Below are positions 1 to 64,000 of a stretch of DNA of 64,000 bases, one piece after another (position 1 is the first letter of the stretch; the number at the start of each line of letters is the position of its first letter). The stretch covers positions 1 to 64,000 of the forward strand of contig JANFNE010000020.1 in NCBI GenBank assembly GCA_024867545.1, given 5' to 3'. The notes below the pieces were generated by a model. That model was not told the origin of the DNA and did not search any database. It worked only from the letters and a program-made list of their open reading frames with translations. The stretch comes from Phytopythium helicoides (taxonomy: Eukaryota; Oomycota; Peronosporomycetes; Pythiales; Pythiaceae). The position numbers and the translations under genes are program-made.

Positions 1-73
1 GTCTGCACGCACGCGGCGCGCAGGGCGCGGAGGCAACTCGGCAAGTGGTCGATTCTACCGGTGCGGCGGCGCT

Positions 74-751
74 TTACAGCAGCCCGCAGTCCGTGATCTC
101 GACCTCGGTCAGCGGCTTGCCCTTGACGCAGTACACGCTCTCAATAGTCTTTAACACGCTCAGTCCCTCGACGACCTTGCCAAACGCGACGTTGCGGCCG
201 TTCAGGTGCGGCTGCGCGGCCAGCGTGATGAAGAACTGCGAGGCGTTCTTGTTGACGCCGGCGTTGGCCATGCCGACGACGCCCTCCTCGGAGAACTGCA
301 GCGCGAAGTTCTCGTCGTCAAAGAAGCGCTTGCCGTCCTCGAGCGCGGCGTGGCCGCCCGTGCCGTTGCCGTGCAGCACGTCGCCGCCCACAATGTACAC
401 GCCCTTGGTGATGTTGTGGATCTTGGACTTTTTGTACGAGCCCTCGCCGAGCGTCGAGCGGAAGCCCTCGGTGCACAGCTTGGCGAAGTTGCTGGCCGTG
501 CGCGGCACCACGTCCTTGGCCAGCTCCACCACGATGCGCTCGGCCTGCGCGCCGCCGATGCTCACGTCCAGGAAGGCGCGCGGCCGCGGCTGCGCCGGCG
601 TCGGCACCGCCGCGTCGTACGGCACCACGGCGGCCGCCGGCGCGTTCATCTTCTCCAGCGAGCGGTGGAACCAGCCCCAGCCGCGGGCGCCGCCGCGCGT
701 CGCAGCCGTCGCAGCGCTACGCACCACCGAGGATCGCGCGTACGCCGCCAT
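74..751 (-). CDS. Divergent cyclophilin-type peptidyl-prolyl isomerase, probably organelle-targeted
   Basis: Single-exon, 225 residues. The cyclophilin fold covers about residues 58-225, with recognisable family blocks: the FAKLCTEG-like helix, GGDVLHGNGTGG, FADEN-like FFDDENF, GMANAG, SQFFIT, and a FGKVVEG near the end. The first ~35 residues are rich in Arg, Ala and Ser with no acidic residue until SLEKM, which suggests a mitochondrial presequence (inference). Residues needed for proline isomerisation in cyclophilin A are changed. The F-H-R-I-I-P-G-F-M-C-Q stretch reads I-H-N-I-T-K-G-V-Y-I-V, so the catalytic Arg becomes Asn, and Phe60, Met61 and Gln63 are replaced. The W-L-D-G-K-H segment reads H-L-N-G-R-N, losing Trp121 and His126. 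It may therefore bind peptide or act as a scaffold rather than catalyse. The gene is divergent from the thioesterase gene; its start codon lies 231 bp from that ATG. Confidence 0.9.
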   Translation of the reverse strand: MAAYARSSVVRSAATAATRGGARGWGWFHRSLEKMNAPAAAVVPYDAAVPTPAQPRPRAFLDVSIGGAQAERIVVELAKDVVPRTASNFAKLCTEGFRSTLGEGSYKKSKIHNITKGVYIVGGDVLHGNGTGGHAALEDGKRFFDDENFALQFSEEGVVGMANAGVNKNASQFFITLAAQPHLNGRNVAFGKVVEGLSVLKTIESVYCVKGKPLTEVEITDCGLL

Positions 752-982
752 CGATGCCCCCGCTGTCTGCGCCTGCCTGATGACCGGAGATATGCCCCGC
801 CCACCACTCGCTGCGCAAAATTGGTAGGTGCGATTGCGCTCGCATGAATGCGCTACAAGCGTACTTTAAATGAGGACTTAAGGTGATAGGTGCGGTTTAA
901 ATGCGCATAGTATGTTCGTCCCTTTCCTTGAAGAATACTCGTGGCGTCACTATCAGACCGCTGCGGTTTGCTCTCGCCGATC
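752..982. promoter_or_regulatory. Divergent promoter region between cyclophilin and thioesterase genes
   Basis: 231 bp separate two divergent start codons, so both core promoters must lie here or overlap the 5' UTRs. An 8-mer, TAGGTGCG, occurs twice in the same orientation (825-832 and 887-894). No canonical TATA box is obvious. The assignment as a promoter is positional. Confidence 0.4.
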
Positions 983-2518
983 ATGATGGAGCGCGCGGCG
1001 ACGAGTCGCCTGGTGATGGTGGCTGCGGGCGTGACGGCGCTCGTGCTGTTTGCGCAGGTCGCGCTCATCAACGCCATGTCGGGCGTGTACCTGGACAGCG
1101 CCGACGACCACAGCATTGCGCTAGCGTCGGGAGGGGAAGAAGCAGAAGAAGATCTCGTTGGAATGGCAGCGCGGGGGAGCAAGGCCGCCGTGTTCCAGCA
1201 GCTACCCACGCTTCCGGTGGTGCTCATGCACGGCATGGGGGACGCTGCAGGAAACCCGGGCATGCGGCGTATTCAAAAGGTTGGTGCAACACGCGCGGGA
1301 GCGGGCTGAGTTTTCTTTTAGCGCTGACGCTGCGAACGCATGGCGATGGATGTGCCACGCAGGCGATTCAAGACAAGCTCGGTGTGCACGTTGCAAGCAT
1401 CCAGATCGGCAACTCGGTGCAAGAGGACATCAAGAACAGCTACCTCATCACGATGGACGAGCAGGTCGCTATTTTCGCAAGCAATGTGCAAAAGGTGCAA
1501 ATGCGAGCTGGGCAGATAGAGATGTCGGGCGGCTGCTGACGATCGATCGTGTCTCGGGCTGGACCTTTAGGATCCCTTGCTTGCGGGAGGCTTCAACGCT
1601 GCTGGCTTCTCTCAGGTGAGTGGGGTGCAAAATCGACAATGATGATGGCCATACTCTCCAGACCAACACGTATCGCATCGCTTGGTCTCACCAGGGCAAC
1701 CTTCTCATTCGCGCATACATCGAGCGGTACAACAATCCGCCCGTCATCAACTTTGTATCGTTTCATGGCCCGCTCGCAGGAGTTGGTGCCTTGCCCCAGT
1801 GCGCGCCGACTGCTTTCATATGCAAGGAGATCGATAAGGTACAGGGTTCTGTTGTGCGCCTCAAATACGACGGACACACCACGTCTGACTGTATTGCTCC
1901 TGATAGCTTATTGGCGATGCAGTCTACTCGAGCAAAGTTCAAGGTGGGTGCCAGGGTTCAGATGGCTACAACGCTGTGATCGATTTTCACACTGACGACG
2001 ACGCGCTATAAACACGCACTTGACATGCAGATCATATTGCCCAGTCCAACTATTTCCGCGACCCGCTCAAGATCACCGAGTACCTCAATGCAGGTCAGCA
2101 TGAGCTATTGGAACTTTTTCTTCCTGCTCTCGATGCTGACTATCCACCCCATTCTTGCTACCATCTATGCGCAGTCCACTTTCTCCCGGACATCAACAAC
2201 GAGCGTTCTGTGAACGCAACGTACCGCGAGAACTTCATCCAGCTCCAGAATTTGGTGCTCGTGCGCGCGAACGGCGATACACAGGTCTTCCCGAAGGAAT
2301 CCGAGTGGTTTGGCGCATACGAGGACAACGAGCCGTACAAGCGTGTGCTAGGCTTTAACGAGACTGCGTGGTACCGTGAGGACTCGTTTGGGCTCAAGAC
2401 TTTGGACGCGGCCGGGAAGGTGCATTTCTTGTCGACCGAGGGCAACCACTTGCAATTCTCCATCGCCTTCCTGTTGCAGGTCATCGAAAAGTACTTTGCT
2501 CCCTCTCTGCTCGCGTGA
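983..2518 (+). CDS. PPT1: Palmitoyl-protein thioesterase (PPT1-like), seven exons
   Basis: Removes thioester-linked fatty acids from cysteines, in animals in the lysosome. Exons inferred: 983-1279, 1363-1494, 1571-1615, 1695-1838, 1907-1943, 2031-2093, 2175-2518 (353 residues). All six introns are GT-AG, 68-87 bp, and frames join exactly. Residues ~8-32 form a hydrophobic signal peptide or anchor. Family blocks follow in order: LPVVLMHGMGD, NPGMRRIQ, the IGNSVQEDIKNSYL stretch, the nucleophile elbow G-F-S-Q-G (Ser157, assembled across the exon 3/4 junction), PPVINFVSFHGPLAGV, YFRDPLKI, FLPDINNER, ESEWFGAY and STEGNHLQF with catalytic His331. The human DSEWF motif reads ESEWF here. The first ATG with a following hydrophobic segment (983) was chosen over an upstream GTG. 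The exon model is inference; the family assignment is firm. Confidence 0.9.
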
Positions 2519-3771
2519 GCACCTATCGGTCGGTTATTAGTGCGTCCGTTGTAGCCTTTTGCTGACGGGAAATATATCATACACATTGCAGTCGATGCTG
2601 ATGCTGGCAGATTGAAAAGTCCAATCTTACTGCTTCGAAGTAGAAAGCTGTATGAGATGCAAGCACTACGTTCGGTGAAGGAGACTCCTGCATCCAGCAT
2701 CGATGCTGCACCCAGCGTGTAGCTCCGAGCAATACTGGCCTCCTCTTTATTTGTCGTGAAAGAGGAACCGGTAGCCAACAACGCTCAACAGTGGATGGGC
2801 TGATGATGCCTGATTTGGTTGAAACACGTTGAACTGCGCGTGTGGTCGCTGGCAGTCGCCCGAACACTTGAGGTAACACGGTGATTACCTCGACCGCTAC
2901 GGCTCTGCCCCGTGGCTTCGGACTCCGTGGGAGCCCAGCGCCTCACCGTCTTCACATCGCGCGAGACGTCGGATCAACCGATGCTCGTAATCAATTGAGG
3001 ATCAGGATTCTGGTCTCGGGGTCTTGTGCTAGCCGGTGAACGTGGTCGAGGTCTCCCTTGATCCGGATGCGCAGTACGAGGATGATCTTGATCTTGTTGG
3101 TGGCAGCATCCCCGCAACGGTGGTGCACGCGACCTCGCAGAAGAGGCAAACCAATGCTCCCACGCCGCACTCGGCAAAATCGTTCCAGCTGATCAGGAGA
3201 ATGACGTTACGCATGAGTGCAGACATTCACACACAAAAAGCGATCGTACGGAGATACCGCTTATAGACTTCTTGGTCACTGGTTGTGGTGGTCGATGCGC
3301 TCGACGTCTCTGTTGTCGTTCCCTTGCTTGTGTTTTGCTGCTGGTGGTAGCGGTTGCTTCTCTTCGAACAGTTCGTATAGCTCCGAGTCGCCTTGTTCGG
3401 GCTACGCAGTTCTGATTTGGTTTGTCTTGATAGCAACTTCCGCGCACCCACAACCACTTCAACGTAGCCACTCGATTCAGCATTGAAGCGTGAAGTCTTG
3501 CCATGCTAAACCGCTAGCGGGTTCAACTATCGCTGGTCGCAGAGCCAGCTATCGTGGCAGCGTCGATCCTACTGGTGGGTGCGACGCAACTCAGTATGCG
3601 CGCGCCGCTGGACTCTCCGTCCAAGTAATTGCCGCCGCCATGATTGGTCCAATCTTATTCCTTTGACAAGTTGAAGCTGAAGCGGTTGTGTCACTCGATC
3701 CGAAACAAACCGTCACAGTCACGGGGGGAGTGGGAGGGGTTTCGTCGGGCAGTCGTTGACTTGCCTTCAGT
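2519..3771. other. Intergenic region, no supported gene
   Basis: About 1.25 kb with only short overlapping open frames, none of which has a family signature that I recognise. At 3642-3654 there is a perfect 13-bp palindrome made of two opposed CCAAT boxes (GATTGG-T-CCAATC), 118 bp before the ATG at 3772. This fits a promoter of the downstream phosphatase gene. I see no tRNA, repeat or transposon signature. Confidence 0.5.
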
Positions 3772-4613
3772 ATGTTCGGCAACAACCTTTCACGCTCGGC
3801 GAGCCTGAAAAAGCAGTCGAGTTTCTTCGAAGGTGGCGGCGGCGGAGCAGCTCCGGATCGAGAAAAGCCCGGTTCGCGGACCCACGCGGCGGCCAGCGCC
3901 GAGAGCCAAGCAGCACGGCCAGTCGACGAAAAGAGCGCGCGGCGGGGGCCGGTCCATGGATGGAGGCCGACCTGGCGACCCGCAGCGGTAGCCCCGCGAG
4001 AGCCGACGGCGCGTCGACCAAGCGCAAGCTCGAGCCCAGCGGCGCGGCGGGCGTGGCGGCCTCTCCGTCGCCCGTCGGCGCGTTCGACGGCGGCGCGTGG
4101 GGTTGTGGCGCTGGAATGAGCGCGGACGCGGCCGACTCGCAGCCCAAGGTGCGGCGCCGAGCGTCCTGCATGGAGCCGGGGGCCACCGGCAGCACGATGA
4201 AGCGCTGCTGCTCAGAGGGAAAGATGTACGTTGCTCCGTCTGCCTGGCTGGTTCTCTTCGTCGCGGCCGGCGGGTGGGTGCTTGCTCGAAACGTGTGTAC
4301 GCACGCGCGGCGAGCGCACAACCGGCCGACGACATGGCGATGGCGCGACAGACACCCACTCACTCGCGCGTGTTAATTGCTGGACAATTTGGTCTCTACA
4401 GTGCGCGCGCGTGTGGGACATTCGACGCCGCGTCTACGGGGACACAGGGCTGCCCGGTGTCGCCTTCGATGTCGGTGATGCACGCCGCACAGGGCAAGAC
4501 GGGCTCGCCGCGGCTCCCAGACCGCTGCTGGTCGCCTGCTGTGAGTACAGTGGAAGGTGCGCCTGCGCGTCGCCCTCAGATTGTGCTACTATTGAAGCTG
4601 AACCGGTGGCTGC
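3772..4613 (+). other. Probable 5' exon(s) and introns of the phosphatase gene
   Basis: An ATG at 3772 opens a Ser/Arg/Gly-rich frame (MFGNNLSRSASLKK...). A second frame, ~3960-4224, is Ser/Ala/Pro-rich and contains SADAADSQPKVRRRAS, then meets a GT at 4225. A further segment ~4440-4549 is open and is followed by a GTGAGT donor at 4550. Such low-complexity Ser-rich N-termini are usual for MAPK phosphatases of the MKP1 type, so these pieces plausibly splice to the phosphatase core that starts near 4614. I could not fix the joins; transcript data are required to place them. Confidence 0.35.
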
Positions 4614-5831
4614 ATGACTATAGCAGACGCCATGAGACCATCGCTCGACGCGCAGACCCGACCAGAGCTGGACCAGACGCCGCACGCTATGCTTTACGCT
4701 GCCACAAGAAGCCCGTCGCTGAACTTTTCCTCAACGCCTGGATGGAGTCCAAGTGCCGCGCTGCGGCCTCAGAACGGGGCTGTTTCGCCGGCGCTGGCAT
4801 CTCCTCTTGCTCCTAGCGCAGGCGGCAGGATCCCTACGAACTCGAAGAGGCCGTGGCAGCCACCGCGGCGAAATAGGAATCCGGGCAATCTGTCCCTGGA
4901 TATGTCCCAAGTTGACCAAGTCGTACCTGAGGCCTTTGAGCCACAGAGAAGAAATGATCTCGCTGCAATTTGCTCCAAGGTGACGGATTTCCTCTACATC
5001 GGTGGCGCAGCCGCTGCCAAGGACAAGGCTACGCTATCTCAAGTCGGCATCACGCACATCATCAACTGTGCGGCATCCGTCGCTCCTGCTTTCTATCCGG
5101 ACGATTTCGCGTACTTGAATCTTCGCCTACGCGACCACTCATCTCAGGATATTGCGCGTCATTTCTACATGGTGTTTGACTTCATTGAGCGAGCAAGGAA
5201 GCTCGGTGGGCGGATCTTTGTGCACTGCGTGAAGGGCATCTCTCGCTCGCCTACGATGGCCATCGCGTATCTCATGTGGTACAAGCAGATTGGAATGTAC
5301 CAGGCGCTGGAGTTTGTTCGGCAGGCTCGCCCGGCTGTGGACCCGAACTCGGGTTTTATCTTTCAGCTCACGGAATGGGAGCAGCTCCATCTCAAAGGCA
5401 GCATCCAGCTCCACCGACCGATCGTGTTCCGGATTGAGGTTGCTTCGAGCGAAGTCAGTAGCGACGAACAGAACCACGGAAACGCACAACCTGGCAGTAT
5501 AGGTAACGGCTCTCGACCAGCAGAACAGCCTCTGATTGTTGGCCCTCTGCTAGACGTCGAAGAGCAATTCTTCCACAGCCCGAGCGACGACGTCGCTGCC
5601 CTTAGCTTTGTCATCGCGTGCTCAGACTACATGTTCATCTGGTGCGGACAGGCAGCGAGCGAGCAGCAAGTTGAGGCAGCGCAGACCGCGAGTGAGCTTC
5701 TGCAGGAGTTCGAGTCGTTCCCGTCCAAGTGCGACCTTCTGTATGAAGGGCGGGAGACCCCCGCATTCTGGAGTCTTCTCGGTGAGGCGGCACCTGACGA
5801 GGCTCGTCCAGGATCGAGCAGTGTGTTGTGA
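4614..5831 (+). CDS. Dual-specificity phosphatase with gelsolin-like tail (MKP1-like)
   Basis: 405 residues from the ATG at 4614; the true N-terminus may lie further upstream. Residues ~120-260 are a dual-specificity phosphatase domain: VTDFLYIGGAAAAKDKATL, GITHIINCA, the general-acid loop LRLRDHSSQD, and the active-site signature HCVKGISRSPT with nucleophile Cys205 and the P-loop Arg. After a ~60-residue linker, residues ~325-392 resemble a gelsolin repeat (SFVIACSDYMFIWCGQAAS, then EGRETPAFWSLLGE). This domain order, DSP then gelsolin-like, is that of plant MAP kinase phosphatase 1, so MAPK dephosphorylation is the most likely role (inference from architecture). The catalytic Cys, Arg and Asp are all present. 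Confidence 0.88.
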   Translation: MTIADAMRPSLDAQTRPELDQTPHAMLYAATRSPSLNFSSTPGWSPSAALRPQNGAVSPALASPLAPSAGGRIPTNSKRPWQPPRRNRNPGNLSLDMSQVDQVVPEAFEPQRRNDLAAICSKVTDFLYIGGAAAAKDKATLSQVGITHIINCAASVAPAFYPDDFAYLNLRLRDHSSQDIARHFYMVFDFIERARKLGGRIFVHCVKGISRSPTMAIAYLMWYKQIGMYQALEFVRQARPAVDPNSGFIFQLTEWEQLHLKGSIQLHRPIVFRIEVASSEVSSDEQNHGNAQPGSIGNGSRPAEQPLIVGPLLDVEEQFFHSPSDDVAALSFVIACSDYMFIWCGQAASEQQVEAAQTASELLQEFESFPSKCDLLYEGRETPAFWSLLGEAAPDEARPGSSSVL

Positions 5832-6223
5832 ACAGTGAGCCGTGCCAAAGTGTGCACCGTCGTGTCGTGGCTGTCCACGCATCCCAGCGAGCAGCGGTGC
5901 GCACGAGTCGGATCGATGTAATTGTAAAGGCAACTTCAACGTGGTCAACCCAACCCATGTGCTCGGCACGTATCGCGTGTCACAGGCCTCTACCACCAAC
6001 TGGATTGGTCAAAAGTAATGTCATCGCCTTTATTGCCCAATGAAAGCACATGGCTTCACCCAGTACGAAAACCAGTCACATGTGGCCCACCGTATTACGC
6101 GATCTCAGGAGTAGGTGAGATCCAACAAACTCAATGGCCAACCAGTCGTGGGCTCCATTCGGAAACCGCCCTCGCGCCACCGCAGCTGAGCCCAGCCCAC
6201 AGCCTCGCCACCAGTGACGCACC
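5832..6223. promoter_or_regulatory. Intergenic region / promoter of the SPKK-repeat gene
   Basis: 392 bp between two same-strand genes. Near 6003 there is a reverse CCAAT box (GATTGG) and near 6040 a forward one (CCCAATG), ~180 bp before the ATG at 6224, which sits in a strong start context (caccATGg). No other feature is visible. Confidence 0.35.
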
Positions 6224-7615
6224 ATGGCGGCGAGCGGACTCTCGAGCGTCTCGACGCTGCTGCTGGCCACGAGCCTGCTGGGCGTGAGCATCGCCGTGGG
6301 CTTCTACTACCTGCAGCAGGATCCCGACAAGAAGAGCAAGAAGGGCGAGGCTTCGTGCCCGTTCGGCAGCGGCAAGCTCACGGAGGAGCAGATCCGCCAG
6401 GGCGCCAAGTGCCCCGTCACGGGCATGATTGCGTCGCTCACAGGCGCCAAGGACGAGCCCAAGAAGGAGGAGCAGAAGCCTTCCACTCCGGTAGCAACCA
6501 ACGCGGTGCCGTCGCCGCCACAATCGCCTCGCAAGTCGTACGCAGCTGCGGTGGCGAGCCCTCCTGCTGTGAAGCCAGCACCGGTGATCGGGTCCCCCAA
6601 GAAGGTTGTTGAGGCCCCCAAGAAGGTGGTCGAAGCGCCAAGGAAGATTGAGTCTCCCAAGAAGATCGCCGAGACTCCCAAGAAGGTCGAGACTCCCAAG
6701 AAAGTTGAGTCGCCCAAGAAGGTTGAGTCGCCCAAGAAGGTTGAGTCGCCCAAGAAGGTTGAGTCGCCCAAGAAGATTGTTGAAACCCTGAAGATGGTAG
6801 AGTCACCTAAGAAGGTGGAGTCGCCCAAGAAGATTGTCGAGTCGCCCAAGAAGATTGAGTCTCCCAAGCATATTGTTGAGTCGCCCAAGTTGGCCCCTCA
6901 ATCGCCAAAGCATGCTGCTCCTGCCTCACCAAAGCAGGCTCCTGCCTCTCCCGTCAAACCAATCGTCGAGTCTCCCAAGAAGGTCGTTGAATCTCCCAAG
7001 AAGGTCGTTGAATCTCCCAAGAAGGTCGTCGAGTCTCCCAAGAAGGTCGTCGAGTCTCCCAAGAAGGTCGTCGAGTCCCCAAAGAAGGCTCCTGAAGCGC
7101 TGAAGACTGTCGAGTCCCCAAAGAAGATGGCGTCGCCCAAGAAAGAGGTGGAGGTGCCAAGTGAGACCGCAAAGGCTCCTTCGCCCAAGAAGGGACCTTC
7201 CCCTTCTGGCCGTGTTGGTGGACGTCCTGCGGCTTTTGGTGCGTTCGCTCGCCGCCCATCCAACCCATCGAAGGCCGAGGAGATCCTTGCTGTCATGCAA
7301 GAAAAGCTCGCCGCGGCAGAGGAGGTCGCCGACTCGTTCGTGGACGATGTGCTATCGCGATCCATGGAGAGCGTTGACCCGGACGAGTTTGTCCAGGTGA
7401 ACCTCACCGAGTCCATGACGCTGTCGCAGAGCGTTCCGGAGCTGATCCAGATCCCCGATGCTGAGAAGCCTGCTTCACCCACTGCTACTGCTACTCCTGC
7501 TGGTACGACGTCACCAAAGGCTGGGGAAGAAGAGGCGGCGTCAACGACGGCAAGCGCATCGGCACAGACGGCTGCCAAGAAGGCCAAGAAGAAGAAGGGC
7601 AAGAAGCGCCACTAG
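6224..7615 (+). CDS. Membrane-anchored Lys-rich protein with ~18 SPKK repeats (unknown function)
   Basis: Single exon, 463 residues, not recognised as a named family. Residues ~6-30 are one strongly hydrophobic segment without charged residues, followed by Lys-rich sequence, as in a signal-anchored membrane protein. Two Cys-Pro motifs follow (Cys45 in SCPFGSG and Cys63 in KCPVTGM); CP motifs often bind haem, but this is only a suggestion. Residues ~120-330 consist of the repeat V-E-S-P-K-K with variants, about 18 copies of SPKK. SPKK is both a minimal CDK/MAPK phosphosite and an AT-rich DNA minor-groove binder in histone H1. A C-terminal acidic helical region (~345-415) is followed by a basic tail of Lys residues ending in KKRH. 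The repeats are recent at DNA level, with several identical 18-bp or 15-bp steps. Confidence 0.8.
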   Translation: MAASGLSSVSTLLLATSLLGVSIAVGFYYLQQDPDKKSKKGEASCPFGSGKLTEEQIRQGAKCPVTGMIASLTGAKDEPKKEEQKPSTPVATNAVPSPPQSPRKSYAAAVASPPAVKPAPVIGSPKKVVEAPKKVVEAPRKIESPKKIAETPKKVETPKKVESPKKVESPKKVESPKKVESPKKIVETLKMVESPKKVESPKKIVESPKKIESPKHIVESPKLAPQSPKHAAPASPKQAPASPVKPIVESPKKVVESPKKVVESPKKVVESPKKVVESPKKVVESPKKAPEALKTVESPKKMASPKKEVEVPSETAKAPSPKKGPSPSGRVGGRPAAFGAFARRPSNPSKAEEILAVMQEKLAAAEEVADSFVDDVLSRSMESVDPDEFVQVNLTESMTLSQSVPELIQIPDAEKPASPTATATPAGTTSPKAGEEEAASTTASASAQTAAKKAKKKKGKKRH

Positions 7616-7907
7616 AAAGGTGTCTTAGCGTCGATCTTCAACTTCGACCTGTAGTATTTAGCGCTTTTTCTCCTTCATAATGTTGAGCTAGCTTTTGACA
7701 CCATGCTGCTTCTCTTTCCATCCGTCTGGGGCTGTTGTGGTAGACTTTTTTGCCAGAGCTGATCTCTGGTGGCGTCACGAAGCAATGCCTTCATCGAAAA
7801 TGATATCAAAGTTCACACTATTCATATGTGGTGGGTGTCACGTGTATCTAGCATGAATGATGTAGTGCGTGGCCTCGTAGCTATTGCTGCCCTCGTTTTG
7901 TGTGGTC

Positions 7908-8537
7908 CTAGACAAACATGGCCTTGGACGCTTGCAAGTGGAGGAACTCACGCACAGCGGCGTCGTCCGACACACCCGGGATCACGAGCAGGTCGTGGAG
8001 GAACTTCTGCAGCTGATCTTTCCGCCGACTCAAGAACTCGGGGTTCAGGTCGCGACAGCAAAAAGTCTTGGGCGGCTGTGTCACGATCACCATGACCATT
8101 ACTCCAACGTACAGACAGCACCATGTAGGGAATCCAATCTACAAACCAGCGGCGGAAGGCGGTCGCCGCCCTTGAAGCGAAGACTAGAATCAAAGGAATC
8201 CACAGATTAGTCGCACGAACCGTTGAGCTCGATCACTCATTGCGTTGTGAAGACAAAACCTGAATCGCAGCTTGTCGAACTCGCTAAAGCGCCGCAGCAC
8301 CGTCCAGTAGCGCTTCCCCGTCTGCACCTGGAGCTCGAACTGCGCGAACGAGCTGTCGAACACTCGGTACCCGATGATGGAGACTGTGAAGTAGTCGGGG
8401 CCTGCGCCACGCCAGCAGCAAGATCGCGTCAGCGAGTCGAACAACAAGCAGCGACTCGTAACGGATCTTCTGCGAGTCCTCTTGAACGCACCATAGCGTG
8501 TCGACCACACATGCTCGGGGAGGTACACGAGCGCCAT
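7908..8537 (-). CDS. Single-domain PX (phox homology) protein, four exons
   Basis: Exons on the minus strand: 8537-8492, 8401-8260, 8183-8147, 8075-7908, giving 130 residues. All three introns are GT-AG (90, 76 and 71 bp) and frames join exactly. The product is almost entirely a PX domain, which binds phosphoinositides, commonly PI3P on endosomes. The N-terminal part is DYFTVSIIGYRVFDSSFAQFELQV, followed by the basic RRFSEFDKLRF strand-helix that carries the phosphate-binding Arg. Then comes the polyproline loop LPPLPPK with its conserved Lys, and SRRKDQLQKFLHDLL, which carries the second conserved Arg. 8537 is the first ATG in frame, in a good context (gtcATGg). The gene converges on the SPKK gene, 292 bp apart. 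The first exon is the least certain part. Confidence 0.85.
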
Positions 8538-9811
8538 GACTTCAAGCTCTCCTGATCTGCCAAACAACTTGGCTCACAGCGACTGGCGAAGCTGCAGCAA
8601 GCGAGTCACAGCGCAACCGGCGGCGTCCGTCTAGCAGCTCGATCTGTCTCCTGGAGATCCGCCGCGCTTTTTATCCCGGTGCTTTGGTCGGGATGAGATC
8701 TGAGGCGGTGTTGCCCTGATTCTAACTGTCAGGATGGGTGACGTGCAAGTGGTGCAAATGAACTCGAGAGAGGCAGCTCGCTTCACGTTTCCGCATCACC
8801 TCCGAGACCATTTCGCGCGGACGGCCTCCAAGTCTTGCTAGGACGACCAGAATTCGAAAGATAGGAGACTTGTGGCAGTGAGCGCGTACGAGTGTACAGA
8901 AATTGACGAGGTCTCCTTGGTGCATTGCTTCGATTGTTGGGGATCCTACGGCGATACTGTAAAGGAACTATATTTTCGCTACCAGTAATATTGTGCAGCT
9001 ATGCCAGGGAAGCTCCCAGGCATTTCCCGCTTCGTGCAGAATCACTGGATCATTGCCAGTTTGCTGTTGTGCTTGAGGATGTCATCAACATCGCTCGGAA
9101 CGACCGATGCACTGGCGAAAACATACTTTCAAGGGTGGGCAGGTAGAATCAATCGGATCACTCGGCGTCGAAATTGTGCGTGTTGAAGATTTTCGTCACA
9201 AGCTGACGGTTGTCTCCCTCGGATACCTGTTTGCTGGCGCAACAAACAGAATCATGCTGGTTCTCTGAGATCCACCAAAGCGCCTCGTGTCTCGGCTTGT
9301 TCTTATTGCTCAGTTTTCGCTAGTCCGGATCCAGTCATGGGCTGACGACCTGACAAGCAACGGAAACTTGTCAGCGACATCATCTCGCGCACTCAAGATT
9401 GTTTTTGCTTATTTATTTGTTTTTGGTGAAGCCCATGATTTGGAAAAGCAACGACATCTCCAAGCTCAGTGTGGCAATGAGCCTTTGAATCCGCAGAGCC
9501 TGAGCAATACCAAAGCAGCGACATCTACGAGATGTCATTGCGGGTCATGCACATGGCATTCAATTGTTCCGAGTTTGCACTGGTCTTGGGGACCAAACTG
9601 TCTTGGGTTGACACTACCAAATATCAGGATGATACAGGTTATTTATAATAAGGGTATACTTGAACAGCTACTCTTCAGTTTCGAGTATTTACAGTCTTGA
9701 GTATATTCGTTTTCCATAGACTTTTGGATAGGGGGGCGATCGAGCGATCGCACTTATCAAAAAGATTCGCAAAGGGTGAGCGAGAAAGGCAGGAGGAAGG
9801 AGGTGACCGCG
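8538..9811. other. Intergenic region, no supported gene
   Basis: 1.27 kb between divergent genes (PX on minus, E1 on plus). Open frames here are short, start with non-ATG codons or carry no recognisable motif. At 9736-9751, 60 bp before the E1 ATG, GCGATCG occurs twice in tandem as GCGATCGAGCGATCGC, a possible promoter element. Nothing else is seen. Confidence 0.5.
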
Positions 9812-12800
9812 ATGGCGACGGACGCCAAGCAGCTCGAGACCGATGCGGGCTTCATGGACAAATACAGCCGGCAGATCGGCGCCTTCGGGCTCGAGACCAT
9901 GGCGAAGGTGTGCTCGCTGCTTGTTTGCTGCCGGCTGTAAGTGGAGGAACAGCAGACTGACGAAACCGCAATCGACTGTAGCTCGTCAAGCTGCGCGTGC
10001 TCATTGTCGGGCTGCAGGGCGTGGGCGTCGAGTGTGCCAAGAACCTGATCCTGGCCGGCCCGGGTGCCATCACGCTGCACGACGGTACTCTCGCGCGTCC
10101 CTTTATGGAGCGCTCAAAGTGGTTAGCGCGCTGATGGGTGCATTTCTCGTGACCAGACGGACTCGCGGAGATGAAGGACCTAGGCACCAACTTCTTCCTG
10201 ACGGAGCAGGACGTCGGACACCCGCGCGCTACGGCCGTCTCGCACAAGGTATCCGCTTTTGCTGCTTATCTCTTGGTTGCCAGGAGACTGACATGGGATG
10301 AACAACGCATGACAGCTCGCGGAGCTAAACAAGATGGTGTCCGTGTCGGTGCACAAGGGCGAGCTGACGGAAGAGGTGGTCGCAAAGCACAACGTGGTCG
10401 TGTTCACGCAGACGAACCGCTCAGAGCTGCTTCGCTGGAACCGCTTCTGCCGACAGCAGTCACCTGCGATTGGATTTATTGTGTGCGACATCCGCGGTGC
10501 CATGGGCTACGCGTTCACGGACTTCGGAGGAAACGTTGTGTGCCATGACGCGACTGGCGAGGCCCCAATCACGCGCATCATTACGGACATCACGAATGAC
10601 AAGGACGGCGTGCTGTCGCTGCTGGGTCCTGACGAAGACGGCAAGATGCACGAAATGCCGGACTCGGACCACGACGGGTGGATCGAGATCAGTGAAGTTG
10701 AGGGGATGCAGCTCAAGTCTGACCCGGAGAAGAATATCAACAACATGGGACCTCGCCGCATCAAGTTTGCGAACCGCAAGGTTTTCCGCAACGGCAAGCA
10801 AGTCGAGGTATTTGATCCGTACAGCTTGAAGATCGGGGATACGTCGGAGTTCACGCCATATGAGGGCGGTGGTATCCTGACGCAGCACAAGAAGCCGTTC
10901 AAGATGCATTTCCGATCGCTGGAGGAAGCACTTGTGGACCCCGTGAACCCTGGTGATTTTGGGTTGATGTTCACCGATGGAGCCAAGTTTGGTCGTGCAG
11001 AGCAGCTGCACATTGCACTGTGGAGTGTGCTTGAGTTTGAAGAGCGCCATGGACACCTCCCCGAACCGCACAACGATGCCCACGCTGACGAAGTGCTGGC
11101 GATCGCAAAGGCTGGTATCCAGCACCTTTCGGATGAGACGCGACTCTTGGAAGACGCGAAAGTGCTCACGGTTGATGAACTTGACGAGAAGGTTGTCAAG
11201 CAAACGGCTCTGTATGCTGGCATTGAACTGCAGCCATTTGCGGCTTTCTTTGGTGGCGTCATCGCCCAGGAAGTTGTCAAGTTCACGGGCAAATTTTCTC
11301 CTCTGCAGCAATGGCTCCATTTGGACGCCTTCGAGGTTCTTCCGGATGAGAGACCGACCGACGCTCAGCCTATCGGTTCTCGCTACGACCATATCATCAC
11401 GATGTACGGTCGCGAGTTCCAGCAGCAGCTTGGTAACGTTCGCACGTTCCTTGTTGGATGTGGTGCGCTGGGCTGCGAGTACCTGAAGAACTTTGCGATG
11501 ATTGGTCTCGCATGTGGCGAAAAGGGTCTGGTGACGGTGACGGACAACGACCGAATTGAGGTCAGCAACCTGAACCGTCAGTTCTTGTTCCGTGAGCACA
11601 ATGTCGGTCAACCAAAGTCGGTGGCCGCGACGGGAGCTGTGCGTCAGATGAACGCTGACCTGAAAGTGAAGGCTTTGGAGCAGCTTGTGGCGCCTCACAC
11701 GGAAAATACGTTCGATGACGATTTTTGGACAGACTTGGATGTTGTCACAAATGCGCTTGACAATGTCAAGGCGCGTCTGTACGTGGACAGCAAGTGCGTC
11801 TTCCACAAGATCCCTCTGCTGGAGAGCGGAACGCTTGGTACGAAGTGTAACGTGCAGGTAGTGATTCCATACAAAACCCAGAGCTACGCGGACGGTCCGA
11901 AGGATGCGGAGGACGACAATATTCCCATGTGCACGCTGCGAAATTTCCCGTCGCTGATTGAGCACTGCATTGAGTGGTCTCGCGCTCAGTTTGAAGATGT
12001 GTTTGTGGTTCCTGCCGCTGAGGCGAAGAAGTTCGTGGAGCACCGCGATGAATACATCGCCAAGATCAAGCAGAGCACTTTGGAGAACCCTAATGCGAAG
12101 CTCGCGCAGGCTGCTATTGTCCAGGAGCTCGAGCGCGTGCGTAACCTGCAGGCGACGTTGGAGACGGCGCGGGGCATGACTTTCGACAAGTGCATGCACC
12201 TGGCTATGGAACTCATGACATCGCGCTTCCGCGACCGCATTCTTCAGCTCATCCACAACTTCCCGGAGGACCACCTCACAAACTCTGGCGAAAAGTTCTG
12301 GTCCGGAGCGAAGCGCTTCCCCCAGGCAGTTCAGACGTTCGACCCTGAAGACCCGTTGCACCTGAACTTTGTTCGCGCAACTGCGAACATTCTGGCCGTT
12401 TGCTATGGCATTCAAGCTCCGCCGGAGGAAGAGCTGGTTTCTGCTGACTCGAAATGGCGCGATCCGGCTACGTATGAGGAGCTGTCGCGAACGTATGTCT
12501 TCCCTGAGTGGCACCCGTCGAGTGAGAAGATTGCGGCGGACTCGGATGAGCTCAAGAAGCAGGAAGAGGAGAAACTCAAGAACACGAGCGACTCGGATCG
12601 CGAGGAGCTGACAAAGCTTCTGGACGAGCTTGAGAGCCTCGACATCTCGGGCTTGTCCTTCGAGCCGGCCGACTTTGAGAAGGACCAGGACATGAACTTC
12701 CACATTGACTTCATTTACGCGGCATCGAACCTGCGTGCGTTCAACTACCGCATCCGCCAGGCTTCGCGGCACAAGTGCAAGATGATTGCTGGCAAGATCA

Positions 12801-13399
12801 TCCCCGCCATTGCGACGACAACGGCTTCAGTCACGGGTCTCGCAATGCTGGAGATGCTCAAGCTGCTGCAGCGCAAGGAGCTGGACGCATTCAAGGACTC
12901 TTCGAATTCGTTGGGTCTCAACATGTATCTTCTCCAGGAGCCAGCGCCTCCAGAGAAGGCCAAGGATGAATACGACGTGGTGGAGATGTCGGAGGTCAAG
13001 TGCAAGCCCTCGGGCTTCACGAAGTGGGACTCGACTCTCATTGAGCTATCGTCCGAGGCGACACTGGCGGACTTCTTGGACCAGTTCAAGGACAAGACGG
13101 AGCTCAACTGCGACCTGCTTTTCCATGGTGTGGCGGAGATGGGCAACTCGAGCGCAGCCAAGGAGAACCCGCTGTTCCGCACCGTTAGCGGTCTCATGCT
13201 GTACGACCGTAACGCGTTCGGCAAGGCGCTCAAGGAGCTGTACGCGGAGCAGATGAACAAGCCGCTTCGCGCATGGGTCGAGTCGCGCTACGAGGGCCTC
13301 GTGGACTGCAGCCGCAAGTACATTGAATTCCAGACCTCCTGCTCGGATGACAACGGCGACGTGTTCAAGGTGCCGACGGTCGTGTGCAAGTTCGTTTAG
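9812..13399 (+). CDS. UBA1: Ubiquitin-activating enzyme E1, four exons
   Basis: Exons 9812-9907, 9982-10084, 10157-10248 and 10316-13399 give 1,124 residues, close to the usual ~1,050. The three introns are GT-AG, 67-74 bp. E1 adenylates the ubiquitin C-terminus with ATP and captures it as a thioester for transfer to E2 enzymes. The inactive adenylation half is seen in KYSRQIGAFGLE and LIVGLQGVGVECAKNLILAG. The active half has FLVGCGALGCEYLKNFAMIG, then DNDRIEVSNLNRQFLFRE with the ATP/Mg-binding Asp and Arg. The catalytic-cysteine signature PMCTLRNFP gives Cys636. The C-terminal ubiquitin-fold domain starts near LQEPAPPEK and ends VVCKFV. The small 5' exons followed by one long exon are notable, but the reading frame is intact throughout. 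Confidence 0.95.
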
Positions 13400-14981
13400 G
13401 CTCGTGAGCTGGATGTGGGAATCCTCCGCTCGAAGTACTAGCGAGCAACTGCAATGCTAATTTCTCAATTTCTCGCGAAAAGCAGTTGTGTACCTTGAAT
13501 GGTTTCCGACGATTGTGGGGGTTGGTGGCGGGTTGAATCACCTCGTGATGAGCGCGCTGGCTGTCCAAACTAGCTCAAACGAGTCGCGCATCTCGTGCGA
13601 TCCGTGTTGAGTGACGCTTCGCGAGTCACTTCACTTCGCCAATCGAGATGCAAATCAAGTCCGCCCTCGGTCCTGAACGGTGCGTGGCGGCCATCGCGGC
13701 TGCCCGTCAGCGATTTGAAGCGTCCAGTGCCCCGCTCGCCACCCGCGCTCTCTGCGCCGCTCATCTGCGCGGCCGCCCCTTTTCGCGCACCGCCAAAATC
13801 TTGGTTGGCCTCATCTTCAACAACGCGAATCTTATTCGGTCCTGGTCCACCGATCCAGCTGCGCGTTGACAGCGCGGCAGAGCACCTGGTACTGAACGGC
13901 GAGGTCCGTGTCACCGGCGTCTCGACACTTGTCGCTGGCTCAGCACGGCACAGCCTCGCCTCGCCTCCTCTGAACCGCCGGCGCGTGCCTCGGGCCAATG
14001 CGCGCGGGCGGCGCGGCCAGAAACCGTGCGCCGCTCAAATTACGCGGCGGCGGTCGTTGCGTTGCGCAGCCCGGCGGTGCGGGCGGCTCGCCATCACCTT
14101 CCTGCCTGGCAACCACCATCACCGCTGACTCGGAGCTGCTCAGCGCCATCTTATTCTCGCTGCGGCGTCCATGCCGCCGGGTGGGAAGAATATTTGCCGC
14201 CGCGGTAGCAGTTGCACCTGCGGCTGCGCTGTGATGGAGACGGAGGCTCTCGCCTCGGGCTTCTCCATCAAGCGCAGCCGCCTGCGCAGGCGCATCAATG
14301 CGCCGGACTCAGCTCGGCGCGCCGGGTTAGCTAATGTCGGGAGAACCTTCTGCCGTGGACTGCCGCGCCAAGCGTATCCTTGGTGTACAGTGCGATCACT
14401 CGAGGTGGCCGGCTCCGGGCTCTTGAGCGCCTGTCGGCCCAGCGGCACGAGCGCCGCGAGTGCGAACGGCGGTACAAGTTGCACGACAGCCGTCCATTCC
14501 GTCATGCCGGGCAATTGTCGACGGCGCTTCTGCGCCGCTCGGAGCAGAAATCACCGCGCTGCTCGTCACCACTGGCCCGCATCCGGCCCCAAGCGAACCC
14601 CAGCGAAGCGGGTTCAGCGCCGTCCGGAGCCTGCGCTTTTCTCACCACAGTGGAGCCCTGCTGGGCCGGCGCTCGCCACGCAGGTCAGCGCATCCAGGCA
14701 GCAGGGACCAGCCTCGGCGGCGGACGGGCGGGTCCGGTGCGGCGCTTGGCGTTTGACGCGGCAGCTAGGTGCGTAGAAGGCTTTCGGAAGGTTTGAAACC
14801 GCATCTAGGTTTGATCTTCTATAGTTTCCCCAGGTGAGATTGATAAAACCTAGATAGGTTTAAAGAACCCCTGCGGACGGGTTTGAAGGCTCACTGGCGC
14901 TCGTGGACCTCCTCGACAGCCACTGCGCCAAAAGGCGGCGAGCCGAGGCTCACTTTCCCTTTCTCCAAGCGGGCGACGAGC
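13400..14981. other. Intergenic, GC-rich, several overlapping open frames but no supported gene
   Basis: About 1.58 kb. Between ~13,570 and ~14,780 several frames on both strands stay open for 120-200 codons, but all are Arg/Ala/Pro/Ser-rich with no recognisable domain. This is expected from GC-rich sequence with few stop codons. Near 14,796-14,862 short AAACC...GGTTT inverted repeats occur (AAACCGCATCTAGGTTT and AAACCTAGATAGGTTT). The last ~100 bp should hold the promoter of the methylthiotransferase gene. Confidence 0.45.
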
Positions 14982-17219
14982 ATGGTGCTGGACGACATCG
15001 AGGACATGATCGGCGAGGACGAGGTCGACCGCGCGGTCGTGGCCATCCTGCGCGCGCCCATCGTGGCGCCCAAGACGCAGCTGCACCGCCCGCCGCGCGC
15101 GCTGGACGAGCCGCGCGTCGGCCGCCTGGACTTCCAGGATGCGGATGCGGACGCGGACGCGCCCGTGGCCATCGACGTGCCTGGCACGCAGCTCATCTGG
15201 TAGGAGGCGGCTGCGGAGGCGTGGCGAGTCGGGCTGGAGGCTCACGTGCTATTTCTGCTGGTGCTGCTGGAGCAGGATGAAGACCTACGGGTGCTCACAC
15301 AACGTGAGCGACTCGGAGTACATGCAGGGCGTGCTCGCGAGCTACGGCTACCGATTCACCGAGGATCCCGACAGCGCTCAACTGTGGTGCGTGAGACTTT
15401 GAATGCGTGGCTAGTGGGTGGGTGAGGGGGCTGACAATGTGGTGATTATTTGTGCAGGCTGCTGAATAGCTGCACAGTCAAGGATCCATCGCAAGCGGCC
15501 TTCATGCACCTGGCCCTCAAGGGCAAGAGCCAAGGCAAGGCTGTTGTGGTCGCGGGCTGTGTGCCGCAGGCAGACCGACACCTGAAGGGCCTGGAGGATG
15601 TCAGCATCGTGGGCATTCAGCAGGTCGACCGCGTCGTTGAGGTGGTCGAGGAGACTCTCAAGGGCCACACGGTCCGCCTCCTGGCCAAGCAACGGCTGCC
15701 AGAGCTGGACCTCCCCAAGATCCGTAAGAACCCCATGGTCGAGATTATCCCGCTCAGCACAGGCTGCCTTGGTGCCTGCACGTACTGCAAGACGCGCCAC
15801 GCGCGTGGCAAACTTGGCAGCTACTCACCCGACGCGATTGTCTCGCGTGCGCAGACTGTGATTGACGAAGGTGTGACGGAGCTGTGGCTGTCGAGTGAAG
15901 ATACAGGCGCCTACGGTATCGATATTGGCTCGGATCTGCCAACGCTCCTGCGTCGAGTGGTTGATGTTATCCCCGATGGGGTGATGCTCCGTGTGGGCAT
16001 GACGAACCCGCCATTCATCCTTCAGCACCTGGACGCGATCGCTGAGATTCTCAACCATGAAAAGGTCTACGCCTTCCTCCACGTGCCTGTCCAGTCTGGA
16101 AGCGACGATGTGCTGCTTGGCATGAACCGCGAGTACACAGTCGCAGACTTTAGCCGTGTGGCCGACGTGCTCCTTGAGAAGGTACCGGGTCTGACGCTTG
16201 CAACGGACATTATCTGCGGTTTCCCTGGCGAGACGGAAGAACACTTTGACGAAACGATGGCTCTCGTTGAGAAGTATCGCTTCCACATCATGAATATCTC
16301 CCAGTTCTATCCTCGCCCTGGAACTCCGGCGGCCAAGATGAAGCGTGTACCTACCCAGGTGGTTAAGAACCGCAGCCGTCGAATCACCAAGTTCTTCGAG
16401 TCGATCGAGCCGTACACAAATCTTGTGGGGTCGATCCAAAAGGTCTGGATTAACACGGAGCAGTCAGACGACAAGCAGTTCACAGTGGGTCATACGAAGA
16501 ACTACACCAAGGTCCTGCTTCCGCGGGACGATTCGCTGATCGGATGCACGGCTGAGGTTCATATCACCTCGTGTGCCCGTTTCCACGTGAATGGTGAAGT
16601 CGTCGCTCGCACGGAGCCAGCAACGCCCGCCGCTGCGGCAATTCGGTATCAAATCCGGACGGGTGGCCGAGTGTCGCCAATTGCCAGTCGTTCGCGCAAG
16701 CCTCGTGCCACGAAGACGTCGGACACTGCTTCATCCTCGTCGTCGTGCGATGGATCTGGTGGCTGCGGCGGTGGTAACTGCAGTGGTGATGAGCATGGTC
16801 ATGACCACAGCCACGACCACAGCCACGACCACAGCCATGATCATGATCATGACCACGGCGATGGGCATTCTCATAGTGAAGGAGAAGGTGGCTGCTGTGG
16901 TGGCAATGGTGGCACCGGCTGCTGCTCGTCTGGTGGCGGCGGTGGCAAGTGCGGAGGAAAGTGCTCATCTAAGAAGAAGACAAAGGTCGCAAAGAAGACG
17001 GTGGTCAACAAGAAGAAGGCTCGAGCAGCATCTGGAGGCGCCAGCAATGAAGTTCTGTTGACTCCGCAACCCGCAAGCCCCAAGCGTTTGACTCTTTCTG
17101 AGCGTGCCGCAAGCAAGTGGTCGGACGTGAAGGAAGACAAAATCGCGCTAGCGGCTCTCGTGACACTCGTCGCATCCACAACCATGGTGGCGGTGCGTCT
17201 GCTAACCCGCAACAAGTAA
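14982..17219 (+). CDS. CDKAL1: CDKAL1-type tRNA-A37 methylthiotransferase with His/Cys-rich insert and tail anchor
   Basis: Exons 14982-15199, 15276-15386 and 15458-17219 give 696 residues; introns are 76 and 71 bp. The radical-SAM enzyme converts t6A37 to ms2t6A37 in tRNA-Lys(UUU), which sharpens codon reading. The N-terminal MTTase domain keeps its three Fe-S cysteines (YGCSHN, NSCTV, AGCVPQ). The radical-SAM cluster is CLGACTYC (Cys213, 217, 220), followed by [43 protein letters not shown] and [13 protein letters not shown], then a TRAM-like domain. Residues ~555-580 hold 13 His alternating with Asp/Ser/Gly; nine Cys occur in Gly-rich sequence on either side. A hydrophobic segment (~672-692) next to the C-terminus matches the ER tail anchor of animal CDKAL1. 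The metal-binding insert is not part of the family as I know it. The stop lies 69 bp from the stop of the convergent LRR gene. Confidence 0.95.
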
Positions 17220-17288
17220 GTGTGTGTATTTCCCGGGCGTGACTCGATAGACGCTCCCCAAAGTATAAAATAATCAACACGTTTGACT

Positions 17289-20200
17289 CTACGCCATATG
17301 TTCGTGAGACCGATCGTCAAGCTTGAGTATCAACGACTGCAACAGCTTCTTCCGCATGGAAGTAGGAGGTAGCTGAGCCTCGGGCTGCGTGCTTGCGGGT
17401 GATGTAGATCTCATGGAACAGCTCAAATCACCGTCCAGTGGTAGTTTGTCCTCACTCGCCCACGACCTCCACTGGTCTGGCTCTACTGTTACCCCAGCGC
17501 TTGCTGATGATGACGCTCCGTCACCGGCAGTCAGAACGACATTGGACAGCTCAATCTCGCCTCCTGCGGCTAATTTCACGAGCATCAAGACGAGCTGTCG
17601 ATGTTCGTAGTTTTTCAGGTGTAGTGCCTTGTAGCTTTCAGCCTGTTGAAGGGGATGGAAGCAATTTAGCCACCCAAGCCGGTCAAACACCTGTGCCTTC
17701 GTCGCCAAGTCTAGCAGTGCAAGTGCCTCGCTTAGGTTCCACTCATCCACTATACGGGTGAACAGAATAATGAGCACCTCGGCTCGCAGCAAAGTTCCTG
17801 TTGTTGGATCGCGCTCGAAAGTGCCGAAATGCTCCATGAGCCTCTGGGTTTGAGCGCAAGAGAAATAGTAAAGAGAAGAGACTGAGCGCAAGCCAATGAG
17901 CTTAACTTCGGGAGGGACTTGCAGCTGCTTGAATTCCTTCAGGAACTGATCAAACGCAGCATCGCTGAGTGCGGTGCAAACGCGAAACGGCTTTCGCGAG
18001 CTAGCAAAGTCAAAATCAAGCGAACCGAGCAAAGGAAATTCCCACGGCGCGGTAACATCGACTGGCATACGATTAAGGCGAACGTTTCGGAATCCTCCTC
18101 CACCGAGAGCGCTTGTGCTGGCGGATGGCCCGCTCTGGGAGATATCCATGAGCTTGAACTGCTGTCTCAGACGCTTTTCATTTTTGTTGAACTCTAGAAT
18201 TCGAAGCAGAATTCGTCTATCGATTGATTGCGCCATGTTGAGCGTGTACTTGCCTGTCGGGTTCGCAGCGTTGAAAGATACCCACTTGCCTACTTTCTTT
18301 TCCACGTAAGCCTGCTCCAAATCAGATAACTGCTTCTCAAGGCCAAGTACAACGCAGATATCTCCGCATGCATCGATTTTTCCGTCCTGGTCTTTGTCTT
18401 CAAAGAACTCTTGTGGGGCCTCAATACTGGCACAGTCTAGCACCTCCTGCCGGCTGCTGGCGTTTGTGTTTGCAACAATCTGAGGAATAAGCACAGCCGC
18501 TGCACTCGCCTTCTCCACCTGCGTTGTGTGAGATCGAAACAGTGAGAGAATGAGGTTTGCCTGGCCCACAGTAAAAATGAATTCTTCGGCTAGTAAGCGG
18601 ATGCAGGACAACTTGGCGGCTTCGTCACCATCATTTACAGCTCCAAAAGATCGCGAAAGGAGCGCGTAAAGAGCTTCAAATCCCTGCGCAGACAAGAACT
18701 CCTCACGACGCTCATAATTAGGCTGGAGCTTGATTTGCAGCACCCCTGAGTTTGGTATACCCGCAGCAATGGCTTTTTCGTCGCCTTTTGATTTTGCAGC
18801 TGACAGAGTGGCTGTGTAGGAGGCACCATTGAGTGAGGCATCCACGAGTTCGAGTTTGTTCCGCCAATACAACGCGAGTAATTCTCGTAGCAAAGCTGCA
18901 TCTGCTCTCTCACGCATGTTTACTGTGAATAAACCACCACCGGCGTATATGCTCGTTGAAGCCACCATTGTGGGTGCTCCTTGGTTACCGTTAGTGCTAT
19001 TGTTGCCACGATTGTTTAAATTGTCATCAACCATATCAAGGTTGCAGCCCCCAATGTCGATCTGGCATTTCGTAACAGCGCCATAGGCAGCCGCCCGCAT
19101 CACTGTCTCCGCTCCTAGCGCACCTATAGGATTCCCACGCAGCACAAGAGACTCGAGCGCCGAGCCAGCCGCGTTCTGCTGCAACCCATGAATGTAGACG
19201 ATCACTGTACGTCCGCGAACGTGGTTGTTCGAGATATCTAGGTGTTGAAGGGACTTATTGTTTGCCAAACATGCCCCGAGCTCCGCGTCAGCGCTCCCAC
19301 CGTTGCCAAGAGTGTTGTCGGAGAGGTCAAGAGTCTTTAAAGTCAAGTTTTCCATCATGCATCGAGCAAGATGTTGAGCGGGTTCGCCTCGAATATTGTT
19401 CCAAGACAAATTGAGGGTCTTCAAAGGAGTCGATATCCGGAGTAGCTCTCCTATTGCCCGAGCAGCGAGGTAGATACGGTTTCTCTTCAGGTTGAGGTAC
19501 TCAAGTGTACAGCGATTCAGCAAGCAGTCGACCAGTGTGCGCACGACTGCATCCCCAAGCTGGTTGTTCCCCAGGTCTAGTGATCGGAGATTAACATGCG
19601 GGTCGCGCAGAGCAACGTATATCCGCTCCGTTCCCTCGACACCAAGTCTGTTTTCGGACAAATTCAGATGATTGAGATGTGAGAGCGGTATACCGTCCAT
19701 GATGGCAGAAGACCCTATGCCAGTCACCCCAACATTCTTCATCGATAGGCTCTGCACTTGTACAGGCAACAGATTGAGCGATCCACCTAGTGCTTGAGCG
19801 CGCACGTCTCCCAAGTAATAGTCATCGTATCGCAGAGCATGTGACTCGGTGTCATATCGTCGCGGCTTATTCTTTAGATCAAGCACCGGAAGGACGAGTA
19901 GTGAGGCGTCCTCGCATCGTGCAATGTATCGCCCTCTAGCAGAGTCTGGTCGTTTATTGGTCGAGCTGGCATGGTAGAAGTCCCAGAAATCACTGCTTTC
20001 GCCGCTCAACCCATGGCGTTTTGTGTGTGTAATCGACTCTACGTCCTCATCTGAGCAACTCAGTACTTCGCGCTCGAATTGCTCTCTTGCGAGTTGGAGC
20101 TTCCGCCTTGCCACTAGCACATGCTCTGGTTCGGCTTCACTGTTCTCTGATTCGATTTGATTTACAGTGTCCCCATGCAGCGTATCTCGAATTGCTGCAA

Positions 20201-20966
20201 AATTTTCTGTTGCTGCAGGTTGTCCACTGGCTGGTTGAGTGTCGCTTGCCCCTTTCGTCAGATCGACTCCATGCGTTTGGCTTCGTCGTTCGCCACGAGA
20301 CCCTGTTTCTCGACTCTTTAAGCCTCGGTCCTCGCCTTTGTCATTAGAAGACAGGGCCTCGAGGAATCTGCGCGTCTTTGACATCAGTCGATTCGTGCGG
20401 TGAGCTAGTTTATAAGCGCGCCAGCCTCCGCCACCGCGGATACTTCCACCAGTACTGTTATTGCCACTCCCACCTCCGCTGCCACTATCCCGTCTCAATG
20501 GAGGAGTTGCAGTCGGCGAGAGATTCCGCGTTGATGGTAGGCCTTTGGCTGGCAGCTTTCGTCTCGATCCTGGTGGCGATCCTTGCTCTTGCTGCGGATG
20601 CGGATGCAAATGCAGTTGCTGCGCCGATTGGTGAGGTTGGTGACTCGAGTGGCGGTGCAGGAGATGAGGACGACGAAGATCGATCCCGGGGGGATTCAGC
20701 GACGCCGACGACGCTGCTACGGATCCGATCCCGACTGTTGTGGTGCATTCTCGCAGCATGTCCTCGATCACGTCGTCCTTGGCTGCTCCCGCGATGCTGT
20801 CCGGCCGCATGGACCAGCTCCAGAGCTCGGCGCGCGGGAAGTGCGCAGCCGCCTCGCGCTTCTGGCGACTCGCCACCATGGGCGACCCGAGCGCGCGGTG
20901 AGCGCCTCGGTCCACGATGGATCGGGAGCTTGCGGGCGGCGTGGGCGAGAGCGGCGAGCCCTCCAT
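17289..20966 (-). CDS. Large LRR (ribonuclease-inhibitor-like) protein with degenerate EF-hand
   Basis: Intronless, 1,225 residues, specific function unknown. The N-terminal ~400 residues are Ser/Gly/His-rich and probably disordered. Residues ~403-645 contain about seven leucine-rich repeats of the RI type, with the consensus LxxLxLxxNxLGxxG visible in HLNHLNLSENRLG, LRSLDLGNNQLG, LEYLNLKRNRI, LKTLNLSWNNI, LKTLDLSDNTLG and LQHLDISNNHV. Near residue 855 the sequence DKDQDGKIDACG looks like a Ca-binding EF-hand loop, but position 12 is Gly instead of Glu, so binding is doubtful. The C-terminal ~350 residues look folded but match nothing I recognise. RI-type LRR proteins usually act as protein-binding platforms. 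The gene is divergent from the PP6-type phosphatase gene. Confidence 0.88.
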   Translation of the reverse strand: MEGSPLSPTPPASSRSIVDRGAHRALGSPMVASRQKREAAAHFPRAELWSWSMRPDSIAGAAKDDVIEDMLRECTTTVGIGSVAASSASLNPPGIDLRRPHLLHRHSSHQPHQSAQQLHLHPHPQQEQGSPPGSRRKLPAKGLPSTRNLSPTATPPLRRDSGSGGGSGNNSTGGSIRGGGGWRAYKLAHRTNRLMSKTRRFLEALSSNDKGEDRGLKSRETGSRGERRSQTHGVDLTKGASDTQPASGQPAATENFAAIRDTLHGDTVNQIESENSEAEPEHVLVARRKLQLAREQFEREVLSCSDEDVESITHTKRHGLSGESSDFWDFYHASSTNKRPDSARGRYIARCEDASLLVLPVLDLKNKPRRYDTESHALRYDDYYLGDVRAQALGGSLNLLPVQVQSLSMKNVGVTGIGSSAIMDGIPLSHLNHLNLSENRLGVEGTERIYVALRDPHVNLRSLDLGNNQLGDAVVRTLVDCLLNRCTLEYLNLKRNRIYLAARAIGELLRISTPLKTLNLSWNNIRGEPAQHLARCMMENLTLKTLDLSDNTLGNGGSADAELGACLANNKSLQHLDISNNHVRGRTVIVYIHGLQQNAAGSALESLVLRGNPIGALGAETVMRAAAYGAVTKCQIDIGGCNLDMVDDNLNNRGNNSTNGNQGAPTMVASTSIYAGGGLFTVNMRERADAALLRELLALYWRNKLELVDASLNGASYTATLSAAKSKGDEKAIAAGIPNSGVLQIKLQPNYERREEFLSAQGFEALYALLSRSFGAVNDGDEAAKLSCIRLLAEEFIFTVGQANLILSLFRSHTTQVEKASAAAVLIPQIVANTNASSRQEVLDCASIEAPQEFFEDKDQDGKIDACGDICVVLGLEKQLSDLEQAYVEKKVGKWVSFNAANPTGKYTLNMAQSIDRRILLRILEFNKNEKRLRQQFKLMDISQSGPSASTSALGGGGFRNVRLNRMPVDVTAPWEFPLLGSLDFDFASSRKPFRVCTALSDAAFDQFLKEFKQLQVPPEVKLIGLRSVSSLYYFSCAQTQRLMEHFGTFERDPTTGTLLRAEVLIILFTRIVDEWNLSEALALLDLATKAQVFDRLGWLNCFHPLQQAESYKALHLKNYEHRQLVLMLVKLAAGGEIELSNVVLTAGDGASSSASAGVTVEPDQWRSWASEDKLPLDGDLSCSMRSTSPASTQPEAQLPPTSMRKKLLQSLILKLDDRSHEHMA

Positions 20967-21426
20967 CGAGTCTACTGGAGCCGTCGCAGGCTCATGTCGT
21001 GGACGGATGTGCGTCAGCCGGATTGCTGGCGCCGAGGCGTAATTATAGCGCGCGTTTGGAGGCGCTGGAGCTCGTAATTATAGCGAGGCGTCCCATAAAG
21101 AGCCTGGCGATGCATGAAACGCAGCATTGGCGCGCCGCGAAGCGCCTTGGACACCTCCTTCCCCCCATGACGTCATGGCTTTTCTCGGGATGGGTCCCAC
21201 TCATGTCCGCCCCAAGTTCTATTTTCCTAATTGAGCCGCGAGAGCCTGATTCTACATGTGACCACCTTAATCCGGGCCAAATACGCTGCTCCACAAATAC
21301 ACCCCGCGGGTCGGAATTTTCAACTTGTTTTCACTATGCGCTGGTCGCGAGAATCGTGGCTCAGCAAGGGGGGGCTCGCTCGTTTGGGCACAACGAGACT
21401 GGCCAGGAGAAAGCCCCAAGGCGCGC
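20967..21426. promoter_or_regulatory. Divergent promoter with CRE palindrome and paired 13-bp repeats
   Basis: 460 bp between divergent start codons. A perfect 14-bp palindrome CCATGACGTCATGG at 21165-21178 contains the full CRE/bZIP site TGACGTCA. The 13-mer CGTAATTATAGCG occurs twice in direct orientation (21038-21050 and 21073-21085), 35 bp apart. Both motifs are exact. Their role in transcription is inferred from position. Confidence 0.5.
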
Positions 21427-22537
21427 ATGACGGAGCTGAACGAGGCGGCGGTGGTGGAGGTGGCGCCCGCGGCGGCGCGCGGGCCCGACGCGTGGATCGA
21501 GAGCGTGCGCGAGGGCAAGCTGCTGTCGGAGCTGGAGCTCAAGCAGGTGTGCGAGATGGTCAAGGGGCTGCTCATCGAGGAGTCGAACGTGCAGCCCGTG
21601 AGCAGCCCCGTGACGGTGTGCGGCGACATCCACGGCCAGTTCTACGACCTGCTCGAGCTCTTCCGCTGCGGCGGCGACGTGCAGAACACCAACTACATCT
21701 TCATGGTGCGGCTCGCTCGCGGGGGAGGCACGCAGACGGGGGACCGGCGGCACTGACGGACGGGTGCGCCTGCAGGGAGACTACGTGGACCGCGGACACA
21801 ACAGCGTCGAGTGCGTCGAGCTGCTGCTGTGCCTCAAGGCGCGCTACCCGGAGCGCGTGACGCTGCTGCGCGGCAACCACGAGTCGCGCCAGATCACGCA
21901 GGTCTACGGCTTCTACGAGGAGAGCGTGCGCAAGTACGGCAACGCCAACCCATGGAAGTACGTCATGGACGTGTTTGACTACCTCAACGTCGCCGCCATC
22001 ATCGACGGACGCGTGCTGTGCGTGCACGGTGGCCTGTCGCCCGAGGTGCGGACGCTCGACCAGATGCGCACCATTGAGCGCCAGCAAGAGATCCCGCACG
22101 AGGGCGCGTTCTGTGACCTCATGTGGTCGGACCCCGAGGACATCGAGATGTGGGCCATGAGCCCGCGTGGCGCAGGATACCTCTTTGGCTCCAAGGTCAC
22201 CTCCGAGTTCAACCAGATCAACGGGCTCGACCTCATCTGCCGCGCGCATCAACTCGTGCAGGAAGGATACAAGTACATGTTCCCGGACAAGAACCTCGTC
22301 ACGGTCTGGTCCGCGCCCAACTACTGCTACCGGTGCGGTAACGTCGCGGCGATCCTGGCGTTCGATGAGAATCTGGAGCGTGAGTTCAAGCTGTTCCGAG
22401 AGGTGCGTCCGATCTTCAATCCATTTTCCTGCTGCCTGAATGCATTGACGACTAACGAATCCCATACGTGTTCACAATAGGTTGCCGAGTTTACTGATAG
22501 CTTGACGCAGCGTGCGCTGGTGCCGTATTTCCTGTAA
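21427..22537 (+). CDS. PPP6C: PP6-type serine/threonine phosphatase catalytic subunit, three exons
   Basis: Exons 21427-21705, 21776-22402 and 22481-22537 give 320 residues; introns are 70 and 78 bp. All PPP-family metal and phosphate ligands are present: [13 protein letters not shown] (formed across intron 1), [16 protein letters not shown], and a histidine in [19 protein letters not shown] is the PP2A/4/6 signature. Within that group it is nearest PP6/Sit4, judging from [37 protein letters not shown] and [16 protein letters not shown]. The C-terminus VPYFL keeps the methylated Leu tail. PP6 acts with SAPS-domain regulatory subunits in cell-cycle and growth signalling (family knowledge). PP4 is the alternative; those motifs argue against it. 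Confidence 0.93.
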
Positions 22538-22775
22538 ACTACTGGCTGCCCCATCAAGGGAGGAAACGGCGCAAAGACGATTCATTTTTGCCTGCTGGTT
22601 TGCACTGCGCATTGTCGGAGCTAGACTCGCCTCGATCTCTCCTCTGCTCGCATTATAAGGAGAAAAATGTATCGGATGATAGTGACTTCCGCTGGTGACT
22701 CCGCTGTCGTAATGCAATCTTTTGGCGTGCTGGCTCAAGGTGTTACGGTACGATCGCCCGCTGCTGCTGCAGCTG

Positions 22776-25201
22776 CTACTTCCACTCTGGTTTTTCGCTC
22801 GCCTTTGCGGTCGCCTGCCTCTGTTGTTTGAGAGCTTTCGTGAGCGAAACACTTCGCGCAATCCGCTGGACGTACACTGGTGCCTCGATCGTGCGCGGTT
22901 TAAAGGTGCACTCGGCAAACTCCTGCAGCTCCTTCTCCTGCAATGCCCGCCGTTGCTTGACAGTGTGAGCTTGGCTCTGCTGCTGGATTCGCTGAAGGTA
23001 CGTATCAGGGCTTGACAAGATTTTGAGCCTGCCTTCGTGCTGCTCAGAGACGCGGTTGAGCCGCGGCCGGAATGTCAGTGATGACATCTCTTCTTGCTCC
23101 ATCTTGAGCTTCATCAGCCGCTGTGTTGTTTCTCGGCGCAGCAGATCCCCACGGCTGAGCTCTGTGACGGAACGCGCTTTCCGCTTCGCACTCACTTGGT
23201 TGATGGAGGGCTTGAAAGTGCAGTGAGGATCCTGTTATAGATGTGGATCTGATCAGTGCAAAGTAACAAGCTATCACGGCAGTAGCAACCACGTACCGCG
23301 ATACGAACAGTCTTCCCTTTGACATGATCGTGCTCCTTGCGCAAGGCGTATTTCGTAATGCGCTCGAGAAAGTCCCCCTTCCGTCCGTTCTCCATCATTT
23401 GAAGCGAGTTCTTGTTGATGTTGGGCTTATAGCCTGGCGTTAGCTGCTGCTTAGTTTGCTCAATCCGCTTCACACGCGCTTGCTCGTGGAACTTTTGCCG
23501 CTCCAGAAAGTTGGCAAACTTTTTTGCCCGGTCCTCTTTCTCTTCGTCCGTTTGAATTCCGCCTGCAGATCGTGGCCGCTCTCTCCCAGGGACAATTCTT
23601 TCATTGCGACGGCTGCTAAGACGCCTCCTGCTGCCTCGCCCATCGTTGCGAATGTAAAAGTCGTCTTGTGTGCCTCTTGCTAGAGGAGACGCTATGGAGT
23701 TGAGACTGTCGTCGTCTTCGGTTCCGTCGTCGTCACCAAACAATGATCGGCTTCGGCGTAACTCTGGACGCGACCCAGTCTCTGATGCTGCGCAGCACGG
23801 CCGACTCAACCGCTCATAAATATCTTGCTGGAGATAGAGCTGGGCCGACACCATTTCCGTGCTGATTGGGTTCACCTTTGGTTGAAAAGTGCACTCCTGG
23901 AGCTCCTTTGCTGTGGCTTCCATGGTAGCAGCGGCAAGAGAAGGAGACGTATCCGTCGGCGGATCGAGGTACTTGGCTTTGACCTTCTCCGTCAGCGAAT
24001 TGGCTCGATTGATTTTGGGCTTGAAAGTGCACTCTCGAGAGAGCTCGGCCTCTTCTTCTGCTTTCATCTTTGCTGCAAGCTCTTCTCGAGTCTTATAGTT
24101 GTCGGCTTCTTGGTATAAACGCTCAGATACTTCATGCGGTGAACTGCGCACATAGTCTCCTGACTGCCGCCCTCGCAATTTCGCTACAACCTTTGTCGAC
24201 TTGGGATTCACTTTGGGAGCAAACGTGCATTCGCTTAACTCGGTCTGGAGGAGCTGCTGCTTCATTTGCTCGCGAATAGCTTCTTTCTGCGACTTCCAGC
24301 GTGTCACTCGAGCATGGAACTTATCTTCTTCGCTCGTGTTGTTGGCACCTGCTGACGACACATTGTTCCCGTTTCCTTTACCTCGAAGACCCACTGTTGA
24401 ACGTCCGTTTCCCTCGAGAGAGCGCTCCAGATCGTCGCGAAAATGCTCTGTGAAATCAATAAAACCCTGCTTGTCGTCACCCTGTTGCATGTCATATCGC
24501 TGCGGAGTATAAACGTATGGCGATCCTGAAGTAGTATCTTGGTCGTTGCTATGAGTTGGTGCAAGTGGTTCGTGAAACCCCTGGGTTGGGTTGTCATAGT
24601 TCGAAGCGCTACCAAACAGGGTCTGTGCTGCCGACATTGGCTGCGTTTGTTGGCTACTTCTCTGCTGATGTTGTCCGTACTGAGAAGCTGCTGTCGAAAC
24701 AGCCGATGACGCCCGCGATTTGTTCGCCATCCACTCCTGCACGCTGAATCGCGGAACTTGATCGTGGGAGACTCCGGTGGCAAGGAACTCGGCGTTTCCT
24801 TGAACAATGTTAACTCCGGCGTTCCCAGGTGGCGGTGGAAGCGGATTAGTGAAAGACGCATCGGCAGTGTTTGTGCGCGCAAAACTCGAAACCACTGAGC
24901 CATTGGCTGTCGATATCATAGGTGGCGGGGGTGGGCGGGTGACTCCTCCAACTCCTTGCTGGTTGATCAAAGTCGAAGCAGCCCCACCAACTCCAAGCGG
25001 GAAGACCGGTGTCGAATGTCCAAACGCAGGTTGAGTCACCGAAACGGAAGTCGCACTGCGCTGCGCACCCTCCGAACTCGCCGTCTTTTGAGCTTGTAGC
25101 TTGGCAATCTGCTGAAAGAGTTGCATCTTGGAGATATCACCGTTCTTGAGCTGCTGCATGAGCGCTGGGACGCCCGCGGACGGCGGAGCCATGGCGTCCA
25201 T
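22776..25201 (-). CDS. Protein with seven [E/H]CTFxPKxN repeats, two exons (unknown function)
   Basis: Exons 25201-23297 and 23231-22776, with a 65-bp GT-AG intron, give 786 residues. The N-terminal ~300 residues are Gln/Ser/Pro-rich with poly-Pro runs, probably disordered. From residue ~320 a short motif of the form E-C-T-F-x-P-K-[VI]-N recurs near residues 323, 388, 435, 587 (degenerate, GYKPNIN), 637, 687 (LTFRPRLN) and 742. It is embedded in charged, helix-prone segments, typically ~50 residues apart. One repeat is created right at the splice junction, which supports the intron. Similar TFxPKIN motifs occur in protist cytoskeletal or ciliary proteins, but I cannot name the family. The first ATG in frame (25201) was used; another at 25192 has the better context. 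The gene is divergent from glycosylasparaginase. Confidence 0.82.
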
Positions 25202-25437
25202 GCTCTCACTCGCTCTTCCCACCCGACGCTTTGCGTCACCGCGCTTGGGCCTTCAGCGAGCGTCCTGTTCAAGCCACATGCTCATTCTATTCACAGCCCG
25301 TTGCGTGGCTGTGAGCTGCATTTTTAGCCATCGCACGCGAACGTAACGGCCGCAAGTTGAAGCGAGTCGTGGTGTTCTCCACACAATGTATCCATCCTCC
25401 ACTGAGTCGGATCCCCCCTTTTGACAAGCAAATCGCC
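25202..25437. promoter_or_regulatory. Divergent promoter region
   Basis: 236 bp between the start codons of the CTF-repeat protein gene (-) and the glycosylasparaginase gene (+). No specific motif stands out; the role is assigned by position only. Confidence 0.35.
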
Positions 25438-26763
25438 ATGGCTCCGATGCGCCGGCGCCAGCGGCTGTGGCTCGGTGCGCTGGCCGTCGCGGCGCTGGTG
25501 GGCGGCTCCTTCTGGCTGCAGCAGTCGCAGATGACGCCGCGCCGTCACCCGGCGGTGGTGATCAACACGTGGCCGTTCACCAACGCGACGCGCGCCGCGT
25601 TCGCCGCGCTGGAGCGAAACCGCAGCCGCGTGGCGGCGCTGGATGCCGTGGAGGCAGGCTGCAATCGGTGCGAGGTCGACCAGTGCGACTTCACGGTGGG
25701 CTACGGCGGCAGCCCTGACTCGAATGGCGAGACGACGCTCGACGCCATGATCCTGGACGGCACCTCGATGGAGATGGGGGCGGTTGCGAGGCTGCGGCGC
25801 GTCAAGCCAGCCATCGAGGTTGCACGCGCGGTGATGGAGCACTCGGCGCACAGCATCCTTGCGGGGGACGGAGCGCTCGAGTTTGCCAAGATGATGGGGT
25901 TCGAGGAGACGCCGCTCGAGACGCCTCACTCGCAGGCGGTGTTTGAGTCCTGGCGCGAGCAGCACTGCCAGCCCAACTACTACCGCAACGTCGTTGGGCA
26001 GAATACCTCCTGTCCTCCGTATACCCCCATGAGCCGCGATATTCACCGTGTGAAGGAGCAGGTTTTCCTCCCGTCTACCCAAACGTTCAAGAAGCAGAAC
26101 AGTGCTGGTGTGGAGAGCTTGATTTCCGAGAACAACCACGATACGATTGGTATGGTCGTGCTGGCTGAGGACGGGCACATGGCAGGTGAGTGCTGATTCG
26201 TCTGCTGCAGCTCGCCCACGGCCTGATTGTTTGTGCTTATTTCCTTCAGCTGGTACTAGCTCAAACGGAGCGAATCACAAGATTGCCGGGTACGACTTCT
26301 CTCGTGTCATTGTCGGTGATGGTGCAGATACTCAAAGCTGTCTTTTCGCGCAGACGAGTTGGCGATGCTGCTGTTCCAGGAGCGGGTGCCTTTGTCGACT
26401 CTTCTATTGGTGGCGCGGCTGCCACTGGAGACGGCGATGTCATGATGCGCTTCTTGCCATCGTTTTTTGCCGTTCAAGAAATGGGCAAGGGCGTTCATGT
26501 ACGATCGTTGGCAGAACTTTCGCGGGCTGTGAGGAGTTTGTTTTCTGATCGGCATGCTTTCATGTGGAAACTAGCCTACAACTGCGTGCGAACGAGCGTT
26601 GCGCCGCATCGCCAAGTTCTACCCCGACTTTTTGGGGGCAATGGTCTGCTTGAATCGTCGAGGCGAGTATGGAGCTGCCGGTCATGGCTGGAACTTCTCG
26701 TACTCGGTTCAGACAGAGGATATGCACCATCCAATTGTCGTCAACGTGCCGCCGATGAAGTGA
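25438..26763 (+). CDS. AGA: Glycosylasparaginase (aspartylglucosaminidase), four exons
   Basis: Exons 25438-26185, 26250-26289, 26354-26498 and 26575-26763 give 373 residues. The introns are 64, 64 and 76 bp, all GT-AG with exact frame joins. This Ntn-hydrolase cleaves the GlcNAc-asparagine bond of glycopeptides in lysosome-like compartments. Residues ~8-24 form a signal peptide or anchor. The alpha-chain region has [29 protein letters not shown] and LDAMILDG. The autoprocessing site is H-D-T-I-G-M with catalytic Thr236, expected to become the N-terminus of the beta chain. After it come [26 protein letters not shown] and [17 protein letters not shown], the first two pieced together across introns. 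The C-terminal part ends in the conserved [16 protein letters not shown]. Cysteines are spaced as in the family. Confidence 0.92.
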
Positions 26764-27558
26764 CGATGCCTTGGCGATGCATGATTTCGCACACGTTGCT
26801 CAGGCTTTCATCACATGTATCTTCCGACATAAATAAACGGACTGCAAGTGATGGTTTCTCATTTGCTTGGGGTACCAGAACCCAGCGAGGAAGCAAGCGT
26901 CATGATGACTGCATAGGCAATTCAACGGACACTACACTACTCGACTGGATTTTCTCGGTCGCGTTGAAGGCTTGCCGAGAGCTCATTGGCAGCGTCGTGG
27001 GTTCCAACGCAGTCCTAAATTCTCTCCGCAGCGTCGCTCCACCGGATCCTAGCGGCTCAATGCGACCGTTATGGAGGGCTTCCTCGCAGGGAGGAACGGG
27101 TCGCTGGCTGAGCAAGTCGCTGCAACCGACGGACAGCATTTCTTTTCTCAGTCGTGAATTTGCAAGATGGAGTCCAAGTGGCCGCATTTCCCGGCTCACG
27201 ACCCATGGACACGCAGGGTGGTAATTTATTCCTAGCTGAATTCCTCGCAAACCTTGTGCGATGTTGAGTTCCGAGGGCTGAAACTGAGTACCAAACACAC
27301 TATGAATTCAACATATACATACAGTAAAGTTGGCTAAATTTTATACATGTCTACTTCAAAAATGGGTACATTTTGTAACGTGTACACACTTGGTTAATAG
27401 ATTCATTCTTGGATGCTTGGAGCACTCAGTAGTTTCATCTGTAGTGGTTTCATGAAATTGTGAGATAGTGGTTCCATGGGATAGGCATGTGAAACCACCA
27501 AAGACAACAGCGTGGGTATTGAAGGGCGGACTTGATCACATTCAAATTCGCATTGAAC
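26764..27558. other. Spacer at the change from gene-rich to transposon-derived DNA
   Basis: Nearly 800 bp without a supported gene. Composition becomes AT-rich after ~27,230. A near-palindrome at ~27,443-27,500 (GTGGTTTCATG ... CATGTGAAACCAC) might be part of a transposon end, but I could not find a partner copy at the far side of the MULE/Fanzor block. Confidence 0.4.
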
Positions 27559-29363
27559 ATGAGTGACTCCGAGTTCGAATACAGCAGCGACCAAGACCCA
27601 AGAGATGCGTTGGACGACGTGACAAGTTGGACGTACGTCAGTACACACGCCACCCGGACCGAAGCTCGAGGCACAGCGTACAGGGGTGGCAAGCGCGGTA
27701 CAGGCATCTACATACAAGCAAAAGTGTCAACTTGACTCGGTTTACGTATAGCTGTTGCTCGCACCGTGAAAGTCGTCACCGCATGCGAATCACGAAGACT
27801 GCACAAGGGTTCGAGCTTGAGGGACGAGGGTCGAACAATGGCGGGTCAAGTGATAAAGCGCGCATTGGCATCAATCCGGCCATTTTGAACCAAGTCGACG
27901 GGCTTATTATTGGTGACTACGGTGCTATGATGGTGTTGACCTTTCTCGAACAGCGATTAGTAAGAATCCAGATATGCTTGCTGTTCTACCCACCAAGAGG
28001 CAAATATCCAACCGCAAGTCATACCTGAGATCGCGAATGGGTGTCCGTTTCGACACTCACGCAAATCTTCTGAGTGGGCAGCTGATCGCATGTGCATTGA
28101 CCCAGCTGATTTTTTTCAAGATCTTGTCGATTTTGATGATGGTTCGGACTGGAATCGGTTCATGGAGCAGCACGTATTCTTCAGAATGAGCCAGTCGTTC
28201 TTGGTTCCTTCAGCATGATGCAACAGATGAATAGGATGCTTTTTATGGGATTATTATGACATCACGTCGACTGTTCCGCAACGTTTTTTTTTTTTTTGCA
28301 GTACGCAGCCAAGGATCTGACGTGCTAGGGATCACTGATGGCATCTACAAACTACACCGTGGCGGGTGGACTTTAGTCGATTTTAGTACAACGGGTGCCA
28401 ACTCCGAGAAGGGGAAGATTACCAGAGCATTCTATCCCTGGGCCTGTATGTTTGTACGAACAGAAACCACTCAGGCGTATGAATTTCTTTTCCAGACGGT
28501 TCTGAAGGCTGCTTGTTGCTTTTTTCGGGTCCGATTGGAACTGCGGTTTGGGTCGCTTGATCGTTCATGGCCGATTGCGAATGCTTTCCGAAAAATATGG
28601 CCAAATATTCAGCTGTTGTCATGTTGGCCCCATGTTTTACGAAACACGTCCAAGCACACGTCTTTGCTGAAATTTCCTACTAGTTATCAAAACGTGATCT
28701 TGCCAGCTCTGCACATTCTCCACAAATCAAGGGCGCGAGCTCAGTTTCTCTCACTTGCAACTCAATCATTTGAATCGTGGGAAAGATTGGGGGAAGCAGC
28801 ATACGCGTCGTGGTTTCGGGAGCAGTACATGCAAGAGCCGTGGTGCGACTTGTTCTGCACAGCAAGCAAGCGACTTTGGGGGAGTAGTTCCAAACCAAAA
28901 CCCTATTGAAGCGCATCATCGCAGTAGGAAGACGAGCTGTGTTACCTCACTGCGGGCAAAAACTGGTATTGTTCTGTATCAATCTCTCTCGGGGATATCC
29001 ATCTAAGGCGCGAACAAGTGTGCTGGCACACACCAAATCAATCACTTTACTGCAGGTCCAATGGAAGCTCGCCGTTTAGATGTTGCTCGTGAATTGATTC
29101 ATCCCGACAACCACAAAAAGGTTTATAAGCGCGGTTCAGCAAGGCAAGAGCTTCAAATGATAGTCTTTAATGCATCGACTTGCCGCTGGTACCCGGGGCT
29201 TGGGGATGGATTGCCCATCACTAGAGCTCGGATTGCTGTTTTCTCTAAGTCTGTGCAAGGCAAACTCTCAAGAAATGCTGATTTCATCGACTCCAAGAAT
29301 GAGTACCAGTCGATGCATGCGGTGCACATACTTACCCAAAACCCTCCGCCCTCCACTCTCTGA
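27559..29363 (+). pseudogene. Frameshifted Mutator-like (MULE) transposase with FLYWCH-like finger
   Basis: Pieces of one transposase lie in order but in different frames. The start (27559) encodes an acidic stretch, MSDSEFEYSSDQDP. At ~27,740-27,840 a FLYWCH-like finger appears (TYSCCSHRESRHRMRI ... GRGSNNGG), whose final HNH ligand pair has decayed to NNG. At ~27,860-28,200 the catalytic-domain lead-in is split by at least two frameshifts. The MULE core at ~28,256-28,909 has TDGIYKLHRGGWTLVDF, FGSLDRSWPIANAFRKIW and CWPHVLRNT. Then NPIEAHHRSRKT (frameshifted, ~28,900) and a C-terminal part (29061-29363) reading GSARQELQMIVFNASTCRW ... QSMHAVHIL. A run of ~14 T near 28,284 may account for one shift. 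MULE transposases move DNA by cut and paste. This copy cannot make an intact protein. Confidence 0.75.
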
Positions 29364-30470
29364 TTCTGCGCAGTCCAGTGTCTTGTGGTGGTCGCTGATG
29401 ATGAAAGGGTGTGGACACTAGCAGAATGTATCGATAACAAAGAGTGCATTCGATGGACTCAACTCGCTGACTTGTGGCAGCGCAAGCCGTTCCGCATTGA
29501 AAAACTCGAGAAGAAGGCGAAGGGCACGTTCCATCGCGAGGTCTCGACGGACGGCTATGGTGTTGCGGTTCACTTTGACCGGCTGACCCACGGGGCGAAA
29601 AAGAAGGACAATGATGAAAAAGATGAACCACATGGTTCTGGTGTGTCCAATGTGTATGGTATTCAGCTGGAAAAGAGGCCAATGGAAAATCTGAGCGGGT
29701 ATGATGTGGTCTGGGGCGTTGATCCTGGGCGCACCGACTTCATCACTGCTGCTGGCTTTGATGTGAGCACCATGGAGACCAAGCGGATCCGATACAGGAC
29801 GTCTGATTTTCGTCGAGCGAGCGGATACAACCGCTCCAATCAAATTTTCCGCCATCGGATCGATGAGGTACCAGGGCTCCGTCAATTGCTGCGCGAGTCG
29901 CCAACGAAAAAGACTGCATCGTCCGAGACACTCTCCGAGGCAATCCGATATTGGTTTGCGCATGGCCCCGGGCTCTTGGCGACGTTCATGGACCCCGTGT
30001 ACCGGAAGCTAAAGTTCCGCCGTTACGCAGTCAGCAATGCCAAGCTCGACCGTGCTTGCTTCGAGCTGGCTGGTCCACGAGGGACACGGACTGTCGTCGG
30101 CTTTGGAGACTCTGGGTTGGCAGGTGCCGGTTTTATCAAAGGAAGCGTGGCAGGACCCGTCAAGCGATTTGTGCAGAAGCTGTCTCGCTACTGTGAAGTC
30201 GTCGTCGTCGACGAGTACCTGACGAGCCAGATCCACAGTGCTTGCCGGTCGACAGAGCGACTCGAGCACCCGCGCGTGATGCGCCAGTGCCGCGACGGCA
30301 AGACGAGGAATGTCCCGGTCTACAAGGTGCTGCATTGCCTGACCAAGAACGACGGGTGCGGCAAGACAGTCGACCGTGACGTCAATGCCGCCGAGAATAT
30401 GCTGGGCATTCTCACGAATCAGCTCATTGGTGTGCCCCGTGACTCGCGACTCCAGCGTGCCCGCAACTAG
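29364..30470 (+). CDS. Fanzor (eukaryotic TnpB-like RuvC nuclease), N-terminus missing
   Basis: An open frame of 368 codons with no ATG in its first ~105 codons. The frame is closed upstream by TGA 29361-29363. The C-terminal RuvC nuclease core is complete. Numbering from the GTG at 29385, RuvC-I is GVDPGRTDF with Asp113, RuvC-II is VVDEYLTSQIHSAC with Glu277, and RuvC-III is DRDVNAAENML with Asp332. Between II and III four Cys (287, 302, 318, 325) form the TnpB-family zinc finger. Before RuvC-I, GTFHREVSTDGYGVAVHFDR matches the conserved Fanzor wedge/REC border. Fanzors are RNA-guided DNA endonucleases carried by eukaryotic transposons. Full-length members have roughly 150 or more extra N-terminal residues that are absent here, so this copy is truncated or uses an unidentified upstream exon. 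It lies just after MULE sequence, in the same frame. Confidence 0.88.
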   Translation, partial: FCAVQCLVVVADDERVWTLAECIDNKECIRWTQLADLWQRKPFRIEKLEKKAKGTFHREVSTDGYGVAVHFDRLTHGAKKKDNDEKDEPHGSGVSNVYGIQLEKRPMENLSGYDVVWGVDPGRTDFITAAGFDVSTMETKRIRYRTSDFRRASGYNRSNQIFRHRIDEVPGLRQLLRESPTKKTASSETLSEAIRYWFAHGPGLLATFMDPVYRKLKFRRYAVSNAKLDRACFELAGPRGTRTVVGFGDSGLAGAGFIKGSVAGPVKRFVQKLSRYCEVVVVDEYLTSQIHSACRSTERLEHPRVMRQCRDGKTRNVPVYKVLHCLTKNDGCGKTVDRDVNAAENMLGILTNQLIGVPRDSRLQRARN

Positions 30471-31225
30471 GAAGACTACCAGACACCACCACCAAATTCT
30501 CAGCCCATCCAGCAGTGATCGAATGTCTGTTTGCGGTTCACAAGTGGAGACTCGGTCCTGGGTGGCTCGGCTCTCGCGTTTGGGAGCTGGGGGCGACTTT
30601 TTGCTACTTGTAGCAAAAGCGCTGTTGACCGCCGGTTCTTTTCACCCAGAAATAAAGAGAAGTCGGCATTATGAGGCTTGCTTCACAGCAACGCACACGG
30701 TGTGATATTGGTCAAGCCGTAGGTTACTGCTTGCGCACTGTCATTACGGTGTGGTAGTGGTAACCCTATTAATGTCCTACTTCGATGTCACCAATTTTAA
30801 TTAAGCAAGGTGTTTTACATCAACACTTGAATTTTGTACAGGACGCTCGCGAGTGGATGGTCGCTTGGCTATTTTCGCGTGATGGCGTAGCGATTTGACG
30901 TATACAATAGCAAAAGCAAAGGTTTAATTCTCGTTGATGCCAACGGACCTCTTTGTGGGGTATTGCCCCAGAAATATCACCAACTTATAGTGACTTGATA
31001 TGTCCGATTTTTTTTTACTTTAAAACACAAACACGAACAACATTATTTTGGCGCAATTCATTGTTCAGTCGCGCCAAATAAGCCCTTTTCAACATCATTT
31101 TAAAGGTGAAATCTGTATTCTCCACTCTGAATCGAAATTAGAGCCCCATCGTATCGCAACAGATGGTTTGCGATGTAGAGAATATATTGTTGATCGATTG
31201 CACAGCACCATGGCCATCTACTTCA
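30471..31225. other. AT-rich spacer downstream of the Fanzor frame
   Basis: No coding frame is supported. If the Fanzor locus were functional, its guide (omega) RNA would be expected in this 3' flank. A GGTTAC/GTAACC inverted repeat at 30722-30765 and a TTTGGCGC/GCGCCAAA inverted repeat at about 31,048-31,078 are the only clear fold-back sequences. Neither is evidence of an omega RNA by itself. Confidence 0.4.
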
Positions 31226-31260
31226 AATTAAAAAGGCTGGTGTTGGAATACAGGATTTAT
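31226..31260 (+). repeat. Left TSD and terminal inverted repeat
   Basis: AATTAAAAA (31226-31234) followed by the left TIR, whose conserved core GTTGGAATACAGGATT starts at 31242. The partner is at 34445-34479. Confidence 0.6.
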
Positions 31261-32237
31261 TTCAATGACAGTTCTAGAAAATCCTGTCATATTACAGGAT
31301 TCATCATGTATTAATCCTGGTTTTTGAAAAACCTCTCCAAGTAGACGAAACAGCCGTGAAAAATTGGCAAGGACGCGTAAGATACGTAAATATTTGACTT
31401 GCAGTTAAAGATCGATTAGATGATCCTTTGGGTAAAGCAGGGCAACTGATAGCAAGTGCCGTATCCAGCGTATTGTCGTATGGTGCATAAAACTAGCGAA
31501 TAACATCGCCTTCTCAGATATTTTCTACAGTTCCTTTGTGATATTCGGTACCAGAAGACTGGCTGAGCGAGTGTGACACATTCCTCGAGCACACAATGCC
31601 AAGGCTTCCTGTCTCATACGGGACAAGGACAAACCAAGCGCTCGGAGAGCGGTGGAAGAACACAGTGCAAGTACAAGCCCTTATTGACGACTAATTAGTG
31701 TCGCCTGACTGTCATCAATTGCTTTGAGAGAAATGTCATGAAAGCGAAACTGGAAGAGGTCTATGAAGGCCTAGAGGACACCCAACAGAAGATAAAAAGA
31801 ACAAGCATTGACGTGTGGAGGTAGGACAACGCGAAGCTACTGAGCTATGCAAGTCTTGTACGACTGCCCGGCAGTGCAAGGCGTGCTAAGTGGGCATGGC
31901 CACAACATAGCCACGACACGCTAAGATTCATACAGTGGAATGGATTAAAGCCGTCTGTGCTCAGGGATTCCCAGTGTTATCTCTCATACTGCAGCAAAAT
32001 TCCCTCCTGTTTATAGAGACATGGATGATAACACGCCAGTGCTCCACGCTTCATCCTGTGGGGGGAAGGCTTATTGGAGCTTCACAAGCTTAATCTCCGA
32101 GCGAGATCCCTCTGAAGGCAAGCCGCCGCAGAGGATGTCAACTTTTAGCTCGCTCACCTCAACATCTAGGTCAAGGAGAGGAGCATGGTGGAGCTTGGTT
32201 TGATGTTGTGTAGAACGCCGACAATACCCCCGTTTTC

Positions 32238-34160
32238 TTATTTTGGTATATTGACATGACCACCGTCAGCACATTTTGCCATGCTCGAACTACCGTGAAC
32301 ACATCCCTTCATCTTGCCAAAGTAGCTCTCTAGTCGATTGTTGGTATGATTGTTGACCTGCGGGAGATCATTCCGGCAGTAGAGGACCCACATGGGCTGT
32401 GATTTGCCCCAGTTTTGCTCAAAGTAATCAAAGAAACCGTTTATGCCGACATTTTTGCAAATGCGTGCGAGAGCGCCATGATGGCGGTCATATCCTGAAG
32501 AACTCGCAGCATATACCATCCCGTGCACTGCTACATCAACCTGGCTCGCACCTCCGTTGGATAACTTCCAAAATTCTGGTTTCCCTCTCATTTCCTTTAG
32601 CCACTTATGACGTGGAAGTGACATATCAAGATACGGGGCTCTGGAAATGCCACCTCCAACACTTTTATCTCATTCAAGTCCTTATCCACAACGATGACTC
32701 TTAGCAGCTTTGATTTCTCTTCGCGCGCCCGCAAGAAGTGCGTCACAGCGCGCTCCATGTGTCAATCCCCATTTGATTCGAGTATTGAGTGTTGGACTGC
32801 TACACCCTCCCCAAATTCGTTCATGACCATGAACGTACACAGCTGGTAATTGTGTTTGGAGTGGAGGCAACGTTGTCAGAACTAAACAAAGTTTATATCG
32901 ACTTTGTGCATTGCTGATCATATACCTGTTCATTTTGACCATCTCAGGAAAGCGAGAGTACATCTCCCGCACATGAGCTGTAGCAATCGAGATCACACCT
33001 GACTCTCCAGCTGCTGTGACAGCCAAAGCCGCAACGATTTGCGGATTCTCAGCCATGAATTTGGCAATCTCCAAGGCAGTAGCGTCGTCATCGTTCGCTG
33101 AGCTAACCGCCGAAGAATGCTCCCTCACCATATTGTCGACGTCGGACTGGATAACATTCTGGTTGTGATCTAATAGGTAGTCGTATATTTTGGACCGCTT
33201 TGCACCACCTTCAAGCATACCTTCAACTCGAGCCTGCACCTCCTAATCTAAAACTCCTCGGGCGCACGGATAAGTTCGGTAGACTTCTGGTGAAGCAAGA
33301 TGGTTGTGGATGAACGAACCACCACGCACTTGTAATTGCCATTCGTCGTTATTATTGCGGTACTGCACGAAGAATCGAAACGGGATCTGCTGTGCTGACG
33401 TGGTCGCTTTACGTAGCCTATCTTCCTTCTCTGTGGCCATCCATGCGTGCAGATAAACGTACGTTGATAGGGATCTAGACCATCTGGGAGCCGTTCCAGT
33501 ATTCCAGACTTGCCTTTTATCGTCCCCATAATTCGTCTGTTTCGTTACTTCCTGCTCATTGTCTCAAAAATGGGCAAGACTTATGGTCTGCTCGCAATAC
33601 CGTCCGAATTACTCACTTCATGCACTGCCAAGTGTCCGGTGGTTGTACGTAAACTGGCTCAGGTGCGTTAAGCCAGGTTGGAATGTTCGACAAATCCTGG
33701 ATGCATTCATTTTCGTCACCATCTTCGATCCCCCCCCCCCCCCGATCCTACGTCGCTATCTCCACCAACCCTTGTCTTGCTGACCTAAGTCTACCTCGTT
33801 TTTTGCGTCATCCTTGTCAATTTCTCCACCAATGATCAATTTATCGGTGACGTTGGGCGAGTCCACGTCATTTGATATCGACGCCAACAAGGTGGCAGCT
33901 TCTGGCGAATCATCTACAGTAGGTGGAGGGGTGGTTGAGCATGCACAGCAGGCTCTGGTTCGGCAACAACGGCTCCAACTCGAACGCTCTTCCTCTTAGC
34001 ACTTGTTGGCCGGGATTGAGCAACCACAACAGTGTCTACTTTAGCAGTAGTGGCTGCAATTCGTAGGCTCTTCCTCGTAGCACTCGCCGGGTGAGGTTGA
34101 GCAGTCGCAGTAGCAGCTACTTCAGCAACAGCGATTGCAATCCGAGGATAATACTCGCCG
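32238..34160 (-). pseudogene. Broken MULE-family transposase
   Basis: Read from 34160 downward, the remnant starts with a basic repeat region (SATRKSLRI, SAKRKSVRV) and an acidic segment (~33,900-33,780). Next is a FAR1-like N-terminal region with CTHGWPQRR, GYVKRPRQH and FRFFVQYRNNNDEWQLQV (~33,450-33,300), then a helical segment (33239-32940). The catalytic core has VIVVDKDLNE, RILICHFHVIKWLKEM-like sequence and NNRLESYFGKMKG (~32,700-32,290). Frames change at several points, and an in-frame stop separates 33,243 from 33,239. A run of 14 C at 33730-33743 interrupts the N-terminal part. The protein would have been a transposase of the MULE/FAR1/ZSWIM type; this copy is dead. Confidence 0.7.
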
Positions 34161-34165
34161 TTCGC
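33933..34165 (-). repeat. Degenerate ~81-bp tandem repeat inside the transposase N-terminus
   Basis: Two full ~81-bp units (from ~33,970 and ~34,051) and partial flanking units share blocks such as GCTCTTCCTC..TAGCACT and TGAGCA(A/G)..... On the minus strand they encode the basic motif S-A-[TK]-R-K-S-[LV]-R-[IV] followed by Ala/Val-rich linker, possibly a DNA-binding arm of the transposase. Confidence 0.5.
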
Positions 34166-34444
34166 TGTCGCGGTGCTTTCTTTGTGGCGCTCATCTTGGG
34201 CGTCTGGCTGGCGGTATCTTCAGCGCAAGCAGCACGGCGGGGAGGAGCGGGCGTCAGGGGGGAAGGAACAGCGCGGTGAAGCGATGCGGTGCGGCGGCTG
34301 GTGAGTCCACGCAGTTGTTACAGGAGCAGTTGGAACGGTTCTGGTCTGGTTGTGTGCCATATGTCGATTGAGGAATAAAAATACGTTACGTCCTGGATGA
34401 ATCCAGGAATGAGCCCTGTATGGATCCTGAATACGAATACATAA

Positions 34445-34479
34445 AATAATCCTGTACTCCAACGGTGCCGAATTAAAAA
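34445..34479 (-). repeat. Right terminal inverted repeat and TSD
   Basis: The TIR core reads GTTGGAGTACAGGATT on the minus strand, one mismatch from the left end, followed on the plus strand by AATTAAAAA at 34471-34479. Confidence 0.6.
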
Positions 34480-34674
34480 ACAGTGACTTCAACTCTATAT
34501 AAATTAGCATTCACCAATAGACCCTAGCGAATTACTCGAATCTCAATCTCAGAAATTCACAATGACTGGCTCCAAAACCATTACACTCCTTTCACATATT
34601 TAAAATCAAATCAAGCAAAAATTAAAGTGATTACAGCTATAGTAAAAAAATAACTTAAAGACAATTATATTACA
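34480..34674. other. AT-rich flank immediately before the tRNA array
   Basis: 195 bp, strongly AT-rich, with TATA-like sequences (TCTATATAAATT near 34,493 and ATTATATTA ending 3 bp before the first tRNA). It shares no visible similarity with the spacer that precedes every later tRNA copy. No gene is seen. Confidence 0.6.
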
Positions 34675-34756
34675 GTCAGTGTGCCCGAGCGGTCTAAGGG
34701 GGTAGACTCAAGTTCTACTGTGTTCGCACTCGCGGGTTCAAATCCCGCCGCTGACA
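34675..34756 (+). tRNA. tRNA-Leu(CAA), array copy 1
   Basis: Class II tRNA, 82 nt without CCA. Acceptor GTCAGTG pairs with CGCTGAC (one T-G wobble), discriminator A. The D-stem is CCC/GGG. The anticodon stem GTAGA/TCTAC holds loop CTCAAGT, anticodon CAA, which reads UUG. A 13-nt variable arm (TGTGTTCGCACTC) and T-arm GCGGG-TTCAAAT-CCCGC follow. B box GGTTCAAATCC is intact. The gene has no intron, unlike tRNA-Leu(CAA) of yeast, plants and animals. The 10-25 pair is C-G rather than the usual G-C. This first copy differs from the others in its AT-rich 5' flank. Followed by T9 and (GA)21. Confidence 0.95.
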
Positions 34757-34792
34757 CGTTCTTTGCACGCCACGCTTTCTCCCATAGGCCAG

Positions 34793-34797
34793 TTTTT
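34793..34797 (+). terminator. Candidate RNA polymerase III terminator (T5), copy 1; same place in every unit
   Basis: First run of four or more T on the sense strand, 36 nt after the tRNA 3' end. No T4 lies closer, so the precursor would carry a ~40-nt 3' trailer. The longer T9-12 tract ~240 bp further on could act as backup. Confidence 0.55.
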
Positions 34798-35250
34798 ATG
34801 TCCACATCGGTACACCAACATACTCCCACCAACTACTTCACACAACCACTCAACGATCGACCTCTCTCCCATCATCCGATGGAGCCGGCCATCATACAAC
34901 AAGTTCTCTTTTGCGCTCGAGATACCTTTTGTGATGGAGCGAAACGTGAACGGACGCTCTGCGTGGCAGCTGGCAGCTGGTAGTCACCATCACGTCATTC
35001 ATGGTTGGTTGAAAAGAGACAATCTTTTTTTTTAATGTTTTTTAATGTTTTTCTCTGTGAAAGCCCAAAGTGAGAATCCCGCGAGAGTGGTGTTTGGTAC
35101 GTTTGTGATTGTTGTATTTTTGGATGCAATCAAAAAGGAAATACGTCAGCAAGTAGACAAACAAACCACAATGGTTGGCTATCGAAAGACGAAACAAAAA
35201 GGAGAAGGAAGACCGAGAATAAAATGAGAGGAGGAGGAAACGAGAATGAA

Positions 35251-35299
<49 letters not shown>

Positions 35300-35433
35300 G
35301 CTTGTGATGCGAGTTGTTGTTGGTTTTGGTATGAAGATAGTATCCGTGTTGTGAGTGAAGTGAGAGTTGGGTCGTGATGAAAGTATGGTTGTTGTGTATG
35401 TGTAATTTAGTGTGTGGTTAGGGTTGTTTTGGC

Positions 35434-35515
35434 GTCAGTGTGCCCGAGCGGTCTAAGGGGGTAGACTCAAGTTCTACTGTGTTCGCACTCGCGGGTTCAA
35501 ATCCCGCCGCTGACA
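35434..35515 (+). tRNA. tRNA-Leu(CAA), array copy 2
   Basis: Same 82-nt gene as copy 1. First copy with the standard G/T-rich 5' flank. Followed by T10 and (GA)20; 758 bp to the next copy. Confidence 0.95.
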
Positions 35516-36010
35516 CGTTCTTTGCACGCCACGCTTTCTCCCATAGGCCAGTTTTTATGTCCACATCGGTACACCAACATACTCCCACCAACTACTTCAC
35601 ACAACCACTCAACGATCGACCTCTCTCCTATCATCCGATGGAGCCGGCCATCATACAACAAGTTCTCTTTTGCGCTCGAGATACCTTTTGTGATGGAGCG
35701 AAACGTGAACGGACGCTCTGCGTGGCAGCTGGCAGCTGGTAGTCACCATCACGTCATTCATGGTTGGTTGAAAAGAGACAATCTTTTTTTTTTAATGTTT
35801 TTTAATGTTTTTCTCTGTGAAAGCCCAAAGTGAGAATCCCGCGAGAGTGGTGTTTGGTACGTTTGTGATTGTTGTATTTTTGGATGCAATCAAAAAGGAA
35901 ATACGTCAGCAAGTAGACAAACAAACCACAATGGTTGGCTATCGAAAGACGAAACAAAAAGGAGAAGGAAGACCGAGAATAAAATGAGAGGAGGAGGAAA
36001 CGAGAATGAA

Positions 36011-36057
<47 letters not shown>

Positions 36058-36191
36058 GCTTGTGATGCGAGTTGTTGTTGGTTTTGGTATGAAGATAGTA
36101 TCCGTGTTGTGAGTGAAGTGAGAGTTGGGTCGTGATGAAAGTATGGTTGTTGTGTATGTGTAATTTAGTGTGTGGTTAGGGTTGTTTTGGC

Positions 36192-36273
36192 GTCAGTGTG
36201 CCCGAGCGGTCTAAGGGGGTAGACTCAAGTTCTACTGTGTTCGCACTCGCGGGTTCAAATCCCGCCGCTGACA
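36192..36273 (+). tRNA. tRNA-Leu(CAA), array copy 3
   Basis: Same 82-nt gene; followed by T10 and (GA)22; 762 bp to the next copy. Confidence 0.95.
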
Positions 36274-36768
36274 CGTTCTTTGCACGCCACGCTTTCTCCC
36301 ATAGGCCAGTTTTTATGTCCACATCGGTACACCAACATACTCCCACCAACTACTTCACACAACCACTCAACGATCGACCTCTCTCCTATCATCCGATGGA
36401 GCCGGCCATCATACAACAAGTTCTCTTTTGCGCTCGAGATACCTTTTGTGATGGAGCGAAACGTGAACGGACGCTCTGCGTGGCAGCTGGCAGCTGGTAG
36501 TCACCATCACGTCATTCATGGTTGGTTGAAAAGAGACAATCTTTTTTTTTTAATGTTTTTTAATGTTTTTCTCTGTGAAAGCCCAAAGTGAGAATCCCGC
36601 GAGAGTGGTGTTTGGTACGTTTGTGATTGTTGTATTTTTGGATGCAATCAAAAAGGAAATACGTCAGCAAGTAGACAAACAAACCACAATGGTTGGCTAT
36701 CGAAAGACGAAACAAAAAGGAGAAGGAAGACCGAGAATAAAATGAGAGGAGGAGGAAACGAGAATGAA

Positions 36769-36819
<51 letters not shown>

Positions 36820-36953
36820 GCTTGTGATGCGAGTTGTTGTTGGTTTTGGTATGAAGATAGTATCCGTGTTGTGAGTGAAGTGAGAGTTGGGTCGTGATGA
36901 AAGTATGGTTGTTGTGTATGTGTAATTTAGTGTGTGGTTAGGGTTGTTTTGGC

Positions 36954-37035
36954 GTCAGTGTGCCCGAGCGGTCTAAGGGGGTAGACTCAAGTTCTACTGT
37001 GTTCGCACTCGCGGGTTCAAATCCCGCCGCTGACA
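36954..37035 (+). tRNA. tRNA-Leu(CAA), array copy 4
   Basis: Same 82-nt gene; followed by T9 and (GA)20; 757 bp to the next copy. Confidence 0.95.
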
Positions 37036-37529
37036 CGTTCTTTGCACGCCACGCTTTCTCCCATAGGCCAGTTTTTATGTCCACATCGGTACACCAACAT
37101 ACTCCCACCAACTACTTCACACAACCACTCAACGATCGACCTCTCTCCTATCATCCGATGGAGCCGGCCATCATACAACAAGTTCTCTTTTGCGCTCGAG
37201 ATACCTTTTGTGATGGAGCGAAACGTGAACGGACGCTCTGCGTGGCAGCTGGCAGCTGGTAGTCACCATCACGTCATTCATGGTTGGTTGAAAAGAGACA
37301 ATCTTTTTTTTTAATGTTTTTTAATGTTTTTCTCTGTGAAAGCCCAAAGTGAGAATCCCGCGAGAGTGGTGTTTGGTACGTTTGTGATTGTTGTATTTTT
37401 GGATGCAATCAAAAAGGAAATACGTCAGCAAGTAGACAAACAAACCACAATGGTTGGCTATCGAAAGACGAAACAAAAAGGAGAAGGAAGACCGAGAATA
37501 AAATGAGAGGAGGAGGAAACGAGAATGAA

Positions 37530-37576
<47 letters not shown>

Positions 37577-37710
37577 GCTTGTGATGCGAGTTGTTGTTGG
37601 TTTTGGTATGAAGATAGTATCCGTGTTGTGAGTGAAGTGAGAGTTGGGTCGTGATGAAAGTATGGTTGTTGTGTATGTGTAATTTAGTGTGTGGTTAGGG
37701 TTGTTTTGGC

Positions 37711-37792
37711 GTCAGTGTGCCCGAGCGGTCTAAGGGGGTAGACTCAAGTTCTACTGTGTTCGCACTCGCGGGTTCAAATCCCGCCGCTGACA
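37711..37792 (+). tRNA. tRNA-Leu(CAA), array copy 5
   Basis: Same 82-nt gene; followed by T9 and (GA)20; 757 bp to the next copy. Confidence 0.95.
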
Positions 37793-38286
37793 CGTTCTTT
37801 GCACGCCACGCTTTCTCCCATAGGCCAGTTTTTATGTCCACATCGGTACACCAACATACTCCCACCAACTACTTCACACAACCACTCAACGATCGACCTC
37901 TCTCCTATCATCCGATGGAGCCGGCCATCATACAACAAGTTCTCTTTTGCGCTCGAGATACCTTTTGTGATGGAGCGAAACGTGAACGGACGCTCTGCGT
38001 GGCAGCTGGCAGCTGGTAGTCACCATCACGTCATTCATGGTTGGTTGAAAAGAGACAATCTTTTTTTTTAATGTTTTTTAATGTTTTTCTCTGTGAAAGC
38101 CCAAAGTGAGAATCCCGCGAGAGTGGTGTTTGGTACGTTTGTGATTGTTGTATTTTTGGATGCAATCAAAAAGGAAATACGTCAGCAAGTAGACAAACAA
38201 ACCACAATGGTTGGCTATCGAAAGACGAAACAAAAAGGAGAAGGAAGACCGAGAATAAAATGAGAGGAGGAGGAAACGAGAATGAA

Positions 38287-38333
<47 letters not shown>

Positions 38334-38467
38334 GCTTGTGATGCGAGTTGTTGTTGGTTTTGGTATGAAGATAGTATCCGTGTTGTGAGTGAAGTGAGAG
38401 TTGGGTCGTGATGAAAGTATGGTTGTTGTGTATGTGTAATTTAGTGTGTGGTTAGGGTTGTTTTGGC

Positions 38468-38549
38468 GTCAGTGTGCCCGAGCGGTCTAAGGGGGTAGAC
38501 TCAAGTTCTACTGTGTTCGCACTCGCGGGTTCAAATCCCGCCGCTGACA
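38468..38549 (+). tRNA. tRNA-Leu(CAA), array copy 6
   Basis: Same 82-nt gene; followed by T10 and (GA)24; 766 bp to the next copy. Confidence 0.95.
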
Positions 38550-39044
38550 CGTTCTTTGCACGCCACGCTTTCTCCCATAGGCCAGTTTTTATGTCCACAT
38601 CGGTACACCAACATACTCCCACCAACTACTTCACACAACCACTCAACGATCGACCTCTCTCCTATCATCCGATGGAGCCGGCCATCATACAACAAGTTCT
38701 CTTTTGCGCTCGAGATACCTTTTGTGATGGAGCGAAACGTGAACGGACGCTCTGCGTGGCAGCTGGCAGCTGGTAGTCACCATCACGTCATTCATGGTTG
38801 GTTGAAAAGAGACAATCTTTTTTTTTTAATGTTTTTTAATGTTTTTCTCTGTGAAAGCCCAAAGTGAGAATCCCGCGAGAGTGGTGTTTGGTACGTTTGT
38901 GATTGTTGTATTTTTGGATGCAATCAAAAAGGAAATACGTCAGCAAGTAGACAAACAAACCACAATGGTTGGCTATCGAAAGACGAAACAAAAAGGAGAA
39001 GGAAGACCGAGAATAAAATGAGAGGAGGAGGAAACGAGAATGAA

Positions 39045-39099
<55 letters not shown>

Positions 39100-39233
39100 G
39101 CTTGTGATGCGAGTTGTTGTTGGTTTTGGTATGAAGATAGTATCCGTGTTGTGAGTGAAGTGAGAGTTGGGTCGTGATGAAAGTATGGTTGTTGTGTATG
39201 TGTAATTTAGTGTGTGGTTAGGGTTGTTTTGGC

Positions 39234-39315
39234 GTCAGTGTGCCCGAGCGGTCTAAGGGGGTAGACTCAAGTTCTACTGTGTTCGCACTCGCGGGTTCAA
39301 ATCCCGCCGCTGACA
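39234..39315 (+). tRNA. tRNA-Leu(CAA), array copy 7
   Basis: Same 82-nt gene; followed by T9 and (GA)22; 761 bp to the next copy. Confidence 0.95.
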
Positions 39316-39809
39316 CGTTCTTTGCACGCCACGCTTTCTCCCATAGGCCAGTTTTTATGTCCACATCGGTACACCAACATACTCCCACCAACTACTTCAC
39401 ACAACCACTCAACGATCGACCTCTCTCCTATCATCCGATGGAGCCGGCCATCATACAACAAGTTCTCTTTTGCGCTCGAGATACCTTTTGTGATGGAGCG
39501 AAACGTGAACGGACGCTCTGCGTGGCAGCTGGCAGCTGGTAGTCACCATCACGTCATTCATGGTTGGTTGAAAAGAGACAATCTTTTTTTTTAATGTTTT
39601 TTAATGTTTTTCTCTGTGAAAGCCCAAAGTGAGAATCCCGCGAGAGTGGTGTTTGGTACGTTTGTGATTGTTGTATTTTTGGATGCAATCAAAAAGGAAA
39701 TACGTCAGCAAGTAGACAAACAAACCACAATGGTTGGCTATCGAAAGACGAAACAAAAAGGAGAAGGAAGACCGAGAATAAAATGAGAGGAGGAGGAAAC
39801 GAGAATGAA

Positions 39810-39860
<51 letters not shown>

Positions 39861-39994
39861 GCTTGTGATGCGAGTTGTTGTTGGTTTTGGTATGAAGATA
39901 GTATCCGTGTTGTGAGTGAAGTGAGAGTTGGGTCGTGATGAAAGTATGGTTGTTGTGTATGTGTAATTTAGTGTGTGGTTAGGGTTGTTTTGGC

Positions 39995-40076
39995 GTCAGT
40001 GTGCCCGAGCGGTCTAAGGGGGTAGACTCAAGTTCTACTGTGTTCGCACTCGCGGGTTCAAATCCCGCCGCTGACA
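39995..40076 (+). tRNA. tRNA-Leu(CAA), array copy 8
   Basis: Same 82-nt gene; followed by T10 and (GA)23; 764 bp to the next copy. Looks like an extra unit relative to the decamer pattern. Confidence 0.95.
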
Positions 40077-40571
40077 CGTTCTTTGCACGCCACGCTTTCT
40101 CCCATAGGCCAGTTTTTATGTCCACATCGGTACACCAACATACTCCCACCAACTACTTCACACAACCACTCAACGATCGACCTCTCTCCTATCATCCGAT
40201 GGAGCCGGCCATCATACAACAAGTTCTCTTTTGCGCTCGAGATACCTTTTGTGATGGAGCGAAACGTGAACGGACGCTCTGCGTGGCAGCTGGCAGCTGG
40301 TAGTCACCATCACGTCATTCATGGTTGGTTGAAAAGAGACAATCTTTTTTTTTTAATGTTTTTTAATGTTTTTCTCTGTGAAAGCCCAAAGTGAGAATCC
40401 CGCGAGAGTGGTGTTTGGTACGTTTGTGATTGTTGTATTTTTGGATGCAATCAAAAAGGAAATACGTCAGCAAGTAGACAAACAAACCACAATGGTTGGC
40501 TATCGAAAGACGAAACAAAAAGGAGAAGGAAGACCGAGAATAAAATGAGAGGAGGAGGAAACGAGAATGAA

Positions 40572-40624
<53 letters not shown>

Positions 40625-40758
40625 GCTTGTGATGCGAGTTGTTGTTGGTTTTGGTATGAAGATAGTATCCGTGTTGTGAGTGAAGTGAGAGTTGGGTCGT
40701 GATGAAAGTATGGTTGTTGTGTATGTGTAATTTAGTGTGTGGTTAGGGTTGTTTTGGC

Positions 40759-40840
40759 GTCAGTGTGCCCGAGCGGTCTAAGGGGGTAGACTCAAGTTCT
40801 ACTGTGTTCGCACTCGCGGGTTCAAATCCCGCCGCTGACA
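40759..40840 (+). tRNA. tRNA-Leu(CAA), array copy 9
   Basis: Same 82-nt gene; followed by T10 and the short (GA)9 tract that opens decamer block A; 736 bp to the next copy. Confidence 0.95.
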
Positions 40841-41494
40841 CGTTCTTTGCACGCCACGCTTTCTCCCATAGGCCAGTTTTTATGTCCACATCGGTACACC
40901 AACATACTCCCACCAACTACTTCACACAACCACTCAACGATCGACCTCTCTCCTATCATCCGATGGAGCCGGCCATCATACAACAAGTTCTCTTTTGCGC
41001 TCGAGATACCTTTTGTGATGGAGCGAAACGTGAACGGACGCTCTGCGTGGCAGCTGGCAGCTGGTAGTCACCATCACGTCATTCATGGTTGGTTGAAAAG
41101 AGACAATCTTTTTTTTTTAATGTTTTTTAATGTTTTTCTCTGTGAAAGCCCAAAGTGAGAATCCCGCGAGAGTGGTGTTTGGTACGTTTGTGATTGTTGT
41201 ATTTTTGGATGCAATCAAAAAGGAAATACGTCAGCAAGTAGACAAACAAACCACAATGGTTGGCTATCGAAAGACGAAACAAAAAGGAGAAGGAAGACCG
41301 AGAATAAAATGAGAGGAGGAGGAAACGAGAATGAAAGAAGAGAGAGAGAGAGAGAGAATGGCTTGTGATGCGAGTTGTTGTTGGTTTTGGTATGAAGATA
41401 GTATCCGTGTTGTGAGTGAAGTGAGAGTTGGGTCGTGATGAAAGTATGGTTGTTGTGTATGTGTAATTTAGTGTGTGGTTAGGGTTGTTTTGGC

Positions 41495-41576
41495 GTCAGT
41501 GTGCCCGAGCGGTCTAAGGGGGTAGACTCAAGTTCTACTGTGTTCGCACTCGCGGGTTCAAATCCCGCCGCTGACA
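41495..41576 (+). tRNA. tRNA-Leu(CAA), array copy 10
   Basis: Same 82-nt gene; followed by T10 and (GA)17; 752 bp to the next copy. Confidence 0.95.
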
Positions 41577-42071
41577 CGTTCTTTGCACGCCACGCTTTCT
41601 CCCATAGGCCAGTTTTTATGTCCACATCGGTACACCAACATACTCCCACCAACTACTTCACACAACCACTCAACGATCGACCTCTCTCCTATCATCCGAT
41701 GGAGCCGGCCATCATACAACAAGTTCTCTTTTGCGCTCGAGATACCTTTTGTGATGGAGCGAAACGTGAACGGACGCTCTGCGTGGCAGCTGGCAGCTGG
41801 TAGTCACCATCACGTCATTCATGGTTGGTTGAAAAGAGACAATCTTTTTTTTTTAATGTTTTTTAATGTTTTTCTCTGTGAAAGCCCAAAGTGAGAATCC
41901 CGCGAGAGTGGTGTTTGGTACGTTTGTGATTGTTGTATTTTTGGATGCAATCAAAAAGGAAATACGTCAGCAAGTAGACAAACAAACCACAATGGTTGGC
42001 TATCGAAAGACGAAACAAAAAGGAGAAGGAAGACCGAGAATAAAATGAGAGGAGGAGGAAACGAGAATGAA

Positions 42072-42112
<41 letters not shown>

Positions 42113-42246
42113 GCTTGTGATGCGAGTTGTTGTTGGTTTTGGTATGAAGATAGTATCCGTGTTGTGAGTGAAGTGAGAGTTGGGTCGTGATGAAAGTATG
42201 GTTGTTGTGTATGTGTAATTTAGTGTGTGGTTAGGGTTGTTTTGGC

Positions 42247-42328
42247 GTCAGTGTGCCCGAGCGGTCTAAGGGGGTAGACTCAAGTTCTACTGTGTTCGCA
42301 CTCGCGGGTTCAAATCCCGCCGCTGACA
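42247..42328 (+). tRNA. tRNA-Leu(CAA), array copy 11
   Basis: Same 82-nt gene; followed by T9 and (GA)17; 751 bp to the next copy. Confidence 0.95.
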
Positions 42329-42822
42329 CGTTCTTTGCACGCCACGCTTTCTCCCATAGGCCAGTTTTTATGTCCACATCGGTACACCAACATACTCCCA
42401 CCAACTACTTCACACAACCACTCAACGATCGACCTCTCTCCTATCATCCGATGGAGCCGGCCATCATACAACAAGTTCTCTTTTGCGCTCGAGATACCTT
42501 TTGTGATGGAGCGAAACGTGAACGGACGCTCTGCGTGGCAGCTGGCAGCTGGTAGTCACCATCACGTCATTCATGGTTGGTTGAAAAGAGACAATCTTTT
42601 TTTTTAATGTTTTTTAATGTTTTTCTCTGTGAAAGCCCAAAGTGAGAATCCCGCGAGAGTGGTGTTTGGTACGTTTGTGATTGTTGTATTTTTGGATGCA
42701 ATCAAAAAGGAAATACGTCAGCAAGTAGACAAACAAACCACAATGGTTGGCTATCGAAAGACGAAACAAAAAGGAGAAGGAAGACCGAGAATAAAATGAG
42801 AGGAGGAGGAAACGAGAATGAA

Positions 42823-42863
<41 letters not shown>

Positions 42864-42997
42864 GCTTGTGATGCGAGTTGTTGTTGGTTTTGGTATGAAG
42901 ATAGTATCCGTGTTGTGAGTGAAGTGAGAGTTGGGTCGTGATGAAAGTATGGTTGTTGTGTATGTGTAATTTAGTGTGTGGTTAGGGTTGTTTTGGC

Positions 42998-43079
42998 GTC
43001 AGTGTGCCCGAGCGGTCTAAGGGGGTAGACTCAAGTTCTACTGTGTTCGCACTCGCGGGTTCAAATCCCGCCGCTGACA
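42998..43079 (+). tRNA. tRNA-Leu(CAA), array copy 12
   Basis: Same 82-nt gene; followed by T9 and (GA)22; 761 bp to the next copy. Confidence 0.95.
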
Positions 43080-43573
43080 CGTTCTTTGCACGCCACGCTT
43101 TCTCCCATAGGCCAGTTTTTATGTCCACATCGGTACACCAACATACTCCCACCAACTACTTCACACAACCACTCAACGATCGACCTCTCTCCTATCATCC
43201 GATGGAGCCGGCCATCATACAACAAGTTCTCTTTTGCGCTCGAGATACCTTTTGTGATGGAGCGAAACGTGAACGGACGCTCTGCGTGGCAGCTGGCAGC
43301 TGGTAGTCACCATCACGTCATTCATGGTTGGTTGAAAAGAGACAATCTTTTTTTTTAATGTTTTTTAATGTTTTTCTCTGTGAAAGCCCAAAGTGAGAAT
43401 CCCGCGAGAGTGGTGTTTGGTACGTTTGTGATTGTTGTATTTTTGGATGCAATCAAAAAGGAAATACGTCAGCAAGTAGACAAACAAACCACAATGGTTG
43501 GCTATCGAAAGACGAAACAAAAAGGAGAAGGAAGACCGAGAATAAAATGAGAGGAGGAGGAAACGAGAATGAA

Positions 43574-43624
<51 letters not shown>

Positions 43625-43758
43625 GCTTGTGATGCGAGTTGTTGTTGGTTTTGGTATGAAGATAGTATCCGTGTTGTGAGTGAAGTGAGAGTTGGGTCGT
43701 GATGAAAGTATGGTTGTTGTGTATGTGTAATTTAGTGTGTGGTTAGGGTTGTTTTGGC

Positions 43759-43840
43759 GTCAGTGTGCCCGAGCGGTCTAAGGGGGTAGACTCAAGTTCT
43801 ACTGTGTTCGCACTCGCGGGTTCAAATCCCGCCGCTGACA
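43759..43840 (+). tRNA. tRNA-Leu(CAA), array copy 13
   Basis: Same 82-nt gene; followed by T9 and (GA)20; 757 bp to the next copy. Confidence 0.95.
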
Positions 43841-44334
43841 CGTTCTTTGCACGCCACGCTTTCTCCCATAGGCCAGTTTTTATGTCCACATCGGTACACC
43901 AACATACTCCCACCAACTACTTCACACAACCACTCAACGATCGACCTCTCTCCTATCATCCGATGGAGCCGGCCATCATACAACAAGTTCTCTTTTGCGC
44001 TCGAGATACCTTTTGTGATGGAGCGAAACGTGAACGGACGCTCTGCGTGGCAGCTGGCAGCTGGTAGTCACCATCACGTCATTCATGGTTGGTTGAAAAG
44101 AGACAATCTTTTTTTTTAATGTTTTTTAATGTTTTTCTCTGTGAAAGCCCAAAGTGAGAATCCCGCGAGAGTGGTGTTTGGTACGTTTGTGATTGTTGTA
44201 TTTTTGGATGCAATCAAAAAGGAAATACGTCAGCAAGTAGACAAACAAACCACAATGGTTGGCTATCGAAAGACGAAACAAAAAGGAGAAGGAAGACCGA
44301 GAATAAAATGAGAGGAGGAGGAAACGAGAATGAA

Positions 44335-44381
<47 letters not shown>

Positions 44382-44515
44382 GCTTGTGATGCGAGTTGTT
44401 GTTGGTTTTGGTATGAAGATAGTATCCGTGTTGTGAGTGAAGTGAGAGTTGGGTCGTGATGAAAGTATGGTTGTTGTGTATGTGTAATTTAGTGTGTGGT
44501 TAGGGTTGTTTTGGC

Positions 44516-44597
44516 GTCAGTGTGCCCGAGCGGTCTAAGGGGGTAGACTCAAGTTCTACTGTGTTCGCACTCGCGGGTTCAAATCCCGCCGCTGACA
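44516..44597 (+). tRNA. tRNA-Leu(CAA), array copy 14
   Basis: Same 82-nt gene; followed by T9 and (GA)21; 759 bp to the next copy. Confidence 0.95.
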
Positions 44598-45091
44598 CGT
44601 TCTTTGCACGCCACGCTTTCTCCCATAGGCCAGTTTTTATGTCCACATCGGTACACCAACATACTCCCACCAACTACTTCACACAACCACTCAACGATCG
44701 ACCTCTCTCCTATCATCCGATGGAGCCGGCCATCATACAACAAGTTCTCTTTTGCGCTCGAGATACCTTTTGTGATGGAGCGAAACGTGAACGGACGCTC
44801 TGCGTGGCAGCTGGCAGCTGGTAGTCACCATCACGTCATTCATGGTTGGTTGAAAAGAGACAATCTTTTTTTTTAATGTTTTTTAATGTTTTTCTCTGTG
44901 AAAGCCCAAAGTGAGAATCCCGCGAGAGTGGTGTTTGGTACGTTTGTGATTGTTGTATTTTTGGATGCAATCAAAAAGGAAATACGTCAGCAAGTAGACA
45001 AACAAACCACAATGGTTGGCTATCGAAAGACGAAACAAAAAGGAGAAGGAAGACCGAGAATAAAATGAGAGGAGGAGGAAACGAGAATGAA

Positions 45092-45140
<49 letters not shown>

Positions 45141-45274
45141 GCTTGTGATGCGAGTTGTTGTTGGTTTTGGTATGAAGATAGTATCCGTGTTGTGAGTGAA
45201 GTGAGAGTTGGGTCGTGATGAAAGTATGGTTGTTGTGTATGTGTAATTTAGTGTGTGGTTAGGGTTGTTTTGGC

Positions 45275-45356
45275 GTCAGTGTGCCCGAGCGGTCTAAGGG
45301 GGTAGACTCAAGTTCTACTGTGTTCGCACTCGCGGGTTCAAATCCCGCCGCTGACA
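45275..45356 (+). tRNA. tRNA-Leu(CAA), array copy 15
   Basis: Same 82-nt gene; followed by T9 and (GA)21; 759 bp to the next copy. Confidence 0.95.
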
Positions 45357-45850
45357 CGTTCTTTGCACGCCACGCTTTCTCCCATAGGCCAGTTTTTATG
45401 TCCACATCGGTACACCAACATACTCCCACCAACTACTTCACACAACCACTCAACGATCGACCTCTCTCCTATCATCCGATGGAGCCGGCCATCATACAAC
45501 AAGTTCTCTTTTGCGCTCGAGATACCTTTTGTGATGGAGCGAAACGTGAACGGACGCTCTGCGTGGCAGCTGGCAGCTGGTAGTCACCATCACGTCATTC
45601 ATGGTTGGTTGAAAAGAGACAATCTTTTTTTTTAATGTTTTTTAATGTTTTTCTCTGTGAAAGCCCAAAGTGAGAATCCCGCGAGAGTGGTGTTTGGTAC
45701 GTTTGTGATTGTTGTATTTTTGGATGCAATCAAAAAGGAAATACGTCAGCAAGTAGACAAACAAACCACAATGGTTGGCTATCGAAAGACGAAACAAAAA
45801 GGAGAAGGAAGACCGAGAATAAAATGAGAGGAGGAGGAAACGAGAATGAA

Positions 45851-45899
<49 letters not shown>

Positions 45900-46033
45900 G
45901 CTTGTGATGCGAGTTGTTGTTGGTTTTGGTATGAAGATAGTATCCGTGTTGTGAGTGAAGTGAGAGTTGGGTCGTGATGAAAGTATGGTTGTTGTGTATG
46001 TGTAATTTAGTGTGTGGTTAGGGTTGTTTTGGC

Positions 46034-46115
46034 GTCAGTGTGCCCGAGCGGTCTAAGGGGGTAGACTCAAGTTCTACTGTGTTCGCACTCGCGGGTTCAA
46101 ATCCCGCCGCTGACA
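46034..46115 (+). tRNA. tRNA-Leu(CAA), array copy 16
   Basis: Same 82-nt gene; followed by T9 and (GA)25; 767 bp to the next copy. Confidence 0.95.
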
Positions 46116-46609
46116 CGTTCTTTGCACGCCACGCTTTCTCCCATAGGCCAGTTTTTATGTCCACATCGGTACACCAACATACTCCCACCAACTACTTCAC
46201 ACAACCACTCAACGATCGACCTCTCTCCTATCATCCGATGGAGCCGGCCATCATACAACAAGTTCTCTTTTGCGCTCGAGATACCTTTTGTGATGGAGCG
46301 AAACGTGAACGGACGCTCTGCGTGGCAGCTGGCAGCTGGTAGTCACCATCACGTCATTCATGGTTGGTTGAAAAGAGACAATCTTTTTTTTTAATGTTTT
46401 TTAATGTTTTTCTCTGTGAAAGCCCAAAGTGAGAATCCCGCGAGAGTGGTGTTTGGTACGTTTGTGATTGTTGTATTTTTGGATGCAATCAAAAAGGAAA
46501 TACGTCAGCAAGTAGACAAACAAACCACAATGGTTGGCTATCGAAAGACGAAACAAAAAGGAGAAGGAAGACCGAGAATAAAATGAGAGGAGGAGGAAAC
46601 GAGAATGAA

Positions 46610-46666
<57 letters not shown>

Positions 46667-46800
46667 GCTTGTGATGCGAGTTGTTGTTGGTTTTGGTATG
46701 AAGATAGTATCCGTGTTGTGAGTGAAGTGAGAGTTGGGTCGTGATGAAAGTATGGTTGTTGTGTATGTGTAATTTAGTGTGTGGTTAGGGTTGTTTTGGC

Positions 46801-46882
46801 GTCAGTGTGCCCGAGCGGTCTAAGGGGGTAGACTCAAGTTCTACTGTGTTCGCACTCGCGGGTTCAAATCCCGCCGCTGACA
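46801..46882 (+). tRNA. tRNA-Leu(CAA), array copy 17
   Basis: Same 82-nt gene; followed by T9 and (GA)25; 767 bp to the next copy. Confidence 0.95.
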
Positions 46883-47376
46883 CGTTCTTTGCACGCCACG
46901 CTTTCTCCCATAGGCCAGTTTTTATGTCCACATCGGTACACCAACATACTCCCACCAACTACTTCACACAACCACTCAACGATCGACCTCTCTCCTATCA
47001 TCCGATGGAGCCGGCCATCATACAACAAGTTCTCTTTTGCGCTCGAGATACCTTTTGTGATGGAGCGAAACGTGAACGGACGCTCTGCGTGGCAGCTGGC
47101 AGCTGGTAGTCACCATCACGTCATTCATGGTTGGTTGAAAAGAGACAATCTTTTTTTTTAATGTTTTTTAATGTTTTTCTCTGTGAAAGCCCAAAGTGAG
47201 AATCCCGCGAGAGTGGTGTTTGGTACGTTTGTGATTGTTGTATTTTTGGATGCAATCAAAAAGGAAATACGTCAGCAAGTAGACAAACAAACCACAATGG
47301 TTGGCTATCGAAAGACGAAACAAAAAGGAGAAGGAAGACCGAGAATAAAATGAGAGGAGGAGGAAACGAGAATGAA

Positions 47377-47433
<57 letters not shown>

Positions 47434-47567
47434 GCTTGTGATGCGAGTTGTTGTTGGTTTTGGTATGAAGATAGTATCCGTGTTGTGAGTGAAGTGAGAG
47501 TTGGGTCGTGATGAAAGTATGGTTGTTGTGTATGTGTAATTTAGTGTGTGGTTAGGGTTGTTTTGGC

Positions 47568-47649
47568 GTCAGTGTGCCCGAGCGGTCTAAGGGGGTAGAC
47601 TCAAGTTCTACTGTGTTCGCACTCGCGGGTTCAAATCCCGCCGCTGACA
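47568..47649 (+). tRNA. tRNA-Leu(CAA), array copy 18
   Basis: Same 82-nt gene; followed by T10 and (GA)25; 768 bp to the next copy. Confidence 0.95.
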
Positions 47650-48144
47650 CGTTCTTTGCACGCCACGCTTTCTCCCATAGGCCAGTTTTTATGTCCACAT
47701 CGGTACACCAACATACTCCCACCAACTACTTCACACAACCACTCAACGATCGACCTCTCTCCTATCATCCGATGGAGCCGGCCATCATACAACAAGTTCT
47801 CTTTTGCGCTCGAGATACCTTTTGTGATGGAGCGAAACGTGAACGGACGCTCTGCGTGGCAGCTGGCAGCTGGTAGTCACCATCACGTCATTCATGGTTG
47901 GTTGAAAAGAGACAATCTTTTTTTTTTAATGTTTTTTAATGTTTTTCTCTGTGAAAGCCCAAAGTGAGAATCCCGCGAGAGTGGTGTTTGGTACGTTTGT
48001 GATTGTTGTATTTTTGGATGCAATCAAAAAGGAAATACGTCAGCAAGTAGACAAACAAACCACAATGGTTGGCTATCGAAAGACGAAACAAAAAGGAGAA
48101 GGAAGACCGAGAATAAAATGAGAGGAGGAGGAAACGAGAATGAA

Positions 48145-48201
<57 letters not shown>

Positions 48202-48335
48202 GCTTGTGATGCGAGTTGTTGTTGGTTTTGGTATGAAGATAGTATCCGTGTTGTGAGTGAAGTGAGAGTTGGGTCGTGATGAAAGTATGGTTGTTGTGTA
48301 TGTGTAATTTAGTGTGTGGTTAGGGTTGTTTTGGC

Positions 48336-48417
48336 GTCAGTGTGCCCGAGCGGTCTAAGGGGGTAGACTCAAGTTCTACTGTGTTCGCACTCGCGGGTTC
48401 AAATCCCGCCGCTGACA
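48336..48417 (+). tRNA. tRNA-Leu(CAA), array copy 19
   Basis: Same 82-nt gene; followed by T11 and the (GA)9 tract that opens decamer block B; 737 bp to the next copy. Confidence 0.95.
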
Positions 48418-49072
48418 CGTTCTTTGCACGCCACGCTTTCTCCCATAGGCCAGTTTTTATGTCCACATCGGTACACCAACATACTCCCACCAACTACTTC
48501 ACACAACCACTCAACGATCGACCTCTCTCCTATCATCCGATGGAGCCGGCCATCATACAACAAGTTCTCTTTTGCGCTCGAGATACCTTTTGTGATGGAG
48601 CGAAACGTGAACGGACGCTCTGCGTGGCAGCTGGCAGCTGGTAGTCACCATCACGTCATTCATGGTTGGTTGAAAAGAGACAATCTTTTTTTTTTTAATG
48701 TTTTTTAATGTTTTTCTCTGTGAAAGCCCAAAGTGAGAATCCCGCGAGAGTGGTGTTTGGTACGTTTGTGATTGTTGTATTTTTGGATGCAATCAAAAAG
48801 GAAATACGTCAGCAAGTAGACAAACAAACCACAATGGTTGGCTATCGAAAGACGAAACAAAAAGGAGAAGGAAGACCGAGAATAAAATGAGAGGAGGAGG
48901 AAACGAGAATGAAAGAAGAGAGAGAGAGAGAGAGAATGGCTTGTGATGCGAGTTGTTGTTGGTTTTGGTATGAAGATAGTATCCGTGTTGTGAGTGAAGT
49001 GAGAGTTGGGTCGTGATGAAAGTATGGTTGTTGTGTATGTGTAATTTAGTGTGTGGTTAGGGTTGTTTTGGC

Positions 49073-49154
49073 GTCAGTGTGCCCGAGCGGTCTAAGGGGG
49101 TAGACTCAAGTTCTACTGTGTTCGCACTCGCGGGTTCAAATCCCGCCGCTGACA
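49073..49154 (+). tRNA. tRNA-Leu(CAA), array copy 20
   Basis: Same 82-nt gene; followed by T10 and (GA)17; 752 bp to the next copy. Confidence 0.95.
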
Positions 49155-49649
49155 CGTTCTTTGCACGCCACGCTTTCTCCCATAGGCCAGTTTTTATGTC
49201 CACATCGGTACACCAACATACTCCCACCAACTACTTCACACAACCACTCAACGATCGACCTCTCTCCTATCATCCGATGGAGCCGGCCATCATACAACAA
49301 GTTCTCTTTTGCGCTCGAGATACCTTTTGTGATGGAGCGAAACGTGAACGGACGCTCTGCGTGGCAGCTGGCAGCTGGTAGTCACCATCACGTCATTCAT
49401 GGTTGGTTGAAAAGAGACAATCTTTTTTTTTTAATGTTTTTTAATGTTTTTCTCTGTGAAAGCCCAAAGTGAGAATCCCGCGAGAGTGGTGTTTGGTACG
49501 TTTGTGATTGTTGTATTTTTGGATGCAATCAAAAAGGAAATACGTCAGCAAGTAGACAAACAAACCACAATGGTTGGCTATCGAAAGACGAAACAAAAAG
49601 GAGAAGGAAGACCGAGAATAAAATGAGAGGAGGAGGAAACGAGAATGAA

Positions 49650-49690
<41 letters not shown>

Positions 49691-49824
49691 GCTTGTGATG
49701 CGAGTTGTTGTTGGTTTTGGTATGAAGATAGTATCCGTGTTGTGAGTGAAGTGAGAGTTGGGTCGTGATGAAAGTATGGTTGTTGTGTATGTGTAATTTA
49801 GTGTGTGGTTAGGGTTGTTTTGGC

Positions 49825-49906
49825 GTCAGTGTGCCCGAGCGGTCTAAGGGGGTAGACTCAAGTTCTACTGTGTTCGCACTCGCGGGTTCAAATCCCGCCG
49901 CTGACA
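49825..49906 (+). tRNA. tRNA-Leu(CAA), array copy 21
   Basis: Same 82-nt gene; followed by T10 and (GA)17; 752 bp to the next copy. Confidence 0.95.
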
Positions 49907-50401
49907 CGTTCTTTGCACGCCACGCTTTCTCCCATAGGCCAGTTTTTATGTCCACATCGGTACACCAACATACTCCCACCAACTACTTCACACAACCACT
50001 CAACGATCGACCTCTCTCCTATCATCCGATGGAGCCGGCCATCATACAACAAGTTCTCTTTTGCGCTCGAGATACCTTTTGTGATGGAGCGAAACGTGAA
50101 CGGACGCTCTGCGTGGCAGCTGGCAGCTGGTAGTCACCATCACGTCATTCATGGTTGGTTGAAAAGAGACAATCTTTTTTTTTTAATGTTTTTTAATGTT
50201 TTTCTCTGTGAAAGCCCAAAGTGAGAATCCCGCGAGAGTGGTGTTTGGTACGTTTGTGATTGTTGTATTTTTGGATGCAATCAAAAAGGAAATACGTCAG
50301 CAAGTAGACAAACAAACCACAATGGTTGGCTATCGAAAGACGAAACAAAAAGGAGAAGGAAGACCGAGAATAAAATGAGAGGAGGAGGAAACGAGAATGA
50401 A

Positions 50402-50442
<41 letters not shown>

Positions 50443-50576
50443 GCTTGTGATGCGAGTTGTTGTTGGTTTTGGTATGAAGATAGTATCCGTGTTGTGAGTG
50501 AAGTGAGAGTTGGGTCGTGATGAAAGTATGGTTGTTGTGTATGTGTAATTTAGTGTGTGGTTAGGGTTGTTTTGGC

Positions 50577-50658
50577 GTCAGTGTGCCCGAGCGGTCTAAG
50601 GGGGTAGACTCAAGTTCTACTGTGTTCGCACTCGCGGGTTCAAATCCCGCCGCTGACA
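50577..50658 (+). tRNA. tRNA-Leu(CAA), array copy 22
   Basis: Same 82-nt gene; followed by T9 and (GA)21; 759 bp to the next copy. Confidence 0.95.
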
Positions 50659-51152
50659 CGTTCTTTGCACGCCACGCTTTCTCCCATAGGCCAGTTTTTA
50701 TGTCCACATCGGTACACCAACATACTCCCACCAACTACTTCACACAACCACTCAACGATCGACCTCTCTCCTATCATCCGATGGAGCCGGCCATCATACA
50801 ACAAGTTCTCTTTTGCGCTCGAGATACCTTTTGTGATGGAGCGAAACGTGAACGGACGCTCTGCGTGGCAGCTGGCAGCTGGTAGTCACCATCACGTCAT
50901 TCATGGTTGGTTGAAAAGAGACAATCTTTTTTTTTAATGTTTTTTAATGTTTTTCTCTGTGAAAGCCCAAAGTGAGAATCCCGCGAGAGTGGTGTTTGGT
51001 ACGTTTGTGATTGTTGTATTTTTGGATGCAATCAAAAAGGAAATACGTCAGCAAGTAGACAAACAAACCACAATGGTTGGCTATCGAAAGACGAAACAAA
51101 AAGGAGAAGGAAGACCGAGAATAAAATGAGAGGAGGAGGAAACGAGAATGAA

Positions 51153-51201
<49 letters not shown>

Positions 51202-51335
51202 GCTTGTGATGCGAGTTGTTGTTGGTTTTGGTATGAAGATAGTATCCGTGTTGTGAGTGAAGTGAGAGTTGGGTCGTGATGAAAGTATGGTTGTTGTGTA
51301 TGTGTAATTTAGTGTGTGGTTAGGGTTGTTTTGGC

Positions 51336-51417
51336 GTCAGTGTGCCCGAGCGGTCTAAGGGGGTAGACTCAAGTTCTACTGTGTTCGCACTCGCGGGTTC
51401 AAATCCCGCCGCTGACA
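51336..51417 (+). tRNA. tRNA-Leu(CAA), array copy 23
   Basis: Same 82-nt gene; followed by T9 and (GA)21; 759 bp to the next copy. Confidence 0.95.
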
Positions 51418-51911
51418 CGTTCTTTGCACGCCACGCTTTCTCCCATAGGCCAGTTTTTATGTCCACATCGGTACACCAACATACTCCCACCAACTACTTC
51501 ACACAACCACTCAACGATCGACCTCTCTCCTATCATCCGATGGAGCCGGCCATCATACAACAAGTTCTCTTTTGCGCTCGAGATACCTTTTGTGATGGAG
51601 CGAAACGTGAACGGACGCTCTGCGTGGCAGCTGGCAGCTGGTAGTCACCATCACGTCATTCATGGTTGGTTGAAAAGAGACAATCTTTTTTTTTAATGTT
51701 TTTTAATGTTTTTCTCTGTGAAAGCCCAAAGTGAGAATCCCGCGAGAGTGGTGTTTGGTACGTTTGTGATTGTTGTATTTTTGGATGCAATCAAAAAGGA
51801 AATACGTCAGCAAGTAGACAAACAAACCACAATGGTTGGCTATCGAAAGACGAAACAAAAAGGAGAAGGAAGACCGAGAATAAAATGAGAGGAGGAGGAA
51901 ACGAGAATGAA

Positions 51912-51960
<49 letters not shown>

Positions 51961-52094
51961 GCTTGTGATGCGAGTTGTTGTTGGTTTTGGTATGAAGATA
52001 GTATCCGTGTTGTGAGTGAAGTGAGAGTTGGGTCGTGATGAAAGTATGGTTGTTGTGTATGTGTAATTTAGTGTGTGGTTAGGGTTGTTTTGGC

Positions 52095-52176
52095 GTCAGT
52101 GTGCCCGAGCGGTCTAAGGGGGTAGACTCAAGTTCTACTGTGTTCGCACTCGCGGGTTCAAATCCCGCCGCTGACA
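52095..52176 (+). tRNA. tRNA-Leu(CAA), array copy 24
   Basis: Same 82-nt gene; followed by T9 and (GA)23; 763 bp to the next copy. Confidence 0.95.
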
Positions 52177-52670
52177 CGTTCTTTGCACGCCACGCTTTCT
52201 CCCATAGGCCAGTTTTTATGTCCACATCGGTACACCAACATACTCCCACCAACTACTTCACACAACCACTCAACGATCGACCTCTCTCCTATCATCCGAT
52301 GGAGCCGGCCATCATACAACAAGTTCTCTTTTGCGCTCGAGATACCTTTTGTGATGGAGCGAAACGTGAACGGACGCTCTGCGTGGCAGCTGGCAGCTGG
52401 TAGTCACCATCACGTCATTCATGGTTGGTTGAAAAGAGACAATCTTTTTTTTTAATGTTTTTTAATGTTTTTCTCTGTGAAAGCCCAAAGTGAGAATCCC
52501 GCGAGAGTGGTGTTTGGTACGTTTGTGATTGTTGTATTTTTGGATGCAATCAAAAAGGAAATACGTCAGCAAGTAGACAAACAAACCACAATGGTTGGCT
52601 ATCGAAAGACGAAACAAAAAGGAGAAGGAAGACCGAGAATAAAATGAGAGGAGGAGGAAACGAGAATGAA

Positions 52671-52723
<53 letters not shown>

Positions 52724-52857
52724 GCTTGTGATGCGAGTTGTTGTTGGTTTTGGTATGAAGATAGTATCCGTGTTGTGAGTGAAGTGAGAGTTGGGTCGTG
52801 ATGAAAGTATGGTTGTTGTGTATGTGTAATTTAGTGTGTGGTTAGGGTTGTTTTGGC

Positions 52858-52939
52858 GTCAGTGTGCCCGAGCGGTCTAAGGGGGTAGACTCAAGTTCTA
52901 CTGTGTTCGCACTCGCGGGTTCAAATCCCGCCGCTGACA
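52858..52939 (+). tRNA. tRNA-Leu(CAA), array copy 25
   Basis: Same 82-nt gene; followed by T10 and (GA)19; 756 bp to the next copy. Confidence 0.95.
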
Positions 52940-53434
52940 CGTTCTTTGCACGCCACGCTTTCTCCCATAGGCCAGTTTTTATGTCCACATCGGTACACCA
53001 ACATACTCCCACCAACTACTTCACACAACCACTCAACGATCGACCTCTCTCCTATCATCCGATGGAGCCGGCCATCATACAACAAGTTCTCTTTTGCGCT
53101 CGAGATACCTTTTGTGATGGAGCGAAACGTGAACGGACGCTCTGCGTGGCAGCTGGCAGCTGGTAGTCACCATCACGTCATTCATGGTTGGTTGAAAAGA
53201 GACAATCTTTTTTTTTTAATGTTTTTTAATGTTTTTCTCTGTGAAAGCCCAAAGTGAGAATCCCGCGAGAGTGGTGTTTGGTACGTTTGTGATTGTTGTA
53301 TTTTTGGATGCAATCAAAAAGGAAATACGTCAGCAAGTAGACAAACAAACCACAATGGTTGGCTATCGAAAGACGAAACAAAAAGGAGAAGGAAGACCGA
53401 GAATAAAATGAGAGGAGGAGGAAACGAGAATGAA

Positions 53435-53479
<45 letters not shown>

Positions 53480-53613
53480 GCTTGTGATGCGAGTTGTTGT
53501 TGGTTTTGGTATGAAGATAGTATCCGTGTTGTGAGTGAAGTGAGAGTTGGGTCGTGATGAAAGTATGGTTGTTGTGTATGTGTAATTTAGTGTGTGGTTA
53601 GGGTTGTTTTGGC

Positions 53614-53695
53614 GTCAGTGTGCCCGAGCGGTCTAAGGGGGTAGACTCAAGTTCTACTGTGTTCGCACTCGCGGGTTCAAATCCCGCCGCTGACA
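53614..53695 (+). tRNA. tRNA-Leu(CAA), array copy 26
   Basis: Same 82-nt gene; followed by T10 and (GA)19; 756 bp to the next copy. Confidence 0.95.
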
Positions 53696-54190
53696 CGTTC
53701 TTTGCACGCCACGCTTTCTCCCATAGGCCAGTTTTTATGTCCACATCGGTACACCAACATACTCCCACCAACTACTTCACACAACCACTCAACGATCGAC
53801 CTCTCTCCTATCATCCGATGGAGCCGGCCATCATACAACAAGTTCTCTTTTGCGCTCGAGATACCTTTTGTGATGGAGCGAAACGTGAACGGACGCTCTG
53901 CGTGGCAGCTGGCAGCTGGTAGTCACCATCACGTCATTCATGGTTGGTTGAAAAGAGACAATCTTTTTTTTTTAATGTTTTTTAATGTTTTTCTCTGTGA
54001 AAGCCCAAAGTGAGAATCCCGCGAGAGTGGTGTTTGGTACGTTTGTGATTGTTGTATTTTTGGATGCAATCAAAAAGGAAATACGTCAGCAAGTAGACAA
54101 ACAAACCACAATGGTTGGCTATCGAAAGACGAAACAAAAAGGAGAAGGAAGACCGAGAATAAAATGAGAGGAGGAGGAAACGAGAATGAA

Positions 54191-54235
<45 letters not shown>

Positions 54236-54369
54236 GCTTGTGATGCGAGTTGTTGTTGGTTTTGGTATGAAGATAGTATCCGTGTTGTGAGTGAAGTGAG
54301 AGTTGGGTCGTGATGAAAGTATGGTTGTTGTGTATGTGTAATTTAGTGTGTGGTTAGGGTTGTTTTGGC

Positions 54370-54451
54370 GTCAGTGTGCCCGAGCGGTCTAAGGGGGTAG
54401 ACTCAAGTTCTACTGTGTTCGCACTCGCGGGTTCAAATCCCGCCGCTGACA
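54370..54451 (+). tRNA. tRNA-Leu(CAA), array copy 27
   Basis: Same 82-nt gene; followed by T10 and (GA)26; 770 bp to the next copy. Confidence 0.95.
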
Positions 54452-54946
54452 CGTTCTTTGCACGCCACGCTTTCTCCCATAGGCCAGTTTTTATGTCCAC
54501 ATCGGTACACCAACATACTCCCACCAACTACTTCACACAACCACTCAACGATCGACCTCTCTCCTATCATCCGATGGAGCCGGCCATCATACAACAAGTT
54601 CTCTTTTGCGCTCGAGATACCTTTTGTGATGGAGCGAAACGTGAACGGACGCTCTGCGTGGCAGCTGGCAGCTGGTAGTCACCATCACGTCATTCATGGT
54701 TGGTTGAAAAGAGACAATCTTTTTTTTTTAATGTTTTTTAATGTTTTTCTCTGTGAAAGCCCAAAGTGAGAATCCCGCGAGAGTGGTGTTTGGTACGTTT
54801 GTGATTGTTGTATTTTTGGATGCAATCAAAAAGGAAATACGTCAGCAAGTAGACAAACAAACCACAATGGTTGGCTATCGAAAGACGAAACAAAAAGGAG
54901 AAGGAAGACCGAGAATAAAATGAGAGGAGGAGGAAACGAGAATGAA

Positions 54947-55005
<59 letters not shown>

Positions 55006-55139
55006 GCTTGTGATGCGAGTTGTTGTTGGTTTTGGTATGAAGATAGTATCCGTGTTGTGAGTGAAGTGAGAGTTGGGTCGTGATGAAAGTATGGTTGTTG
55101 TGTATGTGTAATTTAGTGTGTGGTTAGGGTTGTTTTGGC

Positions 55140-55221
55140 GTCAGTGTGCCCGAGCGGTCTAAGGGGGTAGACTCAAGTTCTACTGTGTTCGCACTCGCGG
55201 GTTCAAATCCCGCCGCTGACA
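55140..55221 (+). tRNA. tRNA-Leu(CAA), array copy 28
   Basis: Same 82-nt gene; followed by T9 and (GA)21; 759 bp to the next copy. Confidence 0.95.
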
Positions 55222-55715
55222 CGTTCTTTGCACGCCACGCTTTCTCCCATAGGCCAGTTTTTATGTCCACATCGGTACACCAACATACTCCCACCAACTA
55301 CTTCACACAACCACTCAACGATCGACCTCTCTCCTATCATCCGATGGAGCCGGCCATCATACAACAAGTTCTCTTTTGCGCTCGAGATACCTTTTGTGAT
55401 GGAGCGAAACGTGAACGGACGCTCTGCGTGGCAGCTGGCAGCTGGTAGTCACCATCACGTCATTCATGGTTGGTTGAAAAGAGACAATCTTTTTTTTTAA
55501 TGTTTTTTAATGTTTTTCTCTGTGAAAGCCCAAAGTGAGAATCCCGCGAGAGTGGTGTTTGGTACGTTTGTGATTGTTGTATTTTTGGATGCAATCAAAA
55601 AGGAAATACGTCAGCAAGTAGACAAACAAACCACAATGGTTGGCTATCGAAAGACGAAACAAAAAGGAGAAGGAAGACCGAGAATAAAATGAGAGGAGGA
55701 GGAAACGAGAATGAA

Positions 55716-55764
<49 letters not shown>

Positions 55765-55898
55765 GCTTGTGATGCGAGTTGTTGTTGGTTTTGGTATGAA
55801 GATAGTATCCGTGTTGTGAGTGAAGTGAGAGTTGGGTCGTGATGAAAGTATGGTTGTTGTGTATGTGTAATTTAGTGTGTGGTTAGGGTTGTTTTGGC

Positions 55899-55980
55899 GT
55901 CAGTGTGCCCGAGCGGTCTAAGGGGGTAGACTCAAGTTCTACTGTGTTCGCACTCGCGGGTTCAAATCCCGCCGCTGACA
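55899..55980 (+). tRNA. tRNA-Leu(CAA), array copy 29
   Basis: Same 82-nt gene; followed by T10 and the (GA)9 tract that opens decamer block C; 736 bp to the next copy. Confidence 0.95.
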
Positions 55981-56634
55981 CGTTCTTTGCACGCCACGCT
56001 TTCTCCCATAGGCCAGTTTTTATGTCCACATCGGTACACCAACATACTCCCACCAACTACTTCACACAACCACTCAACGATCGACCTCTCTCCTATCATC
56101 CGATGGAGCCGGCCATCATACAACAAGTTCTCTTTTGCGCTCGAGATACCTTTTGTGATGGAGCGAAACGTGAACGGACGCTCTGCGTGGCAGCTGGCAG
56201 CTGGTAGTCACCATCACGTCATTCATGGTTGGTTGAAAAGAGACAATCTTTTTTTTTTAATGTTTTTTAATGTTTTTCTCTGTGAAAGCCCAAAGTGAGA
56301 ATCCCGCGAGAGTGGTGTTTGGTACGTTTGTGATTGTTGTATTTTTGGATGCAATCAAAAAGGAAATACGTCAGCAAGTAGACAAACAAACCACAATGGT
56401 TGGCTATCGAAAGACGAAACAAAAAGGAGAAGGAAGACCGAGAATAAAATGAGAGGAGGAGGAAACGAGAATGAAAGAAGAGAGAGAGAGAGAGAGAATG
56501 GCTTGTGATGCGAGTTGTTGTTGGTTTTGGTATGAAGATAGTATCCGTGTTGTGAGTGAAGTGAGAGTTGGGTCGTGATGAAAGTATGGTTGTTGTGTAT
56601 GTGTAATTTAGTGTGTGGTTAGGGTTGTTTTGGC

Positions 56635-56716
56635 GTCAGTGTGCCCGAGCGGTCTAAGGGGGTAGACTCAAGTTCTACTGTGTTCGCACTCGCGGGTTCA
56701 AATCCCGCCGCTGACA
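56635..56716 (+). tRNA. tRNA-Leu(CAA), array copy 30
   Basis: Same 82-nt gene; followed by T9 and (GA)17; 751 bp to the next copy. Confidence 0.95.
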
Positions 56717-57210
56717 CGTTCTTTGCACGCCACGCTTTCTCCCATAGGCCAGTTTTTATGTCCACATCGGTACACCAACATACTCCCACCAACTACTTCA
56801 CACAACCACTCAACGATCGACCTCTCTCCTATCATCCGATGGAGCCGGCCATCATACAACAAGTTCTCTTTTGCGCTCGAGATACCTTTTGTGATGGAGC
56901 GAAACGTGAACGGACGCTCTGCGTGGCAGCTGGCAGCTGGTAGTCACCATCACGTCATTCATGGTTGGTTGAAAAGAGACAATCTTTTTTTTTAATGTTT
57001 TTTAATGTTTTTCTCTGTGAAAGCCCAAAGTGAGAATCCCGCGAGAGTGGTGTTTGGTACGTTTGTGATTGTTGTATTTTTGGATGCAATCAAAAAGGAA
57101 ATACGTCAGCAAGTAGACAAACAAACCACAATGGTTGGCTATCGAAAGACGAAACAAAAAGGAGAAGGAAGACCGAGAATAAAATGAGAGGAGGAGGAAA
57201 CGAGAATGAA

Positions 57211-57251
<41 letters not shown>

Positions 57252-57385
57252 GCTTGTGATGCGAGTTGTTGTTGGTTTTGGTATGAAGATAGTATCCGTG
57301 TTGTGAGTGAAGTGAGAGTTGGGTCGTGATGAAAGTATGGTTGTTGTGTATGTGTAATTTAGTGTGTGGTTAGGGTTGTTTTGGC

Positions 57386-57467
57386 GTCAGTGTGCCCGAG
57401 CGGTCTAAGGGGGTAGACTCAAGTTCTACTGTGTTCGCACTCGCGGGTTCAAATCCCGCCGCTGACA
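57386..57467 (+). tRNA. tRNA-Leu(CAA), array copy 31
   Basis: Same 82-nt gene; followed by T10 and (GA)17; 752 bp to the next copy. Confidence 0.95.
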
Positions 57468-57962
57468 CGTTCTTTGCACGCCACGCTTTCTCCCATAGGC
57501 CAGTTTTTATGTCCACATCGGTACACCAACATACTCCCACCAACTACTTCACACAACCACTCAACGATCGACCTCTCTCCTATCATCCGATGGAGCCGGC
57601 CATCATACAACAAGTTCTCTTTTGCGCTCGAGATACCTTTTGTGATGGAGCGAAACGTGAACGGACGCTCTGCGTGGCAGCTGGCAGCTGGTAGTCACCA
57701 TCACGTCATTCATGGTTGGTTGAAAAGAGACAATCTTTTTTTTTTAATGTTTTTTAATGTTTTTCTCTGTGAAAGCCCAAAGTGAGAATCCCGCGAGAGT
57801 GGTGTTTGGTACGTTTGTGATTGTTGTATTTTTGGATGCAATCAAAAAGGAAATACGTCAGCAAGTAGACAAACAAACCACAATGGTTGGCTATCGAAAG
57901 ACGAAACAAAAAGGAGAAGGAAGACCGAGAATAAAATGAGAGGAGGAGGAAACGAGAATGAA

Positions 57963-58003
<41 letters not shown>

Positions 58004-58137
58004 GCTTGTGATGCGAGTTGTTGTTGGTTTTGGTATGAAGATAGTATCCGTGTTGTGAGTGAAGTGAGAGTTGGGTCGTGATGAAAGTATGGTTGTTGTG
58101 TATGTGTAATTTAGTGTGTGGTTAGGGTTGTTTTGGC

Positions 58138-58219
58138 GTCAGTGTGCCCGAGCGGTCTAAGGGGGTAGACTCAAGTTCTACTGTGTTCGCACTCGCGGGT
58201 TCAAATCCCGCCGCTGACA
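58138..58219 (+). tRNA. tRNA-Leu(CAA), array copy 32
   Basis: Same 82-nt gene; followed by T9 and (GA)20; 757 bp to the next copy. Confidence 0.95.
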
Positions 58220-58713
58220 CGTTCTTTGCACGCCACGCTTTCTCCCATAGGCCAGTTTTTATGTCCACATCGGTACACCAACATACTCCCACCAACTACT
58301 TCACACAACCACTCAACGATCGACCTCTCTCCTATCATCCGATGGAGCCGGCCATCATACAACAAGTTCTCTTTTGCGCTCGAGATACCTTTTGTGATGG
58401 AGCGAAACGTGAACGGACGCTCTGCGTGGCAGCTGGCAGCTGGTAGTCACCATCACGTCATTCATGGTTGGTTGAAAAGAGACAATCTTTTTTTTTAATG
58501 TTTTTTAATGTTTTTCTCTGTGAAAGCCCAAAGTGAGAATCCCGCGAGAGTGGTGTTTGGTACGTTTGTGATTGTTGTATTTTTGGATGCAATCAAAAAG
58601 GAAATACGTCAGCAAGTAGACAAACAAACCACAATGGTTGGCTATCGAAAGACGAAACAAAAAGGAGAAGGAAGACCGAGAATAAAATGAGAGGAGGAGG
58701 AAACGAGAATGAA

Positions 58714-58760
<47 letters not shown>

Positions 58761-58894
58761 GCTTGTGATGCGAGTTGTTGTTGGTTTTGGTATGAAGATA
58801 GTATCCGTGTTGTGAGTGAAGTGAGAGTTGGGTCGTGATGAAAGTATGGTTGTTGTGTATGTGTAATTTAGTGTGTGGTTAGGGTTGTTTTGGC

Positions 58895-58976
58895 GTCAGT
58901 GTGCCCGAGCGGTCTAAGGGGGTAGACTCAAGTTCTACTGTGTTCGCACTCGCGGGTTCAAATCCCGCCGCTGACA
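58895..58976 (+). tRNA. tRNA-Leu(CAA), array copy 33
   Basis: Same 82-nt gene; followed by T9 and (GA)20; 757 bp to the next copy. Confidence 0.95.
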
Positions 58977-59470
58977 CGTTCTTTGCACGCCACGCTTTCT
59001 CCCATAGGCCAGTTTTTATGTCCACATCGGTACACCAACATACTCCCACCAACTACTTCACACAACCACTCAACGATCGACCTCTCTCCTATCATCCGAT
59101 GGAGCCGGCCATCATACAACAAGTTCTCTTTTGCGCTCGAGATACCTTTTGTGATGGAGCGAAACGTGAACGGACGCTCTGCGTGGCAGCTGGCAGCTGG
59201 TAGTCACCATCACGTCATTCATGGTTGGTTGAAAAGAGACAATCTTTTTTTTTAATGTTTTTTAATGTTTTTCTCTGTGAAAGCCCAAAGTGAGAATCCC
59301 GCGAGAGTGGTGTTTGGTACGTTTGTGATTGTTGTATTTTTGGATGCAATCAAAAAGGAAATACGTCAGCAAGTAGACAAACAAACCACAATGGTTGGCT
59401 ATCGAAAGACGAAACAAAAAGGAGAAGGAAGACCGAGAATAAAATGAGAGGAGGAGGAAACGAGAATGAA

Positions 59471-59517
<47 letters not shown>

Positions 59518-59651
59518 GCTTGTGATGCGAGTTGTTGTTGGTTTTGGTATGAAGATAGTATCCGTGTTGTGAGTGAAGTGAGAGTTGGGTCGTGATGAAA
59601 GTATGGTTGTTGTGTATGTGTAATTTAGTGTGTGGTTAGGGTTGTTTTGGC

Positions 59652-59733
59652 GTCAGTGTGCCCGAGCGGTCTAAGGGGGTAGACTCAAGTTCTACTGTGT
59701 TCGCACTCGCGGGTTCAAATCCCGCCGCTGACA
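59652..59733 (+). tRNA. tRNA-Leu(CAA), array copy 34
   Basis: Same 82-nt gene; followed by T9 and (GA)24; 765 bp to the next copy. Confidence 0.95.
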
Positions 59734-60227
59734 CGTTCTTTGCACGCCACGCTTTCTCCCATAGGCCAGTTTTTATGTCCACATCGGTACACCAACATAC
59801 TCCCACCAACTACTTCACACAACCACTCAACGATCGACCTCTCTCCTATCATCCGATGGAGCCGGCCATCATACAACAAGTTCTCTTTTGCGCTCGAGAT
59901 ACCTTTTGTGATGGAGCGAAACGTGAACGGACGCTCTGCGTGGCAGCTGGCAGCTGGTAGTCACCATCACGTCATTCATGGTTGGTTGAAAAGAGACAAT
60001 CTTTTTTTTTAATGTTTTTTAATGTTTTTCTCTGTGAAAGCCCAAAGTGAGAATCCCGCGAGAGTGGTGTTTGGTACGTTTGTGATTGTTGTATTTTTGG
60101 ATGCAATCAAAAAGGAAATACGTCAGCAAGTAGACAAACAAACCACAATGGTTGGCTATCGAAAGACGAAACAAAAAGGAGAAGGAAGACCGAGAATAAA
60201 ATGAGAGGAGGAGGAAACGAGAATGAA

Positions 60228-60282
<55 letters not shown>

Positions 60283-60416
60283 GCTTGTGATGCGAGTTGT
60301 TGTTGGTTTTGGTATGAAGATAGTATCCGTGTTGTGAGTGAAGTGAGAGTTGGGTCGTGATGAAAGTATGGTTGTTGTGTATGTGTAATTTAGTGTGTGG
60401 TTAGGGTTGTTTTGGC

Positions 60417-60498
60417 GTCAGTGTGCCCGAGCGGTCTAAGGGGGTAGACTCAAGTTCTACTGTGTTCGCACTCGCGGGTTCAAATCCCGCCGCTGACA
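60417..60498 (+). tRNA. tRNA-Leu(CAA), array copy 35
   Basis: Same 82-nt gene; followed by T11 and (GA)20 preceded by one extra A, unique in the array; 760 bp to the next copy. Confidence 0.95.
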
Positions 60499-60992
60499 CG
60501 TTCTTTGCACGCCACGCTTTCTCCCATAGGCCAGTTTTTATGTCCACATCGGTACACCAACATACTCCCACCAACTACTTCACACAACCACTCAACGATC
60601 GACCTCTCTCCTATCATCCGATGGAGCCGGCCATCATACAACAAGTTCTCTTTTGCGCTCGAGATACCTTTTGTGATGGAGCGAAACGTGAACGGACGCT
60701 CTGCGTGGCAGCTGGCAGCTGGTAGTCACCATCACGTCATTCATGGTTGGTTGAAAAGAGACAATCTTTTTTTTTTTAATGTTTTTTAATGTTTTTCTCT
60801 GTGAAAGCCCAAAGTGAGAATCCCGCGAGAGTGGTGTTTGGTACGTTTGTGATTGTTGTATTTTTGGATGCAATCAAAAAGGAAATACGTCAGCAAGTAG
60901 ACAAACAAACCACAATGGTTGGCTATCGAAAGACGAAACAAAAAGGAGAAGGAAGACCGAGAATAAAATGAGAGGAGGAGGAAACGAGAATG

Positions 60993-61042
<50 letters not shown>

Positions 61043-61176
61043 GCTTGTGATGCGAGTTGTTGTTGGTTTTGGTATGAAGATAGTATCCGTGTTGTGAGTG
61101 AAGTGAGAGTTGGGTCGTGATGAAAGTATGGTTGTTGTGTATGTGTAATTTAGTGTGTGGTTAGGGTTGTTTTGGC

Positions 61177-61258
61177 GTCAGTGTGCCCGAGCGGTCTAAG
61201 GGGGTAGACTCAAGTTCTACTGTGTTCGCACTCGCGGGTTCAAATCCCGCCGCTGACA
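61177..61258 (+). tRNA. tRNA-Leu(CAA), array copy 36
   Basis: Same 82-nt gene; followed by a private C-to-T near 61475, the longest T-run (T12) and (GA)20; 760 bp to the next copy. Confidence 0.95.
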
Positions 61259-61755
61259 CGTTCTTTGCACGCCACGCTTTCTCCCATAGGCCAGTTTTTA
61301 TGTCCACATCGGTACACCAACATACTCCCACCAACTACTTCACACAACCACTCAACGATCGACCTCTCTCCTATCATCCGATGGAGCCGGCCATCATACA
61401 ACAAGTTCTCTTTTGCGCTCGAGATACCTTTTGTGATGGAGCGAAACGTGAACGGACGCTCTGCGTGGCAGCTGGTAGCTGGTAGTCACCATCACGTCAT
61501 TCATGGTTGGTTGAAAAGAGACAATCTTTTTTTTTTTTAATGTTTTTTAATGTTTTTCTCTGTGAAAGCCCAAAGTGAGAATCCCGCGAGAGTGGTGTTT
61601 GGTACGTTTGTGATTGTTGTATTTTTGGATGCAATCAAAAAGGAAATACGTCAGCAAGTAGACAAACAAACCACAATGGTTGGCTATCGAAAGACGAAAC
61701 AAAAAGGAGAAGGAAGACCGAGAATAAAATGAGAGGAGGAGGAAACGAGAATGAA

Positions 61756-61802
<47 letters not shown>

Positions 61803-61936
61803 GCTTGTGATGCGAGTTGTTGTTGGTTTTGGTATGAAGATAGTATCCGTGTTGTGAGTGAAGTGAGAGTTGGGTCGTGATGAAAGTATGGTTGTTGTGT
61901 ATGTGTAATTTAGTGTGTGGTTAGGGTTGTTTTGGC

Positions 61937-62018
61937 GTCAGTGTGCCCGAGCGGTCTAAGGGGGTAGACTCAAGTTCTACTGTGTTCGCACTCGCGGGTT
62001 CAAATCCCGCCGCTGACA
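61937..62018 (+). tRNA. tRNA-Leu(CAA), array copy 37
   Basis: Same 82-nt gene; followed by T9 and the longest microsatellite, (GA)27; 771 bp to the next copy. Confidence 0.95.
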
Positions 62019-62512
62019 CGTTCTTTGCACGCCACGCTTTCTCCCATAGGCCAGTTTTTATGTCCACATCGGTACACCAACATACTCCCACCAACTACTT
62101 CACACAACCACTCAACGATCGACCTCTCTCCTATCATCCGATGGAGCCGGCCATCATACAACAAGTTCTCTTTTGCGCTCGAGATACCTTTTGTGATGGA
62201 GCGAAACGTGAACGGACGCTCTGCGTGGCAGCTGGCAGCTGGTAGTCACCATCACGTCATTCATGGTTGGTTGAAAAGAGACAATCTTTTTTTTTAATGT
62301 TTTTTAATGTTTTTCTCTGTGAAAGCCCAAAGTGAGAATCCCGCGAGAGTGGTGTTTGGTACGTTTGTGATTGTTGTATTTTTGGATGCAATCAAAAAGG
62401 AAATACGTCAGCAAGTAGACAAACAAACCACAATGGTTGGCTATCGAAAGACGAAACAAAAAGGAGAAGGAAGACCGAGAATAAAATGAGAGGAGGAGGA
62501 AACGAGAATGAA

Positions 62513-62573
<61 letters not shown>

Positions 62574-62707
62574 GCTTGTGATGCGAGTTGTTGTTGGTTT
62601 TGGTATGAAGATAGTATCCGTGTTGTGAGTGAAGTGAGAGTTGGGTCGTGATGAAAGTATGGTTGTTGTGTATGTGTAATTTAGTGTGTGGTTAGGGTTG
62701 TTTTGGC

Positions 62708-62789
62708 GTCAGTGTGCCCGAGCGGTCTAAGGGGGTAGACTCAAGTTCTACTGTGTTCGCACTCGCGGGTTCAAATCCCGCCGCTGACA
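62708..62789 (+). tRNA. tRNA-Leu(CAA), array copy 38
   Basis: Same 82-nt gene; followed by T10 and (GA)20; 758 bp to the next copy. Confidence 0.95.
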
Positions 62790-63284
62790 CGTTCTTTGCA
62801 CGCCACGCTTTCTCCCATAGGCCAGTTTTTATGTCCACATCGGTACACCAACATACTCCCACCAACTACTTCACACAACCACTCAACGATCGACCTCTCT
62901 CCTATCATCCGATGGAGCCGGCCATCATACAACAAGTTCTCTTTTGCGCTCGAGATACCTTTTGTGATGGAGCGAAACGTGAACGGACGCTCTGCGTGGC
63001 AGCTGGCAGCTGGTAGTCACCATCACGTCATTCATGGTTGGTTGAAAAGAGACAATCTTTTTTTTTTAATGTTTTTTAATGTTTTTCTCTGTGAAAGCCC
63101 AAAGTGAGAATCCCGCGAGAGTGGTGTTTGGTACGTTTGTGATTGTTGTATTTTTGGATGCAATCAAAAAGGAAATACGTCAGCAAGTAGACAAACAAAC
63201 CACAATGGTTGGCTATCGAAAGACGAAACAAAAAGGAGAAGGAAGACCGAGAATAAAATGAGAGGAGGAGGAAACGAGAATGAA

Positions 63285-63331
<47 letters not shown>

Positions 63332-63465
63332 GCTTGTGATGCGAGTTGTTGTTGGTTTTGGTATGAAGATAGTATCCGTGTTGTGAGTGAAGTGAGAGTT
63401 GGGTCGTGATGAAAGTATGGTTGTTGTGTATGTGTAATTTAGTGTGTGGTTAGGGTTGTTTTGGC

Positions 63466-63547
63466 GTCAGTGTGCCCGAGCGGTCTAAGGGGGTAGACTC
63501 AAGTTCTACTGTGTTCGCACTCGCGGGTTCAAATCCCGCCGCTGACA
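63466..63547 (+). tRNA. tRNA-Leu(CAA), array copy 39
   Basis: Same 82-nt gene; followed by T10. The window ends before its GA tract, so the array continues beyond the right edge. Confidence 0.95.
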
Positions 63548-64000
63548 CGTTCTTTGCACGCCACGCTTTCTCCCATAGGCCAGTTTTTATGTCCACATCG
63601 GTACACCAACATACTCCCACCAACTACTTCACACAACCACTCAACGATCGACCTCTCTCCTATCATCCGATGGAGCCGGCCATCATACAACAAGTTCTCT
63701 TTTGCGCTCGAGATACCTTTTGTGATGGAGCGAAACGTGAACGGACGCTCTGCGTGGCAGCTGGCAGCTGGTAGTCACCATCACGTCATTCATGGTTGGT
63801 TGAAAAGAGACAATCTTTTTTTTTTAATGTTTTTTAATGTTTTTCTCTGTGAAAGCCCAAAGTGAGAATCCCGCGAGAGTGGTGTTTGGTACGTTTGTGA
63901 TTGTTGTATTTTTGGATGCAATCAAAAAGGAAATACGTCAGCAAGTAGACAAACAAACCACAATGGTTGGCTATCGAAAGACGAAACAAAAAGGAGAAGG

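Follow-up and report, generated by a model that had tools for sequence, protein, structure and literature searches.

The genome of Phytopythium helicoides carries a tandem array of tRNA-Leu(CAA) genes that is uniform along its length, whose gene recurs unchanged in a second array with a diverged spacer, and which has many sister arrays built on other tRNA genes. This is very probably an ordinary oomycete tRNA array, built and kept uniform through unequal exchange and selected as a source of tRNA; the species stands near Pythium, Globisporangium and Phytophthora. Each unit has a complete tRNA-Leu(CAA) gene, which contains an internal promoter and is followed by a T run, so that in principle Pol III could transcribe any copy independently of the others. 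Unequal exchange and gene conversion among the units would account for their number and uniformity, slippage would alter the length of the GA tract, and selection would preserve the tRNA and its nearest flank, leaving the remaining spacer to drift between arrays. We infer unequal exchange, transcription and a supply of tRNA for UUG codons by the array.

The tRNA-Leu(CAA) array and its borders

Within the window, that is the whole stretch of 64,000 nucleotides that was analysed, ARAGORN finds 39 tRNA-Leu(CAA) genes, all on the forward strand and head-to-tail, from 34675-34757 to 63466-63548 (Table 1). All 39 have one and the same 83-nt sequence and score 52.1 bits against Rfam RF00005, for which the cut-off is 29, and chance is no issue as the source of the array. 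The first gene contains a motif which we take to be a B box, an internal promoter element of Pol III. In the contig the array continues to 45 genes, all identical, the last lying at 68043-68125, and it ends at ~68.8 kb after one extra full spacer, which is followed by a 24-nt stretch resembling the 5' end of the tRNA (17/24 match). At the other end the array starts exactly at the first gene, which therefore lacks the usual upstream spacer, and to the left of this gene there is no homology to the unit except for a 14-nt chance match.

The 44 units are 736-772 bp long and, outside the T and GA runs, 41 of them are identical letter for letter; private changes are found in units 1, 35 and 36, the first of which forms the edge of the array and the other two of which are adjacent. 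All 44 spacers contain an uninterrupted AG/GA tract, 19-55 nt in length, and at another place a T run of 9-12. An earlier note had described 39 head-to-tail units on one strand, a single isoacceptor, a GA tract in every spacer and an array that runs off the window, all of which is borne out, and its unit length of ~757 bp is a fair figure.

Table 1. Features of the array and its left flank, in positions of the window
Feature	Position	Strand	Remark
tRNA-Leu(CAA) tandem array	34675..64000 in window, to 68125 in contig	+	39 genes in window, 45 in contig
First tRNA-Leu(CAA) gene	34675..34757	+	ARAGORN
B-box-like sequence, first gene	34735..34745	+	read from sequence
T5 run, candidate Pol III terminator	34793..34797	+	36 nt after first gene
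AG microsatellite, first spacer (one of 44)	35254..35296	+	sequence
G+T-rich 100-nt flank upstream of third gene	36092..36191	+	G+T 0.76
ORF with MULE transposase domain, left flank	28256..28909	+	
ORF with Cas12f1-like TNB domain (TnpB/Fanzor-like), left flank	29385..30470	+	
Dispersed repeat, left flank	33000..33948	.	relatives on contigs C27, C26, C24

It would seem unlikely that the figure of 45 units is an error of assembly and that the real array has far fewer or far more. Other tRNA arrays do sit at the starts or ends of contigs (C21, C28, C30, C33 and C40), and assemblies of Phytophthora infestans differ by about a quarter in their number of tRNA genes (PMC9584435). However, the contig leaves this array beyond gene 45 and other sequence flanks it on both sides within one contig, the units can be told apart by their GA and T lengths and by the private changes, and in P. 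infestans the array copy numbers agreed with read depth (PMC9584435). A point against the main reading is that the exact pairs of GA and T lengths show no excess at lag 10 (0.06), a lag that is visible in GA length alone; the best lag for the pairs is 1 (0.19), a value reached by 5% of shuffles.

The transposon-like DNA that had been claimed beside the array is present on its left side, where there are a MULE ORF, a TNB ORF that we liken to Fanzor and a repeat to which three further contigs have related sequence. Also considered was a transposon that would end precisely where the array begins, and a clean insertion is unsupported by the search for inverted matches; for the last 9, 10, 11 and 12 nt ahead of the first gene, positions 1-34674 of the window contain no reverse complement, and over a longer range the left flank has a single inverted match, of ~21 nt with an E of 0.47.

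Sister arrays and the conservation of the gene

At least 17 tRNA arrays, covering 17 isoacceptors, have been identified in various places in the genome, and four further candidates are known only from evenly spaced B boxes. Units contain one gene in 14 of the 17 identified arrays, the multi-gene units being Gln-Gln on C11, Ala-His on C25 and Thr-Ser-Trp on C4. By a hand sum of the listed places, tRNA arrays account for at least ~0.5 Mb of the 49 Mb, roughly 1%. Among 31 hand-picked isolated B-box hits ARAGORN calls two tRNA genes, and Rfam, run on those two only, keeps one of them, a tRNA-Leu(TAG) on C22; a further four B-box hits, at 4.5-kb intervals on C1 (L034, L035), proved not to be tRNA genes. 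Most of the nuclear tRNA genes in P. helicoides would appear to lie in tandem arrays. That the tRNA-Leu(CAA) array is unique is ruled out by the 16 other identified arrays, and because of them the locus is not special in its genome.

These arrays also bear on the proposal that the locus is mainly a chromatin element with tRNA output secondary, in which dense B boxes would load TFIIIC and so serve as a boundary, as a site of clustering in the nucleus or as a barrier to replication forks beside transposon-rich DNA. The left flank is indeed transposon-like, a role in chromatin organisation has already been raised by the authors who described the P. infestans arrays (PMC9584435), and in humans a tRNA repeat at 1q23.3, which has 7.3-kb units and binds CTCF, has been implicated as a boundary element (PMC4041453). 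We consider this proposal improbable, however, as the array is only one of at least 17 in various places and as the strongest conservation between arrays is that of the tRNA itself, which transcription alone would explain.

That conservation can be seen in three pairs of arrays, which let the evolution of the gene be separated from that of the spacer (alignment bins were summed by hand for the totals). For Leu(CAA) the genes on C14, the contig of the window, and C40 are identical at 83/83 positions and the spacers at 557/657 aligned letters, the C40 spacer containing a run of 4-base units; for Ala(TGC) on C20 and C30 the figures are 74/74 and 362/529, and for Leu(AAG) on C33 and C61 they are 83/83 and 450/520. 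The exact 15-base anticodon arm of Leu(CAA) has 54 matches in the 49-Mb assembly, 45 on C14 and 9 on C40 in one array each, and nowhere else in the whole assembly is there a Leu(CAA) gene with this exact arm. Since the tRNA is unchanged between two arrays whose spacers differ, the role of the array as a tRNA source, which the earlier note had put forward, is judged likely on the sequence comparison.

The same observations argue against the view that the copies are mostly silent and have multiplied through recombination while adding nothing useful to the supply of tRNA. Many arrayed copies in Entamoeba may be inactive in the opinion of the authors who studied them (PMC2652664), and in Arabidopsis most tissues keep a Ser/Tyr tRNA cluster silent (PMC12308677), yet with the gene identical across diverged arrays and none with this anticodon arm found outside the two, at least some copies would be needed, and general silence has little probability. 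Matching to codon use was tried as an explanation of copy number and is a weak fit, UUG making up 51/408 leucine codons in seven ORFs against 54 Leu(CAA) gene copies.

The flanks of arrayed tRNA genes

The 100 nt upstream of arrayed tRNA genes have a sense-strand G+T content of 0.73-0.90 in each of the 19 genes that were measured. Among 2712 background windows the top value is 0.70, and upstream of the single dispersed tRNA gene that was examined it is 0.59. A narrow, targeted literature search did not find such a flank of oomycete tRNA genes described, and it is possibly a new lead. Rather tentatively, the flank may be either an oomycete Pol III upstream element or a scar of transcription-linked damage, in which case bases on the exposed strand would be damaged under heavy Pol III traffic and the changes spread by homogenisation of the array. 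If true, under either reading the arrays would naturally record how active Pol III has been. Differences between G and T make up 24 of 60 differences in the 150 upstream columns versus 23 of 277 elsewhere; substitution classes were rejected as a test of mutation against selection, as a G+T-rich stretch alone would give the same excess.

Downstream, 4 of 20 arrayed genes, Arg(TCT), Gln(TTG), Ala(AGC) and His(GTG), have no T run of at least 4 within 100 nt, and the description of each unit as a standard Pol III gene is therefore not uniform across arrays; the Ala(AGC) and His(GTG) genes abut. Whilst the single Leu(CAA) locus is ordinary, the upstream composition common to the arrays is worth a second look.

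Comparison with known tRNA arrays

In Entamoeba almost all tRNA genes are arrayed, few are dispersed and units are uniform within an isolate (PMC2652664), and P. helicoides resembles it in the short repeats between arrayed genes, the uniform units and, going by the hand-picked B-box hits, probably also the small number of dispersed genes. Entamoeba units, however, contain up to 5 tRNA genes, some with 5S RNA, whereas one gene per unit is the rule in most arrays here; its arrays exceed 10% of the genome, against a lower bound of roughly 1%; and its complex short tandem repeats between genes contrast with the simple GA run of the Leu(CAA) array (PMC2652664). The human 1q23.3 repeat is likewise tandem, contains tRNA genes and varies in copy number, and it differs in its 7.3-kb units, its binding of CTCF and the study of its boundary role (PMC4041453). 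In the Arabidopsis cluster, too, tandem tRNA genes border on DNA that is repeat-rich or heterochromatic, although the cluster is built on two isoacceptor types rather than one (PMC12308677).

The closest likeness is to P. infestans, and the earlier statement that no oomycete equivalent had been described does not stand, since arrays have been published there, with ~64% of tRNA genes in tandem arrays of one gene and a monomeric tRNA-Leu(AAG) array among them (PMC9584435). Both species have head-to-tail one-gene arrays, and here all 45 Leu(CAA) genes point the same way. Monomeric units in P. infestans are near-identical, with few variants that are grouped and often near one edge, as is matched here by units 1, 35 and 36, and unequal crossing-over has been proposed for the growth of its arrays (PMC9584435). 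Most copies of an isoacceptor lie on one chromosome in P. infestans, and 45 of 54 Leu(CAA) genes lie in one array here, contigs being compared in place of chromosomes; arrays on different chromosomes diverge there, and the C14 and C40 spacers have diverged here with the gene itself the same (PMC9584435). The microsatellite in the units and the G+T-rich flank are features of P. helicoides that go unmentioned in the main-text passages on arrays in that report. Multi-gene units of Gln(CTG)/Gln(TTG) and Thr(CGT)-Trp(CCA)-Ser(GCT) are known from P. infestans (PMC9584435), and Gln(CTG)/Gln(TTG) and Thr/Trp/Ser units occur in P. helicoides as well; this shared dimer and trimer suggests an origin of the arrays before the two lineages separated. 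P. helicoides is a different species with a smaller genome, and the published P. infestans pattern is thereby extended to another, smaller oomycete genome.

The tRNA-Leu(CAA) array and its borders

The earlier note had described a single-strand array of 39 copies of tRNA-Leu(CAA) in the window, and this is borne out by both ARAGORN and Rfam, the latter giving each gene 52.1 bits (cut-off 29). The assembly comprises 49.06 Mb in 100 contigs (here C plus number), with C14 accounting for 1.27 Mb and its first 64 kb forming the window; inclusion of the next 40 kb beyond the window extends the array to a total of 45 genes, the final one at 68043-68125. All 45 genes are the same in sequence and the units, each a gene with its spacer, range from 736 to 772 bp (n=44), with 41 of 44 letter-identical once a T run (9-12 nt) and a GA run (19-55 nt) are set aside and the other three carrying private changes. 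The left border is the start of the first gene, where the usual spacer is absent, and on the right gene 45 is followed by one extra full spacer, a 24-nt stretch similar to the tRNA 5' end (17/24) and then unrelated sequence.

GA length along the array is periodic at 10 units (r = 0.64 at lag 10, matched at any lag of 1-24 by 0.8% of 2000 shuffles), owing mainly to a 19-35-35 triplet that recurs at units 9-11, 19-21 and 29-31. When GA and T lengths of the C14 units are taken jointly, requiring exact agreement, there is no lag-10 excess. With caution we read the pattern as an old block duplication blurred by slippage; it could arise from assembly error instead.

The last ordinary gene to the left is an asparaginase-type ORF ending at 26196, ~8.5 kb from the array, and on the right ORFs of at least 250 aa start ~5.5 kb past its end. 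Part of the left flank has relatives on three other contigs. Two adjacent ORFs there, one with a MULE transposase domain and one with a Cas12f1-like TNB domain, resemble a transposon bearing a TnpB/Fanzor-like nuclease. The boundary, clustering or replication-fork-barrier function put forward in the earlier note would be a hypothetical one for this locus. The closest species-named matches to the ubiquitin-activating enzyme are Globisporangium polare (85%), Phytophthora nicotianae (83%), Phytophthora oleae (82%) and Pythium oligandrum (80%), with four other database entries nearer still (86-93%), which places the host among the oomycetes of that neighbourhood.

Features and tRNA arrays located in the assembly (L plus number, extracted genomic stretch)
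Feature	Location	Remark
Ubiquitin-activating enzyme gene	10334-13399
ORF with MULE transposase domain and adjacent ORF with Cas12f1-like TNB domain	window 28256-30470	left flank
tRNA-Leu(CAA) genes, 39 in window	from 34675, + strand	each full-length (ARAGORN)
G+T-rich flank, example in C14 array	window 36092-36191	equivalents in L022, L023, L027, L029, L031, L067-L076
Dispersed tRNA-Leu(TAG) gene	C22:783701-784000	ARAGORN and Rfam
Thr(CGT)-Ser(GCT)-Trp(CCA) trimer array	C4
Ile(TAT) array	C4	apart from trimer array
Arg(TCT) array	C10
Gln(TTG)-Gln(CTG) array	C11
Leu(CAA) arrays	C14, C40
Lys(TTT) array	C14	apart from Leu(CAA) array
Ala(TGC) arrays	C20, C30
Lys(CTT) array	C21
Ala(AGC)-His(GTG) array	C25	genes directly abutting
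Leu(AAG) arrays	C33, C61
Leu(CAG) arrays	C37, C94
Ile(AAT) array	C46
Thr(TGT) array	C57

Arrays across the genome

The C14 Leu(CAA) locus is not special in this genome. A loose pattern for the B box, the internal Pol III promoter element, gave 2145 matches in the assembly against 272 for the reversed pattern, part of them on contigs that look organellar; an Rfam first pass gave 3472 candidates, and all 63 of those scored were above cut-off. From parts of the B-box places listed, at least 17 arrays covering 17 isoacceptors were identified, with evenly spaced B-box runs on C28, C34, C42 and C59 as four further candidates, and by hand sum the arrays among those places come to at least ~0.5 Mb, about 1% of the genome. 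Among 31 hand-picked isolated matches ARAGORN calls two and Rfam also passes only one, the tRNA-Leu(TAG) on C22; this sample suggests that the majority of nuclear tRNA genes sit in arrays.

Exact matches to the 15-base anticodon arm of tRNA-Leu(CAA) number 54 in the whole assembly, 45 in C14 and nine near the end of C40, where a run of 4-base units takes the position of the GA run. The C40 array reverses near the contig end (L022, C40:78583-79363), where stretches matching the unit lie next to each other on opposite strands; this is either a genuine inversion or an artefact of fold-back. Three of 15 called genes in the C94 Leu(CAG) array (L024, C94:1-10000) are without a clear anticodon, as against the uniform Leu(CAA) array, and are either decayed copies or sequencing error. 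Zero bases separate Ala(AGC) and His(GTG) in every unit at C25:260701-262700 (L071), an arrangement that suggests a two-tRNA precursor. Inverted B-box pairs of equal spacing lie on two contigs (C22:783848/784855 and C39:412540/413547), the C22 stretch that was read being the dispersed tRNA-Leu(TAG) gene. Mixed tRNA clusters on C89, C91 and C92 (L009-L016), repeated in both orientations, resemble copies of an organelle genome that contains inverted repeats.

Conserved genes, divergent spacers and G+T-rich flanks

Paired arrays of one isoacceptor have identical genes despite divergent spacers: 83/83 against 557/657 aligned letters (bins hand-summed) for C14/C40 Leu(CAA), 74/74 against 362/529 for C20/C30 Ala(TGC) and 83/83 against 450/520 for C33/C61 Leu(AAG). 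The 25 nt immediately upstream are also well preserved (24, 21 and 24 of 25). As an unchanged gene is otherwise unlikely beside such spacer divergence, we infer selection on the tRNA, while exchange between units would propagate one version through each array. Every C14 unit has a T run 36 nt 3' of the gene and would be transcribed from its own internal promoter. A T run of at least four within 100 nt downstream is absent for 4 of 20 arrayed genes examined, which counts against a uniform picture.

One representative of each of these 20 genes was taken, less the His gene abutting Ala, and in all 19 the sense-strand G+T of the 100 nt upstream is 0.73-0.90, though six belong to the three related pairs and are not fully independent. 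All exceed the background of one region of one contig (2712 overlapping 100-nt windows, positions 1-34000 of C14, both strands; maximum 0.70, 99th percentile 0.62). For the dispersed Leu(TAG) gene the value is 0.59, and downstream C+T is above the 95th percentile in 14 of 19. Substitution types between paired arrays give no decision between mutation bias and selection for the flank; a mutational origin is conceivable because yeast genes for small RNAs are reported to be targets of cytidine deaminases (PMC4359381).

Comparison with known tRNA arrays

In the Entamoeba account (PMC2652664) the habit is alike, but arrays exceed 10% of the genome, as against at least ~1% here, and frequently combine several genes with complex repeats. 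The earlier note's view that no oomycete equivalent had been described does not hold, since the Phytophthora infestans chromosome-scale assembly paper (PMC9584435) presents a monomeric Leu(AAG) array of near-identical units, together with arrays of Gln(CTG)/Gln(TTG) units and of a three-gene Thr(CGT)-Trp(CCA)-Ser(GCT) unit. There the arrays have read-depth support, unequal crossing-over is put forward as their growth route, and the authors raise the possibility that the arrays contribute to the organisation of the nucleus or of chromatin. The C14 Leu(CAA) array is a further member of this published kind.
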